A DNA stretch of 64,000 nt from Terebella lapidaria (taxonomy: Eukaryota; Annelida; Polychaeta; Terebellida; Terebellidae): NCBI GenBank assembly GCA_949152475.1, contig OX424569.1, positions 29,371,950-29,435,949 on the forward strand, written 5' to 3'. Below are positions 1-64,000 of the stretch, piece by piece. Position 1 is the first letter of the stretch. Each line of letters begins with the position of its first letter. The notes beneath the pieces were generated by a model that saw only the letters and a list, made by a program, of their open reading frames with translations, made no database searches and was not told the origin of the DNA. A program made the position numbers and the translations under genes.

Positions 1-744
1 TATGTGTGGATGACTATGAAGAGTGGACGGTGAACTGAACATATGTAGTTATAAAATAAACCACTTTATCAAGCACTTGCACAGGATTGGGCTCCTCGTG
101 AGACATTCCCTTGATTAATGTTCGAGACAGAGTTGAATGTCTGTGATTGATGGCAACTCAATGGCACTGACCAGGAATAATCGGTGGGCAATAAATCAAT
201 TGTCTGATTGACTAGAGAAGTGATCGACCACTTATAGAGTGGTATATCTCAAGTTGCCACAATCTGTTTCCACGTCTTTGTAGTGAACTGTATAACATGT
301 GCTTAAGAGTTGTGATGCACTGTTATTTCTGCTAGTATTGTTCTCGAAAACTGAGTGACAATCCTACTTCTTTATAGCATGTTGCTCAGCTGTATATTCT
401 GGAAATTTGCCGATCATGACCATTCACAAACAGCATATGATATGAGGCAAAATTGTTGCTGACGGAGTGTTCATTGACCTTTTCTGCATGTCACATGAAT
501 TATTACATCATGCATATGAAGCTCCTTCTCAGTACTCAAAAATATCATATCTTTCATAGTCACTATACGATACAATGGGGCTGTGAAAAAACGGCGTGAT
601 CAGTGAGAAAGTCATTTGAATTTCGTCGCATAGGGGATAATCATTTTTTTCCCTCTTGTAATGGGATGATTTCCAGAGATAATTTGGTTACATACACAGA
701 ATATTTTGTGTATCATATTGTTCATACACACTCTAGTTTGAAAT
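1..744. repeat. Non-coding; diverged low-copy repeat
   Basis: I see no gene here. About 100-430 resembles 7,920-8,320: both share the phrase TGATTGATGGCAACT, then a 'ggcac..rccaggaataa' stretch, then a 'tcctgaaattt.ccga.catg.ccat' stretch. This marks a diverged copy of the repeat family that is arrayed further right. Confidence 0.5.
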
Positions 745-1107
745 ATGCAAATCATACCTTTCTTGAGCATATTTGAGCTTTGCGTTCACATAAATGAAAA
801 AGTAGAAATGGATACCGACAAACAGACAAATTCATATTCCAAGACCGAGTCCATGGACGAATTTTACAAGATCAGTGTGAGTAGTCAAATCCGAGAGATA
901 CTAGAGTATCAAAGTCAAAGCCATGTGAAAATCACAGACACCCAGCCAGCTGAGTGTGAGATCAGGTGCTCCGAAAGAGTGAGCATCTCCTGCCCCGCAT
1001 GCGACACCCGCTGTGATATTCACACTGGCATATCGAGACGGAAATATGCACATGACTATAAGGACGGGATGATATCTTCCATCACATGTGTGACCGGCTT
1101 GGCATAA
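745..1107 (+). other. Unrecognised open frame of 120 codons
   Basis: This is an open frame that I do not recognise. Its middle is hydrophilic, followed by a cysteine-rich stretch (spacing like C-x3-C, C-x2-C, C) near residues 70-92. The 3' end runs antisense into the reverse-transcriptase relic, so its last ~17 codons probably have no meaning. No splice signals or partner exons were identified. It may be an exon fragment or chance. Confidence 0.15.
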
Positions 1108-2480
1108 CTTTCAACCAGATCATAGTGACGACCATAAAACTTCTTGAATGTCGACCTCAGCCTAGGCATTTGGTATCCTTGTTTGAGCAATTTGGCAGTC
1201 AGAACCTGTGCTCTAACTATGAATTCCTGGTATGATGAACATGCTCTAGCATAACGAATTAAGTGGGACACGTAGACGCCATACGCTGTTGATGCTGGGA
1301 TACTACTGCTCAAGACAGGAAAGTTGATAATGGGAAATCAAAATCGTCACGTTTGTGATATAACCTTGTACACAGTTTGCCTTCATGGTCAATTTCGAGA
1401 TAAATATCAAGATAAGAAGCTGACACTGGAGAATCAGTTGTCTTTTTGATTTCCAGCTTGTCTGGTCCGGATATGTCTGATGTAGGTATTCACCAAATCT
1501 AGGGTTATTCAAGGATATGACATCATCAATATACCTTTAGGTAAAATTGAACGAACTGGCCAATCGTTTATTTCCTCGTTTCATAAGATTTTGGATGAAC
1601 TCAGCTTCATATGAGTATAGGAACAAGTCCGCTAATAGTGGTGCACAATTGGTACCCATAGGGATACCAACCGTTTGTTGGAAAATAACACCACCACATT
1701 CAACAAATATGTTGTCAATGAGAAATTCCAGCATACTAACGATATCATGTTCATCATATTTAGTTGCACAGTCAGTGTGTTCTTTAACAAAATAAACTGA
1801 ATTGCGATTAACCACAAGATATTTATAGCGTCTTTTGCCATTCTTGTGCAAAAATGATTGTTAAATAATATCCTTCAACCTCGCTTTCAGCTTAGTATGA
1901 GGGATAGTAGTGTACAGTGTGGAAAAGTCATATATTCGAATGCTGTTGACAGTGGAAAATGAATTAGATTTAAGGTTATGTATTCACTCTTTGGAGTTCT
2001 TCAATATCCACATTTGGTTTATACCATTTCTGGCATAAGCCATGTCACAGTATTTCTGGTGCCCTTCCTTCACTGCAGATAACAGTTTAGTTAGGAGTGA
2101 TGAAAGGGGTTTAGTAGAACATACAGCAGTACCTGCAATATAACGCTGTTTGTATGGACATTTGTGTAATTTAGGTATCCAATATGAACTAGGAAGTTCC
2201 ATTTCCTTCTGACTGATGTTGATATTATTAGACACCAGGACAGATTTATGATTGTCCAGCATGATTTATGATTGTTTTTAGATAATAGTACAGGTGTATA
2301 TGTTGGGTTGCTGTATGTGCCAAAAATACCTAATTCATCAATGAGGCATTGATAATATATTTTCTTGCAATCAAAAACAATGTTGTTAGATGCCTTGTCT
2401 GCTGATATCATGACAAATTTCTCATGTAAACTTTTTCCATGATCATCTATTGATTTTTTCCATGATCATCTATTGAAACA
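1056..2480 (-). pseudogene. Degenerate reverse transcriptase (Penelope-like or related retroelement)
   Basis: Reading the minus strand from about 2,411 down to 1,056, the frames are broken but collinear. First comes a fragment ending in an 'NPTYTP' motif, then one with 'PSSYWIPKLHK', then 'YDFSTLYTTIPH' (the motif A aspartate region). Next are 'GIPMGTNCAPLLADLFLYSY' (RT palm-type motif, about 1,600-1,680) and 'FGEYLHQTYP'. A C-terminal thumb-like part with 'YGVYVSHLIRYARACSSYQ' follows. At least two in-frame stops (near 1,865 and 1,985) and several frame changes show it is dead. The order of motifs fits reverse transcriptases of Penelope-like elements. I see no GIY-YIG endonuclease and no terminal repeats, so the class call is moderate. 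A short direct duplication around 2,437-2,480 lies at its 5' end. It appears to sit inside a copy of the low-copy repeat family seen to its right. Confidence 0.8.
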
Positions 2481-5400
2481 TTGCTCTGCCGAAATTCCCA
2501 TATTTCCTGTTTTATCGTAACCAATCCTACCACAAACATATCATGTTCAAAAAGTGTTTAGAGTGGTTAAGAGTAAATCATTCTCAACTGAATATGTTTT
2601 CTCTGACGAAAACATTGCTAGTTGATACGAAGCAAGTTCGATTGGGATGTAGCAAAACCCACCGATGTCATAGTGTATCCCATTTTAGGCGAGTATTAAT
2701 TCAGGTGGTGTGAGTGAAGGTTAAAATGTTAATATCCATTACAAGCAAGCCAGCACAAACGATATATAGTAAACGAGATGTGAATGGACGAGCAGTTATA
2801 GAAATTCAAATCACACAGTGATACATGATACACGGAGTTCTTGGTATTACAAATTCACACGCTGATATATTCCACACTAACGACCACAATACTCCTCATA
2901 TGGTGTGCTGTTTTGCGAGGTGCCCTGATAAATTATATTTTGATATATCTGCTTCTTTGCCCCCATCGTCCTGATGAATGCTCACAAGGCATGACTTGAT
3001 ATCTGTGCAGGAATCGCCTAAAGTAGTTTGGAGTGTGACAGATTTCACCACTTTCCTGGCTGGCCTCACTAGGTTTTATCTCATCAATAACTGGCAAATT
3101 TGTGAAAAACCGGAATATGCTTAGAAGGAAATTGTCACTGATGATTCAAGTATATTCCTGCTTAGATATGATAGGTGAATCGAGGGTGTAAAATTAGGAA
3201 TGTATAGAGCTGAGCCATTACCTTTGCATCTAGGGAACACTTCCATTGTGGTCCTAGGACATTGTGTAGATAAATGTTGGGGAAATTGACAGCTTAAAAG
3301 CTTGTAGTTCAAACGACAAGTGAAGGTCATGCAAATTGTTCGCTATATGGCCATGATAGATTGGCTTCCCAAGGTTTGGATAATCAAGGCTGATGATGAC
3401 CATGTTTGATTCGGAGAGTCAAACTTGAGGAGCTTTTGAATGGGTAACTGTGATGGAATGACATTGAGGAGCTTCTGAATGGGTCACTGTGATGGAATGA
3501 AATTTTTTGCAGATTGTTATGCGCCGTTGTGATGTCTGATACCAGACGTCGAGGGATATCTTATATAATAACTTAGTATCTGATTGTCTGTGATATCTGC
3601 ATGATTTTAACTAACAGTATTGTCCAGATTTGAGTGATTTTGACAAACTTCTTCATTGGATTCAGTTTTAGAATATGAATTTCTCTGTAGTATGTACCCA
3701 TGTAATTATGTGTTTAGGAATACATTAAATAATTTGCTTGATACGTATGTTTCATAGTTTCACATTCGTCGATCATCTATTGTAAAAATGTCCAGTGCTG
3801 AGGCAGTGTTTGTAGACAACTTTTGACATATTGATTTCCCAAATGCTGGTGGGGCCAATATTATTTTTGCTTTCATTAATTTAATGACTGACGGAGAAAG
3901 AACAAGTAATAGACTGGTCTGTATAAATGATCAATTAAAAGTATTACAGTGTGTACATGTATGTAGAACATTCTAATCTGTTTACGCATGGCAAGTATCT
4001 CTCCCTTATAACAATTACATATATAAATTTTATAATTATGAGTGACGTGATCGTTGTATTTTTACTATTAAATGACATGTTGAAAGTGGTAACGGTAATA
4101 CGAAGTGATGTGGCAACCTAAAAGTCTGATGTGCCCATTATTTATTGCACTGAAACCTAATTGTTATTACATGCGTAACTCTCCATGTGCGTGGTTGATG
4201 CATAACCCATATCACTTTTCAAATGTTGCCTTGGATTGTCATATAAAATTGCCCACAGATTTTGTTATGATGATCATCCAATTTTCCATGGGATTACTTG
4301 CAGCATGGTGGAACCAAAACGTGTTATTGCCACAAATGCTATTGACTAACCTCTATTTGTTCCTCCTCCTGTGCATTGAGGTCCTGCTATGTCATGATGC
4401 TTGGGCTTTTTGCCAATCAAATAGTACTCTCATGGGTCACGAACACATAGATGGAGCCCATTTTTACCACCCATTCATTATCTAATGCTACGCACTGAGA
4501 GAGCGTAGCAAAAGATAAAATAAATATTTTCTAGATATGCCTGCAATAAACATACATCGCCCCTGAATCCAGCAAAGTTCCATGGACATTATACAGATCA
4601 TTTAGCTTTGTGGTGGTTTAACAACATCGTCTTCGAATCTGTTGGTGTTAAAATGCATGAGTTATCTGCTGAATATATATTTTAGAACACGACGGTTATT
4701 GTCTGTCTCTCGCTTTTGATGCTTGGAAAAATGATGTTTGTTGTTGGTTAAGTCTTTGTGATGAAGATGAATGGAACAACTCCCGCTCGAACTTAGTCAA
4801 AACACCTCTATTTTCGAGGAATTGGAAGATAATATCGCACTCTCTCTCTCATCTGCTGAATCACGTGAAGCATTGTATCATGAAGTTTGATAAGTTTTGA
4901 AAAATCATTAATATTGATAAATCTCTGGTGTAACCATTTTGCCTTATTTATGTAAACAATGCCGCCCGCGTTTCATTTGATGGAATGATGGAAAAGTTCA
5001 GTTAAGACCAGTTTTTCTGGCGTCAATTCCGTGCAGAGAAAAATTAGCACTTTTATCTTCTTACAGTAAACTTCTTGAAAGTTGAAATCTATCTTTTGTG
5101 GTATTCGAAAACTTACAAAAAACATTCCTACCTGTTCATAGGATGCACTGGTACCATGCCTAGAGTGTCGTTCATTTTTTTACACTGATAATGTATCTCT
5201 TATATCTCTGCACAACAAAGGGCTGAATGCCGTGAAAGCTGCCCAGTGTGTCAAGGATAAAGGACTTGTTGTTTCCCCTCATGGGATGCTATACATAGTG
5301 CATTATTTGCTAATGGGTTGAGACGACGATAAACCATCTGCGATGTTACAGAAGTAGCATTAGTATGCGTATAATTGTGTGCTGCAGGAGGTGAATAAAA

Positions 5401-5800
5401 TAGTGGATCGTGTCACTTAGTACGGTACGTGAACATTGGCATTTCAACAGTCAAAATTAGAAGCAGTCATGCTGTGATTATTGTATATCCAATATCATTC
5501 ACTATGAACAATAACGAGCGTCTATATACAATGTGAACGTTCGTATATCAAACCCCGAAATGCATATTTCTTCATGCCAATCCGTGCGTGGTTTACTACC
5601 GTTCACTCAGCTGGTACTGGTTATTTACTACTCTACGCAGTGCGCATTCATTGCCGGTGAGCTTTGCACACTGGTGTGCTGTTTCTCTAACCACACCAGT
5701 TACTCATTCACATACATGCATGCACGAGCTGACACATAACTGCACACAACCATACATCTTACTACTCAAGGCTACACCACACCTTCACAAACACATGTGA
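2481..5800. other. Non-coding stretch, no supported gene
   Basis: I found no supported gene. Positions 3,300-3,620 belong to the diverged repeat family ('gtagttcaaacgacaagtg', 'gtgatggaatga'). A local duplication of about 40 bp lies at 3,425-3,505. An open frame at 4,105-4,485 has no recognisable domain and an odd hydrophobic composition, so I do not call it a gene. Confidence 0.5.
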
Positions 5801-6375
5801 CGTCACTTTGTCACTAACTCAGAGCCGCTATATAAACTCGGGGAATTATGACCACGGGGAGACTCAGCAGTGGGGGTGGTCACGCCGACACCTTCCACAA
5901 TAATGAACACCCATCCTGGCATAAGCTGACATCTCGATAGAGAGATATTGAGGAATGCGGCCCTCAAGGTTTCCCGACTTGCCACGCTACATTTAAGGAC
6001 ATGGAGCAAACTACTGAGACTCAGTAACTGAGTATTTCCCCCGGTCCTGCTTACTTGTGGCAAGGGAAAGACACTAAATTATGACTGGAGGTCGGAGTTG
6101 ACACCGAAAGGTAACTTATTCAAACCAAACACACCAATATTTATACGGCCCAAGGATTTACGAGCCCACAGCCGTGGGGACCTTCTGTTGGAGCGTTCAT
6201 ACACTCCAGTCAGGAGATCAAGGATTCCACCTCCATTCCCTGGATTCTCCGCTTAACCCGACACAACGAGAGAATCACTATACCCCGTAACGTGAGTTCA
6301 TGATGATTACGGTGACAAATTATCGAGTTATCTACGCACTCGAATTGTCTACCGGATCTGACACGTCACTTCGTT
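5798..6375. other. GC-richer island with TATA-like and CRE-like motifs, identity unknown
   Basis: This block is visibly richer in G+C than its surroundings. It begins with TGACGTCAC at 5,798 and carries a TATA-like CTATATAAA near 5,829. It ends near 'tgacacgtcac'. No open frame of note is present. It could be a solo long terminal repeat, another transposon fragment or an unrecognised promoter. I cannot decide between these from sequence alone. Confidence 0.25.
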
Positions 6376-7825
6376 ACATATAAATTCTTTGAAGTGTTGG
6401 TAAATTTTCATTCCATTGATTGGAAAATTGGAAATCAATAGCAATGCAACTACTTCAAATCGGTGGTAATCGGTAGTAAACTGCACCCATCCTAATTGCA
6501 CGATACTCAAAATTACCTTCATCCTTTTGCAATAGGTTTGTATGCATGCATTTCAAACTGTGTAATACATATGGACCTACATGTATATTAGATTGTTGTG
6601 TACTAAAAACTTTGATCCAACTACGGGAACGTCTGGTCGGATTACTTTACGTTCCAAGTAGAAATTGTGAATTGTTGTGCTTATATTTAGATTGACTATT
6701 TAAGGCACGTCAATTGGTAGATATGTTTGAATGCTATATATATTTTCCGATGCACCCAACTCATCCACTTCAATGAAAGCAAACGTCAGCTGATGTGATC
6801 TATATCCGTTGTCGGCTAGTTCTTCAAGAACTTTCTAATGAAGCAGCCACAACCAAAACTCTCTTGTGATTCGAGAAGTCAGTTATCAGGTTTATTCAAT
6901 AGCACCACCCGGCAACGAGACATGGGCAACAGATGAACATTTCCGCGTTGGGACTGATACCTGTCTGGTAGGTTACTTAGGAAGGCGTCCACGTTTAAAG
7001 CACACATTATCAACACTTCCGGAGCACATATGGTTAACCTGTTCAAATCACCATGCTCAATTCTTTTTTGCAGCCTGTAATTGTGTGTGTTATAGTATGG
7101 TTGGCTTTCGGAAAACATATATTATAGCCATGCGATAAACATCTTGGGTCAATTAGCGTCTCTGTGACAATGACTTTCTTATACATGCATGTATTTGTTG
7201 ATTGGCTTCAGAATATCTCAATCATGAGCTTGGACCGACATCAAATCTTGGGTTTGAAGTTTAACGTATGATTTTGCGTTGGGTTCAGCTCAGCACAAGT
7301 TATCTGCTTTGGTCTGCATTCACGTCAACATATGCATCCCCAGATACGTCACTATATTCACCCCAGATCAGACATAGCCCAGTAATATTTATTGACAGAA
7401 TGGCTCAACTGACAAAGTCCACCAAAGCGTCTCAGACGTGACCCCATGAGTGGTTGTCCTTTCTGTTAATGGTGTGCACTAGGCTGGTCCGGGATTATGT
7501 GTCTTTAAAGTAGAACATTGCATTTGGGTGGCTTGCTGTGCCTTTTGCATTCATATATGTGTTGTATATTTAAACATTTGATTTCCCATGTAGAGAAGTT
7601 ATGTTCTTCACTGAAAAACTCTTTATGTTTGTGATGAGAAAAACTCATTTGACAACAATTTGTGTACATTAATTACCTTGAATAAAAAAAAGCGTATTTG
7701 ATCCGTTTCATTCCATACAACACTATCTTTACAAAAATTCACAAGACTATCAAATCCATGAAATAATAATTTTTTTCACAATTCTGTGTATCACTCATTG
7801 ATGCCTGTGCACCTCAAGATGTTTC

Positions 7826-8570
7826 CTGTTGATGAATCGTGTCCTGTCACCTAGAGCACATTGACATTACAGTGGCGAAGCTATGAATTCAGCCAGCAAT
7901 GCAATCCCGGTCAAATAAGGTTGGCTTCTCCTGTAAGACATACTTCTGCACTTCCACACCTCGTAATTCCACAGCGCGGCGTTCAACGTCACTGATTGAT
8001 GGCAACTTAATGGCACGGGCCAGGAATAAATGGTGGACAATCAATGGGTTGTCCCTCCATCGGATAGAACGATCGGAGTTGTTGGTTACTTAAAACGTGA
8101 TGTATCTTAGCCTGCTTGATTTCCAATGATTAGACAGAATGACTTTTGTGGAGGAGATGTAGAATACTTCATGTATTTTCAAAAAGTTTTCGATGAACCA
8201 TCCATGTGACAGTGCCATGTATTACTCTCCCTCCCTCCCTCACTCTCTCTCTCTCTCTCTCTCTCTCTGTATCTTTTGTCTGGTGTAGATTCCTGAAATT
8301 TTCCGACCATGGCCATCCACAAGTTAATGCCATGAATATATAAATGTACAATTTTACAGCATATTTGAACTTCCAATGGACATAGCCAACAATACACTAG
8401 CCAACATAAATTCAACATTGCTGTTAATCCCTGATGGCTAGAGTCCAGAAAGGCAAAGTTGTACGACGATTGTAAGTTTTTACCTATAAATTGACATTTT
8501 GGATATCTCGTCCATTCCGGTTTCAGGATTATAGTATGCAGTTCATCCTTAAATGCAGATATTGTTTTCA
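7826..8570. repeat. Diverged copy of the low-copy repeat seen at 100-430
   Basis: Positions 7,990-8,090 match about 138-230, and 8,283-8,325 match about 395-435 by eye. A (CT)n tract lies inside. No coding potential was recognised. Confidence 0.5.
8242..8268. repeat. (CT)n microsatellite
   Basis: An uninterrupted CT run follows an imperfect CTCC run. Confidence 0.95.
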
Positions 8571-8689
8571 ATCACACATTTCTGGCACATGTACGTAGAA
8601 CACGAACGAATGCGAACACAATATATGTAAAATACATCTGTATGTGCGTCGGTTTAGATTAATATCCCAGTGATAGAAACCTTACAATC

Positions 8690-11600
8690 CCGTAGTTCAA
8701 ACGACAAGTGGAGGTAATTCCTAACTGATCCTCACAGGGGTATGATACATTGGTTTCCCAGGGCGTCTGTGTAATCAGGACAGGTAATCACAAATAATGA
8801 CCACGTTCCGTAGGTGACCCATCTAAGTGTAGCTATTCAGTGGATCAGTAGTGTCACGACTGTGATGGAATGACCAATGTATACAAGTTTGATGTTTGGT
8901 TCAAGAGTGTGAGAGTAGTATGACTTATATATACTTCAAACAATTTGCTAAGGAGCGAACCGAAACTTGGGCAAATGTACATGTATTTCCATGGGGGAAT
9001 TCATTGATTTTAAAAGAAAAAAACATTAAAACAATTAAATGAATTAACAGTAAAGACCTATTTACTGTTATAACATATAACCGATTCAGTCATGATAATA
9101 ATTGAGCCCAAAAGGTTTCTGGAGCAAATAACTCAATCCTGAGCAAAATACCGAAATGTATTTTTTTGCTCCTTAGCAAATTGTTTGGATTGGAGTGTAG
9201 GATGCAACAGAACATAGCCTCTGCGGATGTACACTTTAACAGTGCATTGCCCGTTAATATCAGGCATATTGATAACAACTGTTGAAGAACATGCAAACTT
9301 TATTTTTCAGGAGTGGTTTGGTGTTTTACATATGACGACATTTCGGGGTCCTAGAACAGCAATGGTTATCGGGCTCATATGTGAGTGATAAACGGCTTCA
9401 ATTATTTCAATGCTACGTCATTTTAATATTTATCCCGCCCCCCCCCCCCCCCCACCCATCCACCTGAAATCAATTTAGTTTTTGTTCATGGTATCTGGGA
9501 ACTTACCGTAGACCAAATTGTAAGGTCATCAACATGGGCAGAGGTATTAATGAATTGGTTTATTTTTGCATGTACATGTAGTTTACGGGATCTTTCATTT
9601 TTTTTCCACAACCAATGCAACATATTTATGTTAGTTTTCAAATGACAAATACCGAGTCATCTCGCTTCGGATCAAGCTTTCTGAAACATCTGTATCAATG
9701 CCACGTCTATTTCTTGAGAAATTGCATGACTTGAAGATGACCCAAAAAAAGACGAATTTCAGCAATTTCCCGACCTTTCTGGCGTATTTAACCCGAGATT
9801 ATCCATCAACGACACATCTGGAGAATATTATGATTATCTTGAAAGACAAAGCTCAAGGACACTCAAACTTTGTCAAAGAAAAGGAATGACGGATAGTCTA
9901 CGGTCATGCATTTTGCTCAATGAGGGATATTACCTTACATATATGGAAACCGAATGGCAAACTCTGAAAAGTGGTTTCCAAATTGTAATGTACTTTTTCC
10001 TTGATATTCAATAACACCCATATTGGTGGGACAAATCAGTCATTTTGATCAGCATGAAAACCACCTTCACAATAATAATGTTCAGCTTCTCTGCATTCGA
10101 TTGAACCCAGGGTAGATCATAGAAAAGCCGATTTCATGAAAAACATTAAATCAAACAAAAATGGAAAGACACACAGAAAAATAGACCCTACCAAATGAAA
10201 GCATGCTCCTCAGTACTAGTTTATCCACGCATACTGTCAATCGTACAATGTAGCTTGAGACAGTTTGATTGACAAGTAACAAAGTCCCCCCAAGCGCATC
10301 ATACGTGCTTCCATGTGTGTCTGCCCTTTCAGTCAGTAATGTCAGAGGAGTCATCCTCTGTGATATGTCAGATTAAATCAGTAAGACATCGCGACAGGTA
10401 CATGTGCGAAATTTACCTAGAAGGGAAAGTTCTTTTATTCAAAGAAAGCATGAACTGGTTCTTGATATTTAAAAAGTAAAATTCACGAGAAGAATGTCAT
10501 GTTCCGTTATTTGGTTTCAAAATTGAAAACGTTTCGTGTTCTAGACAATGGAATATGACAATTTTCATTGTTTTTCTGGAAGTCGGTACTTGATTGTATG
10601 TTAGCTTTTGACAAAAAATCTGTTAAATTTGTGAAAAGCAGTAAGATTCACACAAAAACTTCAGTGATGATATATATACATTTGTTTACCACTAGAAATG
10701 GTGCATGGTATGTATATGCTGCAATAGTGTTTATCAGCCCATACATCACGGGCACTTTGGCGAACACCTGCGAGGAGAATTTGGGGAGAAACATTAAAAA
10801 ACATATATTTATTTTTTCGTTTTATTAATCAATTGGACATGTTATTCTTAATGGTAAAGGATGTAACAGATATATCATTCAACGTGATACAACTGTATAG
10901 TAGAAACACAATGTGTTAATTAATATCAGTCACCTTGGACTTGGCACCTCACCAGCTTGTTATTCAACAACATATGAAGGTCAGTCCTGACTGTTGGCCG
11001 AATGGCCGTGATAGATCGGCTTTCCAAGGCTTTAGGAAAATCAAGGCAGATAATAACAGATAATGACCATATTCCTCGGGTGATCCATCAGTTTGTATCA
11101 TTTGAGTGGGTCAGTAGTGGCGCAACTGTGATGGAATGACCAATTTATACAGGTTGCACTATATTTTTGCACAGATATAGGGCTTACTGAATTAAATGCA
11201 TTTTCACTCATTTCGTGCGATAATTTACATGTATAGTACATGAGCCAGCTGCCAGATTGTGTAACGATGTCATGTGTATGTGCAATAAAATTTCACTAAC
11301 TACTATGTGCAATAAAATTTCACTAACTCTATGAAGCAAAAGATATCTTCAAATGTTCAGGAGTGGATTGGTGTTTGTCATATGACAACCTATCAGTGTT
11401 CTACAACAGTAAAGGATGTTAGACTCGTAAGCAAGTGAAAACTAGTTTCAATTATTCCAATACTACATCATTTTCATATTCAAATGTTTCTACTGCACTT
11501 AAATCAGCTCAGCTTTTGTTCCCAGTATCTATGAGATCTGCATTTGGAATTTTAAATCTTGTAGATACATAGAAAAACACCATTGAATGTTTCGGCCAAT

Positions 11601-14600
11601 TATCCTACGTAATGCTTCCCCGAACCCCCCCCCCCCCCGGCCTGCTTCTCTTGTTAAAATTTGAACGCCACATCAAAATCTCATTCTGCGAATCTAAAGC
11701 TTCTCGAAACGTTTGTATCAACAGTGCGACTAGTTCGGGAGAGATTGGATGAATAGAGCATGCCCCAAAATATGACAAATTTCAGCAATTTCCTGACCTT
11801 CCTAGGTTCAATGCACCTCAGATTATCTGTCATGGACACATCTGGGGAATATTATGAATATTTTAGAAGACGAAACGCGAGACGACGATCACTCAAACGA
11901 TCACTTTTTCAAAGGAAAAGAATGATGAGTGATCTATGTTTGTGCATGTGAGGCTAATGAGTAAAAAAAATAACTCACATAATCGGGAACTTCATCGCGA
12001 CTTCTGAAAAGTTGTTTCTGAATTTATGCGCATTTTTTCTTCAGAACATAGGCATCGATATTTGATGAGAACATATTCGATGGTGTGACAAGTTAATCGT
12101 ATCTAACAGTATGAAAGATTCTGCAGAATGAAAATGTCCAATATTGTGTATCTGATTGCAACCATGAGAAAATTAGGCGCGCCCCAGCACTTTTATTTTC
12201 TTACATTAGCTTGCGAAGGTTGATTGACAAGTAACAAAGTCCCCCTAAGGGCATCATACCTGATTCCATGTCTGGCTTTCCTTTTAGTTAGTAATGTCAG
12301 AAGAGTGATCTTCTGTGACACGTCAGATTAAAGCAGGAAGAAATTGCCATAGATTGCAGGTGTGGAATCTACGTATAAGGGAAAGTGTTTTCTAAAAAGC
12401 GTGAAATAGAAAGAAAGCGTGGAATGGCTCTTTGTACACGTATTAGATAGCACAATTCACAGGGAAAATGTCATATGAGGTTGGTTGTTAGGGTGGTGAT
12501 TGTGCTGAAGAAATCTAAATTGGAAAACATCTTTAATTCCTCTTCAAATGAGTATGGAAAATGACGAATCTCAGCGATTTCCTGGCCTTCTATTAGCTTT
12601 TAAAAACAAGAACATGTCCAAATTGTACTGCAGAAAAATATTCAAGCGAATATTGACAGTGACCATCATTCTGGCTGATCTCCCAGAAATGAGGCATGAG
12701 TTGTCCATGTTGTGAATATGTATCAAACTGATCCATCACTGGCGCATTGAGGGTCGGTTTTTGATTTCCCAATACAATGTTTTTATAATTTGATGCAATT
12801 TGTGGCCGAATGAGATAATGCAGGTATCATCCATGGAGCCCTGATAATCTTGTGTTTTGCAATGGTGATGGTTTTCATGGGAGCATTGATATTTATTATA
12901 TTGTTTAACACATTCACAAATTTGTCACATGCCTCTTCAGGACCTGATGCACCTAGTGAATTTTCCCAATTTCTTTTAATCTAAATCACACCGTGTTTTC
13001 CTAATTGCGCGTCTCTTTCTATGTTCAAATCTATTTTTCTATGTTCAAATGTTTACACGGTTCTGAATGTTTTTGGGAATAATTCACGAACAAAATACAG
13101 GAAAATGGTCGGATATATCGTGAGCTAATATTGCAGAATGCAATGCCTGTTTGTATGGCGCCCCGTTCGTGCCACAAAAAAGAGAATTTATTTTGTTTCT
13201 AACTCATACGTATGAGTTACTAAGTCATATGTATGAAATAAAAAGTCATACGTATGAAATAAAAAGTCATATGTATGAGATAAAAAGTCATATGTATGAG
13301 ATACTAAGTCATACGTATGAGATACTAAGTCATACGTAGGAGATACTAAGTCATACGTATGAGATACTACGTATGACATAGTATCTCCTACATATGACTT
13401 AGTATCTCATATGTATGACTTTTTATCTCATACGTATGACTTACTATCTCCTATGTATGTCATAGTATCTCATACGTATGACTTAGTATTTCATACGTAT
13501 GTGTTAGTATCTCCTACGTATGACTTGTTATCTCATACGTATGTGTTAGTATCTCCTACGTATGACTTTTTATTTCATACGTATGAGATAAATAACAACT
13601 TCCCTTTTTGGTGGCACGAACGGGGCGCCATATGTTTGTGTTATGTCATATATAACATAAATATTGTCAATCAGCGTTGCTGTGCTATGAGTAATGCGCA
13701 TAGGCTTCGTTATTGTAGGAATAAAGCCATCTGCGAACATTGAGTCAAGTAACTGTGAGGTTTGTTCATGGTTTCTCAGCTTTAAAAATCGGAATTTTGA
13801 TCTGTACCAATGATTACGTTTTTATAGACGTAGAATCAATACCAAGTATTAAGTATTCCGAGCGAACAAAACAGGGTCCGTTTTATAGTTGCGCAGTTTC
13901 GTAAATATGTCATAAAATCGTTGGACAAACAAAACATTAATGTTGTTTGGAATGCATCAAAGTTTTCAAAAATCCTGATCGTCCTTGCTCGTTTGTATGT
14001 TAGGTTTACAAACCTCCTGAACATCAAAATATCGTCAATGTTCAGCATTCCAGCTGTTCTTGTCATAAATAGACGCATAATATATGTATATAGTTATGGG
14101 TATTATCTACCTATTTCATTGCCGGTGCTTTGGGGAATAACTGCAAAGTCCATGGCGAATTTGGAAGATAACACATTAGAAAAGAGAAGCATGAATGTGT
14201 TTTTTTTTTTATAAATATTCGGGAGATAACACAAAAGATATACAAAAATGTGTTCGTTCTTTTCATGAATCTGATGGGCAGATTAGTCGTAATGGTAATG
14301 TAATTATGTACCTGATATATCATTCAACGTGATCCAGCTGTTTAAAAGAGACACAAAGTGTAGAATAATGCCAGTCTTTGTGGATTTGACACCTAAAAAT
14401 GTTTTACTTTTAACAACACCAGAAGGTCAGTTCCAACTGTTGATTCAATGGGCGTGATAGATTGTTTTCCAATGCTTTCAGAAACTCGAGGCAGATAATC
14501 ACAGATAATGACCATGTTTGTCTTTTTATCCATCTGTACATACAATGTGAGTGAGTCAGTGACGGCGCGAATGTGCCATCAAGGTTGCAGAATCATCTTA

Positions 14601-15800
14601 CGCTGTTTGGTGCAAGAATGTAAAACTTTCTAGTGAAACATCTGAGAAAATTCATATCAAAACATTATATTTGCAGACATATGGCTTACTTATAATGAAT
14701 GCATTGTTCACATATATAGTGTATTATGCGAAAGTAAGAATCAATCTATTACCATCAATACAGCCAAATTTCGATGCAAGTTATTCAACAATAGTTTCAT
14801 ATGAACAATTGAATATAAAAAAAACACTATTTGAATAAAAGGCTAACTTTGTGTTTCAGGTGTGGATTGATGTTTGACTTATGACGGCCCCTTCGTGTTC
14901 TAGAACAGCAATGATTATTGAAGTCATATGTAAGTGAGAAGAGTTTGATAATCTCAATGCTACGTCTTTTGTGCATTCATATATCTATCCCACTCAAAAT
15001 TGGGTCAGCTTTTTATCGTAGTATCTTGAGATCTACATTTGAAATTTGATATCTCATATATACTCATAAAGGCATTAAACTGGGTTGTACATTGATTTTC
15101 TCGGATAACAATGTGGCGTCTAGAATCGTGACAGATTGGACGGAATATGACAAATTCCAGCAATTTCCTGACCTTCTCACTTTCAATGTAGTTCAAGTTA
15201 TCTATCACAAGCACATACAGGAAATATTGTGACTATCTTAGAGGGAGACACTCAGACGATCGTTCAAAATTTGTCAAAGAAAGAGAAGTGATGGATAGTC
15301 TACGGGCGTGCGTGTGTGGTTGATGTGCGAGATTAACTTATATAAATGAGAACTACATTCAAACAGTGATTGGTCTCTGAATAATTCTGCGTTTCGTCGT
15401 CAGAAAATAGGCATCGATATTGATGGATATAATATTTTGCAAAACACTCTTGCATTCGATTGTACCCAGGGAAGATCAAGGATATGCACAAGCAATATTC
15501 CTGACAAGAACATATATCCGTAAGAAGAAGAGACTCTCCGTACATAATGAAGCACGCTCTAATACTTTGCCTTTACGTCGGTTGCCAATCCAAATTGTAG
15601 TTCGAGGAAAGTTTGATTGGCAAGTAACACAGTCCTTCTAAGCGCACCGTACGTGATTCCACGTGTGTCTGCCCTTTCAATGAGTAATGTCAGCCGAGTG
15701 ATCCTCAGTGATACGTCAGATTAAAGCAGTAAGACACCTCCATAGGTTGCATGTGTGGAATTCTGGGCCATGTTGTGCTGCTGTTTTAGTGAGTTAATTA
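8690..15800 (+). repeat. Array of diverged tandem repeats (about 2-3 kb units)
   Basis: Several blocks recur in the same order. Block 1 ('ttcaggagtgg.ttggtgtt...tatgac') is at 9,308, 11,357 and 14,862. Block 2 ('ttcagcaatttcc.gaccttc') is at 9,758, 11,780 and 15,158. Block 3 ('gattgacaagtaacaaagtcc') is at 10,268, 12,222 and 15,612. Block 4 ('gataatgacca') is at 8,793, 11,060 and 14,503. Spacing is about 2.05 kb between the first two full units and about 3.4 kb to the third. The third spacing is partly explained by the foldback element at 13,154-13,632. The copies are well diverged, and open frames in them are not shared. No repeat-encoded protein is evident. Confidence 0.75.
13154..13632. 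mobile_element. Foldback-like element A, TATGGCGCC family, with 21-bp palindromic modules
   Basis: The terminal inverted repeats begin TATGGCGCCCCGTTCGTGCC and are mirrored at 13,610-13,632. Perfect 6-bp direct repeats TGTTTG flank the element at 13,148-13,153 and 13,633-13,638. The interior is almost entirely a tandem array of about 18-19 units with period 21 bp. Each unit has a core CATACGTATG (variants CATATGTATG, CATACGTAGG) and an 11-bp spacer. The spacer reads AGATACTAAGT in the left arm and its reverse complement in the right arm, so the whole element can fold on itself near 13,370. There is no transposase frame. Long open frames with an HTYE/HTYD heptad are a by-product of a 21-bp unit that is divisible by three. 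This is a non-autonomous DNA element. Confidence 0.88.
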
Positions 15801-16177
15801 CAGTATAGTGATCCTTGCTTGTTGCTGACGAGTCAAGTTAAAGTAATGAGACGTCACATAATATTGCATGTGCGGAATTAAGAACTTGGAGGAATACTAT
15901 TTACACCTAAAAAAAGCGAGATTGCTTTCAAGCAATAAAGGAATAAATTGCCGTTGAAAATGTCTTTGGCAGCACTCGCATGTATTTTTTTGTGTTGAAC
16001 AGGGTCCGGGACAGTATTTTAATGGAATCACTCGATTAATTTTGTCTTTACTCCAAATGCCCAATCGTATTGCATACATTGTATGTTTTACGCATTGTGT
16101 TCTCGAAAATTAACCTATTGATTTATTTAATGTGTGCATAGCTAACTACTTTTAGGGCTCTATTTGTTACATTTCAG

Positions 16178-16348
16178 TGGTTGCGTTCGTTGCGCACGTG
16201 TACGCAGCTACTGATGACGTCACAACAGAAACCTGTGACGTCAACAGTTCATTCATATGTGACGACACACAGTGTATCGACATCGAGAACAAATGCAACG
16301 GGATCAGCGAATGTCGAAATGGACGAGACGAAAGCGTGGCCATATGTG
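16178..16348 (+). CDS. Receptor exon: possible signal-peptide tail + LDLa 1
   Basis: The acceptor is TTTCAG and the donor is G|GTGAAT. It opens with a hydrophobic VAFVAHVYA run that could be the end of a signal peptide, followed by a six-cysteine LDLa. The acidic end reads GRDES rather than the classical DxSDE. Confidence 0.8.
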
Positions 16349-19300
16349 GTGAATATGTTGGGATTCTGTCATGGAAATAATCCTGAATGACGTAACAATA
16401 AAGTGACAATTACGTTAGATTTACAAAAATTGTGAAAATTTGGTAAAGTCTATTTAAGCTTTCATGAAGAAATAACCGAAATCCTATTTTCCGTTGTGCA
16501 AAAGTGTAAGTATTTGGATGCTCACATCCAACAGAGCAAAATGGACCAAATATCATGAATATTCAGGCTGAACAAACAGTTCCTAGTTTTTCCTACAACT
16601 ATATTTACATGCCTATATTATGTTTATCACCCTAATTAACTGAATTTGATGTTGTAGGGTGTCCCCCGTGGGAGTTCCAATGCAATGATACCTTGTGCAT
16701 CGACAACATCAAACGCTGTGATACCAAGGTCGATTGTATTAACGGGCGGGATGAAACCGGATGTGGTGGGTAGAAAACTGTGCTTGAGTTCGTCAGATAT
16801 ATACATGTGGAAGCTCAACACTTTCAGCGTTCAGATTTCATAACTGTTTTTTTTTTGTGTGTGTGAGGGTTCTATGCATAGATACTTACAAGGATATACC
16901 AATGTTTTAAGCTTGTTTGCTGACCAAAACATGGTTGTAATGTTAATCTAATCATCGATATAGAAAGAGCACAGAGAGCAACGCACATAGATACACAACA
17001 AAAAACTGAATTTGACTGAATGTTTCAAACGTTTCTGATATTCTGCTCAGTATGCCGTATATACGTGTGAAATTCACCATGTATGGTAATATTTCTAGGC
17101 AAGTGCAATACAAGAGAAATATATTTGTCTATAAATAAATGACTCGTATTAGATTATTGGGTATAACACTTTAGGTTCGCGAGCGATATGACATGTTTAT
17201 CCATTGTACGAGAAAACTCCGTTGATGAACGGGTTTTCACAGCTGTTCTATGTTCTATATTAATGCAATACTTTTGAAATAATAATAAAAAAACAAATGT
17301 CTATATTCATATCAACACACTTACTCAAAACTTGAACACTAAACGGTCCTTACCACGTTTTGGCAGAGACGCATCTATGTCCCCCAAGTCACATCAAATG
17401 CCAGAACCACTTCTGTGTGCCTCGAGAACTCGCCTGTGACTTCAAGGATGACTGTCGGGACAACTCGGACGAAATGCAGTGTCGTAAGTCTTCATCGATT
17501 AATATATGGCATTACCGTTACGGTAGATACATGTATGTGTTATGTGATAGTGTAAGGCGAATGTATTGTCATGTTTTCAATGAATGGCATTAAATGGCAG
17601 ATTAACCGATCAGTGCCGTGAATTGTTGTTTTTTTTCCCAACATTTGCATCTAAGTTTGATCTAGTCTACGCTATTCATTTGACATACAATGCATACTGT
17701 AACAGGGAATAATTCCAATAATATACGATATTTTTTGTATAAGGATAAACTAATATTTATATTATTTTCGACATATGCGAATGATTCATTCCCTTTATTC
17801 ATTTCTACGAAATCCCTTTATTCCCTCCCTCACCACGTTCAGCATGATACTGATCTTCATATTTCGTTTTTCTTTGTTATAGCCATAATACCGTGTTATC
17901 CGACACAATGGCAGTGTGACAATAACCAGTGTATCACTAACTCGTTCCTCTGTGACGGCACCGCCGATTGTTATGATGGGAGTGATGAACGCAATTGTGG
18001 TAGGGTTTGATTTCTTCTGTTGGAAATTCAAGTAGTATTCAAATTTGTATTAGCGGTGTCCACACTCAAATCTTACAATACTTAAATAACTCAAAACCCG
18101 TACATTGAATAATAATGTTGACAGCTAAAAAATTACATTGTATGCGAAACGAAATATGTAAAATGTAAAGTATATGGGGGACAATGCATTAATCATTTCG
18201 ATGTCCTCATTCGCGCGGATTCCGACTTGTTCATTTATTTGGGTGGACCGTATCTTCCCCAGTTGAATTAACACAAATGCAACCACGTGTCATATCATGG
18301 ATCGTAGTAAAGGGTCAACACATGGATCAATGTATCTCCACAGATGAGCACGTGCTATGTGAGAACGAGCTGTACGTATCTAGCACTCACCAGTGTGATG
18401 GCTGGGTGGACTGTATGGGCTCACAGGAGGACGAACTCGGGTGTAAGTGCAATAGACGTGGAATCCATACCCAGTATTAAGTATTCCGAGCAAACAAAAC
18501 AGGGTCCGTTATCCATTCTCAAAAAAAAAAAATTCAGTTTTGGATAATGTCATAAAGTTTCAATATATTATGTACTTTTGGGATGAGATTTATTATATAG
18601 CAACGTCTAATTTGCATTGTGTTCAATTGAGTTGGTCTTTTTATCTACTGTACTTAATTCATTGTCGAAAGTCTTTGTTAATATCACTATTGTGCATAGT
18701 ACGTCAATTTTAATCTTGGTTTATCGCTTTAAGTTTATTGTCTTCACCAAATGTACTAGACATGGAGGCCCAAGCACTTAAATAATTAGTTCACATTTTA
18801 TAGGCCCATGTAATAGCACTGAAGACTTCATATGTGCCAATAGTCGCTGTGTGCGCCAATCTAATGTATGCGACGGTGTTTGCGACTGTGGCGCCACCTG
18901 TGAGGATGAACACAACTGCAGTAAGTCCTTCAATCACTACTCACGATGCAATTATTTCTAATAATGTTGACAAACGATCTTTTTCCTGTTTGCTTATTAC
19001 TGTATAATGATAATATTGGTGCAACAATTTGCACGGGTTGAACTCCCGATACCAATCAATTTAATGTGCGATAATATACATAATGATAATAGAATATTGA
19101 TTGTCGGTCAATTTTGTACAAACGTGATCTTACATGTACTATCAGATCTGTTGCAAAAACAATCAATATCACCATCAGAATGATCACCTCGATTAAAAAA
19201 GAGTATTGCATTCTATAGAGAATGCTAGTGAATGCCGTTGATATGTAGGAAATAAAACAATACTATACCGTGTAATATCATGCACGTACTTCCCTACCAC

Positions 19301-22300
19301 CCAGCTGAGATCCCCTGCCTGGCCCCGGGCCGTATCATCTGTCCCCGTACACAGCGCTGCATCAAGAAGGAGTACGTGTGTGACGGAGTGAACGACTGCT
19401 ACAACAGCGTACAGGGACACGACGAGGAAATGTGTGGTAAGCTCTGCACGTTTTCATTTCACCCATGTGCGAATGTCGTATATGAATGGGAGTACAAAGC
19501 TGTACTGTACAACTTTTTAATTTCTAAAACTGAATGGAGTGATATTGTCACAGTGCGATTGTGAAATCAGTTCATAAATTATAATTTCTTAAATTATATG
19601 TACTGCACAGAATTGATGCAAAAATGATGGAACTCGATTTTTTTTTTATATAACTTATTGAAAATACATCTCAGTAGTATTGAATAATGATATTGCAATT
19701 TTAATAAATGATTGCATCATGACTGTAATATTTATTGTGTAATTTTCTTTTTGTCCCAGACGAGACATGTGACAGTAGTTTTCGGTGTTCAGATGGCAAA
19801 TGTTTGCATTATGATTTGCCCTCCCTCAGCTGTGATTTCATCTCTGACTGTTCGGACCGGGAAGACGAGATCAACTGTGGTAATGGCATGATCTATGTTT
19901 AAAGATATTCGCTAGAAATAGTGAGCAAGACAATATTTATATATTTACTGATTTATACAGTTGTATATTTATACTACTATTTGTTCGGCCGGGATATATG
20001 TGATAATTTTCTTCTAAAAGAATGGAATTCGATATATGTAATCGAATGAATAAACATTTTGTTACTGAAAATTTAATTGCTTCTTGAGGCTTAATTTATA
20101 TTTCAAAAGTTAGTCATTATACGTTTCAACTTGTCTTCATCATAAACGTAAGCTATTATATTGGCATCTAATCAATTTCTCTTCTGATAACTGAAACAGA
20201 TTTTACATCTTTCTCAAAAGAATTCCCGGATTGCACGGAAGACGCACCTTACAGATGTCATAATGGCCAGTGTATTCCACAGCAACAAGTCTGTGACACG
20301 AATGTGGACTGTTATGATATGTCTGACGAGAAAAACTGTGGTGGGTTCATTATGATTTTGGAGTCAATATCAATCCAATGACCAGGGTATTGTTACTATA
20401 CAGTTCTTGATACAAAATAAAAAAAGTGTATATAATTCGTATTATACATTTATTGACCTTGTCTGGGTATAAACATATCTGAACCTGTCTAACTTGTATA
20501 ATTATCACTAACAGTTGAGTACCAGTGTGGCCCTGACCAGTACAAGTGTCCAGGCAGCGGTCAGTGTCTGTCCAAGGCCCGGGTCTGTGACTTCAGGATA
20601 GACTGTCTGGGCGGAGCAGATGAGGCAGACTGTTGTAGGTATTCAGTGTACTAGTATATCATGATATGTCATATAGTAAATATTAAATTGTTGCTTTTTT
20701 TCAAAGATATAATAATGTTGTTTCATGCCAGTTGAAATTCCATCAATTTACCATTCTGCTTGTTTAGTTTCCAGTAATATATGCATCATACACGGTGTGT
20801 GGTGCCATCGTTTATGTTCCTGTATGTATCCTACCAAATGTATCATTCCCAAAGGTATACATGACTCGATTTGAAGTCCACATGTATAGCAATGAATTTA
20901 TTACAGTACATGAGGAATGCAGCGAGGAACAGTTCCAGTGTAAAAGTGGACAATGTATACCGAAGGATCGATTCTGTATATATGATGATACTAGTGACGT
21001 CATGGGCTGTATCGACCAATCACATTTACTGAATTGCAGTAAGCGCTGATGAAGTCCCCCATTCATAACTGTTCCATTCCAATTCAAGCAAGCATTATGT
21101 ATGGACACTACAGAATAAAACTAATTACGACAGTATTCAACCATTAAATAAGTTTCAATAACTTTATTAAACTGTTTACCAATCGCGATCCATCATTTTA
21201 CTTGACTGTCCGTTATTTATGAACCACATGATTGTGTAATTCAATCTTTACCATTTTAGTACATACTATTATTATTTTTTTCGTTCTTCAGAGGCATTCC
21301 AGTGTCCGGAAGGTTATTTCAAGTGCAGAAATAGTTATTGCATTAGTGAAAGTGCAGTCTGTGACGAGAAGGCGGACTGTCTAGTAACCTACACGGACAT
21401 GACCATCTGTAATACCCGTAAGATCAGTGGACGCAACTCTCACAAATTGTTTGAACTAAGATAGTTGAAACACATGTAGATATCTAATTTTGCAATTATG
21501 AGTTTATACCTTCGAGTATCGGTGAGTATGATAGTGTGATTGGTTCGTAGGGTTATACTGGAAAAAAATTGTTAAAGTATTTTAGAGTCAAGAGTGGGCT
21601 GATATTTAAAGTGCTTATGACGTTGAGAGAATACTTACGACCAAGACTTTTTGTTTTATACTTTCATATATTTTCATCACTGCAGCTTACGAATGTCCAT
21701 ACTCTCCTGGCGAAGATTTCATGCTTGACTTCGCTGCGCCCAAACAGCCCAAATGTATGTGCTATGATCTGGAGATGAACTGTGAGCGCCTGGGCCTGAG
21801 GGAAATACCCGACATGAAACATGAGCCGATGAATAAACTGTATGTCACGTCTGATTAGTCACTAGAGAATAATTACTGAAACTATGGACTTTAACCAACA
21901 TGTTGGCTAACAATCTTCGTAGTGGAAAAAATTATGGGTTGCACAGGTGGCTTCGAATACTTTGTTCCTATCAAAAATGTATATTCCATCGACAACCATT
22001 CAAATATTTTATTAAATCGACAATATACACATGTGGTGTAATTTTCCAGGAGATTTGGTGGCAATTTCCTGAACTATTCACTTTCCCGCGACATGTTTGA
22101 ACCTTACAGCAAATATCTATATCTGTGAGTACGAAACGTATATACGGAGCCCCTAAGGTGACATTTCAAAAATATTTATTGGTTCGTGGGCACGAATTAG
22201 CAATCGTCATTTTGTGGGCACGAATTGCTATTTCGTGCGCATTAATTAGTATTTTGTGCCGACGATTCAATGAATATTTTCGTATGTCACCTCAGGGGCT

Positions 22301-25300
22301 CTGTATATATCTATATTCATCGTGATCATCAACAGATTTCATTTGCTGTCACATATTTGAAGTGTTCCAAAAAATACGAAGTCATTCATCGATTTCAGAG
22401 ACATAAGCAACAACAGTATATCATACCTCGGGCCTGGTTACTTCAGCACGTTATGGCGCTTGTTGACATTGTGAGTTGGAAAATATAAATCCAAAATATT
22501 TAGCTCGCTATTATAGGCCTACCTTGGCGTTATACATCTACCAAATAACGTTTATATGCCAGCGTTAGGACTTTTATCAAATACATATTGTCATGCAATG
22601 TGATCCATTTTTGTGAGGAAATAGTGGCAATGATAATAAAATTTTCAGAAATTTAGCGGACAACAAACTGACGGAGATTGAGAATGGTACATTTGTTGGC
22701 TTGAGCGGACTGCAAACTCTGTATGTATCGCTCAATGTCAGAATTGAATTTTTTCATTGTAATGATGAGGCAATAAATTATTGTCATAATGACCAGTTTT
22801 TCTCATAATTGTTAACAGATGCATACTACATGTGTATACCACAATACTGGCATAACTTTCTGATGGTATTGTATGGTCGTGTAATGTAGATCCATTGTTT
22901 TGTTTTATAGCTATCTGCACGGGAATGAAATTCGCGATCTTTATCCGTTTTCTTTTCTTGGACTCTCGCAGTTGACCGTATTGTGAGTATTTCTTGTCAT
23001 GAACTGTTACGACTTGCATTTCCGATACTTCATAAAGAGAAATCATTATATAAATACTGCAAGGTAACCATATATCAGTGTTATCATATTTACGATTGCA
23101 AACTTGCAGGGATCTGAGCCATCAGAGGTTGAGAGCACTACCTATTAATGTGTTCAACGGACTACGAAGTATCCGAAATATGTAAGCATCAAAATATTAC
23201 AAGCCGTGATCCAATTTATATTTTGATAAATGCACGACAAGAGTAGGTATGATGACTGTTAACTAATTAATAAATTCGCATCTTATGTGTTTGCAGAATT
23301 CTGTCTCACAACCCAATAAAAATTGTACATGACGGTGCGTTCAGCGGTCTTCCAAAACTAATGGTTTTGTGAGTATCTTTACGCCCTATGTTATTCAAGA
23401 TTCACAAGGCATAGTAGGACCTACCCTTGTTTTGAAAGTGACACATATTTGTGGTATACATGAATGACATAGAACTGAAAATTTTAAAAAATGGAAAACT
23501 ATTTCATATAACTAATATATTAGAGAATTTGACGCAGTTTTCATTCATTTGATCTGTTTTGTTTAGAGATCTATCAAATTGTGAAATTAAAAACATCGGG
23601 GACAACGCTTTTAACGGATTGCCCTCTCTTCAAAAACTGTGAGTAATTTGAATCAGGTGTTTCAATCAAATTTTATTTCTATATTAGAGGAATGTGAAAA
23701 TAATTATGTACTTGATTATATTTATATGTATATGCTCATATAATTCGACGCTGATATTTTAATGATTTTCCTGTGATTCTTTGCGTGAAGTCACACAGAC
23801 GAGTTCCGGTTCTGTTGTCTCGCGAGAACGGTCAAGGAATGCTTGCCCAAGCCTGACGAGTTTTCCTCTTGCGAAGATCTCATGTCCAACACAGTGCTTA
23901 GGATATGTATCTGGGTGCTTGGACTTATCTCGTTCGTGGGGAATACCCTTGTCATATACTGGCGCATGAAGGACACCCGAGATAGCAGGGTAATCGAACG
24001 ATAAAATTATCAACCGTAACATTGCTGCGAATTAAGGAAAACAATCATTTACCATAATCTTATATATTTAGCTAATATATTACAAATTGTGGGATGAATA
24101 TTCTGCAGAAATCATAATAAGGAATGATCAGTATTACACTTTTTTGTTCAAATAAATTAACGATAATATTATTTGAAACCATTTTGCAATTCTGACTTCA
24201 TTTAATTGTTCCACTATAATTCCATTCCAGGTACATTCGTTCCTGATCACGAATCTTGCCATAGGCGACCTTCTGATGGGCGTTTATCTGTTGATCATCG
24301 CATCCGTGGACTTGCGGTATCGCGGGATATATATCGTCTATGACTTGTTTTGGCGTCAAAGCGGCCTCTGTAAATTCGCCGGCTTTCTATCAACCTACTC
24401 CAGCGAGTTAAGCGTCATGACCCTCACTGTGATCACCATCGATCGATTTATATCGATTATATTCCCGTTTAGAGTCAAGCGCATGAGCATGCGCGATGCT
24501 AGGATCGTCATGTTCACTGTATGGGGATTAGTCTTCGCACTTGCGGCGGTTCCTCTTGCGAATATCTCGTACTTTCGCAACTTCTACGGACGTTCTGGAG
24601 TATGTCTTGCCTTGCATATCACGCCGGAAAAACCCAGTGGATGGCAGTATTCTGTCTTTGTGTTCTTGGCGCTTAATCTCCTATCCTTTCTGATGATTCT
24701 CTTCTCGTATTTGTGGATGTTTGTAATCGCTCGACGAACGCGGGCCGCCGCACGTTCACCGCAAATGCGCACGGATCGCGCTATGGCACGCCGGATGACA
24801 CTTATAGTGCTCACTGATTTCTTCTGCTGGATTCCAATCATCGGACTCGGGATCGCTTCGTTGTATGGCGCCAATATTCCGACACAGGTGAGGATATTAT
24901 AGCCGTATTTAAAATAATTCAGAATTCAGTAAACTCTTTTTACGAACATGGTAAAGTTTTTTATTCACTTCCATATAGTTTTTTTTTTTGCTTCTCCAAA
25001 ATATATCACCTAATAAATATTGATTGTGTGTTCTTGGTGAAAGATTTTATTGAATAATTTTACTGAATAACTACAAAGTATTATTGATTAATAATCAATA
25101 TGGACATCGTGTTTATGAGTAACACTATGGCGCCCCGTTCGTGCCACAAAAAAAGAGAAGTTATTTTTTTTTCTAACTCATACGTATGAGATAATATGTC
25201 ATACGTATGAGATAATAAGTCATATGTATGAGATACTAAGTCATACGTAGGAGATACTAACTCATACGTATGAGATACTAAGTCATACGTAGGAGATACT

Positions 25301-26677
25301 AACTCATACGTATGAGATACTAAGTCATACGTAGGAGATACTAACTCATACGTATGAAATACTTATCTCATACGTATGAAATACTTATCACATACGTAGG
25401 AGATACTATGTCATACGTAGGAGATACTGTATTAAGTCATACGTATGGAATACTAACACATACGTAGGAGATACTAAAATTTCCATATACCCGACACCGC
25501 CGTGGAAATAGAAGTAATATGTGTGTCCTCCATGTTTTCCATGTAACCTTCTTGCTTCTTTTATGATCTCCATGACAATTTCACATATCTATCTACTTAT
25601 AAAGAAATATCTCATACGTATAAGATAAGTATCTCATACGTATGTGTTAGTATCTCATACGTATGACATGTTATCTCATACGTATGACTTATAATCTCAT
25701 ACGTATGTGTTAATAATTCATACGTATGTGTTAGTATGTCATACGTATGTATTAACAACTCATACGTATGTGTTAACAACTCATACGTATGTGTTAATAA
25801 GTCATACGTATGACTTAGTATCTCATACGTATGACTTATTATCTCATACGTATGACTTATTATTTCATACGTATGAGATACTATCTCATACGTATGAGTT
25901 AGAAAAAAAAATAAACTCTCTTTTTTGTGGCACGAACGGGGCGCCATATAACACTAGTGATAACGGTAAAATAATTCAAAACATGGAACGCTTGACATAT
26001 ATACTGTTCTTTCATACTTGCAGGTCTTCGCCTGGATAGCAGTGTTTGTTCTGCCCCTGAACTCCGCTATAAACCCGATCCTGTACACGATCTCCACCGC
26101 GTCGTTCATGGGTCACGCTCGCCGCAAGGCCTTCAAGTTCCGCAAGTCCTTCATGAGCTCCTTCAACACGAATGATACGACTAAAACAACCATCGCCTCG
26201 GGGGCCGGGTCCTTCCGCTTTGTCGGTAAATAGCTTGACTTTTTATAACATTATTATTGTTTTTGACAGTATGGTTCATTTTCATTTCACAATTATATTA
26301 CTGCTTTTTATTTCCTCAATTTCCATGTGATATCCCTCACATAAAACATCCGATTGATACATTTCCGATTAAAAAACATCCACATTTTAATTTCTTTTGA
26401 AAATTGTGATTATTCCTTAATAATTTCCTGATTTGTTTATTTAGCAGACAGAGGTTCGCCTTGCAACGATTGGTCCCGCCCGATCTACAAGAAACCGAAA
26501 CGCCATAAGAATAAGGAATCTATGATCATGTACCCGGTGAATCGACCAATCACGAGGAAGAACGGCGGTTGCTATAGATACGAAGGTCACAGGAACCGCA
26601 ACGATTCGTCGACCTCCGCAGAATACACGAAAACGGATTTGTTCGGTTACGAATCGGACCCATCAATCGTGGAATAA
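16178..26677 (+). CDS. LDLa-LRR-7TM receptor (GRL101 / relaxin-receptor-like, LGR type C), 5' end not resolved
   Basis: I assembled 23 exons by splice site and phase: 16178-16348, 16658-16765, 17367-17483, 17883-17999, 18344-18442, 18804-18920, 19305-19436, 19760-19879, 20221-20340, 20515-20634, 20907-21038, 21292-21417, 21686-21839, 22050-22124, 22649-22720, 22911-22982, 23110-23181, 23297-23368, 23567-23638, 23791-23989, 24231-24887, 26024-26225 and 26448-26677. They give at least 1,117 residues in one open frame. LDLa modules span about residues 1-493, LRRNT about 494-544, LRRs to about 689, LRRCT plus 7TM to about 1,000, and a basic cytoplasmic tail the rest. LDLa exons are all phase 1-1 and LRR exons phase 2-2, as expected of module exons. 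A start codon and most of the signal peptide must lie in an unseen upstream exon; the first exon starts with a hydrophobic run. The architecture matches Lymnaea GRL101 and vertebrate RXFP1/2. The ligand is unknown. Confidence 0.9.
16658..16765 (+). CDS. Receptor exon: LDLa 2
   Basis: The acceptor is GTTGTAG and the donor G|GTGGGT. It has six cysteines with CPPWEFQC and CDTKVDC spacing, and an NGRDE acidic box. Confidence 0.85.
17367..17483 (+). CDS. Receptor exon: LDLa 3
   Basis: The acceptor is TTGGCAG and the donor C|GTAAGT. This is a canonical LDLa with CPPSHIKC and a DNSDE calcium box. Confidence 0.9.
17883..17999 (+). CDS. Receptor exon: LDLa 4
   Basis: The acceptor is TGTTATAG and the donor G|GTAGGG. 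This is a canonical six-cysteine LDLa with CDGTADC and a DGSDE calcium box. Confidence 0.9.
18344..18442 (+). CDS. Receptor exon: LDLa 5, cysteines missing
   Basis: The acceptor is TCTCCACAG and the donor T|GTAAGT. Aligned by the C2-C4 spacing of exon 3 (11 residues), the position of C3 is tyrosine. No C1 precedes C2 within the exon. An alternative in-frame phase-1 acceptor after 18,262 would add 27 residues including one cysteine nine residues before C2. The boundary is therefore uncertain. Confidence 0.75.
18804..18920 (+). CDS. Receptor exon: LDLa 6 with two extra cysteines
   Basis: The acceptor is TTTTATAG and the donor A|GTAAGT. The split codon across the intron completes the last cysteine of LDLa 5 (T+GC). 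The second half reads [11 protein letters not shown], giving eight cysteines instead of six, and the DxSDE box is altered. Confidence 0.85.
19305..19436 (+). CDS. Receptor exon: LDLa 7
   Basis: The acceptor is ACCCAG and the donor G|GTAAGC. It has six cysteines, CDGVNDC and an HDEE acidic box, with a slightly long C5-C6 loop. Confidence 0.88.
19760..19879 (+). CDS. Receptor exon: LDLa 8
   Basis: The acceptor is TTGTCCCAG and the donor G|GTAATG. It has six cysteines with CSDGKC, CDFISDC and a REDE box. Confidence 0.88.
20221..20340 (+). CDS. Receptor exon: LDLa 9 (start 20,200 or 20,221)
   Basis: The donor is G|GTGGGT. Two in-frame phase-1 acceptors are possible: CTGAAACAG (exon from 20,200) and CTCAAAAG (from 20,221). 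They differ by seven residues before the module. It has six cysteines, CDTNVDC and an MSDE box. Confidence 0.85.
20515..20634 (+). CDS. Receptor exon: LDLa 10
   Basis: The acceptor is CTAACAG and the donor T|GTAGGT. It has six cysteines, CDFRIDC and a GADE box. Confidence 0.88.
20907..21038 (+). CDS. Receptor exon: LDLa 11, divergent second half
   Basis: The acceptor is TTTATTACAG and the donor A|GTAAGC. The first half is canonical ([13 protein letters not shown]). The C4-C5 segment is lengthened and the C5-C6 loop lacks the SDE calcium box, so calcium-dependent folding of this module is doubtful. Confidence 0.85.
21292..21417 (+). CDS. Receptor exon: LDLa 12
   Basis: The acceptor is GTTCTTCAG and the donor C|GTAAGA. 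It has six cysteines ([17 protein letters not shown]), again with a weakened acidic box before the last cysteine. It directly precedes the LRRNT exon. Confidence 0.87.
21686..21839 (+). CDS. Receptor exon: linker + LRRNT
   Basis: The acceptor is CACTGCAG and the donor CT|GTATGT, phase 2. It carries the cysteine cluster [10 protein letters not shown] typical of an LRR N-cap, then GLREIPDM leading into the first repeat. Confidence 0.85.
22050..23638 (+). CDS. Receptor LRR exons (six consecutive repeats)
   Basis: The six exons are 22050-22124 (75 nt) and 22649-22720, 22911-22982, 23110-23181, 23297-23368 and 23567-23638 (72 nt each). All are phase 2 at both ends, and each encodes one 24-25-residue LRR of the form LxLxxNxIxxIxxxxFxGLxxLxxL. 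The first repeat is the most degenerate. The intron before the second LRR exon holds the short inverted-repeat element at 22,143-22,305. Confidence 0.9.
22143..22305. mobile_element. Foldback-like element D (163 bp) with CGTGGGCACG modules
   Basis: The terminal inverted repeats TACGGAGCCCCTAAGGTGAC and its mirror (GTCACCTCAGGGGCTCTGTA) enclose spaced copies of CGTGGGCACG-type cores. Three cores are 21 bp apart, with spacers AATTGCTATTT and AATTAGTATTT. No coding content is present. It lies in the intron between the first and second LRR exons of the receptor. The flanks are AT-rich, so a target duplication cannot be called with certainty (GTATAT/ATATAT match 5 of 6). Confidence 0.75.
23791..23989 (+). 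CDS. Receptor exon: LRRCT + TM1
   Basis: The acceptor is TGCGTGAAG and the donor AGG|GTAATC, phase 0. An FCC...C...FSSCEDLM cysteine cluster (LRR C-cap and hinge typical of LGR receptors) leads into TM1, which carries the conserved GN ([10 protein letters not shown]). Confidence 0.92.
24231..24887 (+). CDS. Receptor exon: TM2-TM6
   Basis: The acceptor is CATTCCAG and the donor ACAG|GTGAGG, phase 0 at both ends. It shows NLAIGD in TM2, GLCKF (TM3 cysteine), TIDRF in place of DRY, a basic third loop ([10 protein letters not shown]) and FCWIP (CWxP) in TM6. Confidence 0.97.
25126..25948. mobile_element. Foldback-like element B, TATGGCGCC family, in a receptor intron
   Basis: It has the same terminal repeats as the copy at 13,154. 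Perfect 6-bp duplications TAACAC flank it at 25,120-25,125 and 25,949-25,954. Each arm has about 14 units of period 21 bp with core CATACGTATG. In the left arm CATACGTATG and CATACGTAGG units alternate over 25,205-25,350, giving a 42-bp higher-order period. Unlike element A, the arms are separated by about 135 bp of unique sequence (25,471-25,605). It lies in the intron between the TM2-TM6 and TM7 exons and has no transposase. Confidence 0.9.
26024..26225 (+). CDS. Receptor exon: TM7 + start of tail
   Basis: The acceptor is CTTGCAG and the donor G|GTAAAT, phase 0-1. TM7 carries NPILY (the NPxxY motif). A basic, Ser/Thr-rich cytoplasmic segment follows. Confidence 0.95.
26448..26677 (+). CDS. 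Receptor last exon: cytoplasmic tail and stop
   Basis: The exon continues in phase from the TM7 exon and ends at TAA 26,675-26,677. The tail is rich in K/R and serine, with no recognised domain. The acceptor is a tandem TAGCAG, so the exon may start at 26,445 or 26,448. Confidence 0.85.
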
Positions 26678-28654
26678 TTTATTCTCAATGATTTAAAAGG
26701 ATATTACTGTTTGAGAAATAGAGTCGTTCCAACACGGGAAACCCCGATTGTGAAGTGCGTTCGCTTGGGAGTTGGATACGATTTCTCCTTTCGGTTTGTG
26801 GAATATAAACCGTGAACTGAATAACGAATCATATTTGTATTGTCTGGAATTCATTGTACTGATCATCATGCCAGGATATGTTGGAATATATACATGTAGA
26901 TACCATAACCTTCTGTCGGATACGCCATATGTATTCATTTCGGAGGAAGACCCTTGAATCAGTTTGCGTGAATTGTGAATGCATAGTTGTGCATTAAACA
27001 CACCTCGACTTGAAGTACACTATGAACTATTGCTATAGGATACTGGATGGCATTCATGTCTAATCATTGGTGGTCAACACTGTGCGTGAAAACAAAAACA
27101 AGGATATAGCTAGTATGGTGCGTTATAATTACTTGAATTGAACAATATATTAGCCAACATGTATGTTTTAAAATTCGCTATTTTTTTCCTTGTATATGAT
27201 ATGTCGTGGCATCGTTCAACGGGCTATAACCTGAATGACCTATCAGCGGACATCGGTGCCAAAGGACTAGTTGAAACGCTATGATAATTTCGTGAGCATC
27301 GGGAATATGTACATGGATATGATCAACAATGATATATTCCAGATGTATGTAATCGCCTGGGATACACATAAGGTATATCATACTTGATACTGGTAATCGA
27401 TATCGAATATTTGCTATCGAATATGTTCAAATGTTGATAGTTCGGTCAAACATACACGTATATGGATATTAACTCTGGACGATGTAGGCCTAAGTGTGTG
27501 TCTACTAAAAACATATATTCATACTGATTTCTTGTGTTTCTTTTCTAATTGTTATATTTTGTTTCTTTCGAAAATTAATAATTATACTGACAAACATATT
27601 TGCGCGCAGTTCAGTTAAACTGAGTGGTACCATAATATGTACATTTTCACATTGTGATCGACATGAAAAGGTACGTTTCAGTCTTCTCTCTAAACACATT
27701 AAGAAGACATTAACTACGGACCGCATTTACGTTAAAATTGAATGGTATTGTGAATACATCTCTCGATGTTAAAAACCTTTGCATTATTCATCATCCAGAT
27801 CTATGATTTTTTTTGTATATATTAGAAAATTACATTGCTTATATTGATTGCATGTTATTGTTCACATCTGCAGTGCAGATATAGAATTTTAAGTATTACA
27901 CCTGCGTATATGCTATGACGATGTCCTGTACAAGTTGTAATTCGAAATAAATCAATATTTTTGCTGGACCCGCGGTTCTTCAATGAAAATTTTTGTCACT
28001 GAAACTTCCACATTCAAAATCACGTATGATCGTTAACGACATTTACACCAGTGTTCTGTTACTGATATTTTCAATTTAAATTATTGTACTCGTCGCATCT
28101 ATTGTATTCGACCATCACTTATTATGTAGGTGTAGATCACAGAACCAGTGCCACCAGCACGGTCAATATGATGCTCACGTATATATGAAGCGCTGCTGGT
28201 CAAAATAATAGTCAAAATAATATATATTTTCTTATAGTGTACGTTATAGTTCGAATTTTCATTCAAACAACAAGTTGGTCGTTCAGAAAATGCGATGAGA
28301 TCTGAATGTAAGTGTTCTGAGCTTTGTAGAACAATTCATCCATCGTAAAAATTATCAGTGTTTGTTTGGGTGGAATCAGGGTTATTCTCTAGATGCAATA
28401 CATTCTCTTATCATATTATTTCCCCGTCTGGAACCACCGATCCCCTGATTGACATGATATCAGTGTATCGGAAAGTTCATATTGTGTGTTTTGTAGCTGA
28501 ATACTGAAACACGACTACACAGTTTCAATGACATTCTTGAACCAAAATTGTGGTCATTTGAATTCGAATATGATAAATAATCATGCATATTCATCATATA
28601 AATTATGTCAAAATACTGCTACGTATAGAAACAGATACGAAAATACTTCAACAT
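26678..28654. other. Intergenic region between convergent genes
   Basis: This holds the 3' flank of the receptor (possible polyadenylation signals ATTAAA near 26,993 and AATAAA near 27,946) and the 3' flank of the convergent glycosyltransferase gene. No further gene is supported. Confidence 0.5.
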
Positions 28655-30301
28655 TCACTCATCTTTTCCGGTATCTTCCTCAATCATTCCAAGTTTGAGC
28701 AATTTGTCAACGACTTTTTCATAAAGTTCATGTCCGAATCTCCGCATACTTTTATCCAGAGAATATTTCTTCATCATGTCACTGCAGAGGCCAAATTTAT
28801 CCTCGTACGCGTCCAAATGACACTTTTTGTAATGGTAATTCATCGCTAGGTGGCGGTCCACATCAAAGTTCCAATCATCGGTGTTGTTCTTGTCACGTGG
28901 TAACCGTTGCCAACACACGTGGTTCTGCAAACCAGCACATGCTAGTGGGTTCGTAATAGACTTCACAGAGTAACCATGGATACTGGGTGTCACGTGTCTT
29001 AGAAACCGCTGCGTCGTTAGGAACCAAGGCTCCCTAGCAATAGCGCCCAAGTCTGTAAAGAAGTAAACATTCGTGAACATATATGAATACGCATGCGCAC
29101 TGCGGTGTCCCCGTTTGTCTATTTCTCGTAGCATGGAGGAATATGTGTTGTTGACTCTGGGAACAATCATTTCATCGACATCCGTGCATACGATCCATTT
29201 ATACCGATACATATTCCTATATAAGCAGTCGTTTATCGTAGGCGACATGTTCATCAGTATCGTCAATTCTTCATCACCGTCCAAAACGCTAGGCGCTTGT
29301 CGAAAATCCACGAATCCCTCTTTGGCGTAGTGTTGAAAGACCAGAGCACTGACGTCATCAAGGCTGTTGTTATAAACGGTCACTTCGCCGACACCCCACA
29401 TCTTGTGCAATTCCAGCCATTCCACGATTCTATACGGATCATGCTTCCAATATATCACTGACATGCAGTGGCCAAACTCAATCTTCTTATTTGGTCGCTC
29501 CGGAATCTGTACTCGAAGTAGATTTGTGGGAGTGATATCATTTGTGCCCACGATGGAAACCTGTTCAGGCGCGCCTTTACCTGGGTACACCATGCAGGAA
29601 AATAGATACTGTTCATATTTCGTTTCGCCGTCGGGGGAGATTTTAGGACCGATTGGTTCGACTCGTATAGAAGCGGTGTCTGGGTTCACCTGGCCGGGGT
29701 ACCAATGAAGGCAGAAGAGCATAGGTGGGTTAACCGTGGCGATTGATATAATTCGCAATAAGGGATCTCCAACCAATGGTCGGTCGTCATAGTAGGCAGA
29801 GTATAGGTAAATTTCTGGTCCGCCAGCTCCTACAATTTGCCAGTAGTGGTTAACCAAATGGACGAGTGATAGCATCGGTTTTTCCACACCAATTGAAACG
29901 TTTTCATTTATGACGAACTGGTCTAAGAAGTCTAGGACATCCGGCGGAAGTGATGCCATTGTTTCATGTATTTCCGGTCGTTCGGTTGCCTTCAGACGGC
30001 GCTCTTGATGCGAAATATTTTGTTCCCGCTCTTCTTTAGTTTCAAGTCTTTCTTCTGGTTCAAAAATGTCTACAATTTTCATCATCAAATGTTGTCCTTT
30101 GTCCTTTACTGTCAGTCCATTTTCCAGTGTAGGTGTTTTCTTAATGTTAAAAGTGGACGATGCAGTTTGCATCGTCTGAATCACTTGTTTCTTTCTTCCG
30201 GTCAACAAATCCAAGTCCAAATTTCGGATATAAGAAACGACGCAAAATATAGATATTCCGAGCAGAACTATAGCAAGCATCCTTTTTAATGGATTCGCCA
30301 T
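28655..30301 (-). CDS. GT92 (DUF23) family glycosyltransferase, intronless
   Basis: This single-exon gene encodes 548 residues with type II membrane topology: a short basic N-terminus, a signal anchor at about residues 8-24, a stem to about 150, then a lumenal catalytic domain. The GT92 core (about 275-520) has EFGHCMSVIYW, then EWLELHKMWGV and VYNNS. The DxD-type metal/nucleotide-sugar motif is CTDVDE (D374-D376), and NYHYKKC lies near 488-494. Six N-glycosylation sequons are visible (about N95, N134, N311, N351, N384, N472). Characterised members transfer galactose, for example C. elegans GALT-1 onto core fucose. Substrate here is unknown, and Golgi location is inferred from topology. The start is the first ATG ahead of the signal anchor. 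The gene is convergent with the receptor. Confidence 0.93.
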   Translation of the reverse strand: MANPLKRMLAIVLLGISIFCVVSYIRNLDLDLLTGRKKQVIQTMQTASSTFNIKKTPTLENGLTVKDKGQHLMMKIVDIFEPEERLETKEEREQNISHQERRLKATERPEIHETMASLPPDVLDFLDQFVINENVSIGVEKPMLSLVHLVNHYWQIVGAGGPEIYLYSAYYDDRPLVGDPLLRIISIATVNPPMLFCLHWYPGQVNPDTASIRVEPIGPKISPDGETKYEQYLFSCMVYPGKGAPEQVSIVGTNDITPTNLLRVQIPERPNKKIEFGHCMSVIYWKHDPYRIVEWLELHKMWGVGEVTVYNNSLDDVSALVFQHYAKEGFVDFRQAPSVLDGDEELTILMNMSPTINDCLYRNMYRYKWIVCTDVDEMIVPRVNNTYSSMLREIDKRGHRSAHAYSYMFTNVYFFTDLGAIAREPWFLTTQRFLRHVTPSIHGYSVKSITNPLACAGLQNHVCWQRLPRDKNNTDDWNFDVDRHLAMNYHYKKCHLDAYEDKFGLCSDMMKKYSLDKSMRRFGHELYEKVVDKLLKLGMIEEDTGKDE

Positions 30302-33300
30302 GACTGAATTATATTTCCAACGTTGCTGTCAGTTGCATGTCCAGTCTCCTACATTCCGGTTGCAGTGACTTTTCACACCAAGCATAAACTTTGCAACCGA
30401 AGTTCTCGAATGAATTCTTACATTTTCAACAACAACAAAAAAGCATCAACCACATCATATCTTATCCAAACAATACAACATTACTGGATGGGAATCGCGA
30501 TGATATCATGCACAATTCACAGGAGGTATAATTATTGCCAACAATTACAATGTGTTCAATGTTATTCCCTGACTACGTTGTACATTTCCATGCACGTGCA
30601 CGAAACCTTGCACTAGCCGCGAGCCAATTTATATTATGACCAGTTGGCCAGCGCCTCGGGTGTTTTCGATGATGTGTGCTCTTTCCGGGAATGCGTGCGA
30701 TACTATGAGAGTATTCACATTTACCCATGTGATACTTCCAAGTCACGCAAAAAGCTCACGCAAATATAAAACTGCATGTCACATATGTTACATGTTTGAA
30801 CTTTCAGTTGAAAACTTTTTGTAGAAAGAGTATTATAGTTTTGAAACGTTAGGAAAGTAATATGTTTCCATTCGTCACCATATATAAGCTTTCCCTGAAC
30901 ACAACTGTGAATAACATAAATTACAGCACAAAAATGGCATACTTAGAATGATGAAAATTACGAAATTATACATACAACAGTTACCACAGTACCTGTTTTT
31001 TCCCCAAGAAAAGGATGAAGTATGAATTGGTACAAAGTTCACTGAGTTTTACAAGTTACATTATCACACCGTCCGAGTGTAGACATTACTGTAGCGTATC
31101 ATTTCGCCATTTGTCATATACATTGCATTTAGGTATTATATAGTTAGGTATGTAGTCACGTCTGTTATGTGTGTCGGTTTTGGGGATCATCTGCGGGCAA
31201 TTCATTTGTCATTTTTCACCATTTTATCGCATCATGCCACAATTAACTTTTAGAAAAACGACCATTGTAACGTATTTTTGCATAGAGAATGAACTGCTGG
31301 GTGGATCTATATAAAATAACAACCACTCACAGATCATCATCTCCGAACACAAATAAATTTAATTCGTGCAAATACCCCTAGATCTATGCTTTTTAACTTT
31401 GAAGTCAACTACAAAATTAACTTTGAAGTCAACTACAGCCAAACGTGCCCAGTTTCAGGGTACATATTGATCCAAAAGTAGGGTGCATTATGATATGTTT
31501 CTTTTTCCTCTCTTTCATCAACGAATGTTAAAAATATGTTCAACTGCATTGCAAAGGACACTGGAATATATTTGTAATATGATAACAGTTCCTTATCTGA
31601 TTGTTATCATCATACGATCGCAAACCTATTTTCAGTTAACCGATTTACAGCAGTTTTACAGTTAACCGAGTGGTATTCATCCGCAATTGTGGTGCTACGC
31701 CTTACGTGTGACGAGTCTGGTAATTTGAGGACTGTGAGTCCACAAAATCGCAACATCTGACCAAACACGAACACGTTATGATGTAAAACATAGCTGGTCC
31801 TCAGCTATTGAGTATTGTCATGACGATACATTTCACCTTTAGGTGAGAACTTTTTCTGTATGGTTTGTGCAGAAGTGTCACTCGAATAGAGCTTGGACTT
31901 GGTCATTTATTCTCTTCTTTTCTTCACCGAATTCAAGCAACTTTAATGTGAGTTGTATAATTTTATATTGCAAACCTGCCATCGAATTCGATTGAATAAT
32001 TGATTTGACAGTCATAATGGCGTTATTATGCATATTTCTCATAATCAGGTGAACATAATTATAAAAAAAAAGCGGCACGATCATACAATGTTAAAATTCA
32101 AGTCACAATATCTTTCCGTCCGCTATCTGTGAGCAGTTATTCAGACACTGGAATTATTGTTAGTTTCTTTTTCCAGAACCGTACAAGGTCAACCCACTGT
32201 GGTTCAAACCTTGTGTGTTAAAAACCTCATATAAATCGCCATATACAGGTATAATGGTGTGCGTGTTATGTTTCAATGTGTTATGATATATTCCCATATT
32301 TCGTTTGATTTCATCTAATGTCAATTAGTGAAATTGGCCAAAAATGACCCAATTCGTTGGTAGTTTTGAGGTAAAACACGCATAATTCCATACTGGGAAG
32401 AATATTTGAACCCAATTTCCTGTTTTCGGGTGCACGATGTCATAATGATGATTGTTTAACAGTAATGAAATCACCGAATGAATTTCAAATATTGTAGAGT
32501 TCGGCGACCCCACGATAAAGAGGTATACCCGGCCATTACTGGAGTGTCGCCGAATGTCTTATAAACCTGTCCGCACGTTCACGCTATAACCGTGGTGTGA
32601 CTACTAGGTAGCCACCACGTCATAACGCTACAGTGCTTTCCCCTGTCGGAGAGACCTCGTCCCCGAGGTCAGCTATATCCCACTGCCCAGTCACATCACA
32701 GCACTGAAGATCAAGGGCGCCGCAGCTACCCTATTATGTACACATACTTGGCTGCGATGTGAATCTCAGTGAGAGGCTGACCCCAGGAACGACGCCGAGA
32801 GAACCCAGTGTATTAAGTACGCGTATTTAATATTAAGTACACGTATTTAATATTAATTGTGTTGGTTTGTTGAATCGAATGCCCTTACACCAAAACCATC
32901 AACTTTTGATACCTAACTATTCTGATACGCGGAATTCTTGTAATAACAAGAATTCTTGTAATGGTATTTAATGTAATAACATGCGTTGATGATTGCTACC
33001 AATTACAAAATATCCACTGTTATATACTACCTACGACGTACATTTTCACGTAGGGAAAACGTTGCACTAGCCGCAAGCCAAAGTATGCAAATGAACAGCA
33101 GCTGACCAGCGGTTGTGTGTTTTTGACGAGACGTGCTGTTTCTGGGGAAGTGTGCGATATAATGATAGTATATTTCTATCCTCATTCACGCGAGCTTTTA
33201 CATTAATAATTAATAAACTACGGTTTGTACAGAAACATGAAAAATACCATCTGGTTTCTACGAGACAAGATAATAATATGAATCGCTACAAAGATTACAC

Positions 33301-33764
33301 TGTGTCACAACTGGCATCATATTACCGCTTTCCCTGTGTAAATACAAATGTACATTCATTTCCACGGTATTGTGCGTATGTATGTCTAATCTCCTATCCT
33401 CCATCATATCCAAGAAAGTGATTAGTTGTTATCAGGTATGTGTACATTTATGATGCTCATCAATCCTGGATGTGTTTTTTTTCTGCAAACGCTCAATGTG
33501 TACAAATATAACTTGGATTTAGTCATACCACGCAATAATGAAATATACCTGACGAAAATGAAGACTACATGTAGTCAACGATATTCTTGCTTTCAGGCGT
33601 TAGCAATAGCGAGACTTTGCTGAATGTGTGTCATGAAGTTTGGCATAACGTGCCCGTGATGGTAATATAGTTGGGATCGAAGCACGTCACATATCTTTGT
33701 GGTTAGGATAACATATATGCATTAGTATCTTTCAATGGACACTCAAGAGCATCTAGCCCTCTCT
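30302..33764. other. Intergenic, 5' flank of GT92 gene with a diverged duplicate
   Basis: I see no gene. Positions 30,533-30,760 (upstream of the GT92 start) resemble 32,985-33,200: 'ttgccaacaattacaa' versus 'ttgctaccaattacaa', then a shared TTGCACTAGCCG, then 'gaccag.g'. Positions 32,515-32,815 form a GC-richer block of unknown nature. It is followed by a 20-bp tandem duplicate around 32,815-32,865 with a TACGCGTA/TACACGTA core. Confidence 0.45.
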
Positions 33765-33765
33765 G

Positions 33766-33950
33766 AGCCCAGACACTAATCCCATCAATTATTTGGGGGA
33801 TGAACTGGGCCGTGCCGTCGGACGCTGGAATGACTACCCAACAAATCTGCGCCATTTGAGGGATGCCCTCGCTGAGAAGTGAACCCCTAGTTGAGAGCAT
33901 GCCACGCCGCCAAGTGGTTATTAGCTGCCCTTGGTGTTCATACCAAGTAC
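33766..33950 (+). pseudogene. Tc1/mariner transposase C-terminal relic
   Basis: The frame from 33,766 reads SPDTNPINYLGDELGRAVGR, the decayed catalytic SPDLNPIEHLWDELGR region of Tc1-type transposases. A stop follows at 33,880-33,882. Homology continues in another frame with VESMPRRQVVI, like the SMPRR...VI end of Tc1 elements. Nothing upstream could be joined, so it is a short dead fragment. Confidence 0.75.
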
Positions 33951-35765
33951 CGGTATTGACTTTTCAAATTCATTACATTGGACATTTTTTATTGGCCAGC
34001 GCGTCTTCTAAGTTTGGGTAAAAACAGACCCACGGAGGGTAGGCATGGGCGGCCCCGGTCCTGCTATCATTTGTTTTAAATATATTAACCTCAACGAAAG
34101 GATCACAGCGCTTTCAAAAATAATATTTCTGATTGTTTTAATGAGGTTTTACTTTTAATCTTGTGAATAAACGCAAATTCTGTGAGAGCTTTGCGATATT
34201 TGTTGATTTACCGTAATACATACGCATACAGTAGCGCAACAAAAATATTGAGCTCAATTTCTGATGTTGGCAGAACAATTACGAAAAATTGCTAACTTTT
34301 ATAGTTTCCGATAAAAGTGATAAAATGTGATGAAAACTATGTTTTTTTTACACCAAAATAGACGCATGAACTATCAATTGGATCCAAAACATTGGACAAC
34401 ATTAAAACCATTGAATGTCTCGGATGTATATTTATAGATATGTTCTTCTTTGTTTATTATATGGAAAATAATGAGCTATTTTTCCCATTGAATTAAGGTT
34501 ATTAATCAAACAAACTTTCCCATCCCAACATATTTCCGCTGGTCACAAAAATAATTCTCTCCACTGTATGTTACTTTTGCCATGCTAAGTTCTGTTCCAA
34601 ATGATTCAATGGTAAAGATTTCAATCATGAGTTGTTTCAATTTCGCATATTACATAAAAAGTCAATTTTAGGGGTCCGCACATATTATGGGGTTCAGGGG
34701 TAGCTAAACGGATTGTCTTTTGGCAGGTCATTAAATTCAATACAAACAGCACAAAACACTACAGCTCTTATTGTTCTTCAAAATACGATCACATTTTTGC
34801 ACGTAACAACCTTTTCCAGCAAGAGTGTAGTTGTTTGATAGTATTTTAGTGATTTCGAGATTTCCGTGACACTCATATTATTTTTTATCATTGTTATTAT
34901 TTAATTATTATTTTTGAAATTACTAGATCTAGTATAAGCAGATAGAACCAAATCTAACGTTCTTCTGTTCCCAAATCTGAAGTTATTATTTCCGTTGTTG
35001 TTGTTATGTTAATAAGGACACACCCAGCATGCGATATGCTGAACACGTCATATTACATGCTATAAGGCTATTTATATCAATAGGTTTGCATTGGTATCTT
35101 GGCCGACTTTTTTTTTTCATTGCGACCTATATATGCACGAAGGTGTTTGTATCATAACACCGGAGCCCCATACGATATATTGTCGCCAGTGGAAGTTTTA
35201 ATCGTAGAGTAGTTTATTTACCAGACGAGTGCCGACCGAATAACTCTTGTATAAGCCACACCCAAAATTTTATGTCAATGAATATTTCTTAGCGCAGGGG
35301 AGGGAAGGAGTAGGGGCAGAATAGTTCGTTTATACACTTTTCATGCTATTCAGTTGTTGTGTTGTTTTATTATTGCACTATCGTCAGTTCAGAAGGCAGG
35401 ACGTCATATATCACCCTGAAAACGTATAGATTGTGTATATTCATCACCAAACCTTGCTGGTTTATAGTTGTAAGCCCGCGTGTCTAGACACAAATTACTC
35501 ATCTTGACTTTCAGGAGTTTCGTTTGGTTTTGCTCTGTTTATTCGTTTATACTCTCTCGAACTGACTTGTAGTTTTATTTAAAAAAATCATGGAAGAAAG
35601 ATTTAGGGGTTGAATCAAATATATTTTTGTATATATTTTTCATAAAAAAACGACACTGTGCATCGCAAAAGGCATAAAAAAAACAATGGCATATACTCTG
35701 ATTTTTCTAACTCGTTTACTCTGATTTTTTTTCTGATATTTTGCGATGCTAAATATTATCGTTCT
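33951..35765. other. Non-coding, no recognisable feature
   Basis: AT-rich sequence with A/T runs. I see no gene, repeat boundary or RNA. Confidence 0.4.
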
Positions 35766-35882
35766 ATAAGGGCTCGGTCATTATTTATCAGGTGGGGGGG
35801 GGGGGGGGTAAAAACTGGGGGTGGGGGGTCACACCTTCATTTTCAACATTATTAGGGGTGGGGGCGGGTAATTATTTCATCA
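35766..35882 (+). repeat. G-rich repeat end, 'CGGTCATTATTTATC' plus poly-G
   Basis: It begins GGGCTCGGTCATTATTTATC and runs into a 15-G tract and further G-rich sequence. A related sequence occurs in inverted orientation at 37,340-37,405 (CCCGATAAATGACCGGCCCC), and a G-rich direct relative at 37,228-37,260. Confidence 0.55.
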
Positions 35883-37227
35883 ATGGAACTGGGGGCCGGA
35901 GTTTGGATTTTAGTTAATTTGAGAAAATCTGTATATTGAAATAGTGAATTAGGCGAAAACAATCCACTCAACATGGACTGATGGTTCATTGGAGTATACA
36001 ACATGTGGAATCCATCATTTTGTCACATTGTCAGTGGAATTATAGCTCCGTCAAATTTGACCCTAGAAAGGACCATCCAGGAACACCCAAAATCAGGAGG
36101 AACACCCAAAATCAGGAGATGTCGTGATACATGAGAATCGACAACAGCTTATCACCCCCAGACTGAAACATTGTCACCAAGGAACAACTATGGACCTTTA
36201 GTAGAACACAGCAGCACTGCAGCTGAATACGGTGCCAGCTAGGATGATCAACATGCAGGGCACTGTCACAGGCCAACAATGGAAACTCGGCCCATACCAT
36301 GCTGACAAACCATGTCACAACATCCAATGACCCCGAACCAGCATGTCAAAACCACAGACCGCTTTTCCACTCAACACGTTGTCAACACAGGAACCCCGGC
36401 CACTGAGGATAATCCTCGATGAGCTCAGGACTGTCTTGGACCGCCATGAACAAAACATGGACCTTTCCACCCAGGATTGCAAAATAGTTCTGGATCGTCC
36501 CTTGTGCCGGTATAGTGAAACGGATGTATCTGACTTTCTTGGTGGCCAGGACATTGATAGACAATCGAGGATCATCACGGAACATTATGAACCCATCATG
36601 GAGCCAACACAGATTTGATTCAAGGCCGGAAAAGTACCAGTCCAGGATGGCCTGATTTATCAATGATGAGTGGAAGAGTCATAACTTTTCCGAGTTCGCT
36701 CTGGGGTCCAGTTAGTCCGTAAGGAAGATATAAGATTCATGGATTTTTTCATTCCTCCAAAACATTTCAAGAGTCAATGAATGAGCTGAATGACCTTCAA
36801 GCCAGGTCTCGAGTGTTTCAAGAGGGCTTCGGAACGTGGGGTTACTTGAAAAAAAAATTCCAGGGGAACATGATGCTAGACATAGGTGTCTGGGGGGGGG
36901 GGGGTGTTGATCTTGCCCTCAACATCCATTCAGAGGCTGTCAATACCATACAGATTTAATATGCCCACAATTAATATTTTAATCAGTTGTGATGGTATTC
37001 ACACTTGAAGCAATGGACATGCATATGGTGGACACGCGACGACCACAAATTCATAATATCCACCGAAGTTGTAGTATAAACAGATTTGCGACAAACGTCA
37101 CAATTGTTTTAATAGAAATGTGAATGAAGTGTTGAAACATCATTTAAGTATAATGTATATTATGATACTGACTCCTTATAATTGTCACCATTTGTGTATT
37201 ATGGCCGCGTATACATGTATGTACATG
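35883..37227. other. Non-coding interval between G-rich repeats
   Basis: Open frames on both strands at 36,112-36,663 overlap with no recognised domain, so I do not call a gene. An 18-bp tandem duplicate (AACACCCAAAATCAGGAG) lies near 36,080-36,118. A 13-G tract lies at 36,892-36,904. Confidence 0.35.
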
Positions 37228-37405
37228 GTGATGGGGGGGGGGGTCACACTTTCTTTGAGGGGGGGGGGAGGGGCATACATTGTTTTTCGATATTTTTTTT
37301 CGGGGGGCGGGGAGTCAAACTTTGAAAACTTATTTCTCGGAAAATCCATGCAAGCCACCCCCACCCCCCTCCCCCCACCAACCCGATAAATGACCGGCCC
37401 CTGAC
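37228..37405 (-). repeat. G-rich/C-rich repeat end, inverted relative of 35,766
   Basis: It contains a poly-G run, a 'ggggggtcacactt' phrase shared with 35,825, and ends with a C-rich stretch plus CCCGATAAATGACCGGCCCC. It may be the other end of one decayed element or a separate inverted copy. Confidence 0.5.
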
Positions 37406-40400
37406 ATGGCGTACTTCACCCGGGAGTCAAACGGCAAATTTCTGCCGAATACGAATACGGAACAGTCTACCGAAATTAGCATGTTTGTGTAGAATACACC
37501 CCAAAGTAACTTTTGTTCCAAAATTGCAATAATACTTCGAATCCTGATGGTTGTAAACAGGACCAAATCTTCCAATATGCTCAGATTCTCGTGATCCCGT
37601 TTTGGGCTGAAATTTACCATTGATGTAGGTTGCTAACCTTATCAGTTTTTTAGATAGTAGTTTGCAATTTGGTAGAAAGTTGCCGTTTGATTGCAAGATG
37701 AAGATTGCCAAGTTATAGAACGATAACATTTAGCGTCGAAAAAATATCGTCAAACAACCGGTGTAGACAAGTTAGAGAAATCAGAGTAAAGGAACTGATT
37801 TGGGCCAATGATTTCTTGGTCTCAATTTTGAGCTAAACATTGAACTTTTGGAATCCTACTGCAAAATCACGTCCGTATTCCGTATTTTCAAGTAAATATG
37901 TGTTTTTCAAACGACTACAGCTTACACGTTCACAAATATATCAATATGTTGGCCCCTGCTATTGTAATATGAATCAAGAGCTTTTGGATGAGGAATCTGA
38001 TTATGACAGAACAAATAATGTTGAACTTTGACCTTATTGTGACGTATGATTATGTATATATCGTGCTTAATCTCATATTTGTTCAATGTGATATCGTAAA
38101 TTTAGATTCGTGGAAGACTACAAGCGCCAGGTGTCCCTAATCAAAAAGTGTACTGTAGACTCATATACCTTCCTGAAAAATGTTTTAAAGGGTTAGTTCC
38201 TAGTAAACATAAAGTTGTCAAAACAAATAAAATTAAGTATAAATTGATTGATGGTGGTGTACTGATTCAGAATCGCCCATTTGTGGATTTTATTTTCCAT
38301 CCTATATGCACTCTATATGTCAATAATGACATGTGTGCGGCCGCCCCCTCTTTCCGGGATTTTGAATGCGCGATCCCTTGTGACGTTATCGGTTGTACAA
38401 CTTGTCAACACGTGTCGTTCGCCTCAAACACTGTGTTCAGCCAAACGCCGAGAAAATGCATCTAGGTTAGTAACCAGAATGAAAATAAGCGATAATAATA
38501 ATTATTATGTCTTAATGTAAATCATAGACACAGTAGAATATATAAAATTGCTCCCAAGTTGTCGATTTGGGGTTGAAGTGGGCGATGATAGGTGCGGGAC
38601 AATTCGTGCGCGATAGGGTTTTTGACGGGGCGTAGATCTGTCAATAATTCATTGATCTGAATTTTGTAAGCGATGTTTAGAAGACATTTATCCATACAAG
38701 AAAATCTTGCAGTTTCATTCATTTTCCTCTAGTAGTTCGTCCACAATCGTAAATTTAAAACGCTGATTCGTACGATGTAATTTTCCTTATTTCTGACCGT
38801 CGGCGTCCTCATCCATGATGCGAGGTTTTTTCTTCATGGAATGTCTACCGCAGTTTCCAGCTTTTCTATAATATTTTCGTATATATTCTGTATATTTTAT
38901 CATATAGATCTGTAATTTATTTATCATATATAATAATCGTGATCTTTTGCGCAATTAGAGACTAGATCTAGTGTAGACTATATTTAAATTATTGGATCAC
39001 GAGAAGGATTAGGGATGATCATTTTATACTACATGTAGGAATTTGTATACCACCAAACCGCACGCATGCAACAACTACCAGTATATATTAAAATTTATGC
39101 CTGAAAAGCCATAGCTCTACATCATGCAGTCTAGATATAGGGCTAGTACGTATTGCTAAGAGTCTGACATACCTACTGGTATCTTGACAGATGAATTTAT
39201 ATTACAGTTTCAAACCAGTTGTCCGTGGAGAAAAATGGAGATGCGTTGTCGGTGGTTGCACTGACCAACACGATTGAGACTGGTTATTCACACAAGTTCA
39301 TACATGTTCAATGGCCATCTTCCACCTCCTCCCACCCCCCCCCCCCCCCACCACCACCAACACAGGAGCTACCACAACTTCAACCACTGGACAATCTCAC
39401 ACTGAGGTACTTATTGCTGGATAAAGATTACATCATTCGAAATAAACTGCACCATGAAATGTGTAGGAAATTGAAGTAAGTTGTGTGAGTGTTTGTAGTA
39501 AAAAATACTTCGTAGATCTGATAATGTTTCATATCACACAATTTCAATCATATAAAAAATGATCTCATGGCTACTCATTTTTATTCGAGGCAATAAACTA
39601 CTGTGACGAAAGCAGTAAAACACGACCATTTCTCACTTATGATGATTATTAATGCATAAATTAACTAATGCTTTGCTAAATTAACTAATGCATTGCTTTC
39701 CATTTAAAGGAAGATGGTGCTGGAACTGGTCCTGTAAAGTTGTGGGTATGTGACGCGACAGCCTCTCATAGAATACAAGCACTTCCCACTGAAGTTAGGT
39801 GGGTGAGAAAATTGCTATCAATTGTAAAACAAAACATAAACAAATTAGAAACACGTTTTCACACAGTGTCTGACCCTGATAACGCAATTTTGTCTTTGGA
39901 TAAACTGTTTGGTCGGCTCTGTTTCTATTCCAAAATTGTATTTTAGATTTGGTGTTCAATTGGCATCATCAAAATCTGGTTGTATTGCTTGTAATATGTT
40001 GATACTTACACCAAGCACATAAACAGATGTATTCACAATCACTGGTACATAAATCCATTTGCAATTTTTAATACTAAATTCGATAATGACAAAATGAATT
40101 ACAAAAATCTACTTTGTATTTTCAGATACAGTACTGGCTGCTGTGAGAAGGGGAGACCTCATGGAGCATGCGCAAGTTGGAAATAGCACTTTGTTGTCAC
40201 ATACAGCAGTATGCAGATGTCAAGGCGATGCTATTCCATACATATATGCAACACACTGATTTTTGCTTTGGAAAATAGTAAATTTGATTTTCACATACTA
40301 TTTAGTATGTATTTTTGTTTTATTATAAGTTAGGTTGGGATGCATGAATAGTTTGGTCTGCATATGAAATATAAAGAGTTGCAATATTGCCAAGTAATTG

Positions 40401-43400
40401 TGTTATATGGATCATTATAATATTCATGTTTGTTTTATACATTCTAAACATTGTACTGACAGTACAGCGGCAAAATGCATTTTCAAATGTATGGATATTA
40501 GTAAGTTTGGATATCCACAAAGTCTCATGACTACTGTATATAACAAAATGTTGTTGTATGCACTTTGCATTGAGTTGTATTTTTTTGTATGGATTATAGT
40601 AGAGTATGAAATTCATATAACGTCAGAGAATAAAATGTATCACTTATGCCCTTTGTTTCTGGATTTTTTTATGTATCTTCTAGTTCCTAAGCCTACGGTT
40701 GGAAATAAATGCTGCCCTGGGTGAGTCGACGTTTGTTGTAACCTTGAGGATACTAGTAACACACATAATACAGAAAGAAACATTTCATCACTTTAACTGT
40801 TGGTCGATATAACATTTCCATGCAAAATGATATTATTATTGACATGTTTTAGTAAGAAAAATTTGCAAGGAAATGACGTGAAAAAAACAATTCGACTGTA
40901 ACTACATGGAAAAAAAATACAGCTGGACCGCCAGTGGACGTTGGACCACAAAAGTATTCTAAATGCTTAGTGTCCATGGAAAAACATACAGCTGGACCGC
41001 CAGTGGACTTTGGACCACAAAAGTATTCTAAACGCTTAGTGTCCATATATGGAACATGCAGTCGTCATAATACCGGCCGATACCTTGCATGCAGCAGTCA
41101 CCATAACTTTTCATCGAGTATTTTTTTGCCTTTTAAATTTGTTCGAGAGGGGGGATGGTCGGGGGCGGGGAATGTGCGGTAGTATGACTACACGTATTAG
41201 CCATATGACATTGTTTCGAGTGTGGTATGTGATCTTTCAGCCTTCACCACATTTCCAGGTTTCCTGAAGTTTGCATACTAGTACATGTATATTGGTACTG
41301 TATTCCCCTGCATATCCTGTAACATCTATAGTATCAAGTTCAAAGCGCTCAAAGCATCCCTACAGCAGGGATAGAAATTACTGCCGACCCTTCAGTCCTG
41401 GACCACCAAATATCTAGTTGGGCTGGCAAAATTTTAAAGATGCAGTTCCCCGGGACCATTATTGTTTCATTCTTTTGTCATCACTGATAAATGAAAATGA
41501 ATTGGAGACCTGTAAGCGTTGATTCATGATAAAAGTATAGGCTAATGAAGACGTCCATGGATGAGAGGGAGTGGTTCTCCAGACGCCGCCGCCTCTCCCC
41601 CCCAGCCCCCCCCCCCCCCACCACCACCACCCTCTGCATCTCCCGTTGGTTGTTAGGCCTACTACTCGATTCTGCTACGTGCACGTGTGGAACGCTCGGC
41701 TCAAACTCACGGCCAAACAGGACTGCCCGTATTCGCTAACATCGTTCTAATCATCGATAATGCTGACAGTCTAGCTGCTAGATTCATCATTTAATTTGGA
41801 TACCAAATTTCACTCGCAAAAACAAGATTCATAAACATTTTAGTGTGAAAAGTTAGAATCAAGTCGAGGTGCCAAAACGGATTGCCGGTGTTTGTTTACA
41901 TGTACCACATGGTCAATAATTCTTCGATTTGAATTCTGTAAACGATGTTTTGAAGACAATCAACCATACAACTGATATGTGCAGTTTTATTCATTTCTCT
42001 CGGATAGTTCATCCACAATCCCACTCAAACTGTCAAACGATACTGGATTGCCGGCGTTTGTTTACATGTAGGGGCACATGCACTTGTACAACTTATGACG
42101 TCACAAGTTTATGATCGCTACACATGACGTAAAGTGCGGGCGGCAGTTGAAAACGTCAAAAACATCTGAAAAACCACATGATTTCTGTATTAAATCGATC
42201 GTAGTTCCGTTTTAAATAAAGATATCGGCATTCGGGTTACATATTTCAATAGCTTAATATTCCCGCTTCTCGAATATGATGATATTTCAATGAATTCATT
42301 GAAACTTAGACCACGAGGTCGATTCAAACGAAGGTGGGGTATGCTACATATACTAGGAACTGACCCTTTAAATAAGAGCGAACTCTTGCGTGCCACATAC
42401 CGAAGTTTATTCAGTAGTCACATTTGATAGACATAATAATTGATATCATGTTCATACCTGTTGATGTGAGAATACAGTAAAAAACAGTATGATCAGTAAT
42501 CTTATCGTTTTTGTACAAATCTTTTATTCGTGATTGGCCGCAGTGAGTATTAAACGAGAACTATCTTCAAATAGGGATTTGGATGACAGCCATCTTGTCA
42601 GTCTGGAGGAATATCAGTGATCTAGAAGGTGAGTGAAAAGGGGGGGGGGGGGGGTAGCCGGTGAATCCCCTGGGATCATGGACTATATCTGAATGATCAT
42701 TGCACATACATGTAACATTTGCATATATTCATATCATGTAAAATGTGGTTTTTTTCTTCTCACATTTCCAAAATGATTATGTAAGGCGTATACCTAGATC
42801 TACATATAATTCACCGAGTCTAAACGTCACTAGATTTATTCAACACAAATCCACTTGTGTTTTGGGGGGGTATAACGGCTTCATTTTTTCAAAATCTCGA
42901 ATCAGATTCATAAAACACGTGATGAAGGGAGTGCCCTCTTTTGAAATCATGTTATGTATTTTCCCAACCTTTACGCTGGTGCGTCACTGCTCTGCATACA
43001 ACCGCGATAACATCAGCAGTCAAACAATTAAGCCAAAGGCGTGTGCACGTATTTCGCTACTTTACAACAGTGGCGTCGATTTATAACGCGAACGTATGGC
43101 GCCCAGTAGCAAAAATCTCACAATAGTTTACGTCGCTCTTCTTGCATTCTTGTCCTTTTCTCCATGTTGTCCAATCACATATCTTCTAGTGCCATGTCCA
43201 ATGATGTAATAGGGAAAATTTATAGTCACTGCGTAAGCTTTCTTGTCCGGTTTGGCACACCCTTGTTTATTAAAGTTGGCGCAGTGCGGTTTTCATGTGG
43301 TTTATTACAAGGAGAACCGTTACATGTGCGTTGTTATCGTTGCTTAGGCGTCTTCTCCATATATTTAATTTTTTGTTTCATGAAAATAAATTAATCATGG

Positions 43401-44965
43401 AGATTTCTTTACTTTTGTACAAAATAATAAAAAAGAGACATCGTTATCTAGAAATCAAGTATACATGTATGTCAGTGCATTGTAAAGAGGACATACTTCT
43501 ATAGCCATTATAAGAAATAGAAAATTAAAGAAAAGAAAACAAAGAAAAATAACAACCCTGAATAATTCACGAAAAGAAAGTGTACATGATATACATACAC
43601 ATAAACACTGACAGTTAAAATATGTAATATATCCATGTAATTTTTCTTTCATTTCAGACGTCAACGCCAAAGCGTATACATGTTATTGTGTAGAAATGCT
43701 GGCATCGAATAGTCAACTTCACACAATTCTTACTAGCGTCAACACTGACGATATAAAGGCAGAAAAATATCAATCAAATACACCGTTCTTTTCTTTCTTT
43801 TGTTCAGAATTTTTTGAAAAGTTGATTCATAACTTTATCCAAAGAAAAAGAGATGGAGAGAACCCATCAACGCTATGTTTGTGCACGACCCAATAAAACA
43901 AGCCCCAACTCATGGGTTATACACGACGAAAAACTTGCGATCTATTTGCCTGTCCGACGATTCAAAACGGATAGAATTCGGAAAACTCCGTGAGATCTTA
44001 CGCCAAGGGTCTCGTTATCCTTGGGTCGTTGTAGGCGAAGTAGAGGACCCCACCCCTCAAAATTGCTTGTTTGCATTGAGCCGACGAGAATGTAGAATGT
44101 TCGCTCGACTTGGTCAATGGACTTACTTGAATTGTTTTTTTCCTCAATGCTACTCCTGTATGTATAAGTTGTCAATACTATGGTTGGATTTATCGTATTT
44201 TAACTTTACATGTATTCTTTATTCAACACACCACCCATATCAGAGAGCAGCAGTAATTTCATAATAATTCTAGTTTTTTTATATGGCATTTTTTTCAACA
44301 TTTTGGGCATAATTTCATATTTCAAATATAGTTTTTAAAAAATGGTAAATTAAACTAGGTGTGCACTTTCCATCAGAAAATGGTAATGATTTGCTCTATT
44401 ATATGTATCTAAATAAATGTTTTCCTTATTCTAATTTAGCGCAGAAGAGGTTTCATATTCTATAAATTCCTGATAACATTTCAATATCGCGTCAGTAAAA
44501 AAATCAGCGCACGGCTTTCTCTGCTAGATGAGAGGTTTTGCGGTCGAAAGGTCTATTTCAGCATCCATGACCCTCGAGAATAGACCCACCTACACCCCCA
44601 CATACACCAATGACACGCCCTGTGCCCTAGGCCTAAGCCTAAGACATATAGCCAAGGGTGACATCAAATAGATGGCAACCCCCCCCCCCCCCCTCTCAAC
44701 ATACACACAGAGACCAATTCACCAAGCAAGACCCCAACGCACTGGCAAATCGCAAGGCCACGAAAACGACCCAAACTCGCGAATTTATTCGAGTTTTCCA
44801 CAATAGACAAATAAGCGTTTCATCGCCCCGCACGCTGATTTTATTGGAGTGTTAAGTGTAGTACATCATTGGCTTATTATAACCATCAGGAACTCACTAG
44901 TGATTAATAGACCCTAACAGTGAACTGGATACCCTTAGTGTTGCACATAATTGGACTCAATAATC
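37406..44965. other. Gene-poor interval with short repeats
   Basis: No gene is supported. Direct copies of a roughly 110-bp sequence occur near 38,640-38,755 and 41,915-42,020 ('gtaa.cgatgttt.gaagaca'). A 69-bp tandem pair lies at 40,905-41,044. Open frames at 38,148-38,465, 39,219-39,946 and 43,875-44,264 have no recognised domain and no consistent splice joining. Poly-C/poly-G tracts occur at 39,335, 41,606, 42,640 and 44,679. Confidence 0.4.
40905..41044. repeat. 69-bp tandem duplication
   Basis: Two near-identical units starting at 40,905 and 40,975 share 'agctggaccgccagtgga' and 'ttggaccacaaaagtattct'. They differ at a few bases and in the length of an A run. Confidence 0.9.
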
Positions 44966-45932
44966 ATGAACAAAGCAATAGTGGTAAGTGGAATAGCATT
45001 TAAAATAAAAATATACATGTAATTGTACCCAACACTAGTAATATTTATGACCATATCAAAATCATGATTGTTTTGTTTTATCATCTAGACGATTTAGTAC
45101 ATCGTATTTTTGATAAAAAATATAATTCTATCCAATATTAGTATTATTCAAAAGTAATTCCAAAATGGTAATTTAGAAGAAAACAATATCATGTAAAAGA
45201 TCTACTATTGTCTCCATATAGCAATGTTCTTTACGATTTAACTATTTCTTATCGGCACTGAACTGATTTCAGGAACATATCATTTAAAACGACCGAAATG
45301 CAAACACGCGTTGACAACCTGAAAATATATGATTGATCCCCATTTGAGCGTGTGGTGCAAATATTTGCGAATCGATTGAATTGAATATACGTGTAACTTC
45401 TAACAAGTATCCCTTCTCTAGATTTATGTTATGTGATCGGAAATCTTGATGGATGGGCAGCCAATGTAAATCAGATGCCATGATCTTTCTGAGGGTTAGA
45501 AATTGTACTGATCATTTATCTGTACAAAGATATATGTTATAATATACCGTAGTATCGTAACAGGTTTCACTAATTTATACTGGACATCCTAAATACCTCG
45601 TTACCTGTTTTGTATGCTTTCTTCTTATTCAAGAATTCAATATTTTTTATTTTCCAGATATTATTCGGGATCTGCATACTCAAAGGTATTGTCTCAAGTC
45701 CATTGTTATTATTATTGCCTTCAATATACTTTGTAAATACCCATTACACGATCAATAGCTCTCATTGGGAAATATGATGAGAATATTCGGAAATTCACAT
45801 TTTTATTCCAGTGCAATTTTAAAATGAAAACCGATGACATATTATATCCAACACTTAACTTAACCTATTTCAATCTGTGTGCTGAATATTAATTTGATAT
45901 CATTCTGTTTACAGTTGCAAATGGACTTTCAG
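44966..45932 (+). CDS. Signal-peptide micro-exons of the IgGFc-like gene
   Basis: Three coding pieces of 18, 28 and 18 nt lie at 44966-44983, 45658-45685 and 45915-45932. The donors are GTG|GTAAGT, AAAG|GTATTG and TCAG|GTGAGT. The acceptors are TTTTCCAG and TTTACAG. Phases run 0, 1, 1 and join exactly to the phase-1 acceptor at 47,798. The call rests on perfect phasing plus the signal-peptide pattern, not on family similarity. Confidence 0.75.
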
Positions 45933-48900
45933 GTGAGTAATTCACGAAGAAAGTTTAACAAATATATGAAATGTAAACAAATTATATCAATGATTCTAAA
46001 AATAAAACACAAACGCAATGTTTCCAGGAAGATTGCATTTTTCGAAAACACATTAATTACACACATAGGAGCATAATATTTATCAGGGTCGTCTCGGACA
46101 CGGAGTATACTAATCGTTATCATTAATTATTAAAATACATGTATGCGATGAATTAAAACACGCTGTTTCGAACATAATGATGAGACATCTTTACGATGTC
46201 TACCGCCACTTTATACTATCCAGAATGCAAATTAGTGGGACAGCAAAGCTTCAAAATCGATGTTCACCTTGAACTATGTCCTGCAAATAAATTAAACTAG
46301 CAACTGCGACTAATTCGCAGACAACAATCCTCCACTCTAAAGTGAAATGACTAAAACTTAAGTATGTTTTTTTTTATTTAAGAAATGAGCCCATTGGATG
46401 ATAAAGCGCACACCCAGTGGGCACTCTTGTTGACATGCCCTGAAACTTGTCTATAAAACATAATCACAGGGCGTTGTCCTTACGTGCCACACGCTAGAGG
46501 GCGCGCATTGACCTCACGACGTGTTTGTAACTATAGGTGTGTAGAGTAAGGAGGGAGGTGGAGATACCCTACAATGGACCCGTCATTGGATTTCTTGACA
46601 GACCACTATACAATGTATACTACAATGTCAGTCTAGTAGGGCGTTGCGTTCGTTCTTCTACATGTGAAATGTTAATGATAAACAACAATAATGACTATCG
46701 CATACTTGTCCTTGTAGGGTTTTGTGCGGAATAAATGAGTTGTCTCTCACATCCTTGAAAAACGTTTCCGCTTTGTGAGTCGCCTCGATTCGTATTTTGA
46801 TAGGTAGTCTCACATCTTGGCATTATCTCGGCGAAAATTGTGTGTATTAAAATTCCCTGTTCGTATTCACCTCACAAGTTCTGCGTAAAAATCAACGAGG
46901 CTCTTTTTTTCTTCAAACGACAAAACGCTACTCTGAGCGGTGAAAATGCTGAGATTTTAACATAAGGACCCCGCGGGATATTATTCATATCATATTTCGC
47001 ATCTATGATCTCAGTGTTACCATATTACATACGTGATTTCACAAACAAAAACATGTTTCAAGTATTGTTAATAGCCCACTGTGTAATTCAAAGTTCGTAG
47101 GATACCCGTCAAGAAATTAGAACAAGTAGCCACCTCGTAGATGTCATTTATCTTCCCGACAATAGTTTTGTACGATAGTTTTGTTTGCGCTCTCAGCTTT
47201 GCGCCACGAAAACAATGTCATACGGAAGGTGTTTACTGAAGTTTAGAAATACAATTTAGACCTAGATATCGTCTAATAATATATGTCAGTGGCTCGACCG
47301 AGTGTTGTTTTGGGAAATGTAAATATTATTATGCATTGTATTGGTTGAAAGGAGCACTCGCCGCATATTTATAGACAAAATATATGAACGGACGAGAACA
47401 ACCTACTGCAATCTGATACATTTAATTTTGGATAAACACGGTTTTTTTCCACGTTCAATACTGCAATATGCAAACGAGCAACACCCATAAATATGAATAG
47501 AAATAATTGATTTTATTTAGCACGTTGTGCAGTTCTCAAATGAATAAAGAAAGTAGAACTAAGAACGATACGAGTATACATTGGAACAATAGAATGATTA
47601 GGAGAATGATTACCTTGAAATTAACTCTTGAATAGAATTTTTAAAAAGTGTATAATCAGATAAAAGGATAATACAATGACTTTATGTATTGTAACTTTGT
47701 CAATCGTATCAATTGTAACAGTGTATGATAACATCTATTACTTCCAATATTATCACTTTGCAGTCTATTCAGTTATTGACATTTCCTCTTCTAACAGATG
47801 ACGATACCCGAGTGTTTATGGTGGCGTACATGAACATCACGACGGATAACAGCCAGCTCCCCCAGTTCCAGTCGCTCCACGTCAGCGCCAGTATTGACGC
47901 TCGCTACAGGGTCACCGTGCCTAGTATAGCTGTAGACGAGTATGCAGACTTGCACCCCAACAGTATCATCAACCCGCAGTTCTCGCAGGTAGGTTCTGAT
48001 GAGGACATTAGAAAAACTGCAATAACGTTTTCTACGGTAGAAACAAAGCCTTGGGCCAGTCCAAATTACAATGTTGGTCGTTTGAATCGCCGCCCCTGAA
48101 ACCTTCAAAATATTTTATATTAAAAAATTAAATCCGCCCGTTTCGATCTGACAGCGCCGAAAAAAAAAATATATAAATCTCCACCCGCCACTTTTCAAGA
48201 GCGCTAAAATGAACGACCACTCCCCACGCTTCTCTGTAAGGAGATGTACGCGTTTTTATAAACTTATAGAGTAGGCCTATACACTCGCATTCCTATATAA
48301 ATCAATTTAAATTGTCCCATTACCTCTTATCTCTATAAGTATAAAAGGGAAAAGGAAAATCAACATATTGTTCACTTTTTCTGCGAGCTACCTCACTGGG
48401 CAGTAATATCAAAGTGAAATCGTCATATGGTCACACTTCGGCGTGGGAATAGCAGACATTTAGTGTTTTGTTTACAAATTGGTCTTGCTCAATAGTTTGT
48501 CAAAATAACATGTACTGCGATATTTGAAGCTTTGTAGCTCCAAAGCGCCAAATATTTTATGCAGAATCCACCAAGACCGCATACATGCCACGAAAAATAT
48601 TTTTTAAAGGCATAATTTGATTGGATATTCCCGGAGGGATACCAGGTGTGCACCCATATGATACCGGTGTGAAGTTAGGTACCCATTGTCGGATCTTTTA
48701 TCATCCAGATCTATTTATTACTCGGCGAAATACAAGTTTTTGCTTTACTGTTAATTGTAAAACACTACGGGCTTTTTGGAATTTTGAAGCAACATATTAG
48801 AAGTATCAATTAAATATAGTGAAAAAAAACTCTATTAAGGAAAATGTTTAATTGGAAAATTTAATACAAATGTCCACAGGTATGCATTTCTTATATTTGT

Positions 48901-51900
48901 GATATATTATGTTTTAAAGCCCGATCGTAAGCAAAGCGGGTAATTGGAAAACTTAATAACAATTTCCGCCCGTATGTAAAAAACAAAGACAAAAAAAAAA
49001 AAGTAAAAAAATATATATATATATCGTACGCTCGTACGATATTTTCAGACAAAAATCCAACGACCAACTTTATAATTTGGCCTTGCCAAATATTCACAAC
49101 AGGTGTCCCGCCTGCAAGGTGTTGAATACAATTGTTACTATGTTACAACTGATATATTCAGAATACAGTTACCAAGCTACAAATTTAAACACTTTTTGAA
49201 ACCAACGTGAACCCACGTGGAATCGATGTGGAAAAGAACAAACTGATGTGACGAACAAATAGTATTGATTCAGTGTTATTGGTATCGATGATACGTTCTG
49301 CCCTTTTGTCAATATTCAACAGAGCGATCTATTTAAGCATACTGTATCAACTGTATTCAGGTCTACATTTCAAAACACCCTGGATCCCCTTTCAAGAAAA
49401 AAAACTACCGTTTTATTAGGTTACCGGACCTTTGGTCCGATAACCTATTGGCATGGCGTTGCGTCCGTCGTCCGTCTAGCCGTCCGTCCGTCCGTCCGTC
49501 CGTCCGGCGTTAACATTTTTATCTTTAAAGTTAACGATCGAATCTTTCTGAAATTTTGCACAAAAATGCCTAAAAATATTTTGAGAAGGAGGTATTTTTT
49601 TGTTTTTTGATTTTCGCATTTTTTTCAAAATGGCGGCCGTTTTTGTCGAAAAACGCTCAATTTTGGACTTTGACGGCCATTTTCTCAAAAACTGTCTGAT
49701 CAGTTTTGAGTTTTTGGTTTCAAAAGATTCCCCTCATATACCTCTGTGATATGTATAAGTTTGGTTGCCCTAAATCTGCCGGTTTCCGTGTGGCGGCCAT
49801 TTTGAATTTTTGGCGCTTCGGCGAAAAAAAATTTTTTCGCCCCAGATCACATTACTATCCATTTTGGGCCATTTCTAGAGCAAAAAAAAATTTTCACCCT
49901 TTGAAAAAAATTTTGGACTTGGAAAATTTTCGGCACTTTTTCCCTTCATAATGGGAGCTGTCCGGACTGTACTCATAGAACGCTTGAAGATAGAGCTTAG
50001 AAATTGGCACTTTCAAATGGGAAGTCATATATGGCGACTTGTGTGGTGACCTTGAATTTGACCTTGGATGACCTTGAAAGGTCAAAACAGCCATTTTTGG
50101 GTCGAAAAACGCTCAAATTTGCATCTGGTCTGTATTTTCTCAAAAACTCTCTGATCAGTTTTGAGATTTTTGCTTAAAAAGATTCCTCTTATATACCTCT
50201 GTGACGTGTATAAGTTTTGTTGCCCTTGAATCGCCGATCTCAGTGTGGCGGCCATTTTGAATTTTTGACGAGCCGGCGAAAAAAAAAATTTTCGCCCCAA
50301 ATAACATTACTATCCATTTTGGGCCATTTCTAGGCAAAAAAACATTTTCACCCTTTGAAAGAAATTTTGGACTTGGAAAATTTTCGGCACTTTTTTCCTT
50401 CATAATGGGAGCTGTCAGGACTGTACTCATAGAACGCTTGAAGATAGAGCTTAGAAATTGGCACTTTCAAATGGGAAGTCATATATGGCGACTTGTGTGG
50501 TGACCTTGAATTTGACCTTGGATGACCTTGAAAGGTCAAAACAGCCATTTTGGGGTCAAAAAATGCCCAGATTTGCCTCTATAGATGAAATGCTTGCAGA
50601 TAGAGCTCATGTTTGCATTATGAACATATAGGAAGACATATATGGCACAACTAATGATGACCTTGAACTTGACGTCAGATGACCTTGAGTGCCAAATGTC
50701 TGACTTGGAATGTGTAAATTGACCTGAGCGGCCTAAACGATTCCACCCAACATATAGAATATCAAATGCCGCACACATACATGTAATGGTTACATCGAAG
50801 TTTACGGATGACCTTGATTGGTAAATCCCAAGGTCATATGTTTACACTGCGAACCTTGATTGGTAAATCTCAAGGTCTGTTACCTGCCAATGCTGCCATG
50901 GCCAAACCAAAATTGTCCGGTAACCTATCTTAGCCTTTGGGCTAATTTTTTTTGAAGAGCGTGAAGTCTTCAAATTTATTTTTGAAGAGCGTTTTCCATT
51001 TTTGAAGAGCGTGAAGTCCAAAATGTCTTGTTTACCGTCGGCCATACATTGAAATTCTCGCCAAAGCTTGTATTGTTAACCCACAGCAATCGAATAAAAA
51101 TACCAATATCGGTGTCCCAGCAAAATTGTATTGCCATATTCGACACAGAACTGAATAACAATCTAGGTATGAAATAAATCTATACATGCAGGACGATATT
51201 TACTGCAGAACTTGTAAAAATCCATTTTTTCGTTATCAGGTAACATGGGAGGTGGATTTGACCAAAGAACACAACACGGAGACGAACTTCAACTCTATTC
51301 GGGTCGTCTCCAACAACAAAATAGACTTGTTTGGGTATAAGGCCACTAGGGGCAGCACTGACGGGTTTCTAGGACTTCCCCTCACAGCCAACTCAACGGA
51401 GTTCTTCATCCCTTCCTTCATCAACGTCCCAGAGGTGAAAAAATACACCCACAACTATTAATTTTTTCGTACAACATATTTGTTTTAACTGTATGAGTGC
51501 GATGTATAAGGCATTGATAAGTTGAAACATCATATAAAATCAAATTCACAATAGCCGGTCTGGCTTTTATATGTATGTATTCTCGTCATGTATTCATTTT
51601 ACTATTCTTTTCTTATTTATTTTTCCGAAAAAAAAAATTGTAAAAAAATTCTTTTAATATCTCATAGATAATAATACACCAATTCAATTTTTTCTATTAT
51701 ATATATTCCAGGGCCATTCCTCCTTTCTGGTGGTGTCGCCATATAAGGACGCATGCGTAGAGGCATCTTTCGTGAACGGCGCCAATCCGAGGCGCATTTT
51801 CTTCCGCGCTCTGAACGAATTCGAGGTCTTTCAGACATACAGTCAGGATGAAGATTATACGGGAATCTTGGTCAGCTCGACTAGGCCGGTCGCTGTATTC

Positions 51901-54900
51901 GGCGGACACGAATGTGCCCAAGTTCCGGAAAATGTCGTTTACTGTGACCATCTTATCGAACAGGTGAGCATTGTGGGATGTTTTTTATCAGGTGGAGCCT
52001 ATATATTTTCACTTTCACTTCCGGTCCCTTAGAAAAAAAATTAATACGAACGCCTTGCAATAATTCCTCTTCGAACGTCAAAAAATGTTTTAAAACAAGA
52101 ATATTTCGTCATACATTCCGTCTGAGTGTAAGAATACTACCACTTTCTTTTGTTTGATGTCGCATATTTTAAAAGACGACTGTGTAATACAGTATTTGTT
52201 AATCCCTTTATATCGAGTTGATCAAGTATGTATGTATGTATGTATGTATGTATGTATGTATGTATGTATGTATGTATGTATGTATGTATGTATGTATGTA
52301 TGTATGTATGTATGAGAATGATTAGATTATTTCTTGGTATACTTCAATTCGGTGCAGATTGGAACTTTGCAGATTTTCATCAGTATAATCAGAACAATAT
52401 GCATGATATGTATCCAAGTCCAATCCTAGCAAGTGAAATTGCACCGAAAATGTACACTGATGGTATTTACCAACCTAAGTAAATACTTCGTCGTTTCCTG
52501 TGCAGATTCCCCCGGTATCTGAGTGGGGACGGGTGTTTATCGTTGGTCCGATCATAGGCCGGGACCGGAGAGCAGGCTACATTATCCGTGTGCTCACCTC
52601 GCAGGTGACGGGTATAGGTACGTTCTATCATTGTCTAACATCTGTATATATACTGTCTTGTTTGATACCAGAAAAAAGCACACATCATCCATTGAATATA
52701 TGATTTTTAATCCATCTCATTTTCTCTCTGATCGCACAATCTTGATGGGATGTTTATACGAAACCTATATATAGTGACTTTACATGTATATCAAATGACG
52801 AACAGTAATATTCTACCATTAATACGACGGCGAATAGTGATACACCCAGTTTACCATTACGCTGAATCAATACATTGTTTGCGAAGATGCGTGCAAAGAG
52901 GAAAAATAAATCATAAACTCACAGCTAAATGGAAAATATCTTCCCGATGTACAGAGATCGCCAATGAGATGGAAGCCATCTTCGAGACCGTCACACGGGG
53001 TATGGGCGACTACTACCAATATATCGCCCCTGACTCACGTATGTTACTCAGAATCAAATGTACGGTACCGTGTTTAGTCGTACAGTACAACACAGGCTAT
53101 TTCCAAGCCACGGGCGCAGCGGAGACGGTACCAACAGACCCCTTCATGACGGTGAGGGGACAATAGTCTTTTCGTAAATTTTATCGTAATGTATTAGTAT
53201 TTTAATACCGGGGCCCAGATTTTTTCCCTCCTCTTTCACGCGCACATATAACAAACAGTTGTTCACCAGGCATATGCCAGGATTGTTCATTATAACAAAT
53301 CATATACGTATTTTAAAGAAATGAATGCGCATAAACTTTTGAAATCACCATGATTTAGTTGAACTCCTATGTTGTTGTTTTGTAGAAAAAAATGCAAAAT
53401 CACGGATGTCTTTGTAAAATTCAGATCATAGTTCCGGTTAATCATTTCACCAACTTCATGAGTTTTGGAACAGCCAGATATTGGTACAACAGCGCCACAG
53501 AACCGTTCGCTAACTTCCTAACGATTGTTGCTAAGACAGCGGAGTTAAGTGGAGTCAGGCTCAACAATGCACAGGTAAGAAGAACCGGTCGAATTATGAA
53601 GCGAACTTCCGGGTTTGCTCAGCATTTGATGTATAAAAAGGATATAGCCGAAATTTAGATGATGAACTTAAATACTCGAAATAGAGCTGAGTGGAAACTG
53701 AGTAGTCTACAACACTCAAATTGTTAGAACATCAACATTCGTCGGTTTGAGTGATATATTAGCGATTGCTCTGAGTACGACAGAGTCAGGATAGATTTAC
53801 TCGGTTAAAAGGAAGTTAAAAAGTTTTACCGAATTACAGAATGTCAACAAATCATATTCAACAAGTGAATACGTAAATCTAATTGTTCTTCTCACTCCCA
53901 GGTGACCCAATCTTGGACGCAGATGCAGGGTACTGGCTATTCTGTGACGTCGTTCGCAATACCAGCTGGCAACTTTACGCTCTACCACACGAACACAGCT
54001 GCCCGTTTCGTGGGCTATGTGTACGGTCATTCCCAACACGAACCTACGGCTTACGGATACCCAGTCGGATATGACAGTGAGTGGTCCTAGAAAAATATGC
54101 CACTCATTTTGGTCTTTGCATAAGTTTACAATGTACAATTTGTATGAAATTATATCCGTATACTTGGCATGTTTCACAAGACATCTGACCCGAACAGCTA
54201 TGAATTAAATAGCGTAGTGAAAACATACACTAGCTTGGCTGTACGCCAAAATAACAATTACCCCCCCCCCCCCCCCTACCACCTTCAGTCCAAGGCCCGC
54301 CGATCCCCGGGTACTGGTGGGACGAGTTCTTCACGGAAGCACCGACCACGGCAGCCACGTGTACCAACACGAGGGATATGCCGCCAGGTACGACCACCCC
54401 ATTGATTAACCCCAGTAAACATATCACCTTAGTAAATCGTCTGTGTTAGCCAGAGCATGCACCATGTCCAGAGCATGCACCATGTTGTAGCATTATTAGA
54501 CACTTTACTGCATGGACATAGTAGGGTATTTATCCGTAGCATGTGGCAGGCCATGCAGCTGCTCAAATAAATAGGCTTATTTAAAGCTGGAGTAACAGTT
54601 TATGAGGAGGGTACATCAGGGAATACATATACTAGTACTTTCCGACGCAGTTAGGCATTTGACCAGCTGGTTGCTTGTAATGAGGTCAATTATTGAAACT
54701 TAAATACGTTTGGGTTTGTTCACTTTTTTTCACCAATGTCGAATGCAAGTACACTTGTTTATATCTAAATACGTGTACATATTTGCCGCACGTATAGCGT
54801 CACTGCGAGGCCCAGACCAGATGTTCCAGGCGCGTTCCTTCCTCAAGTACCAAGCAGCGAGCGCCGACTGTTACTTCAAGTTCCAGCAGGTGCTGCAACT

Positions 54901-55559
54901 TAAAGCTGGAAATATGGAAGATCTCCTCAACCAGCTGATCTGCAGCAGAACGATCTGCCCAAACACGGAGTACGCCCAAGTCAACTCGCTCAGCATTGTG
55001 GCGTACAACCCAATGGAAAGTACCACGGTGAGTGTTGACTGAAATGAGTGCATGTGGGAATTTAATTATCAGATGTGAATGTGTTTAGTAACGTATTGTA
55101 AAAAGCTAATAGCTTTAGTAAGACCAGATAATCGAAGAATATGTATGGTAACATTTGAAGGGTCGGTGTGCTATATATCAATGTGCTACCAAGTCTATAC
55201 ACACCAGTCTCAAAGAAGTCTACAAACCTTTTTCCCAGCCACGTTTTCTTACAACTAGAAGATGCACTTTGAGAGGAGTTAGAAGCCACTTGGTGTGTGT
55301 GTCAATTATTCTCTATTGCATAAAATGACTTTCCTCTAATAACCAGGAGATGGTCAGCTTCGACGCAGACATCGAACTAATCACGTCAATAGACGAGTCT
55401 ATCGGAGACATACTCCGCTGCAAGCGAGCGATTATTGCCTTCCTGCAACAGCCTATTAACTGGAACATGCCTACACCCGTGATAAACTGCCCTGACGTCG
55501 ATCTCAACGACGTCATTCTCATAGCCGAACAGTTTAACTGCCCCGCCCCAACGAAATAA
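44966..55559 (+). CDS. Secreted IgGFc-binding-protein-like protein (FCGBP N-terminal domain), 13 exons
   Basis: The exons are 44966-44983, 45658-45685, 45915-45932, 47798-47988, 51240-51434, 51712-51963, 52506-52617, 52955-53151, 53425-53574, 53902-54076, 54289-54387, 54798-55027 and 55347-55559. All have GT-AG ends and matching phases, total 1,878 nt, 625 residues plus stop. The signal peptide [19 protein letters not shown] is encoded by the first three tiny exons, and an in-frame TAA lies 16 nt upstream of the ATG. The IgGFc_binding domain (about 80-445) shows FGGHEC (213-218), YCDHLIEQ (227-234), a WGRVFIVGP segment and PVNHFTNF. A short Thr/Pro-rich linker (about 455-478) leads to a C-terminal helical, cysteine-containing region (about 480-625) that I do not recognise. 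There are no VWD or EGF modules. FCGBP itself is a mucus glycoprotein; function here is unknown. Confidence 0.9.
48960..49045. repeat. AT microsatellite with 10-bp palindrome
   Basis: An A-run and (AT)n precede ATATCGTACG-CT-CGTACGATAT at 49,021-49,042, a perfect 10-bp inverted repeat with a 2-nt loop. Confidence 0.8.
49419..50925. mobile_element. Non-autonomous DNA transposon, GGTTACCGGAC termini
   Basis: Perfect 11-bp inverted termini GGTTACCGGAC (49,419-49,429) and GTCCGGTAACC (50,915-50,925) are flanked on both sides by TA, as for Tc1/mariner-type insertion. The left end can form a hairpin with the nearby GGTCCGATAACC. A GTCC microsatellite follows at about 49,475-49,505. The interior has two copies of a 454-bp unit (for example 'cgaaaaacgctcaa' at 49,648 and 50,102) and many 'gaccttga' phrases. 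No transposase frame was seen. It lies in the intron between exons 4 and 5 of the IgGFc-like gene. Confidence 0.8.
52224..52313. repeat. (TATG)n microsatellite
   Basis: An uninterrupted tetranucleotide array of about 22 units lies in the intron between exons 6 and 7 of the IgGFc-like gene. Confidence 0.97.
54261..54276 (+). promoter_or_regulatory. Poly-C tract in the acceptor region of IgGFc-like exon 11
   Basis: Sixteen uninterrupted C lie 12 bp before the CAG acceptor at 54,286-54,288 and make up most of the polypyrimidine tract of that intron. Confidence 0.6.
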
Positions 55560-55825
55560 GTCGAGACATTTCGCAATGCGGGAGAGGGATTGTCTGTAAA
55601 AAAAATTAGGTGCTTTTAGGGAAGATAAGAGAAGAGTAGAGATGCTGATGTGTTCGTTAAAATATTCAAAATATATGTTGTTCGTATTTTTTTCGTTTGA
55701 AGATGTGCTGTATATAGTGTCAATATACTGTCATGTTAAATATTTATACAAATGTCACGTGGTATTGTTAGTGTTTGTATTTGTCGATAGGGGGCTATAT
55801 TTGTCAAGGGGCTGGCTATTTACAT

Positions 55826-57394
55826 AGTGCAATGTTCTAGAAGCTGAAAGTTGTGCTCTTGCATGAAAAAAATCATAACGTACCAATTGGTGACTTATGA
55901 CTTATCTCCTTCCTGTGATAAAAAAAACATTGTCTTTTCTTTATAAAGAATGTCAGAAACCTGCGGTTTTGTTTGTGTTATTGTGTTATAGTGACAAATA
56001 ATTATCCAACACCACGAATAATTTTCAAACAATGTTTTTTAGTGTCATGAGACCTATCGTCGGACGCAGAATTAGAACCCTCAAAGTCGAAACTTGTTTG
56101 CGCAAGGTAACCTCCATGATAATTCCGACAACGTGGTGATTATGCCATTTATGACACAGTTATAAAATTATTTATAATAATGAAAATAACATCTGATTTC
56201 AATTTTTTTTCGTTAGCAAAAGACATACCATGATAGTATCAATTAATTTATACCTCGCGGCAAAAAGACTACAGATAAAATATAGATGTTTATTTTTCAA
56301 TCTACATGTAAGATATCAAATTTTACCTCAACATTCAGCAACAATTTATCAACAGTTAGGTTCATTCGATAACAAATGAAATGTGGTCAGTTAGCGTGAT
56401 TCATCAGTATTCAACAGAGAAAAAAAACTGTCATTGAATAATACATGAGATATGTCATTCAACAATAGTCATTTATATAATATCAAAATCAAATCCGTTT
56501 TTGATCAGGTCATATCTACTCATCGATTTGCACTTCAATTCGACGTTGACACGTAATTATTTTGACAATACAGTCAAACATTTGTAATTACAGTTCGCTT
56601 ATTATTTTTCATCACGATGACACGAACATATTCGTTACACATTCAAATATAGCCCAAACGAATACACTCAAACGTACAAATATATGCGAGAGAGAGCCAT
56701 TACTGGGGTGTGACAACCCATACAACTAGTACATCTGAACACCGTAGACATACAAATATTATTTCAAAATTACATCTCATTTGGCATGTTTGGTTAGAGT
56801 CAACAGATGAACAGACAATTGCACCCAAACACCCAAAGGACCAAGGATTTTGTATAAAGTACATGAAAAAAAAACAATATAGCACTGTTGTAGAAATTGG
56901 AAGTTGCGCTCTCGCGAGAAAAAAAAAATCATAATGTATCGTAACTCAAATCATAACTCAAAAACTCAAAAATATCATAACTCAATGTGGCTCATACAAG
57001 TATTCATGAATGCGATATTCTCGACTGTCCAAGAACCCAGGCCAAAAAAAAATGCTTTTCAAAGAACTTCAAGGACCTGAAAAATGCAAGTCTGTTCTCA
57101 AGAACTTTTCAAGGACTTCAAGAGCCTGTGCGATAATTGTGACTCTACTTAATGTGATAAAAACTATTGTCATTTCCAATTAAGAATATCAGATGCATCT
57201 CGTTTTGTTTTTGTTGCGTGTAAACTTATCAAATATTTTTTTTCAATTCCAATAGTATATTTTTCAAGTAGTGGCATTCAGTTCATGTGGTGTTCAGCAA
57301 AGGCTCATGCGCTGACAACCTCTGTGATAATTCTGTCAACATATACGTATTGAACCATGCCAGAAGATTTTGCAATGGTGATTAGGCCATTTAT
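55826..57394. repeat. Segmental duplication, first copy and start of second
   Basis: The block order is Y (about 55,826-55,990), Z (about 56,085-56,440), X (about 56,440-56,790), then Y again from about 56,879. The repeated Y phrases ('gttg.gctct.gc..ga' followed by A-run 'tcataa.gta') are about 1,053 bp apart. The second copy is interrupted at 57,394 by element C and resumes at 58,797. No coding content was recognised. Confidence 0.7.
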
Positions 57395-58796
57395 TACGGA
57401 AGAGGATTAGGACCAAGCAACTAAATTTTTTTTTCGATTTGTCGACTTACACGTGTATCTCGATAAATCGACTTACTATCTCGATAAATCGAGATATTAT
57501 TTCGATAAATCGAGTTATTATCTCGATGAATCGAGTTAATTATCTCGATAAATCATATATATATAAAGCATATATCATTCAACAACTATAGTCATTTATA
57601 TAATATCAAAATTCAATCCGTTCTTAATAAGGTAACATCTACTCATCGATTTGCAGTTCAATTCGACGTTGACACGAATTTATTCTGACAATACATTCAA
57701 ACATTAGTACTGCAGTTTCCTTGTTATTTTTCATCATGATTATACTAACATACTATTTTGTTTACACATTCAAACATAACCCGAGCAGCTCTCTCAAACT
57801 TGGAAATATAGACGAGAGAGCCGTTGTTAGTGCGACAACCCTTACACCCAGTACATTTCGACACCAGAGCTACAAATATTATTTTACATTTACATCTCAT
57901 AGGTTAAAGTCAAAACTGCATAGAACAAAAAAGGCACGGATGATTATTTATAGAAGTACACGAATAAAGCAACATCAAACCTTCACCGTTCACGTTCATA
58001 TGATAATCTCTTTTGATGCCAATACTACAAACACGCAGTGACAACAACAAACACCAGAAATCATTATGTGTGTATTTTTCGATAAACACACAAACTCGGA
58101 GATTTATCTGTTCATTTCTAATCCGTTGGGTAATTAAAAGTATATTATGAACCAGTGGAATGACAGTAATGTATTACAGAACACTGTTCCCGCAAATCAA
58201 ATAATAATTCGTCATCTAATCTTCATCTGGAATGCATAATATATGATGCAATAATGTCCGATGTTTATGAATATATGGCATTTCATTTATGTCTTATACT
58301 GTACCTTGTATGTAAAATATCACTAGCATCTTCCTAATACCATATTTAGTCACACCAGAAAACACCCATCAATACGGTAACATTGAAAGGAATACAGGTA
58401 TGTTTCACAATATCTGTAGACATTTTTTGATTGCACACGAAACGGCTTCTTCAATTGGATAGTTTGGTATTATTTCAGTGAAAATCACTGAAATAATACC
58501 AAACTATCCAATTGAAGAAGCCGTTCCAAATAACGTTACGAATATAGTGTAATGACTGTTAAACTCCATATAGTTTTCAATATGAGTAATCAGTATATAT
58601 TCTTTATCCTATCGTTTCCAAGGTAACCAATGAAATGGTATATGGTTTGCCTATATCACGGTCGATGTATATTCATTTTACTTGTACTTTAAATGTCTGA
58701 GCCATAAGTCGATTTATCGAGATACGTAAGTCGATTTATCGAGTCGACAAATAGAAAAAAAAAAATTGAGTTTGGTGGCCCTAATCCTCTTCAGTA
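57395..58796. mobile_element. Foldback-like element C, 1.4 kb, with CGATAAATCG modules
   Basis: The terminal inverted repeats are TACGGAAGAGGATTAGGACC at the left and the mirror of TACTGAAGAGGATTAGGGCC at the right, each followed by an A/T homopolymer and GTCGACT. Perfect 6-bp duplications ATTTAT flank it at 57,389-57,394 and 58,797-58,802. The related block at about 56,143-56,150 has a single ATTTAT in the same context (GCCATTTATGACAC), an apparent paralogous empty site. Inside the left end is a 21-bp array with core CGATAAATCG and spacers such as ACTTACTATCT (57,445-57,555). Two units lie in reverse orientation at the right end (58,700-58,745). The interior carries a sequence close to 59,530-60,199 and a 41-bp perfect hairpin. 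No transposase was seen. Confidence 0.88.
58441..58525. repeat. Perfect 41-bp inverted repeat with 3-nt loop
   Basis: The left arm 58,441-58,481 and right arm 58,485-58,525 are exact reverse complements, separated only by AAA. The hairpin begins where similarity to the 59,530-60,199 block ends. Confidence 0.95.
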
Positions 58797-60199
58797 ATTT
58801 ATGGCACATTTATTTTTGTTCGTTATACAATAATGAAAATAACACTGATTTCAAGTTTTTGGTCACCAAAAAAATACCATTATAGAATTAAGTATTAATT
58901 TCTATATACTTCGAAAGACAGAAAAGAAAACAACTAATTTTAATTTTTTATTCATCAAAAGAGGGTATCCGGAATCAACTGGAGTGTGTATTCGCGTGTT
59001 GTCGGAAGGAACTGACCCTGGTAGAGTTTCGTCAAAGGATACCAGGTATCGGTGCGTGGGAAACTCGGATTTCATTGGTCAATAGCCGCGTCTGGATACG
59101 GTATGTGATTGGATGAGATTAGTCTGGCTATAAACCCACGGACGGTGGGAAACACGCCTTAAATGCATTCCTTAAATGTACACCAGATACAATGTTCTAT
59201 TCAATAGATCACATATAGCATTAATTTATACATGTAGACCTCGCGGCAAAGAAATAAAACAGATACACATAAAATCTAGATGTTTATTTTGTTTCTCAGG
59301 AGTCCACGTCATCTCTTCGTACATGTTTAGGCTTCAATCAATTCGTACAACCTACATTTCACCCCGACATTCAGCAATCATACAGCAGAAGTTATTCGAT
59401 AACAAATGAAATGTGGTCATTAAACATGACAGCAGAAGTTATTCGATAACAAATAAATGTGGTCATTAAACATGACTGAACAGTATACAACAGGAAAGTA
59501 ACCATTTGCATTGTCATTGATTAATACATGAGATCTATCATTCAACAACCATAGTCATTTATATAATATCAAAATTTAATCAGTTCTTAATGAGGTCACA
59601 TATACTCCTCGATTTGAATTCAATTGGACGATGACCCGGAATTATTTTGACAATACATTCAAACATTTGTAATTGCAGTTTCCTTATTAATAATATCATG
59701 ATCATACTAACATAATGATTCTAGTTTTTACACATTCAAATATACCCGAGCGGCGGATCTCTCAAACTTCTAGACGAGAGAGCCGTTGTTAGTGCGACAT
59801 ACCATACAACCAATACATTTCGACACTGGACCTACAAATTTTATTTTACATTTACATCTCATAGGTTAAAGTCAAAACTGCATAGAACAAAAAAAGGCAC
59901 GGATGATTATTTATAGGAGAACACGAAAAAGCAACATCAAACCTTCACCGTTCGCGTTCACATGATAATCTGCATAATAATAATGCATAATATATGATGC
60001 AATAATGTCCAATGTTTATCAGTATATGGCATTTTATTTACCGATATATTCTATACTGTGACTTGTATGTAAAATATCACTAGCATCTTCCTAACACCAT
60101 ATTCAGTCACACCAGAAAACACCCATAAATACGGTAACATTGAAAGGAATACAGGTATGTTTCACAATATCTGTAGACATTTTTCGATCATACACATAT
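58797..60199. repeat. Continuation of the second duplicated copy (Z and X blocks)
   Basis: Positions 58,797-59,530 resemble 56,150-56,440 (phrases 'aatgaaaataac', 'cctcgcggcaaa', 'ttcgataacaaatgaaatgtggtca'). Positions 59,530-60,199 closely resemble 57,555-58,440 within element C and, more weakly, 56,440-56,790. Confidence 0.7.
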
Positions 60200-60497
60200 C
60201 ATCCGAATATAGAATGTCCTAATAATGAATACTACTACCTGTGACCAGCTTGATGTCCGATTTGACTTCATCGCAGAGATATTCTTTCCATTTGCTAGTC
60301 TGGAACTTCATATGTACAAATACATATACAGAAAATGTTCATACAAACTTAGCTGTTAATTGGCAGACGGTGTTAAATCTGGCTTGCATAGTTCAAGATA
60401 GCCTATCCAAAATATATACTAATTTAAATTTTAAAACTACAAATTAGGACAACATAATATGAAAACCATCTTATATTTTAACGAAACACAAAGCAGT

Positions 60498-62362
60498 TTA
60501 TCTCCTTTTCTTTTTGCCTCTCTTATCTTCTTTTTCCTTGCTTTTTGAGACTTCACTCTTGTATTTGCTGTAGAGGTAATAAACTATGAAGCCAGCAGCG
60601 ACTGGCAATCCAAGGAAGCGAACTATCCGAGCCAGTGTCTGCATAAAAGGCTCATTCTCTATACCCATCAACTCAGTCTCGAAGATAAGCGTGGCGTCCG
60701 CTGTATGATAGAAGCACACGGAATACGAATCAATTAACGGAAACTGCAATTTGTGGAAAATTGGGCGTTAGATATGAATAGAACTTCAATTTTTCGATTC
60801 AGGATGTGCAGATGAGCGACCAACTACTACAGGGCATTCCATTGTACAAATGCTGCATTTCCATTAAAAAAATAACTGAAAGAAAGTATAATTTTAATAG
60901 TATTTTCGTAGATCTAGACCTTATACAAGTAAATAACATAAATGTTGCAGACTTACGAGGAATAGTCGGTGGTGCGCCGGTAGAACCGTAACCTAGCTGG
61001 GGTGGAATTATGAGTTTTCTCTTCTCACTGTAAGCAGAGTAATTTTTGGCATGTGAAATAATAATCTGGAAGAAATGTAACAATCACTGAACCATTCACA
61101 ACTAGAATTAACGAGAAAGTCGGAATTTATGTATTGTTAATATACATTTCTTACCCAATGCACATGTTTAATAGCCCTGCATCCCAGCCTGAAATGCCAA
61201 ATGATACATATCTGTCATTAGATTAGGATTTTGTTCTCAATATTGACAGATATCAAGCAAGTAGACACATATTATGAACTAAGTTAGTGATTTCAAAGTT
61301 TAACTGCAAAATTGAGAGATCAGTAGAATACTAATATATACAAGAGAACGACATTTAACTCAAAATTGATTGTGTATAATGGAAAATGTATCTGCATATA
61401 GAAGGAATATGCATGTCAAATTAATATAACATTGCGAAAAAATTGATTGCATATTATGGAAACATACTGTATATTCAAGTATATAAGGACATGTTCTTAA
61501 ATCCGGAATATTGCCTTTTTGAGCATTCATAAAAAATGTATAGAATATAGGAAAAATTTCTTGTACTCGAATATAAGGACAGGCTCGAATATAGGGACAG
61601 ACAGTATCCTTATATGCACGATTATACGGTAGGCCTACCTTTGATGACCTTTCCCTGTCCGAGTGTAAAAGAGAAAGGCTCGCCTCGATGTACAGAGGAA
61701 TCAAAAACTTGACCTGATTCCAACGATCCCTACAAATAGTTGATGATAACGTAGGCCTACTTATGAATCAGACATATGCATCAATCGTAAAAGGATATCA
61801 ATAGGCCTAATAATGTTTAAATGTATCTGTATCATATATTTTTAAAACGGGATGGGGGTGGCGGTGTGAGTTACCGTATAGTGCACAGATATCACGTCTC
61901 CTTCTGCTGTCTTCTGGGAACATGATTCTGGCATAAACTTGAAATAGAAAACAGGAGTTCAAAGCTTTTTTATGCAAGTCACCTATCAACCAGTGAATGT
62001 CAAGTTCGGTGATTAACCTGTGGCTCTACTTAAAATACTTAAGGTTGTTAGCAGAGCTTAAGGTTTATGTATTAAAGTATTACTTTATTATTCATGTGTA
62101 CCTTACGATTCTGAACTATGACAAAAATAATCTTAAACGCTATGATCCAAACAATGTCCTCGTCAGTGCATTATGATTTATATCGATTACTTCTGCCCGG
62201 TATTTAACGAAACCGTTTGTTTATGACAGTTCCCTGAATTTCATGATATTGGAGCTGGATGTTCATTTTTACCTGTGGAATTATTTGCAACCCTGTTTGC
62301 TTCTTGCCATTCACGCAAATCATATAAAACACACAAAGAACAACGAACACAAAACTATCCAT
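60498..62362 (-). CDS. FKBP11: FKBP11-like peptidyl-prolyl isomerase, ER membrane, 6 exons
   Basis: The minus-strand exons, in coding order, are 62273-62362, 61875-61937, 61639-61729, 61155-61188, 60957-61027 and 60498-60700. Together they are 552 nt, 183 residues plus stop, and all junctions are in phase with GT-AG ends. A signal peptide (about 1-18) precedes an FKBP domain (about 31-130). The FKBP12 pocket residues are all kept at a constant offset of 24: Y50, F60, D61, F70, V79, I80, W83, Y106 and F123. A membrane helix (about 142-160) and a lysine-rich tail ending KKKRR match the layout of vertebrate FKBP11. The role is proline cis-trans isomerisation of secretory proteins. An in-frame upstream ATG at 62,435-62,437 is rejected as start because the signal peptide begins at 62,362. 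Confidence 0.93.
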
Positions 62363-62500
62363 ATTTGACACGTTAGTGGACGAATAATCCTCCAGGCACA
62401 GGAGAGTTCCAAAACGCAATCGTTGTCTACAGAACACTTACGTGCGGGCGGCAAATTATGGATGTATGTGCTATGCCTGAGGAAGTTGAGAATAGAAGTT

Positions 62501-62513
62501 GTATTTAAATAAG
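62501..62513 (-). promoter_or_regulatory. Candidate TATA box of the FKBP11-like gene
   Basis: On the minus strand the sequence reads CTTATTTAAATAC, about 140 bp before the start codon. If used, it would give a 5' leader of roughly 110 nt. Confidence 0.35.
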
Positions 62514-64000
62514 CGCCTGGAAGGGTTCTGTGCTTCAACAAATTGCAATTAAAATATATTCTGGTCGATATGTGTGTTTTTAACGTCTATTATCGCTGAC
62601 AACCGAGAAACACATGCCGGAAGCCCGTGTTTTCGAATGTATAGAAATAAAAATATTAACATATAATCGAGCTTTGTCCCCATTCAGTAGGTATGTGATG
62701 ATATTCCTCACCGACGGATGAGCTGCAAATTCGAAGTTGCAAAAAATTTCCACATTAACCATGTGGGCCTTTCATGTGTGGTTGCATGCATGCCTACAAT
62801 TGAAGTAGCTTCGTATCGTTATCACCTATCTAATTTTCTCATTGGGCATACGTATGTTTTTCTTAGTTGCCTTTTTTTATGCACATGCATTCAAATACTA
62901 GGGGCCTATATTTCGGGAAGGAACGTGGTGCGCCTATGAGGAAATAAGATAGGCGATAATAATACATGAATTATCAATATATTTCCGTTTATTTGCAGGT
63001 TTTATAGTTTCACACACCAGAAGAAAAAAATATCTAAAATTAGGCCTTATTAAGAGCACATCCAAAAAAAAACACCAGGGAAACTAGGCGTCGATTATTT
63101 TTGCGCTTGCGTTATGATAAATAGAGCCGCTATATTTCTAACAACACGAATAACGATAATTCAGTTATCAGGCCTAGACCTGGTTGTTGCCGGGACGGTG
63201 TCGTTAGCGTGAACAGGTACACTCAGATAGCTAGAGTAAATATCGATTTTGTTCTCGTCAGCCATCTGGTGTGTATCTAAACAACATTTCTACGGTCTCA
63301 TCGTGTGTATATCCATATCACTACTCCGCCTAATGGTAAAAAGTGTGACAATTGAGGACATTACATATAGCTAAATAAAAGAAAAACCATTTGAGCAACC
63401 AGGGAACCAATCAAACACGGTCAGGTAAGCGATCACGCTCAGCACAGTGCTTCACCTATAACTATGTATGAACGACATGTGTGTGTGTGTGTGTATCTAC
63501 TCTGTGTAGCCTTGATGGGTGACATTCATAGCGTCGCTTGTATGACTGCGAGCCAAATACTATGATTTGTTCGAACTTTATAGAACGATACCATTTAGCA
63601 CCGCTAAATATATAATAATGGTATATAATGGTTCTTCCAAGTAGATTTGAATGTCTTTAATTAATTTGATACAGCATTGGAGTGAAGTGATTATAACGAC
63701 AATATACAGCACGTTTCATATGACTTTTGCTAACTGGTGATCCATTTTTGTATTATTTGGCTATACCAAAATCTCCCGTGTTATGGCCTGCTGTTTGTCA
63801 GATTGCTTCGTAAATCTAAGTGTTGCATGGTTCGGAAGTTCCTTTTCCGATTTGCATTGATAACAACGACAATATGCAACCCAATATTCAAAGATAGAAA
63901 CAGGGCACGACTCAGTTGCTAGTAGTTTCATTCTAAGTTTTTTTGTGTATTGATATCATCACAATCTTATGTTGTGACTTTCCGAGGACGTTCGAGATGG
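62514..64000. other. 5' flank of FKBP11-like gene, no further gene seen
   Basis: A short (GT)n tract lies at about 63,478-63,492. I recognise no exon, RNA gene or transposon end. Confidence 0.45.

Follow-up and report, generated by a model that had tools for sequence, protein, structure and literature searches.

The window, that is, the whole stretch of 64,000 nucleotides of the Terebella lapidaria genome that was analysed, contains four elements, E1 to E4, without an assigned strand. They represent three terminus types, one of which is common to E1 and E2; the positions and the three types proposed in the first-pass annotation were borne out by the sequence. E1 (13154..13632) is an IS3EU-type MITE of 479 bp with 19 modules of core CATACGTATG (array at 13195-13587 according to TRF), termini TATGGCGCCCCGTTCGTGCC that are identical at both ends, and a 6-bp target site duplication (TSD), TGTTTG, located by sequence and by script at 13148..13153 on the left and 13633-13638 on the right. 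E2 (25126..25948), a MITE of the same family, is 823 bp long and has 28 modules in two arrays (25173-25477 and 25608-25902), which flank a family-conserved middle part (25476-25606); its TSD is TAACAC, 6 bp (left 25120..25125, right 25949-25954). At least 40 copies of E2 were scored in the genome, and the middle part is 95-100% alike in 17 of 18 matched loci, the remaining one, L024, being 84% alike over 109 bp. E3 (57395..58796), an IS3EU MITE of 1402 bp with the core CGATAAATCG, carries five modules on the left (array 57456-57554) and two on the right (about 58709-58745), and is bounded by the 6-bp TSD ATTTAT (left 57389..57394, right 58797-58802, by eye). The smallest element, the IS3EU-type MITE E4 (22143..22305, 163 bp), has four modules of the CGTGGGCACG / CGTGCGCACG core type, spaced by 28, 21 and 21 bp as judged by eye, and no clear target duplication at its flanks. 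The earlier description of all four elements as filled with modules is correct for E1 and E2; the remainder of E3 is other DNA, and E4 has only its four modules.

When periods of 15-31 were scanned across the window, only period 21 marked E1, E2 and E3, and the other hits came from a microsatellite of GTAT units located at 52.2 kb. For E4, the length of which does not suffice for such a scan, TRF reports a weak array of 2.4 copies with a 76% match. Higher-order periods of 42 bp in E2 and 63 bp in E1 were also detected. The inverted arms, arrays included, comprise 213 nt at 87% in E2 and 181 nt at 82% in E1.

The assembly (762 Mb, 438 contigs) was searched with each terminal repeat, as had been suggested earlier, and all three types proved to be high-copy. 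The E1/E2 terminus, with up to 2 mismatches, was found 466 times on the forward and 461 times on the reverse strand (reversed control 0+0), while at up to 1 mismatch the E3 terminus was found 187+163 times (control 0+1) and that of E4 430+436 times (control 0+0); among the matches listed, the E3 and E4 termini are mostly TACGG. The three types are therefore mobile elements present in high copy number, well above chance. Among 28 element rows of the E1/E2 family, which include two segmental copies (L014) and two from a repeat pair (L027), the TSD is an exact 6 bp in 22, an exact 7 bp in three, and has one mismatch in two and two mismatches in one. The E3 family was assessed in 20 rows, which include the segmental copies of L042 and L044/L045 but not three extra pairings in L046; 13 rows have an exact TSD of 6 bp, four an exact one of 7 bp, two have one mismatch and one lacks a duplication. 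In the flanks of the E1/E2 family the direct repeat is located outside the terminal TA, so that this TA is element sequence.

IS3EU elements are marked by TA..TA ends, specifically TAYGG..CCRTA, and by target duplications of 6 bp, and in the available parts of the descriptions IS3EU and GingerRoot share with the present elements these two features as well as an integrase-like DDE transposase (PMC10045372, PMC12730594). The TAYGG..CCRTA sequence occurs at both ends of E1 and E2 and at the left ends only of E3 and E4, the right terminus being TACTG in place of TACGG in E3 and TACAG, one letter off, in E4. Exact 6-bp duplications flank E1, E2 and E3, and the arms of E1 and E2 exceed the 30 bp of terminal inverted repeat expected in IS3EU. 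The TAYGG..CCRTA-type termini, the TSDs of 6 (sometimes 7) bp and, for two terminus types out of three, partners with rva_4 transposases place all four elements as non-autonomous members (MITEs) in IS3EU, a described but little-studied superfamily, and the suggestion that no named superfamily would accommodate them was wrong. Individually, E3 belongs there almost certainly; E1 and E2, for which no partner was found, very probably do so; and E4, without a clear duplication, is still a strong candidate. Other identities were rejected. A TA target duplication, as in Tc1/mariner or ISL2EU, is ruled out by the arrangement X-TAYGG..CCRTA-X with a 6-bp X in copy after copy, and the 2-bp TA TSD of Tc1/mariner in particular is absent, since the TA belongs to the element and the repeats of 6-7 bp lie outside it. 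The same TSD length disagrees with PIF/Harbinger (3-bp TWA, DDE_Tnp_4) and with Foldback or Mutator (8-10 bp). The name "foldback" thus describes the shape of the elements only: Drosophila foldback elements (FB, Galileo, Tetris) also have long inverted repeats built of variable numbers of tandem modules, but Tetris differs by units of about 220 bp and by TSDs of 8-10 bp, on the basis of which it is placed in Mutator, as far as the consulted part of PMC4079207 goes.

Autonomous partners with matching termini, a search for which had been suggested earlier, exist for the E3 and E4 types, and none was found for E1/E2 in the loci searched. Of the paired E3 termini in the matches listed, those spaced most widely, L029+L030, bound the E3 partner, which is 9,824 bp long, has the TSD GTTGGG and carries arrays at both ends. 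Its transposase matches Pfam rva_4 (E 2e-25) and, below the cut-off of that family, rve (7e-6). A frame on the strand opposite to the transposase has a HECT match (E 1e-7), and the literature on HECT in DNA transposons contained nothing relevant among the matches listed. The similarity of E3 to this 9.8-kb element is confined to the ends and arrays, as would be expected of cis-acting sites retained after the remainder was lost. The E4 terminus and E4-like cores were found beside a transposase gene in L061 (rva_4, E 2e-25), L071, L072 and L098, and a near variant of this terminus in L102. The L098 gene is enclosed by two E4 termini located 12.5 kb apart, with the interior sequence unread. Transposase relatives are numerous in the genome, with 133 matches by protein and 133 by family PF24764, which gave no match in 14 control genomes.

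With respect to the E1/E2 type, neither an exact E1 core nor a terminus within 4 substitutions occurs in the sequence covered at 60 transposase loci (L049-L108), namely 3.6-3.9 kb in 30 loci and 1.2-1.55 kb of upstream sequence in the other 30, and the E1-type loci L001-L028 contain no transposase match. One possible explanation is that a partner was missed, because the terminus matches listed are the first 100 of 927. L010 was rejected as such a partner: its DDE_Tnp_4 gene belongs to a separate nested element with its own ends, located, as seen by eye, inside an array that belongs to an ordinary copy of the E1 type.

When re-centred on its dyad, the module consists of 5+10+5 bp and a linker of 0-3 bp, with a core that is specific for each family. 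In the larger transposase clade described below, the core is mostly near-palindromic and a TA is located one helical turn out on each side, about 10 bp from the dyad; being at the outer edges, these dinucleotides bring neighbouring modules together at TA-N-TA. The spacer is itself near-palindromic, which makes the whole module nearly palindromic over about 20 bp, with a linker in addition. The 21-bp period claimed initially is modal in the E1/E2 family (21 in 514 cases, 22 in 46, 26 in 19), whereas in the E3 family 22 (118) prevails over 21 (74) and other families show 20-23; with this range, the argument that each core returns to the same helix face after two turns holds only roughly. Across 13 families centred by hand, an outer-edge TA is present in 21 of 26 arms, against a mean of 4.75 and a maximum of 12 in 2,000 shuffles. 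Mean identity is 0.51 for the outer positions (null 0.40) and 0.39 for the core (null 0.31), neither being reached in any of 500 shuffles, so that the cores, too, are more alike than by chance, as expected of relatives. The centring in this comparison was set by eye, as were the cores used for the correlations with transposase domains given below; the 11-bp core of L054 was entered as 10 bp, and L059 and L074 are the least certain. A palindromic excess at p<0.05 was found in 14 of 26 unit types, all of them types that were not found through the spacer search (Fisher 2e-11); as the families are related, this value and those of the shuffles overstate independence. The remaining 12 of the 26 (L052, L060, L062, L064, L067, L068, L074, L080, L096, L099, L102b and L105) are not significantly palindromic taken alone.

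Conservation was calculated from unselected middle modules, taken only because both of their neighbours match. The core is more conserved than the spacer in the E1/E2 family (1.79 vs 1.12 bits per base; 378 units, 120 distinct), in the E3 family (1.82-1.89 vs 1.63-1.64; 15 and 33 units) and in the E4 kind (1.65 vs 1.30; 60 units, which were counted on both strands and thus represent fewer actual modules). Within the spacer, T4 and A8 reach 0.98-1.00 in E1/E2, in the 21-bp units of E3 and in the E4 kind. In the E1/E2 family, the distance between each end and the first core is 46-54 bp in all 29 elements counted, which carry 4-40 modules; in the E3 family this distance is mostly 53-66 bp, and once 41. 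The common core variants CCTACGTATG and CATACGTAGG break the dyad.

The proposal that a conserved spacer accompanies a swapped core, the modules possibly being bound by diverging DNA-binding domains of transposases, survived the genome-wide tests and extends to further families. Three patterns of the form spacer, open core, spacer, in which cores starting exactly like those of E1 or E3 were disallowed, gave 204+228 = 432, 360+297 = 657 and 146+119 = 265 matches, 1,354 in total and representing module pairs rather than elements, with none in each reversed control. The first 100 places for each pattern were listed and new cores in them read by eye. These 300 matches include some variants of the E1 and E3 cores and also several other cores, mostly palindromic. 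Among the matches listed, the first pattern (432 matches) yielded mostly E1 variants (CCTACGTATG), and the further cores were CGCCRTGGCG, CGTTRAAACG, the CGAAATTTTG kind, CGTACGTACG, CGCTCGAGTG and the GAGCGCTT kind. Compared with the E1 core, CGTACGTACG shows symmetric changes in both half-sites, which would fit recognition by a dimer. Seven stretches at six new-core places were examined, and in three families (L109/L110, L111 and L113) TACGG ends adjoin the arrays, with GTTTAT flanking L109/L110 on both sides. In L114 a TACGG sequence is present in an unclear relation to the array, and L112 and L115 have no terminus within the piece examined.

Similar arrays are located beside the transposase genes. 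When the whole stretch, about 1.5 kb on each side of the gene, was scanned, an array of period 19-24 was found in 28 of the 30 best transposase loci, the exceptions being L059 and L073. Upstream of the gene, TRF reports only 2.0 copies in L059 and L063 and nothing of the right period in L073; it has no fitting row for L066 either, yet the array of this locus is plain in the sequence. Thirty further loci, more divergent or fragmentary and covered over 1.2-1.55 kb upstream, gave arrays in 14 cases (4 of 15 and 10 of 15), L089 with 2.0 copies being left out of the count. In L061 and several other loci the array ends close to where the transposase frame begins. In a tree of 17 transposases, rooted for drawing only and with long branches flagged, a split with 100/100 support sets 13 rows, most of which have the TA frame, apart from the other four. 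These four have 20-bp units without the TA frame, or no array at all. The frame thus fails in this sister clade and also in some further loci, and within the clade of 13 it is only partial in L060 and L066/L067.

The alignment of the transposases contains two HTH-like segments, one of them N-terminal, as well as a basic linker that is invariant and the residues D134, D193 and E234, all of which have only putative roles assigned from the alignment. The N-terminal segment gave a weak match to Clr5, below the cut-off, in two of five proteins, and no relative of solved structure was found by sequence for the L076 transposase. In ten families, the distance between cores correlates with the distance of the catalytic domain (0.74), HTH1 (0.63) and HTH2 (0.63), the partial correlations being 0.37 (p 0.018) for HTH1 given the catalytic domain and 0.59 for the catalytic domain given HTH1. 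The cores diverge together with the transposases, and no reader is singled out. A co-divergence specific to HTH1 was not established, since the catalytic domain correlates more strongly.

The modules are probably cis-acting sites that are read by the cognate transposase and the specificity of which diverges through core change, and it appears reasonably likely that this transposase binds the core itself. The binding unit might be a dimer that contacts the core, most plausibly via its N-terminal helix-turn-helix, the TA-N-TA frame being used by some conserved portion of the complex. An end complex would be assembled from several occupied modules at either end, and cleavage by the catalytic domain would take place at the TAYGG terminus, some 50-65 bp external to the first core. 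Slippage or unequal exchange may lengthen and shorten the arrays, which would be homogenised within a family, and the slippage proposed earlier does fit the variation of array length (4-40 modules). More tentatively, with chances that we put slightly below even, the ends might follow a two-part code, in which an invariant, clade-wide TA-N-TA frame is combined with an interchangeable palindromic core as the family address, and independent systems evolved by joint change of core and reader. If core and reader changed together, the family would become independent of its relatives while the frame stayed. Homogenisation of the arrays alone could, however, keep the cores alike.

Three other functions or origins of the arrays might be considered. 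They could be promoters or operators, the core of which is bound by the transposase or by some host factor that thereby controls genes transcribed inwards, any role in excision being secondary. This would agree with the arrays that end near the start of the transposase frame, as in L061, and with the HECT frame of L029, the opposite strand of which means that both array-bearing ends point into genes; in CACTA elements, TNPA binds the subterminal repeats and also represses, according to the part of PMC2613891 consulted. Regulation as the main role is nevertheless unlikely, since MITEs that have no gene keep arrays at both ends, all 29 elements of the E1/E2 family having at least four modules and a fixed distance to the first core. 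That fixed distance also speaks against an origin as functionless side products, in which an AT-rich palindrome was multiplied through slippage or unequal exchange and a different unit homogenised in each family, as do the core and TA positions, far more conserved than the positions between them, and the single frame that surrounds many different cores. We regard this origin as rather improbable, even though the variable module number (4-40), the higher-order periods of 42 and 63 bp in E2 and E1 and the strong similarity of neighbouring units are what it would produce.

The inverted arrays might also act through DNA structure, hairpins or cruciforms being the substrate of excision or array growth. 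The E1 single strand folds at -162.8 kcal/mol (z -31.6 vs 100 shuffles), and most modules are near-palindromic, but any long inverted repeat would fold likewise, and the common variants CCTACGTATG and CATACGTAGG break the dyad. The core of the partner transposase is of integrase type, a class that acts on double-stranded DNA, and a structural role is accordingly very improbable.

Under the preferred reading of the modules as sites for the cognate transposase, the best parallel in the mode of operation is with the subterminal repeats of CACTA elements (En/Spm, Tam1, Tgm). These are likewise short, family-specific and capable of forming palindromes, with GC-rich and AT-rich parts, and they are cis-determinants bound by an element-encoded protein, as stated in the available part of PMC2613891, where the co-evolution of subterminal repeats and binding proteins is posed as a question for future genomes. 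CACTA elements differ in having an unrelated transposase and a 3-bp duplication, and they lack a common frame in which dyad cores recur with a fixed period. A short subterminal motif is also the demonstrated binding site of the transposase of Herves, a member of another superfamily (hAT), in which additional motifs contribute cooperatively (PMC3143072, seen in part).

What is new is the module: many IS3EU families of this genome have subterminal arrays in which a palindromic core peculiar to the family is set in a shared frame, and the core is probably an address read by the family's own enzyme. This bears on the question of how families of transposons diverge into systems without cross-mobilisation. 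Related integrase-like transposases form a natural series within this one genome, and many of them adjoin a core of their own in the common frame. Specificity would be measurable by core swaps between arrays, and sites might become predictable from the DNA-binding domain. The arrays are also a simple handle for the annotation of IS3EU elements. The accessible portions of PMC10045372 and PMC12730594 mention no subterminal arrays with swapped cores, the term "tandem repeats" occurring 0 times, and no description of such arrays was found in the IS3EU literature seen in part, including PMC5844308 and PMC8268682; with the original GingerRoot description outside this coverage, their absence from the literature is unproven. 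In the fungal IS3EU relative Styx, an insertion is flanked by a 32-bp tandem repeat, according to the part of PMC10853768 that was consulted.

E3, an IS3EU-type MITE with an array of approximately 21-bp modules (57395-58796 in the window), contains an 85-bp near-perfect inverted repeat at 58441-58525, which belongs to the MITE itself because its parts are retained in E3-family copies. Two other internal segments of the element, E3 positions 176-615 (window 57570-58009) and 837-1037, recur in the window at 59533-60188 and 56450-56780, and this shared sequence is another dispersed repeat, which was probably inserted in E3.

The 9,824-bp partner of E3 (locus L029) carries on its minus strand, opposite to the transposase, a reading frame (L029:3363-3740) that matches the HECT ubiquitin-ligase domain (E 1e-7). 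In fungal IS3EU elements, a gene present antisense to the transposase encodes an alpha-kinase (PMC12730594).

At another locus, L010, an E1-type MITE, a copy of the family shared by E1 and E2, harbours within its array a nested transposon of a different type (DDE_Tnp_4; about 693-5273, ends AGGGACCCCTAGCA..). This transposon also has a second reading frame on the strand opposite to its transposase, possibly of the Myb/SANT type.

A tandem array at window 32811-32856 consists of 2.3 copies of the 20-bp unit TATTAAGTACACGTATTTAA, of the kind found in the array adjoining the transposases of loci L075-L078; no pair of TAYGG termini, which mark IS3EU ends, was found around it.

Entire MITEs occur in segmental tandem copies at two loci of contig C4, with a spacing of 3.2 kb at L014 (C4:14700500-14710400) and of about 1 and 2.2 kb at L046 (C4:21707400-21713000). 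E2 (25126-25948) is flanked by two reading frames (24177-24902 and about 26025), which are putative exons of a GPCR gene. Elsewhere in the window, at 49645-50580, a 454-bp unit is repeated in tandem, with about two copies and 90% matches.
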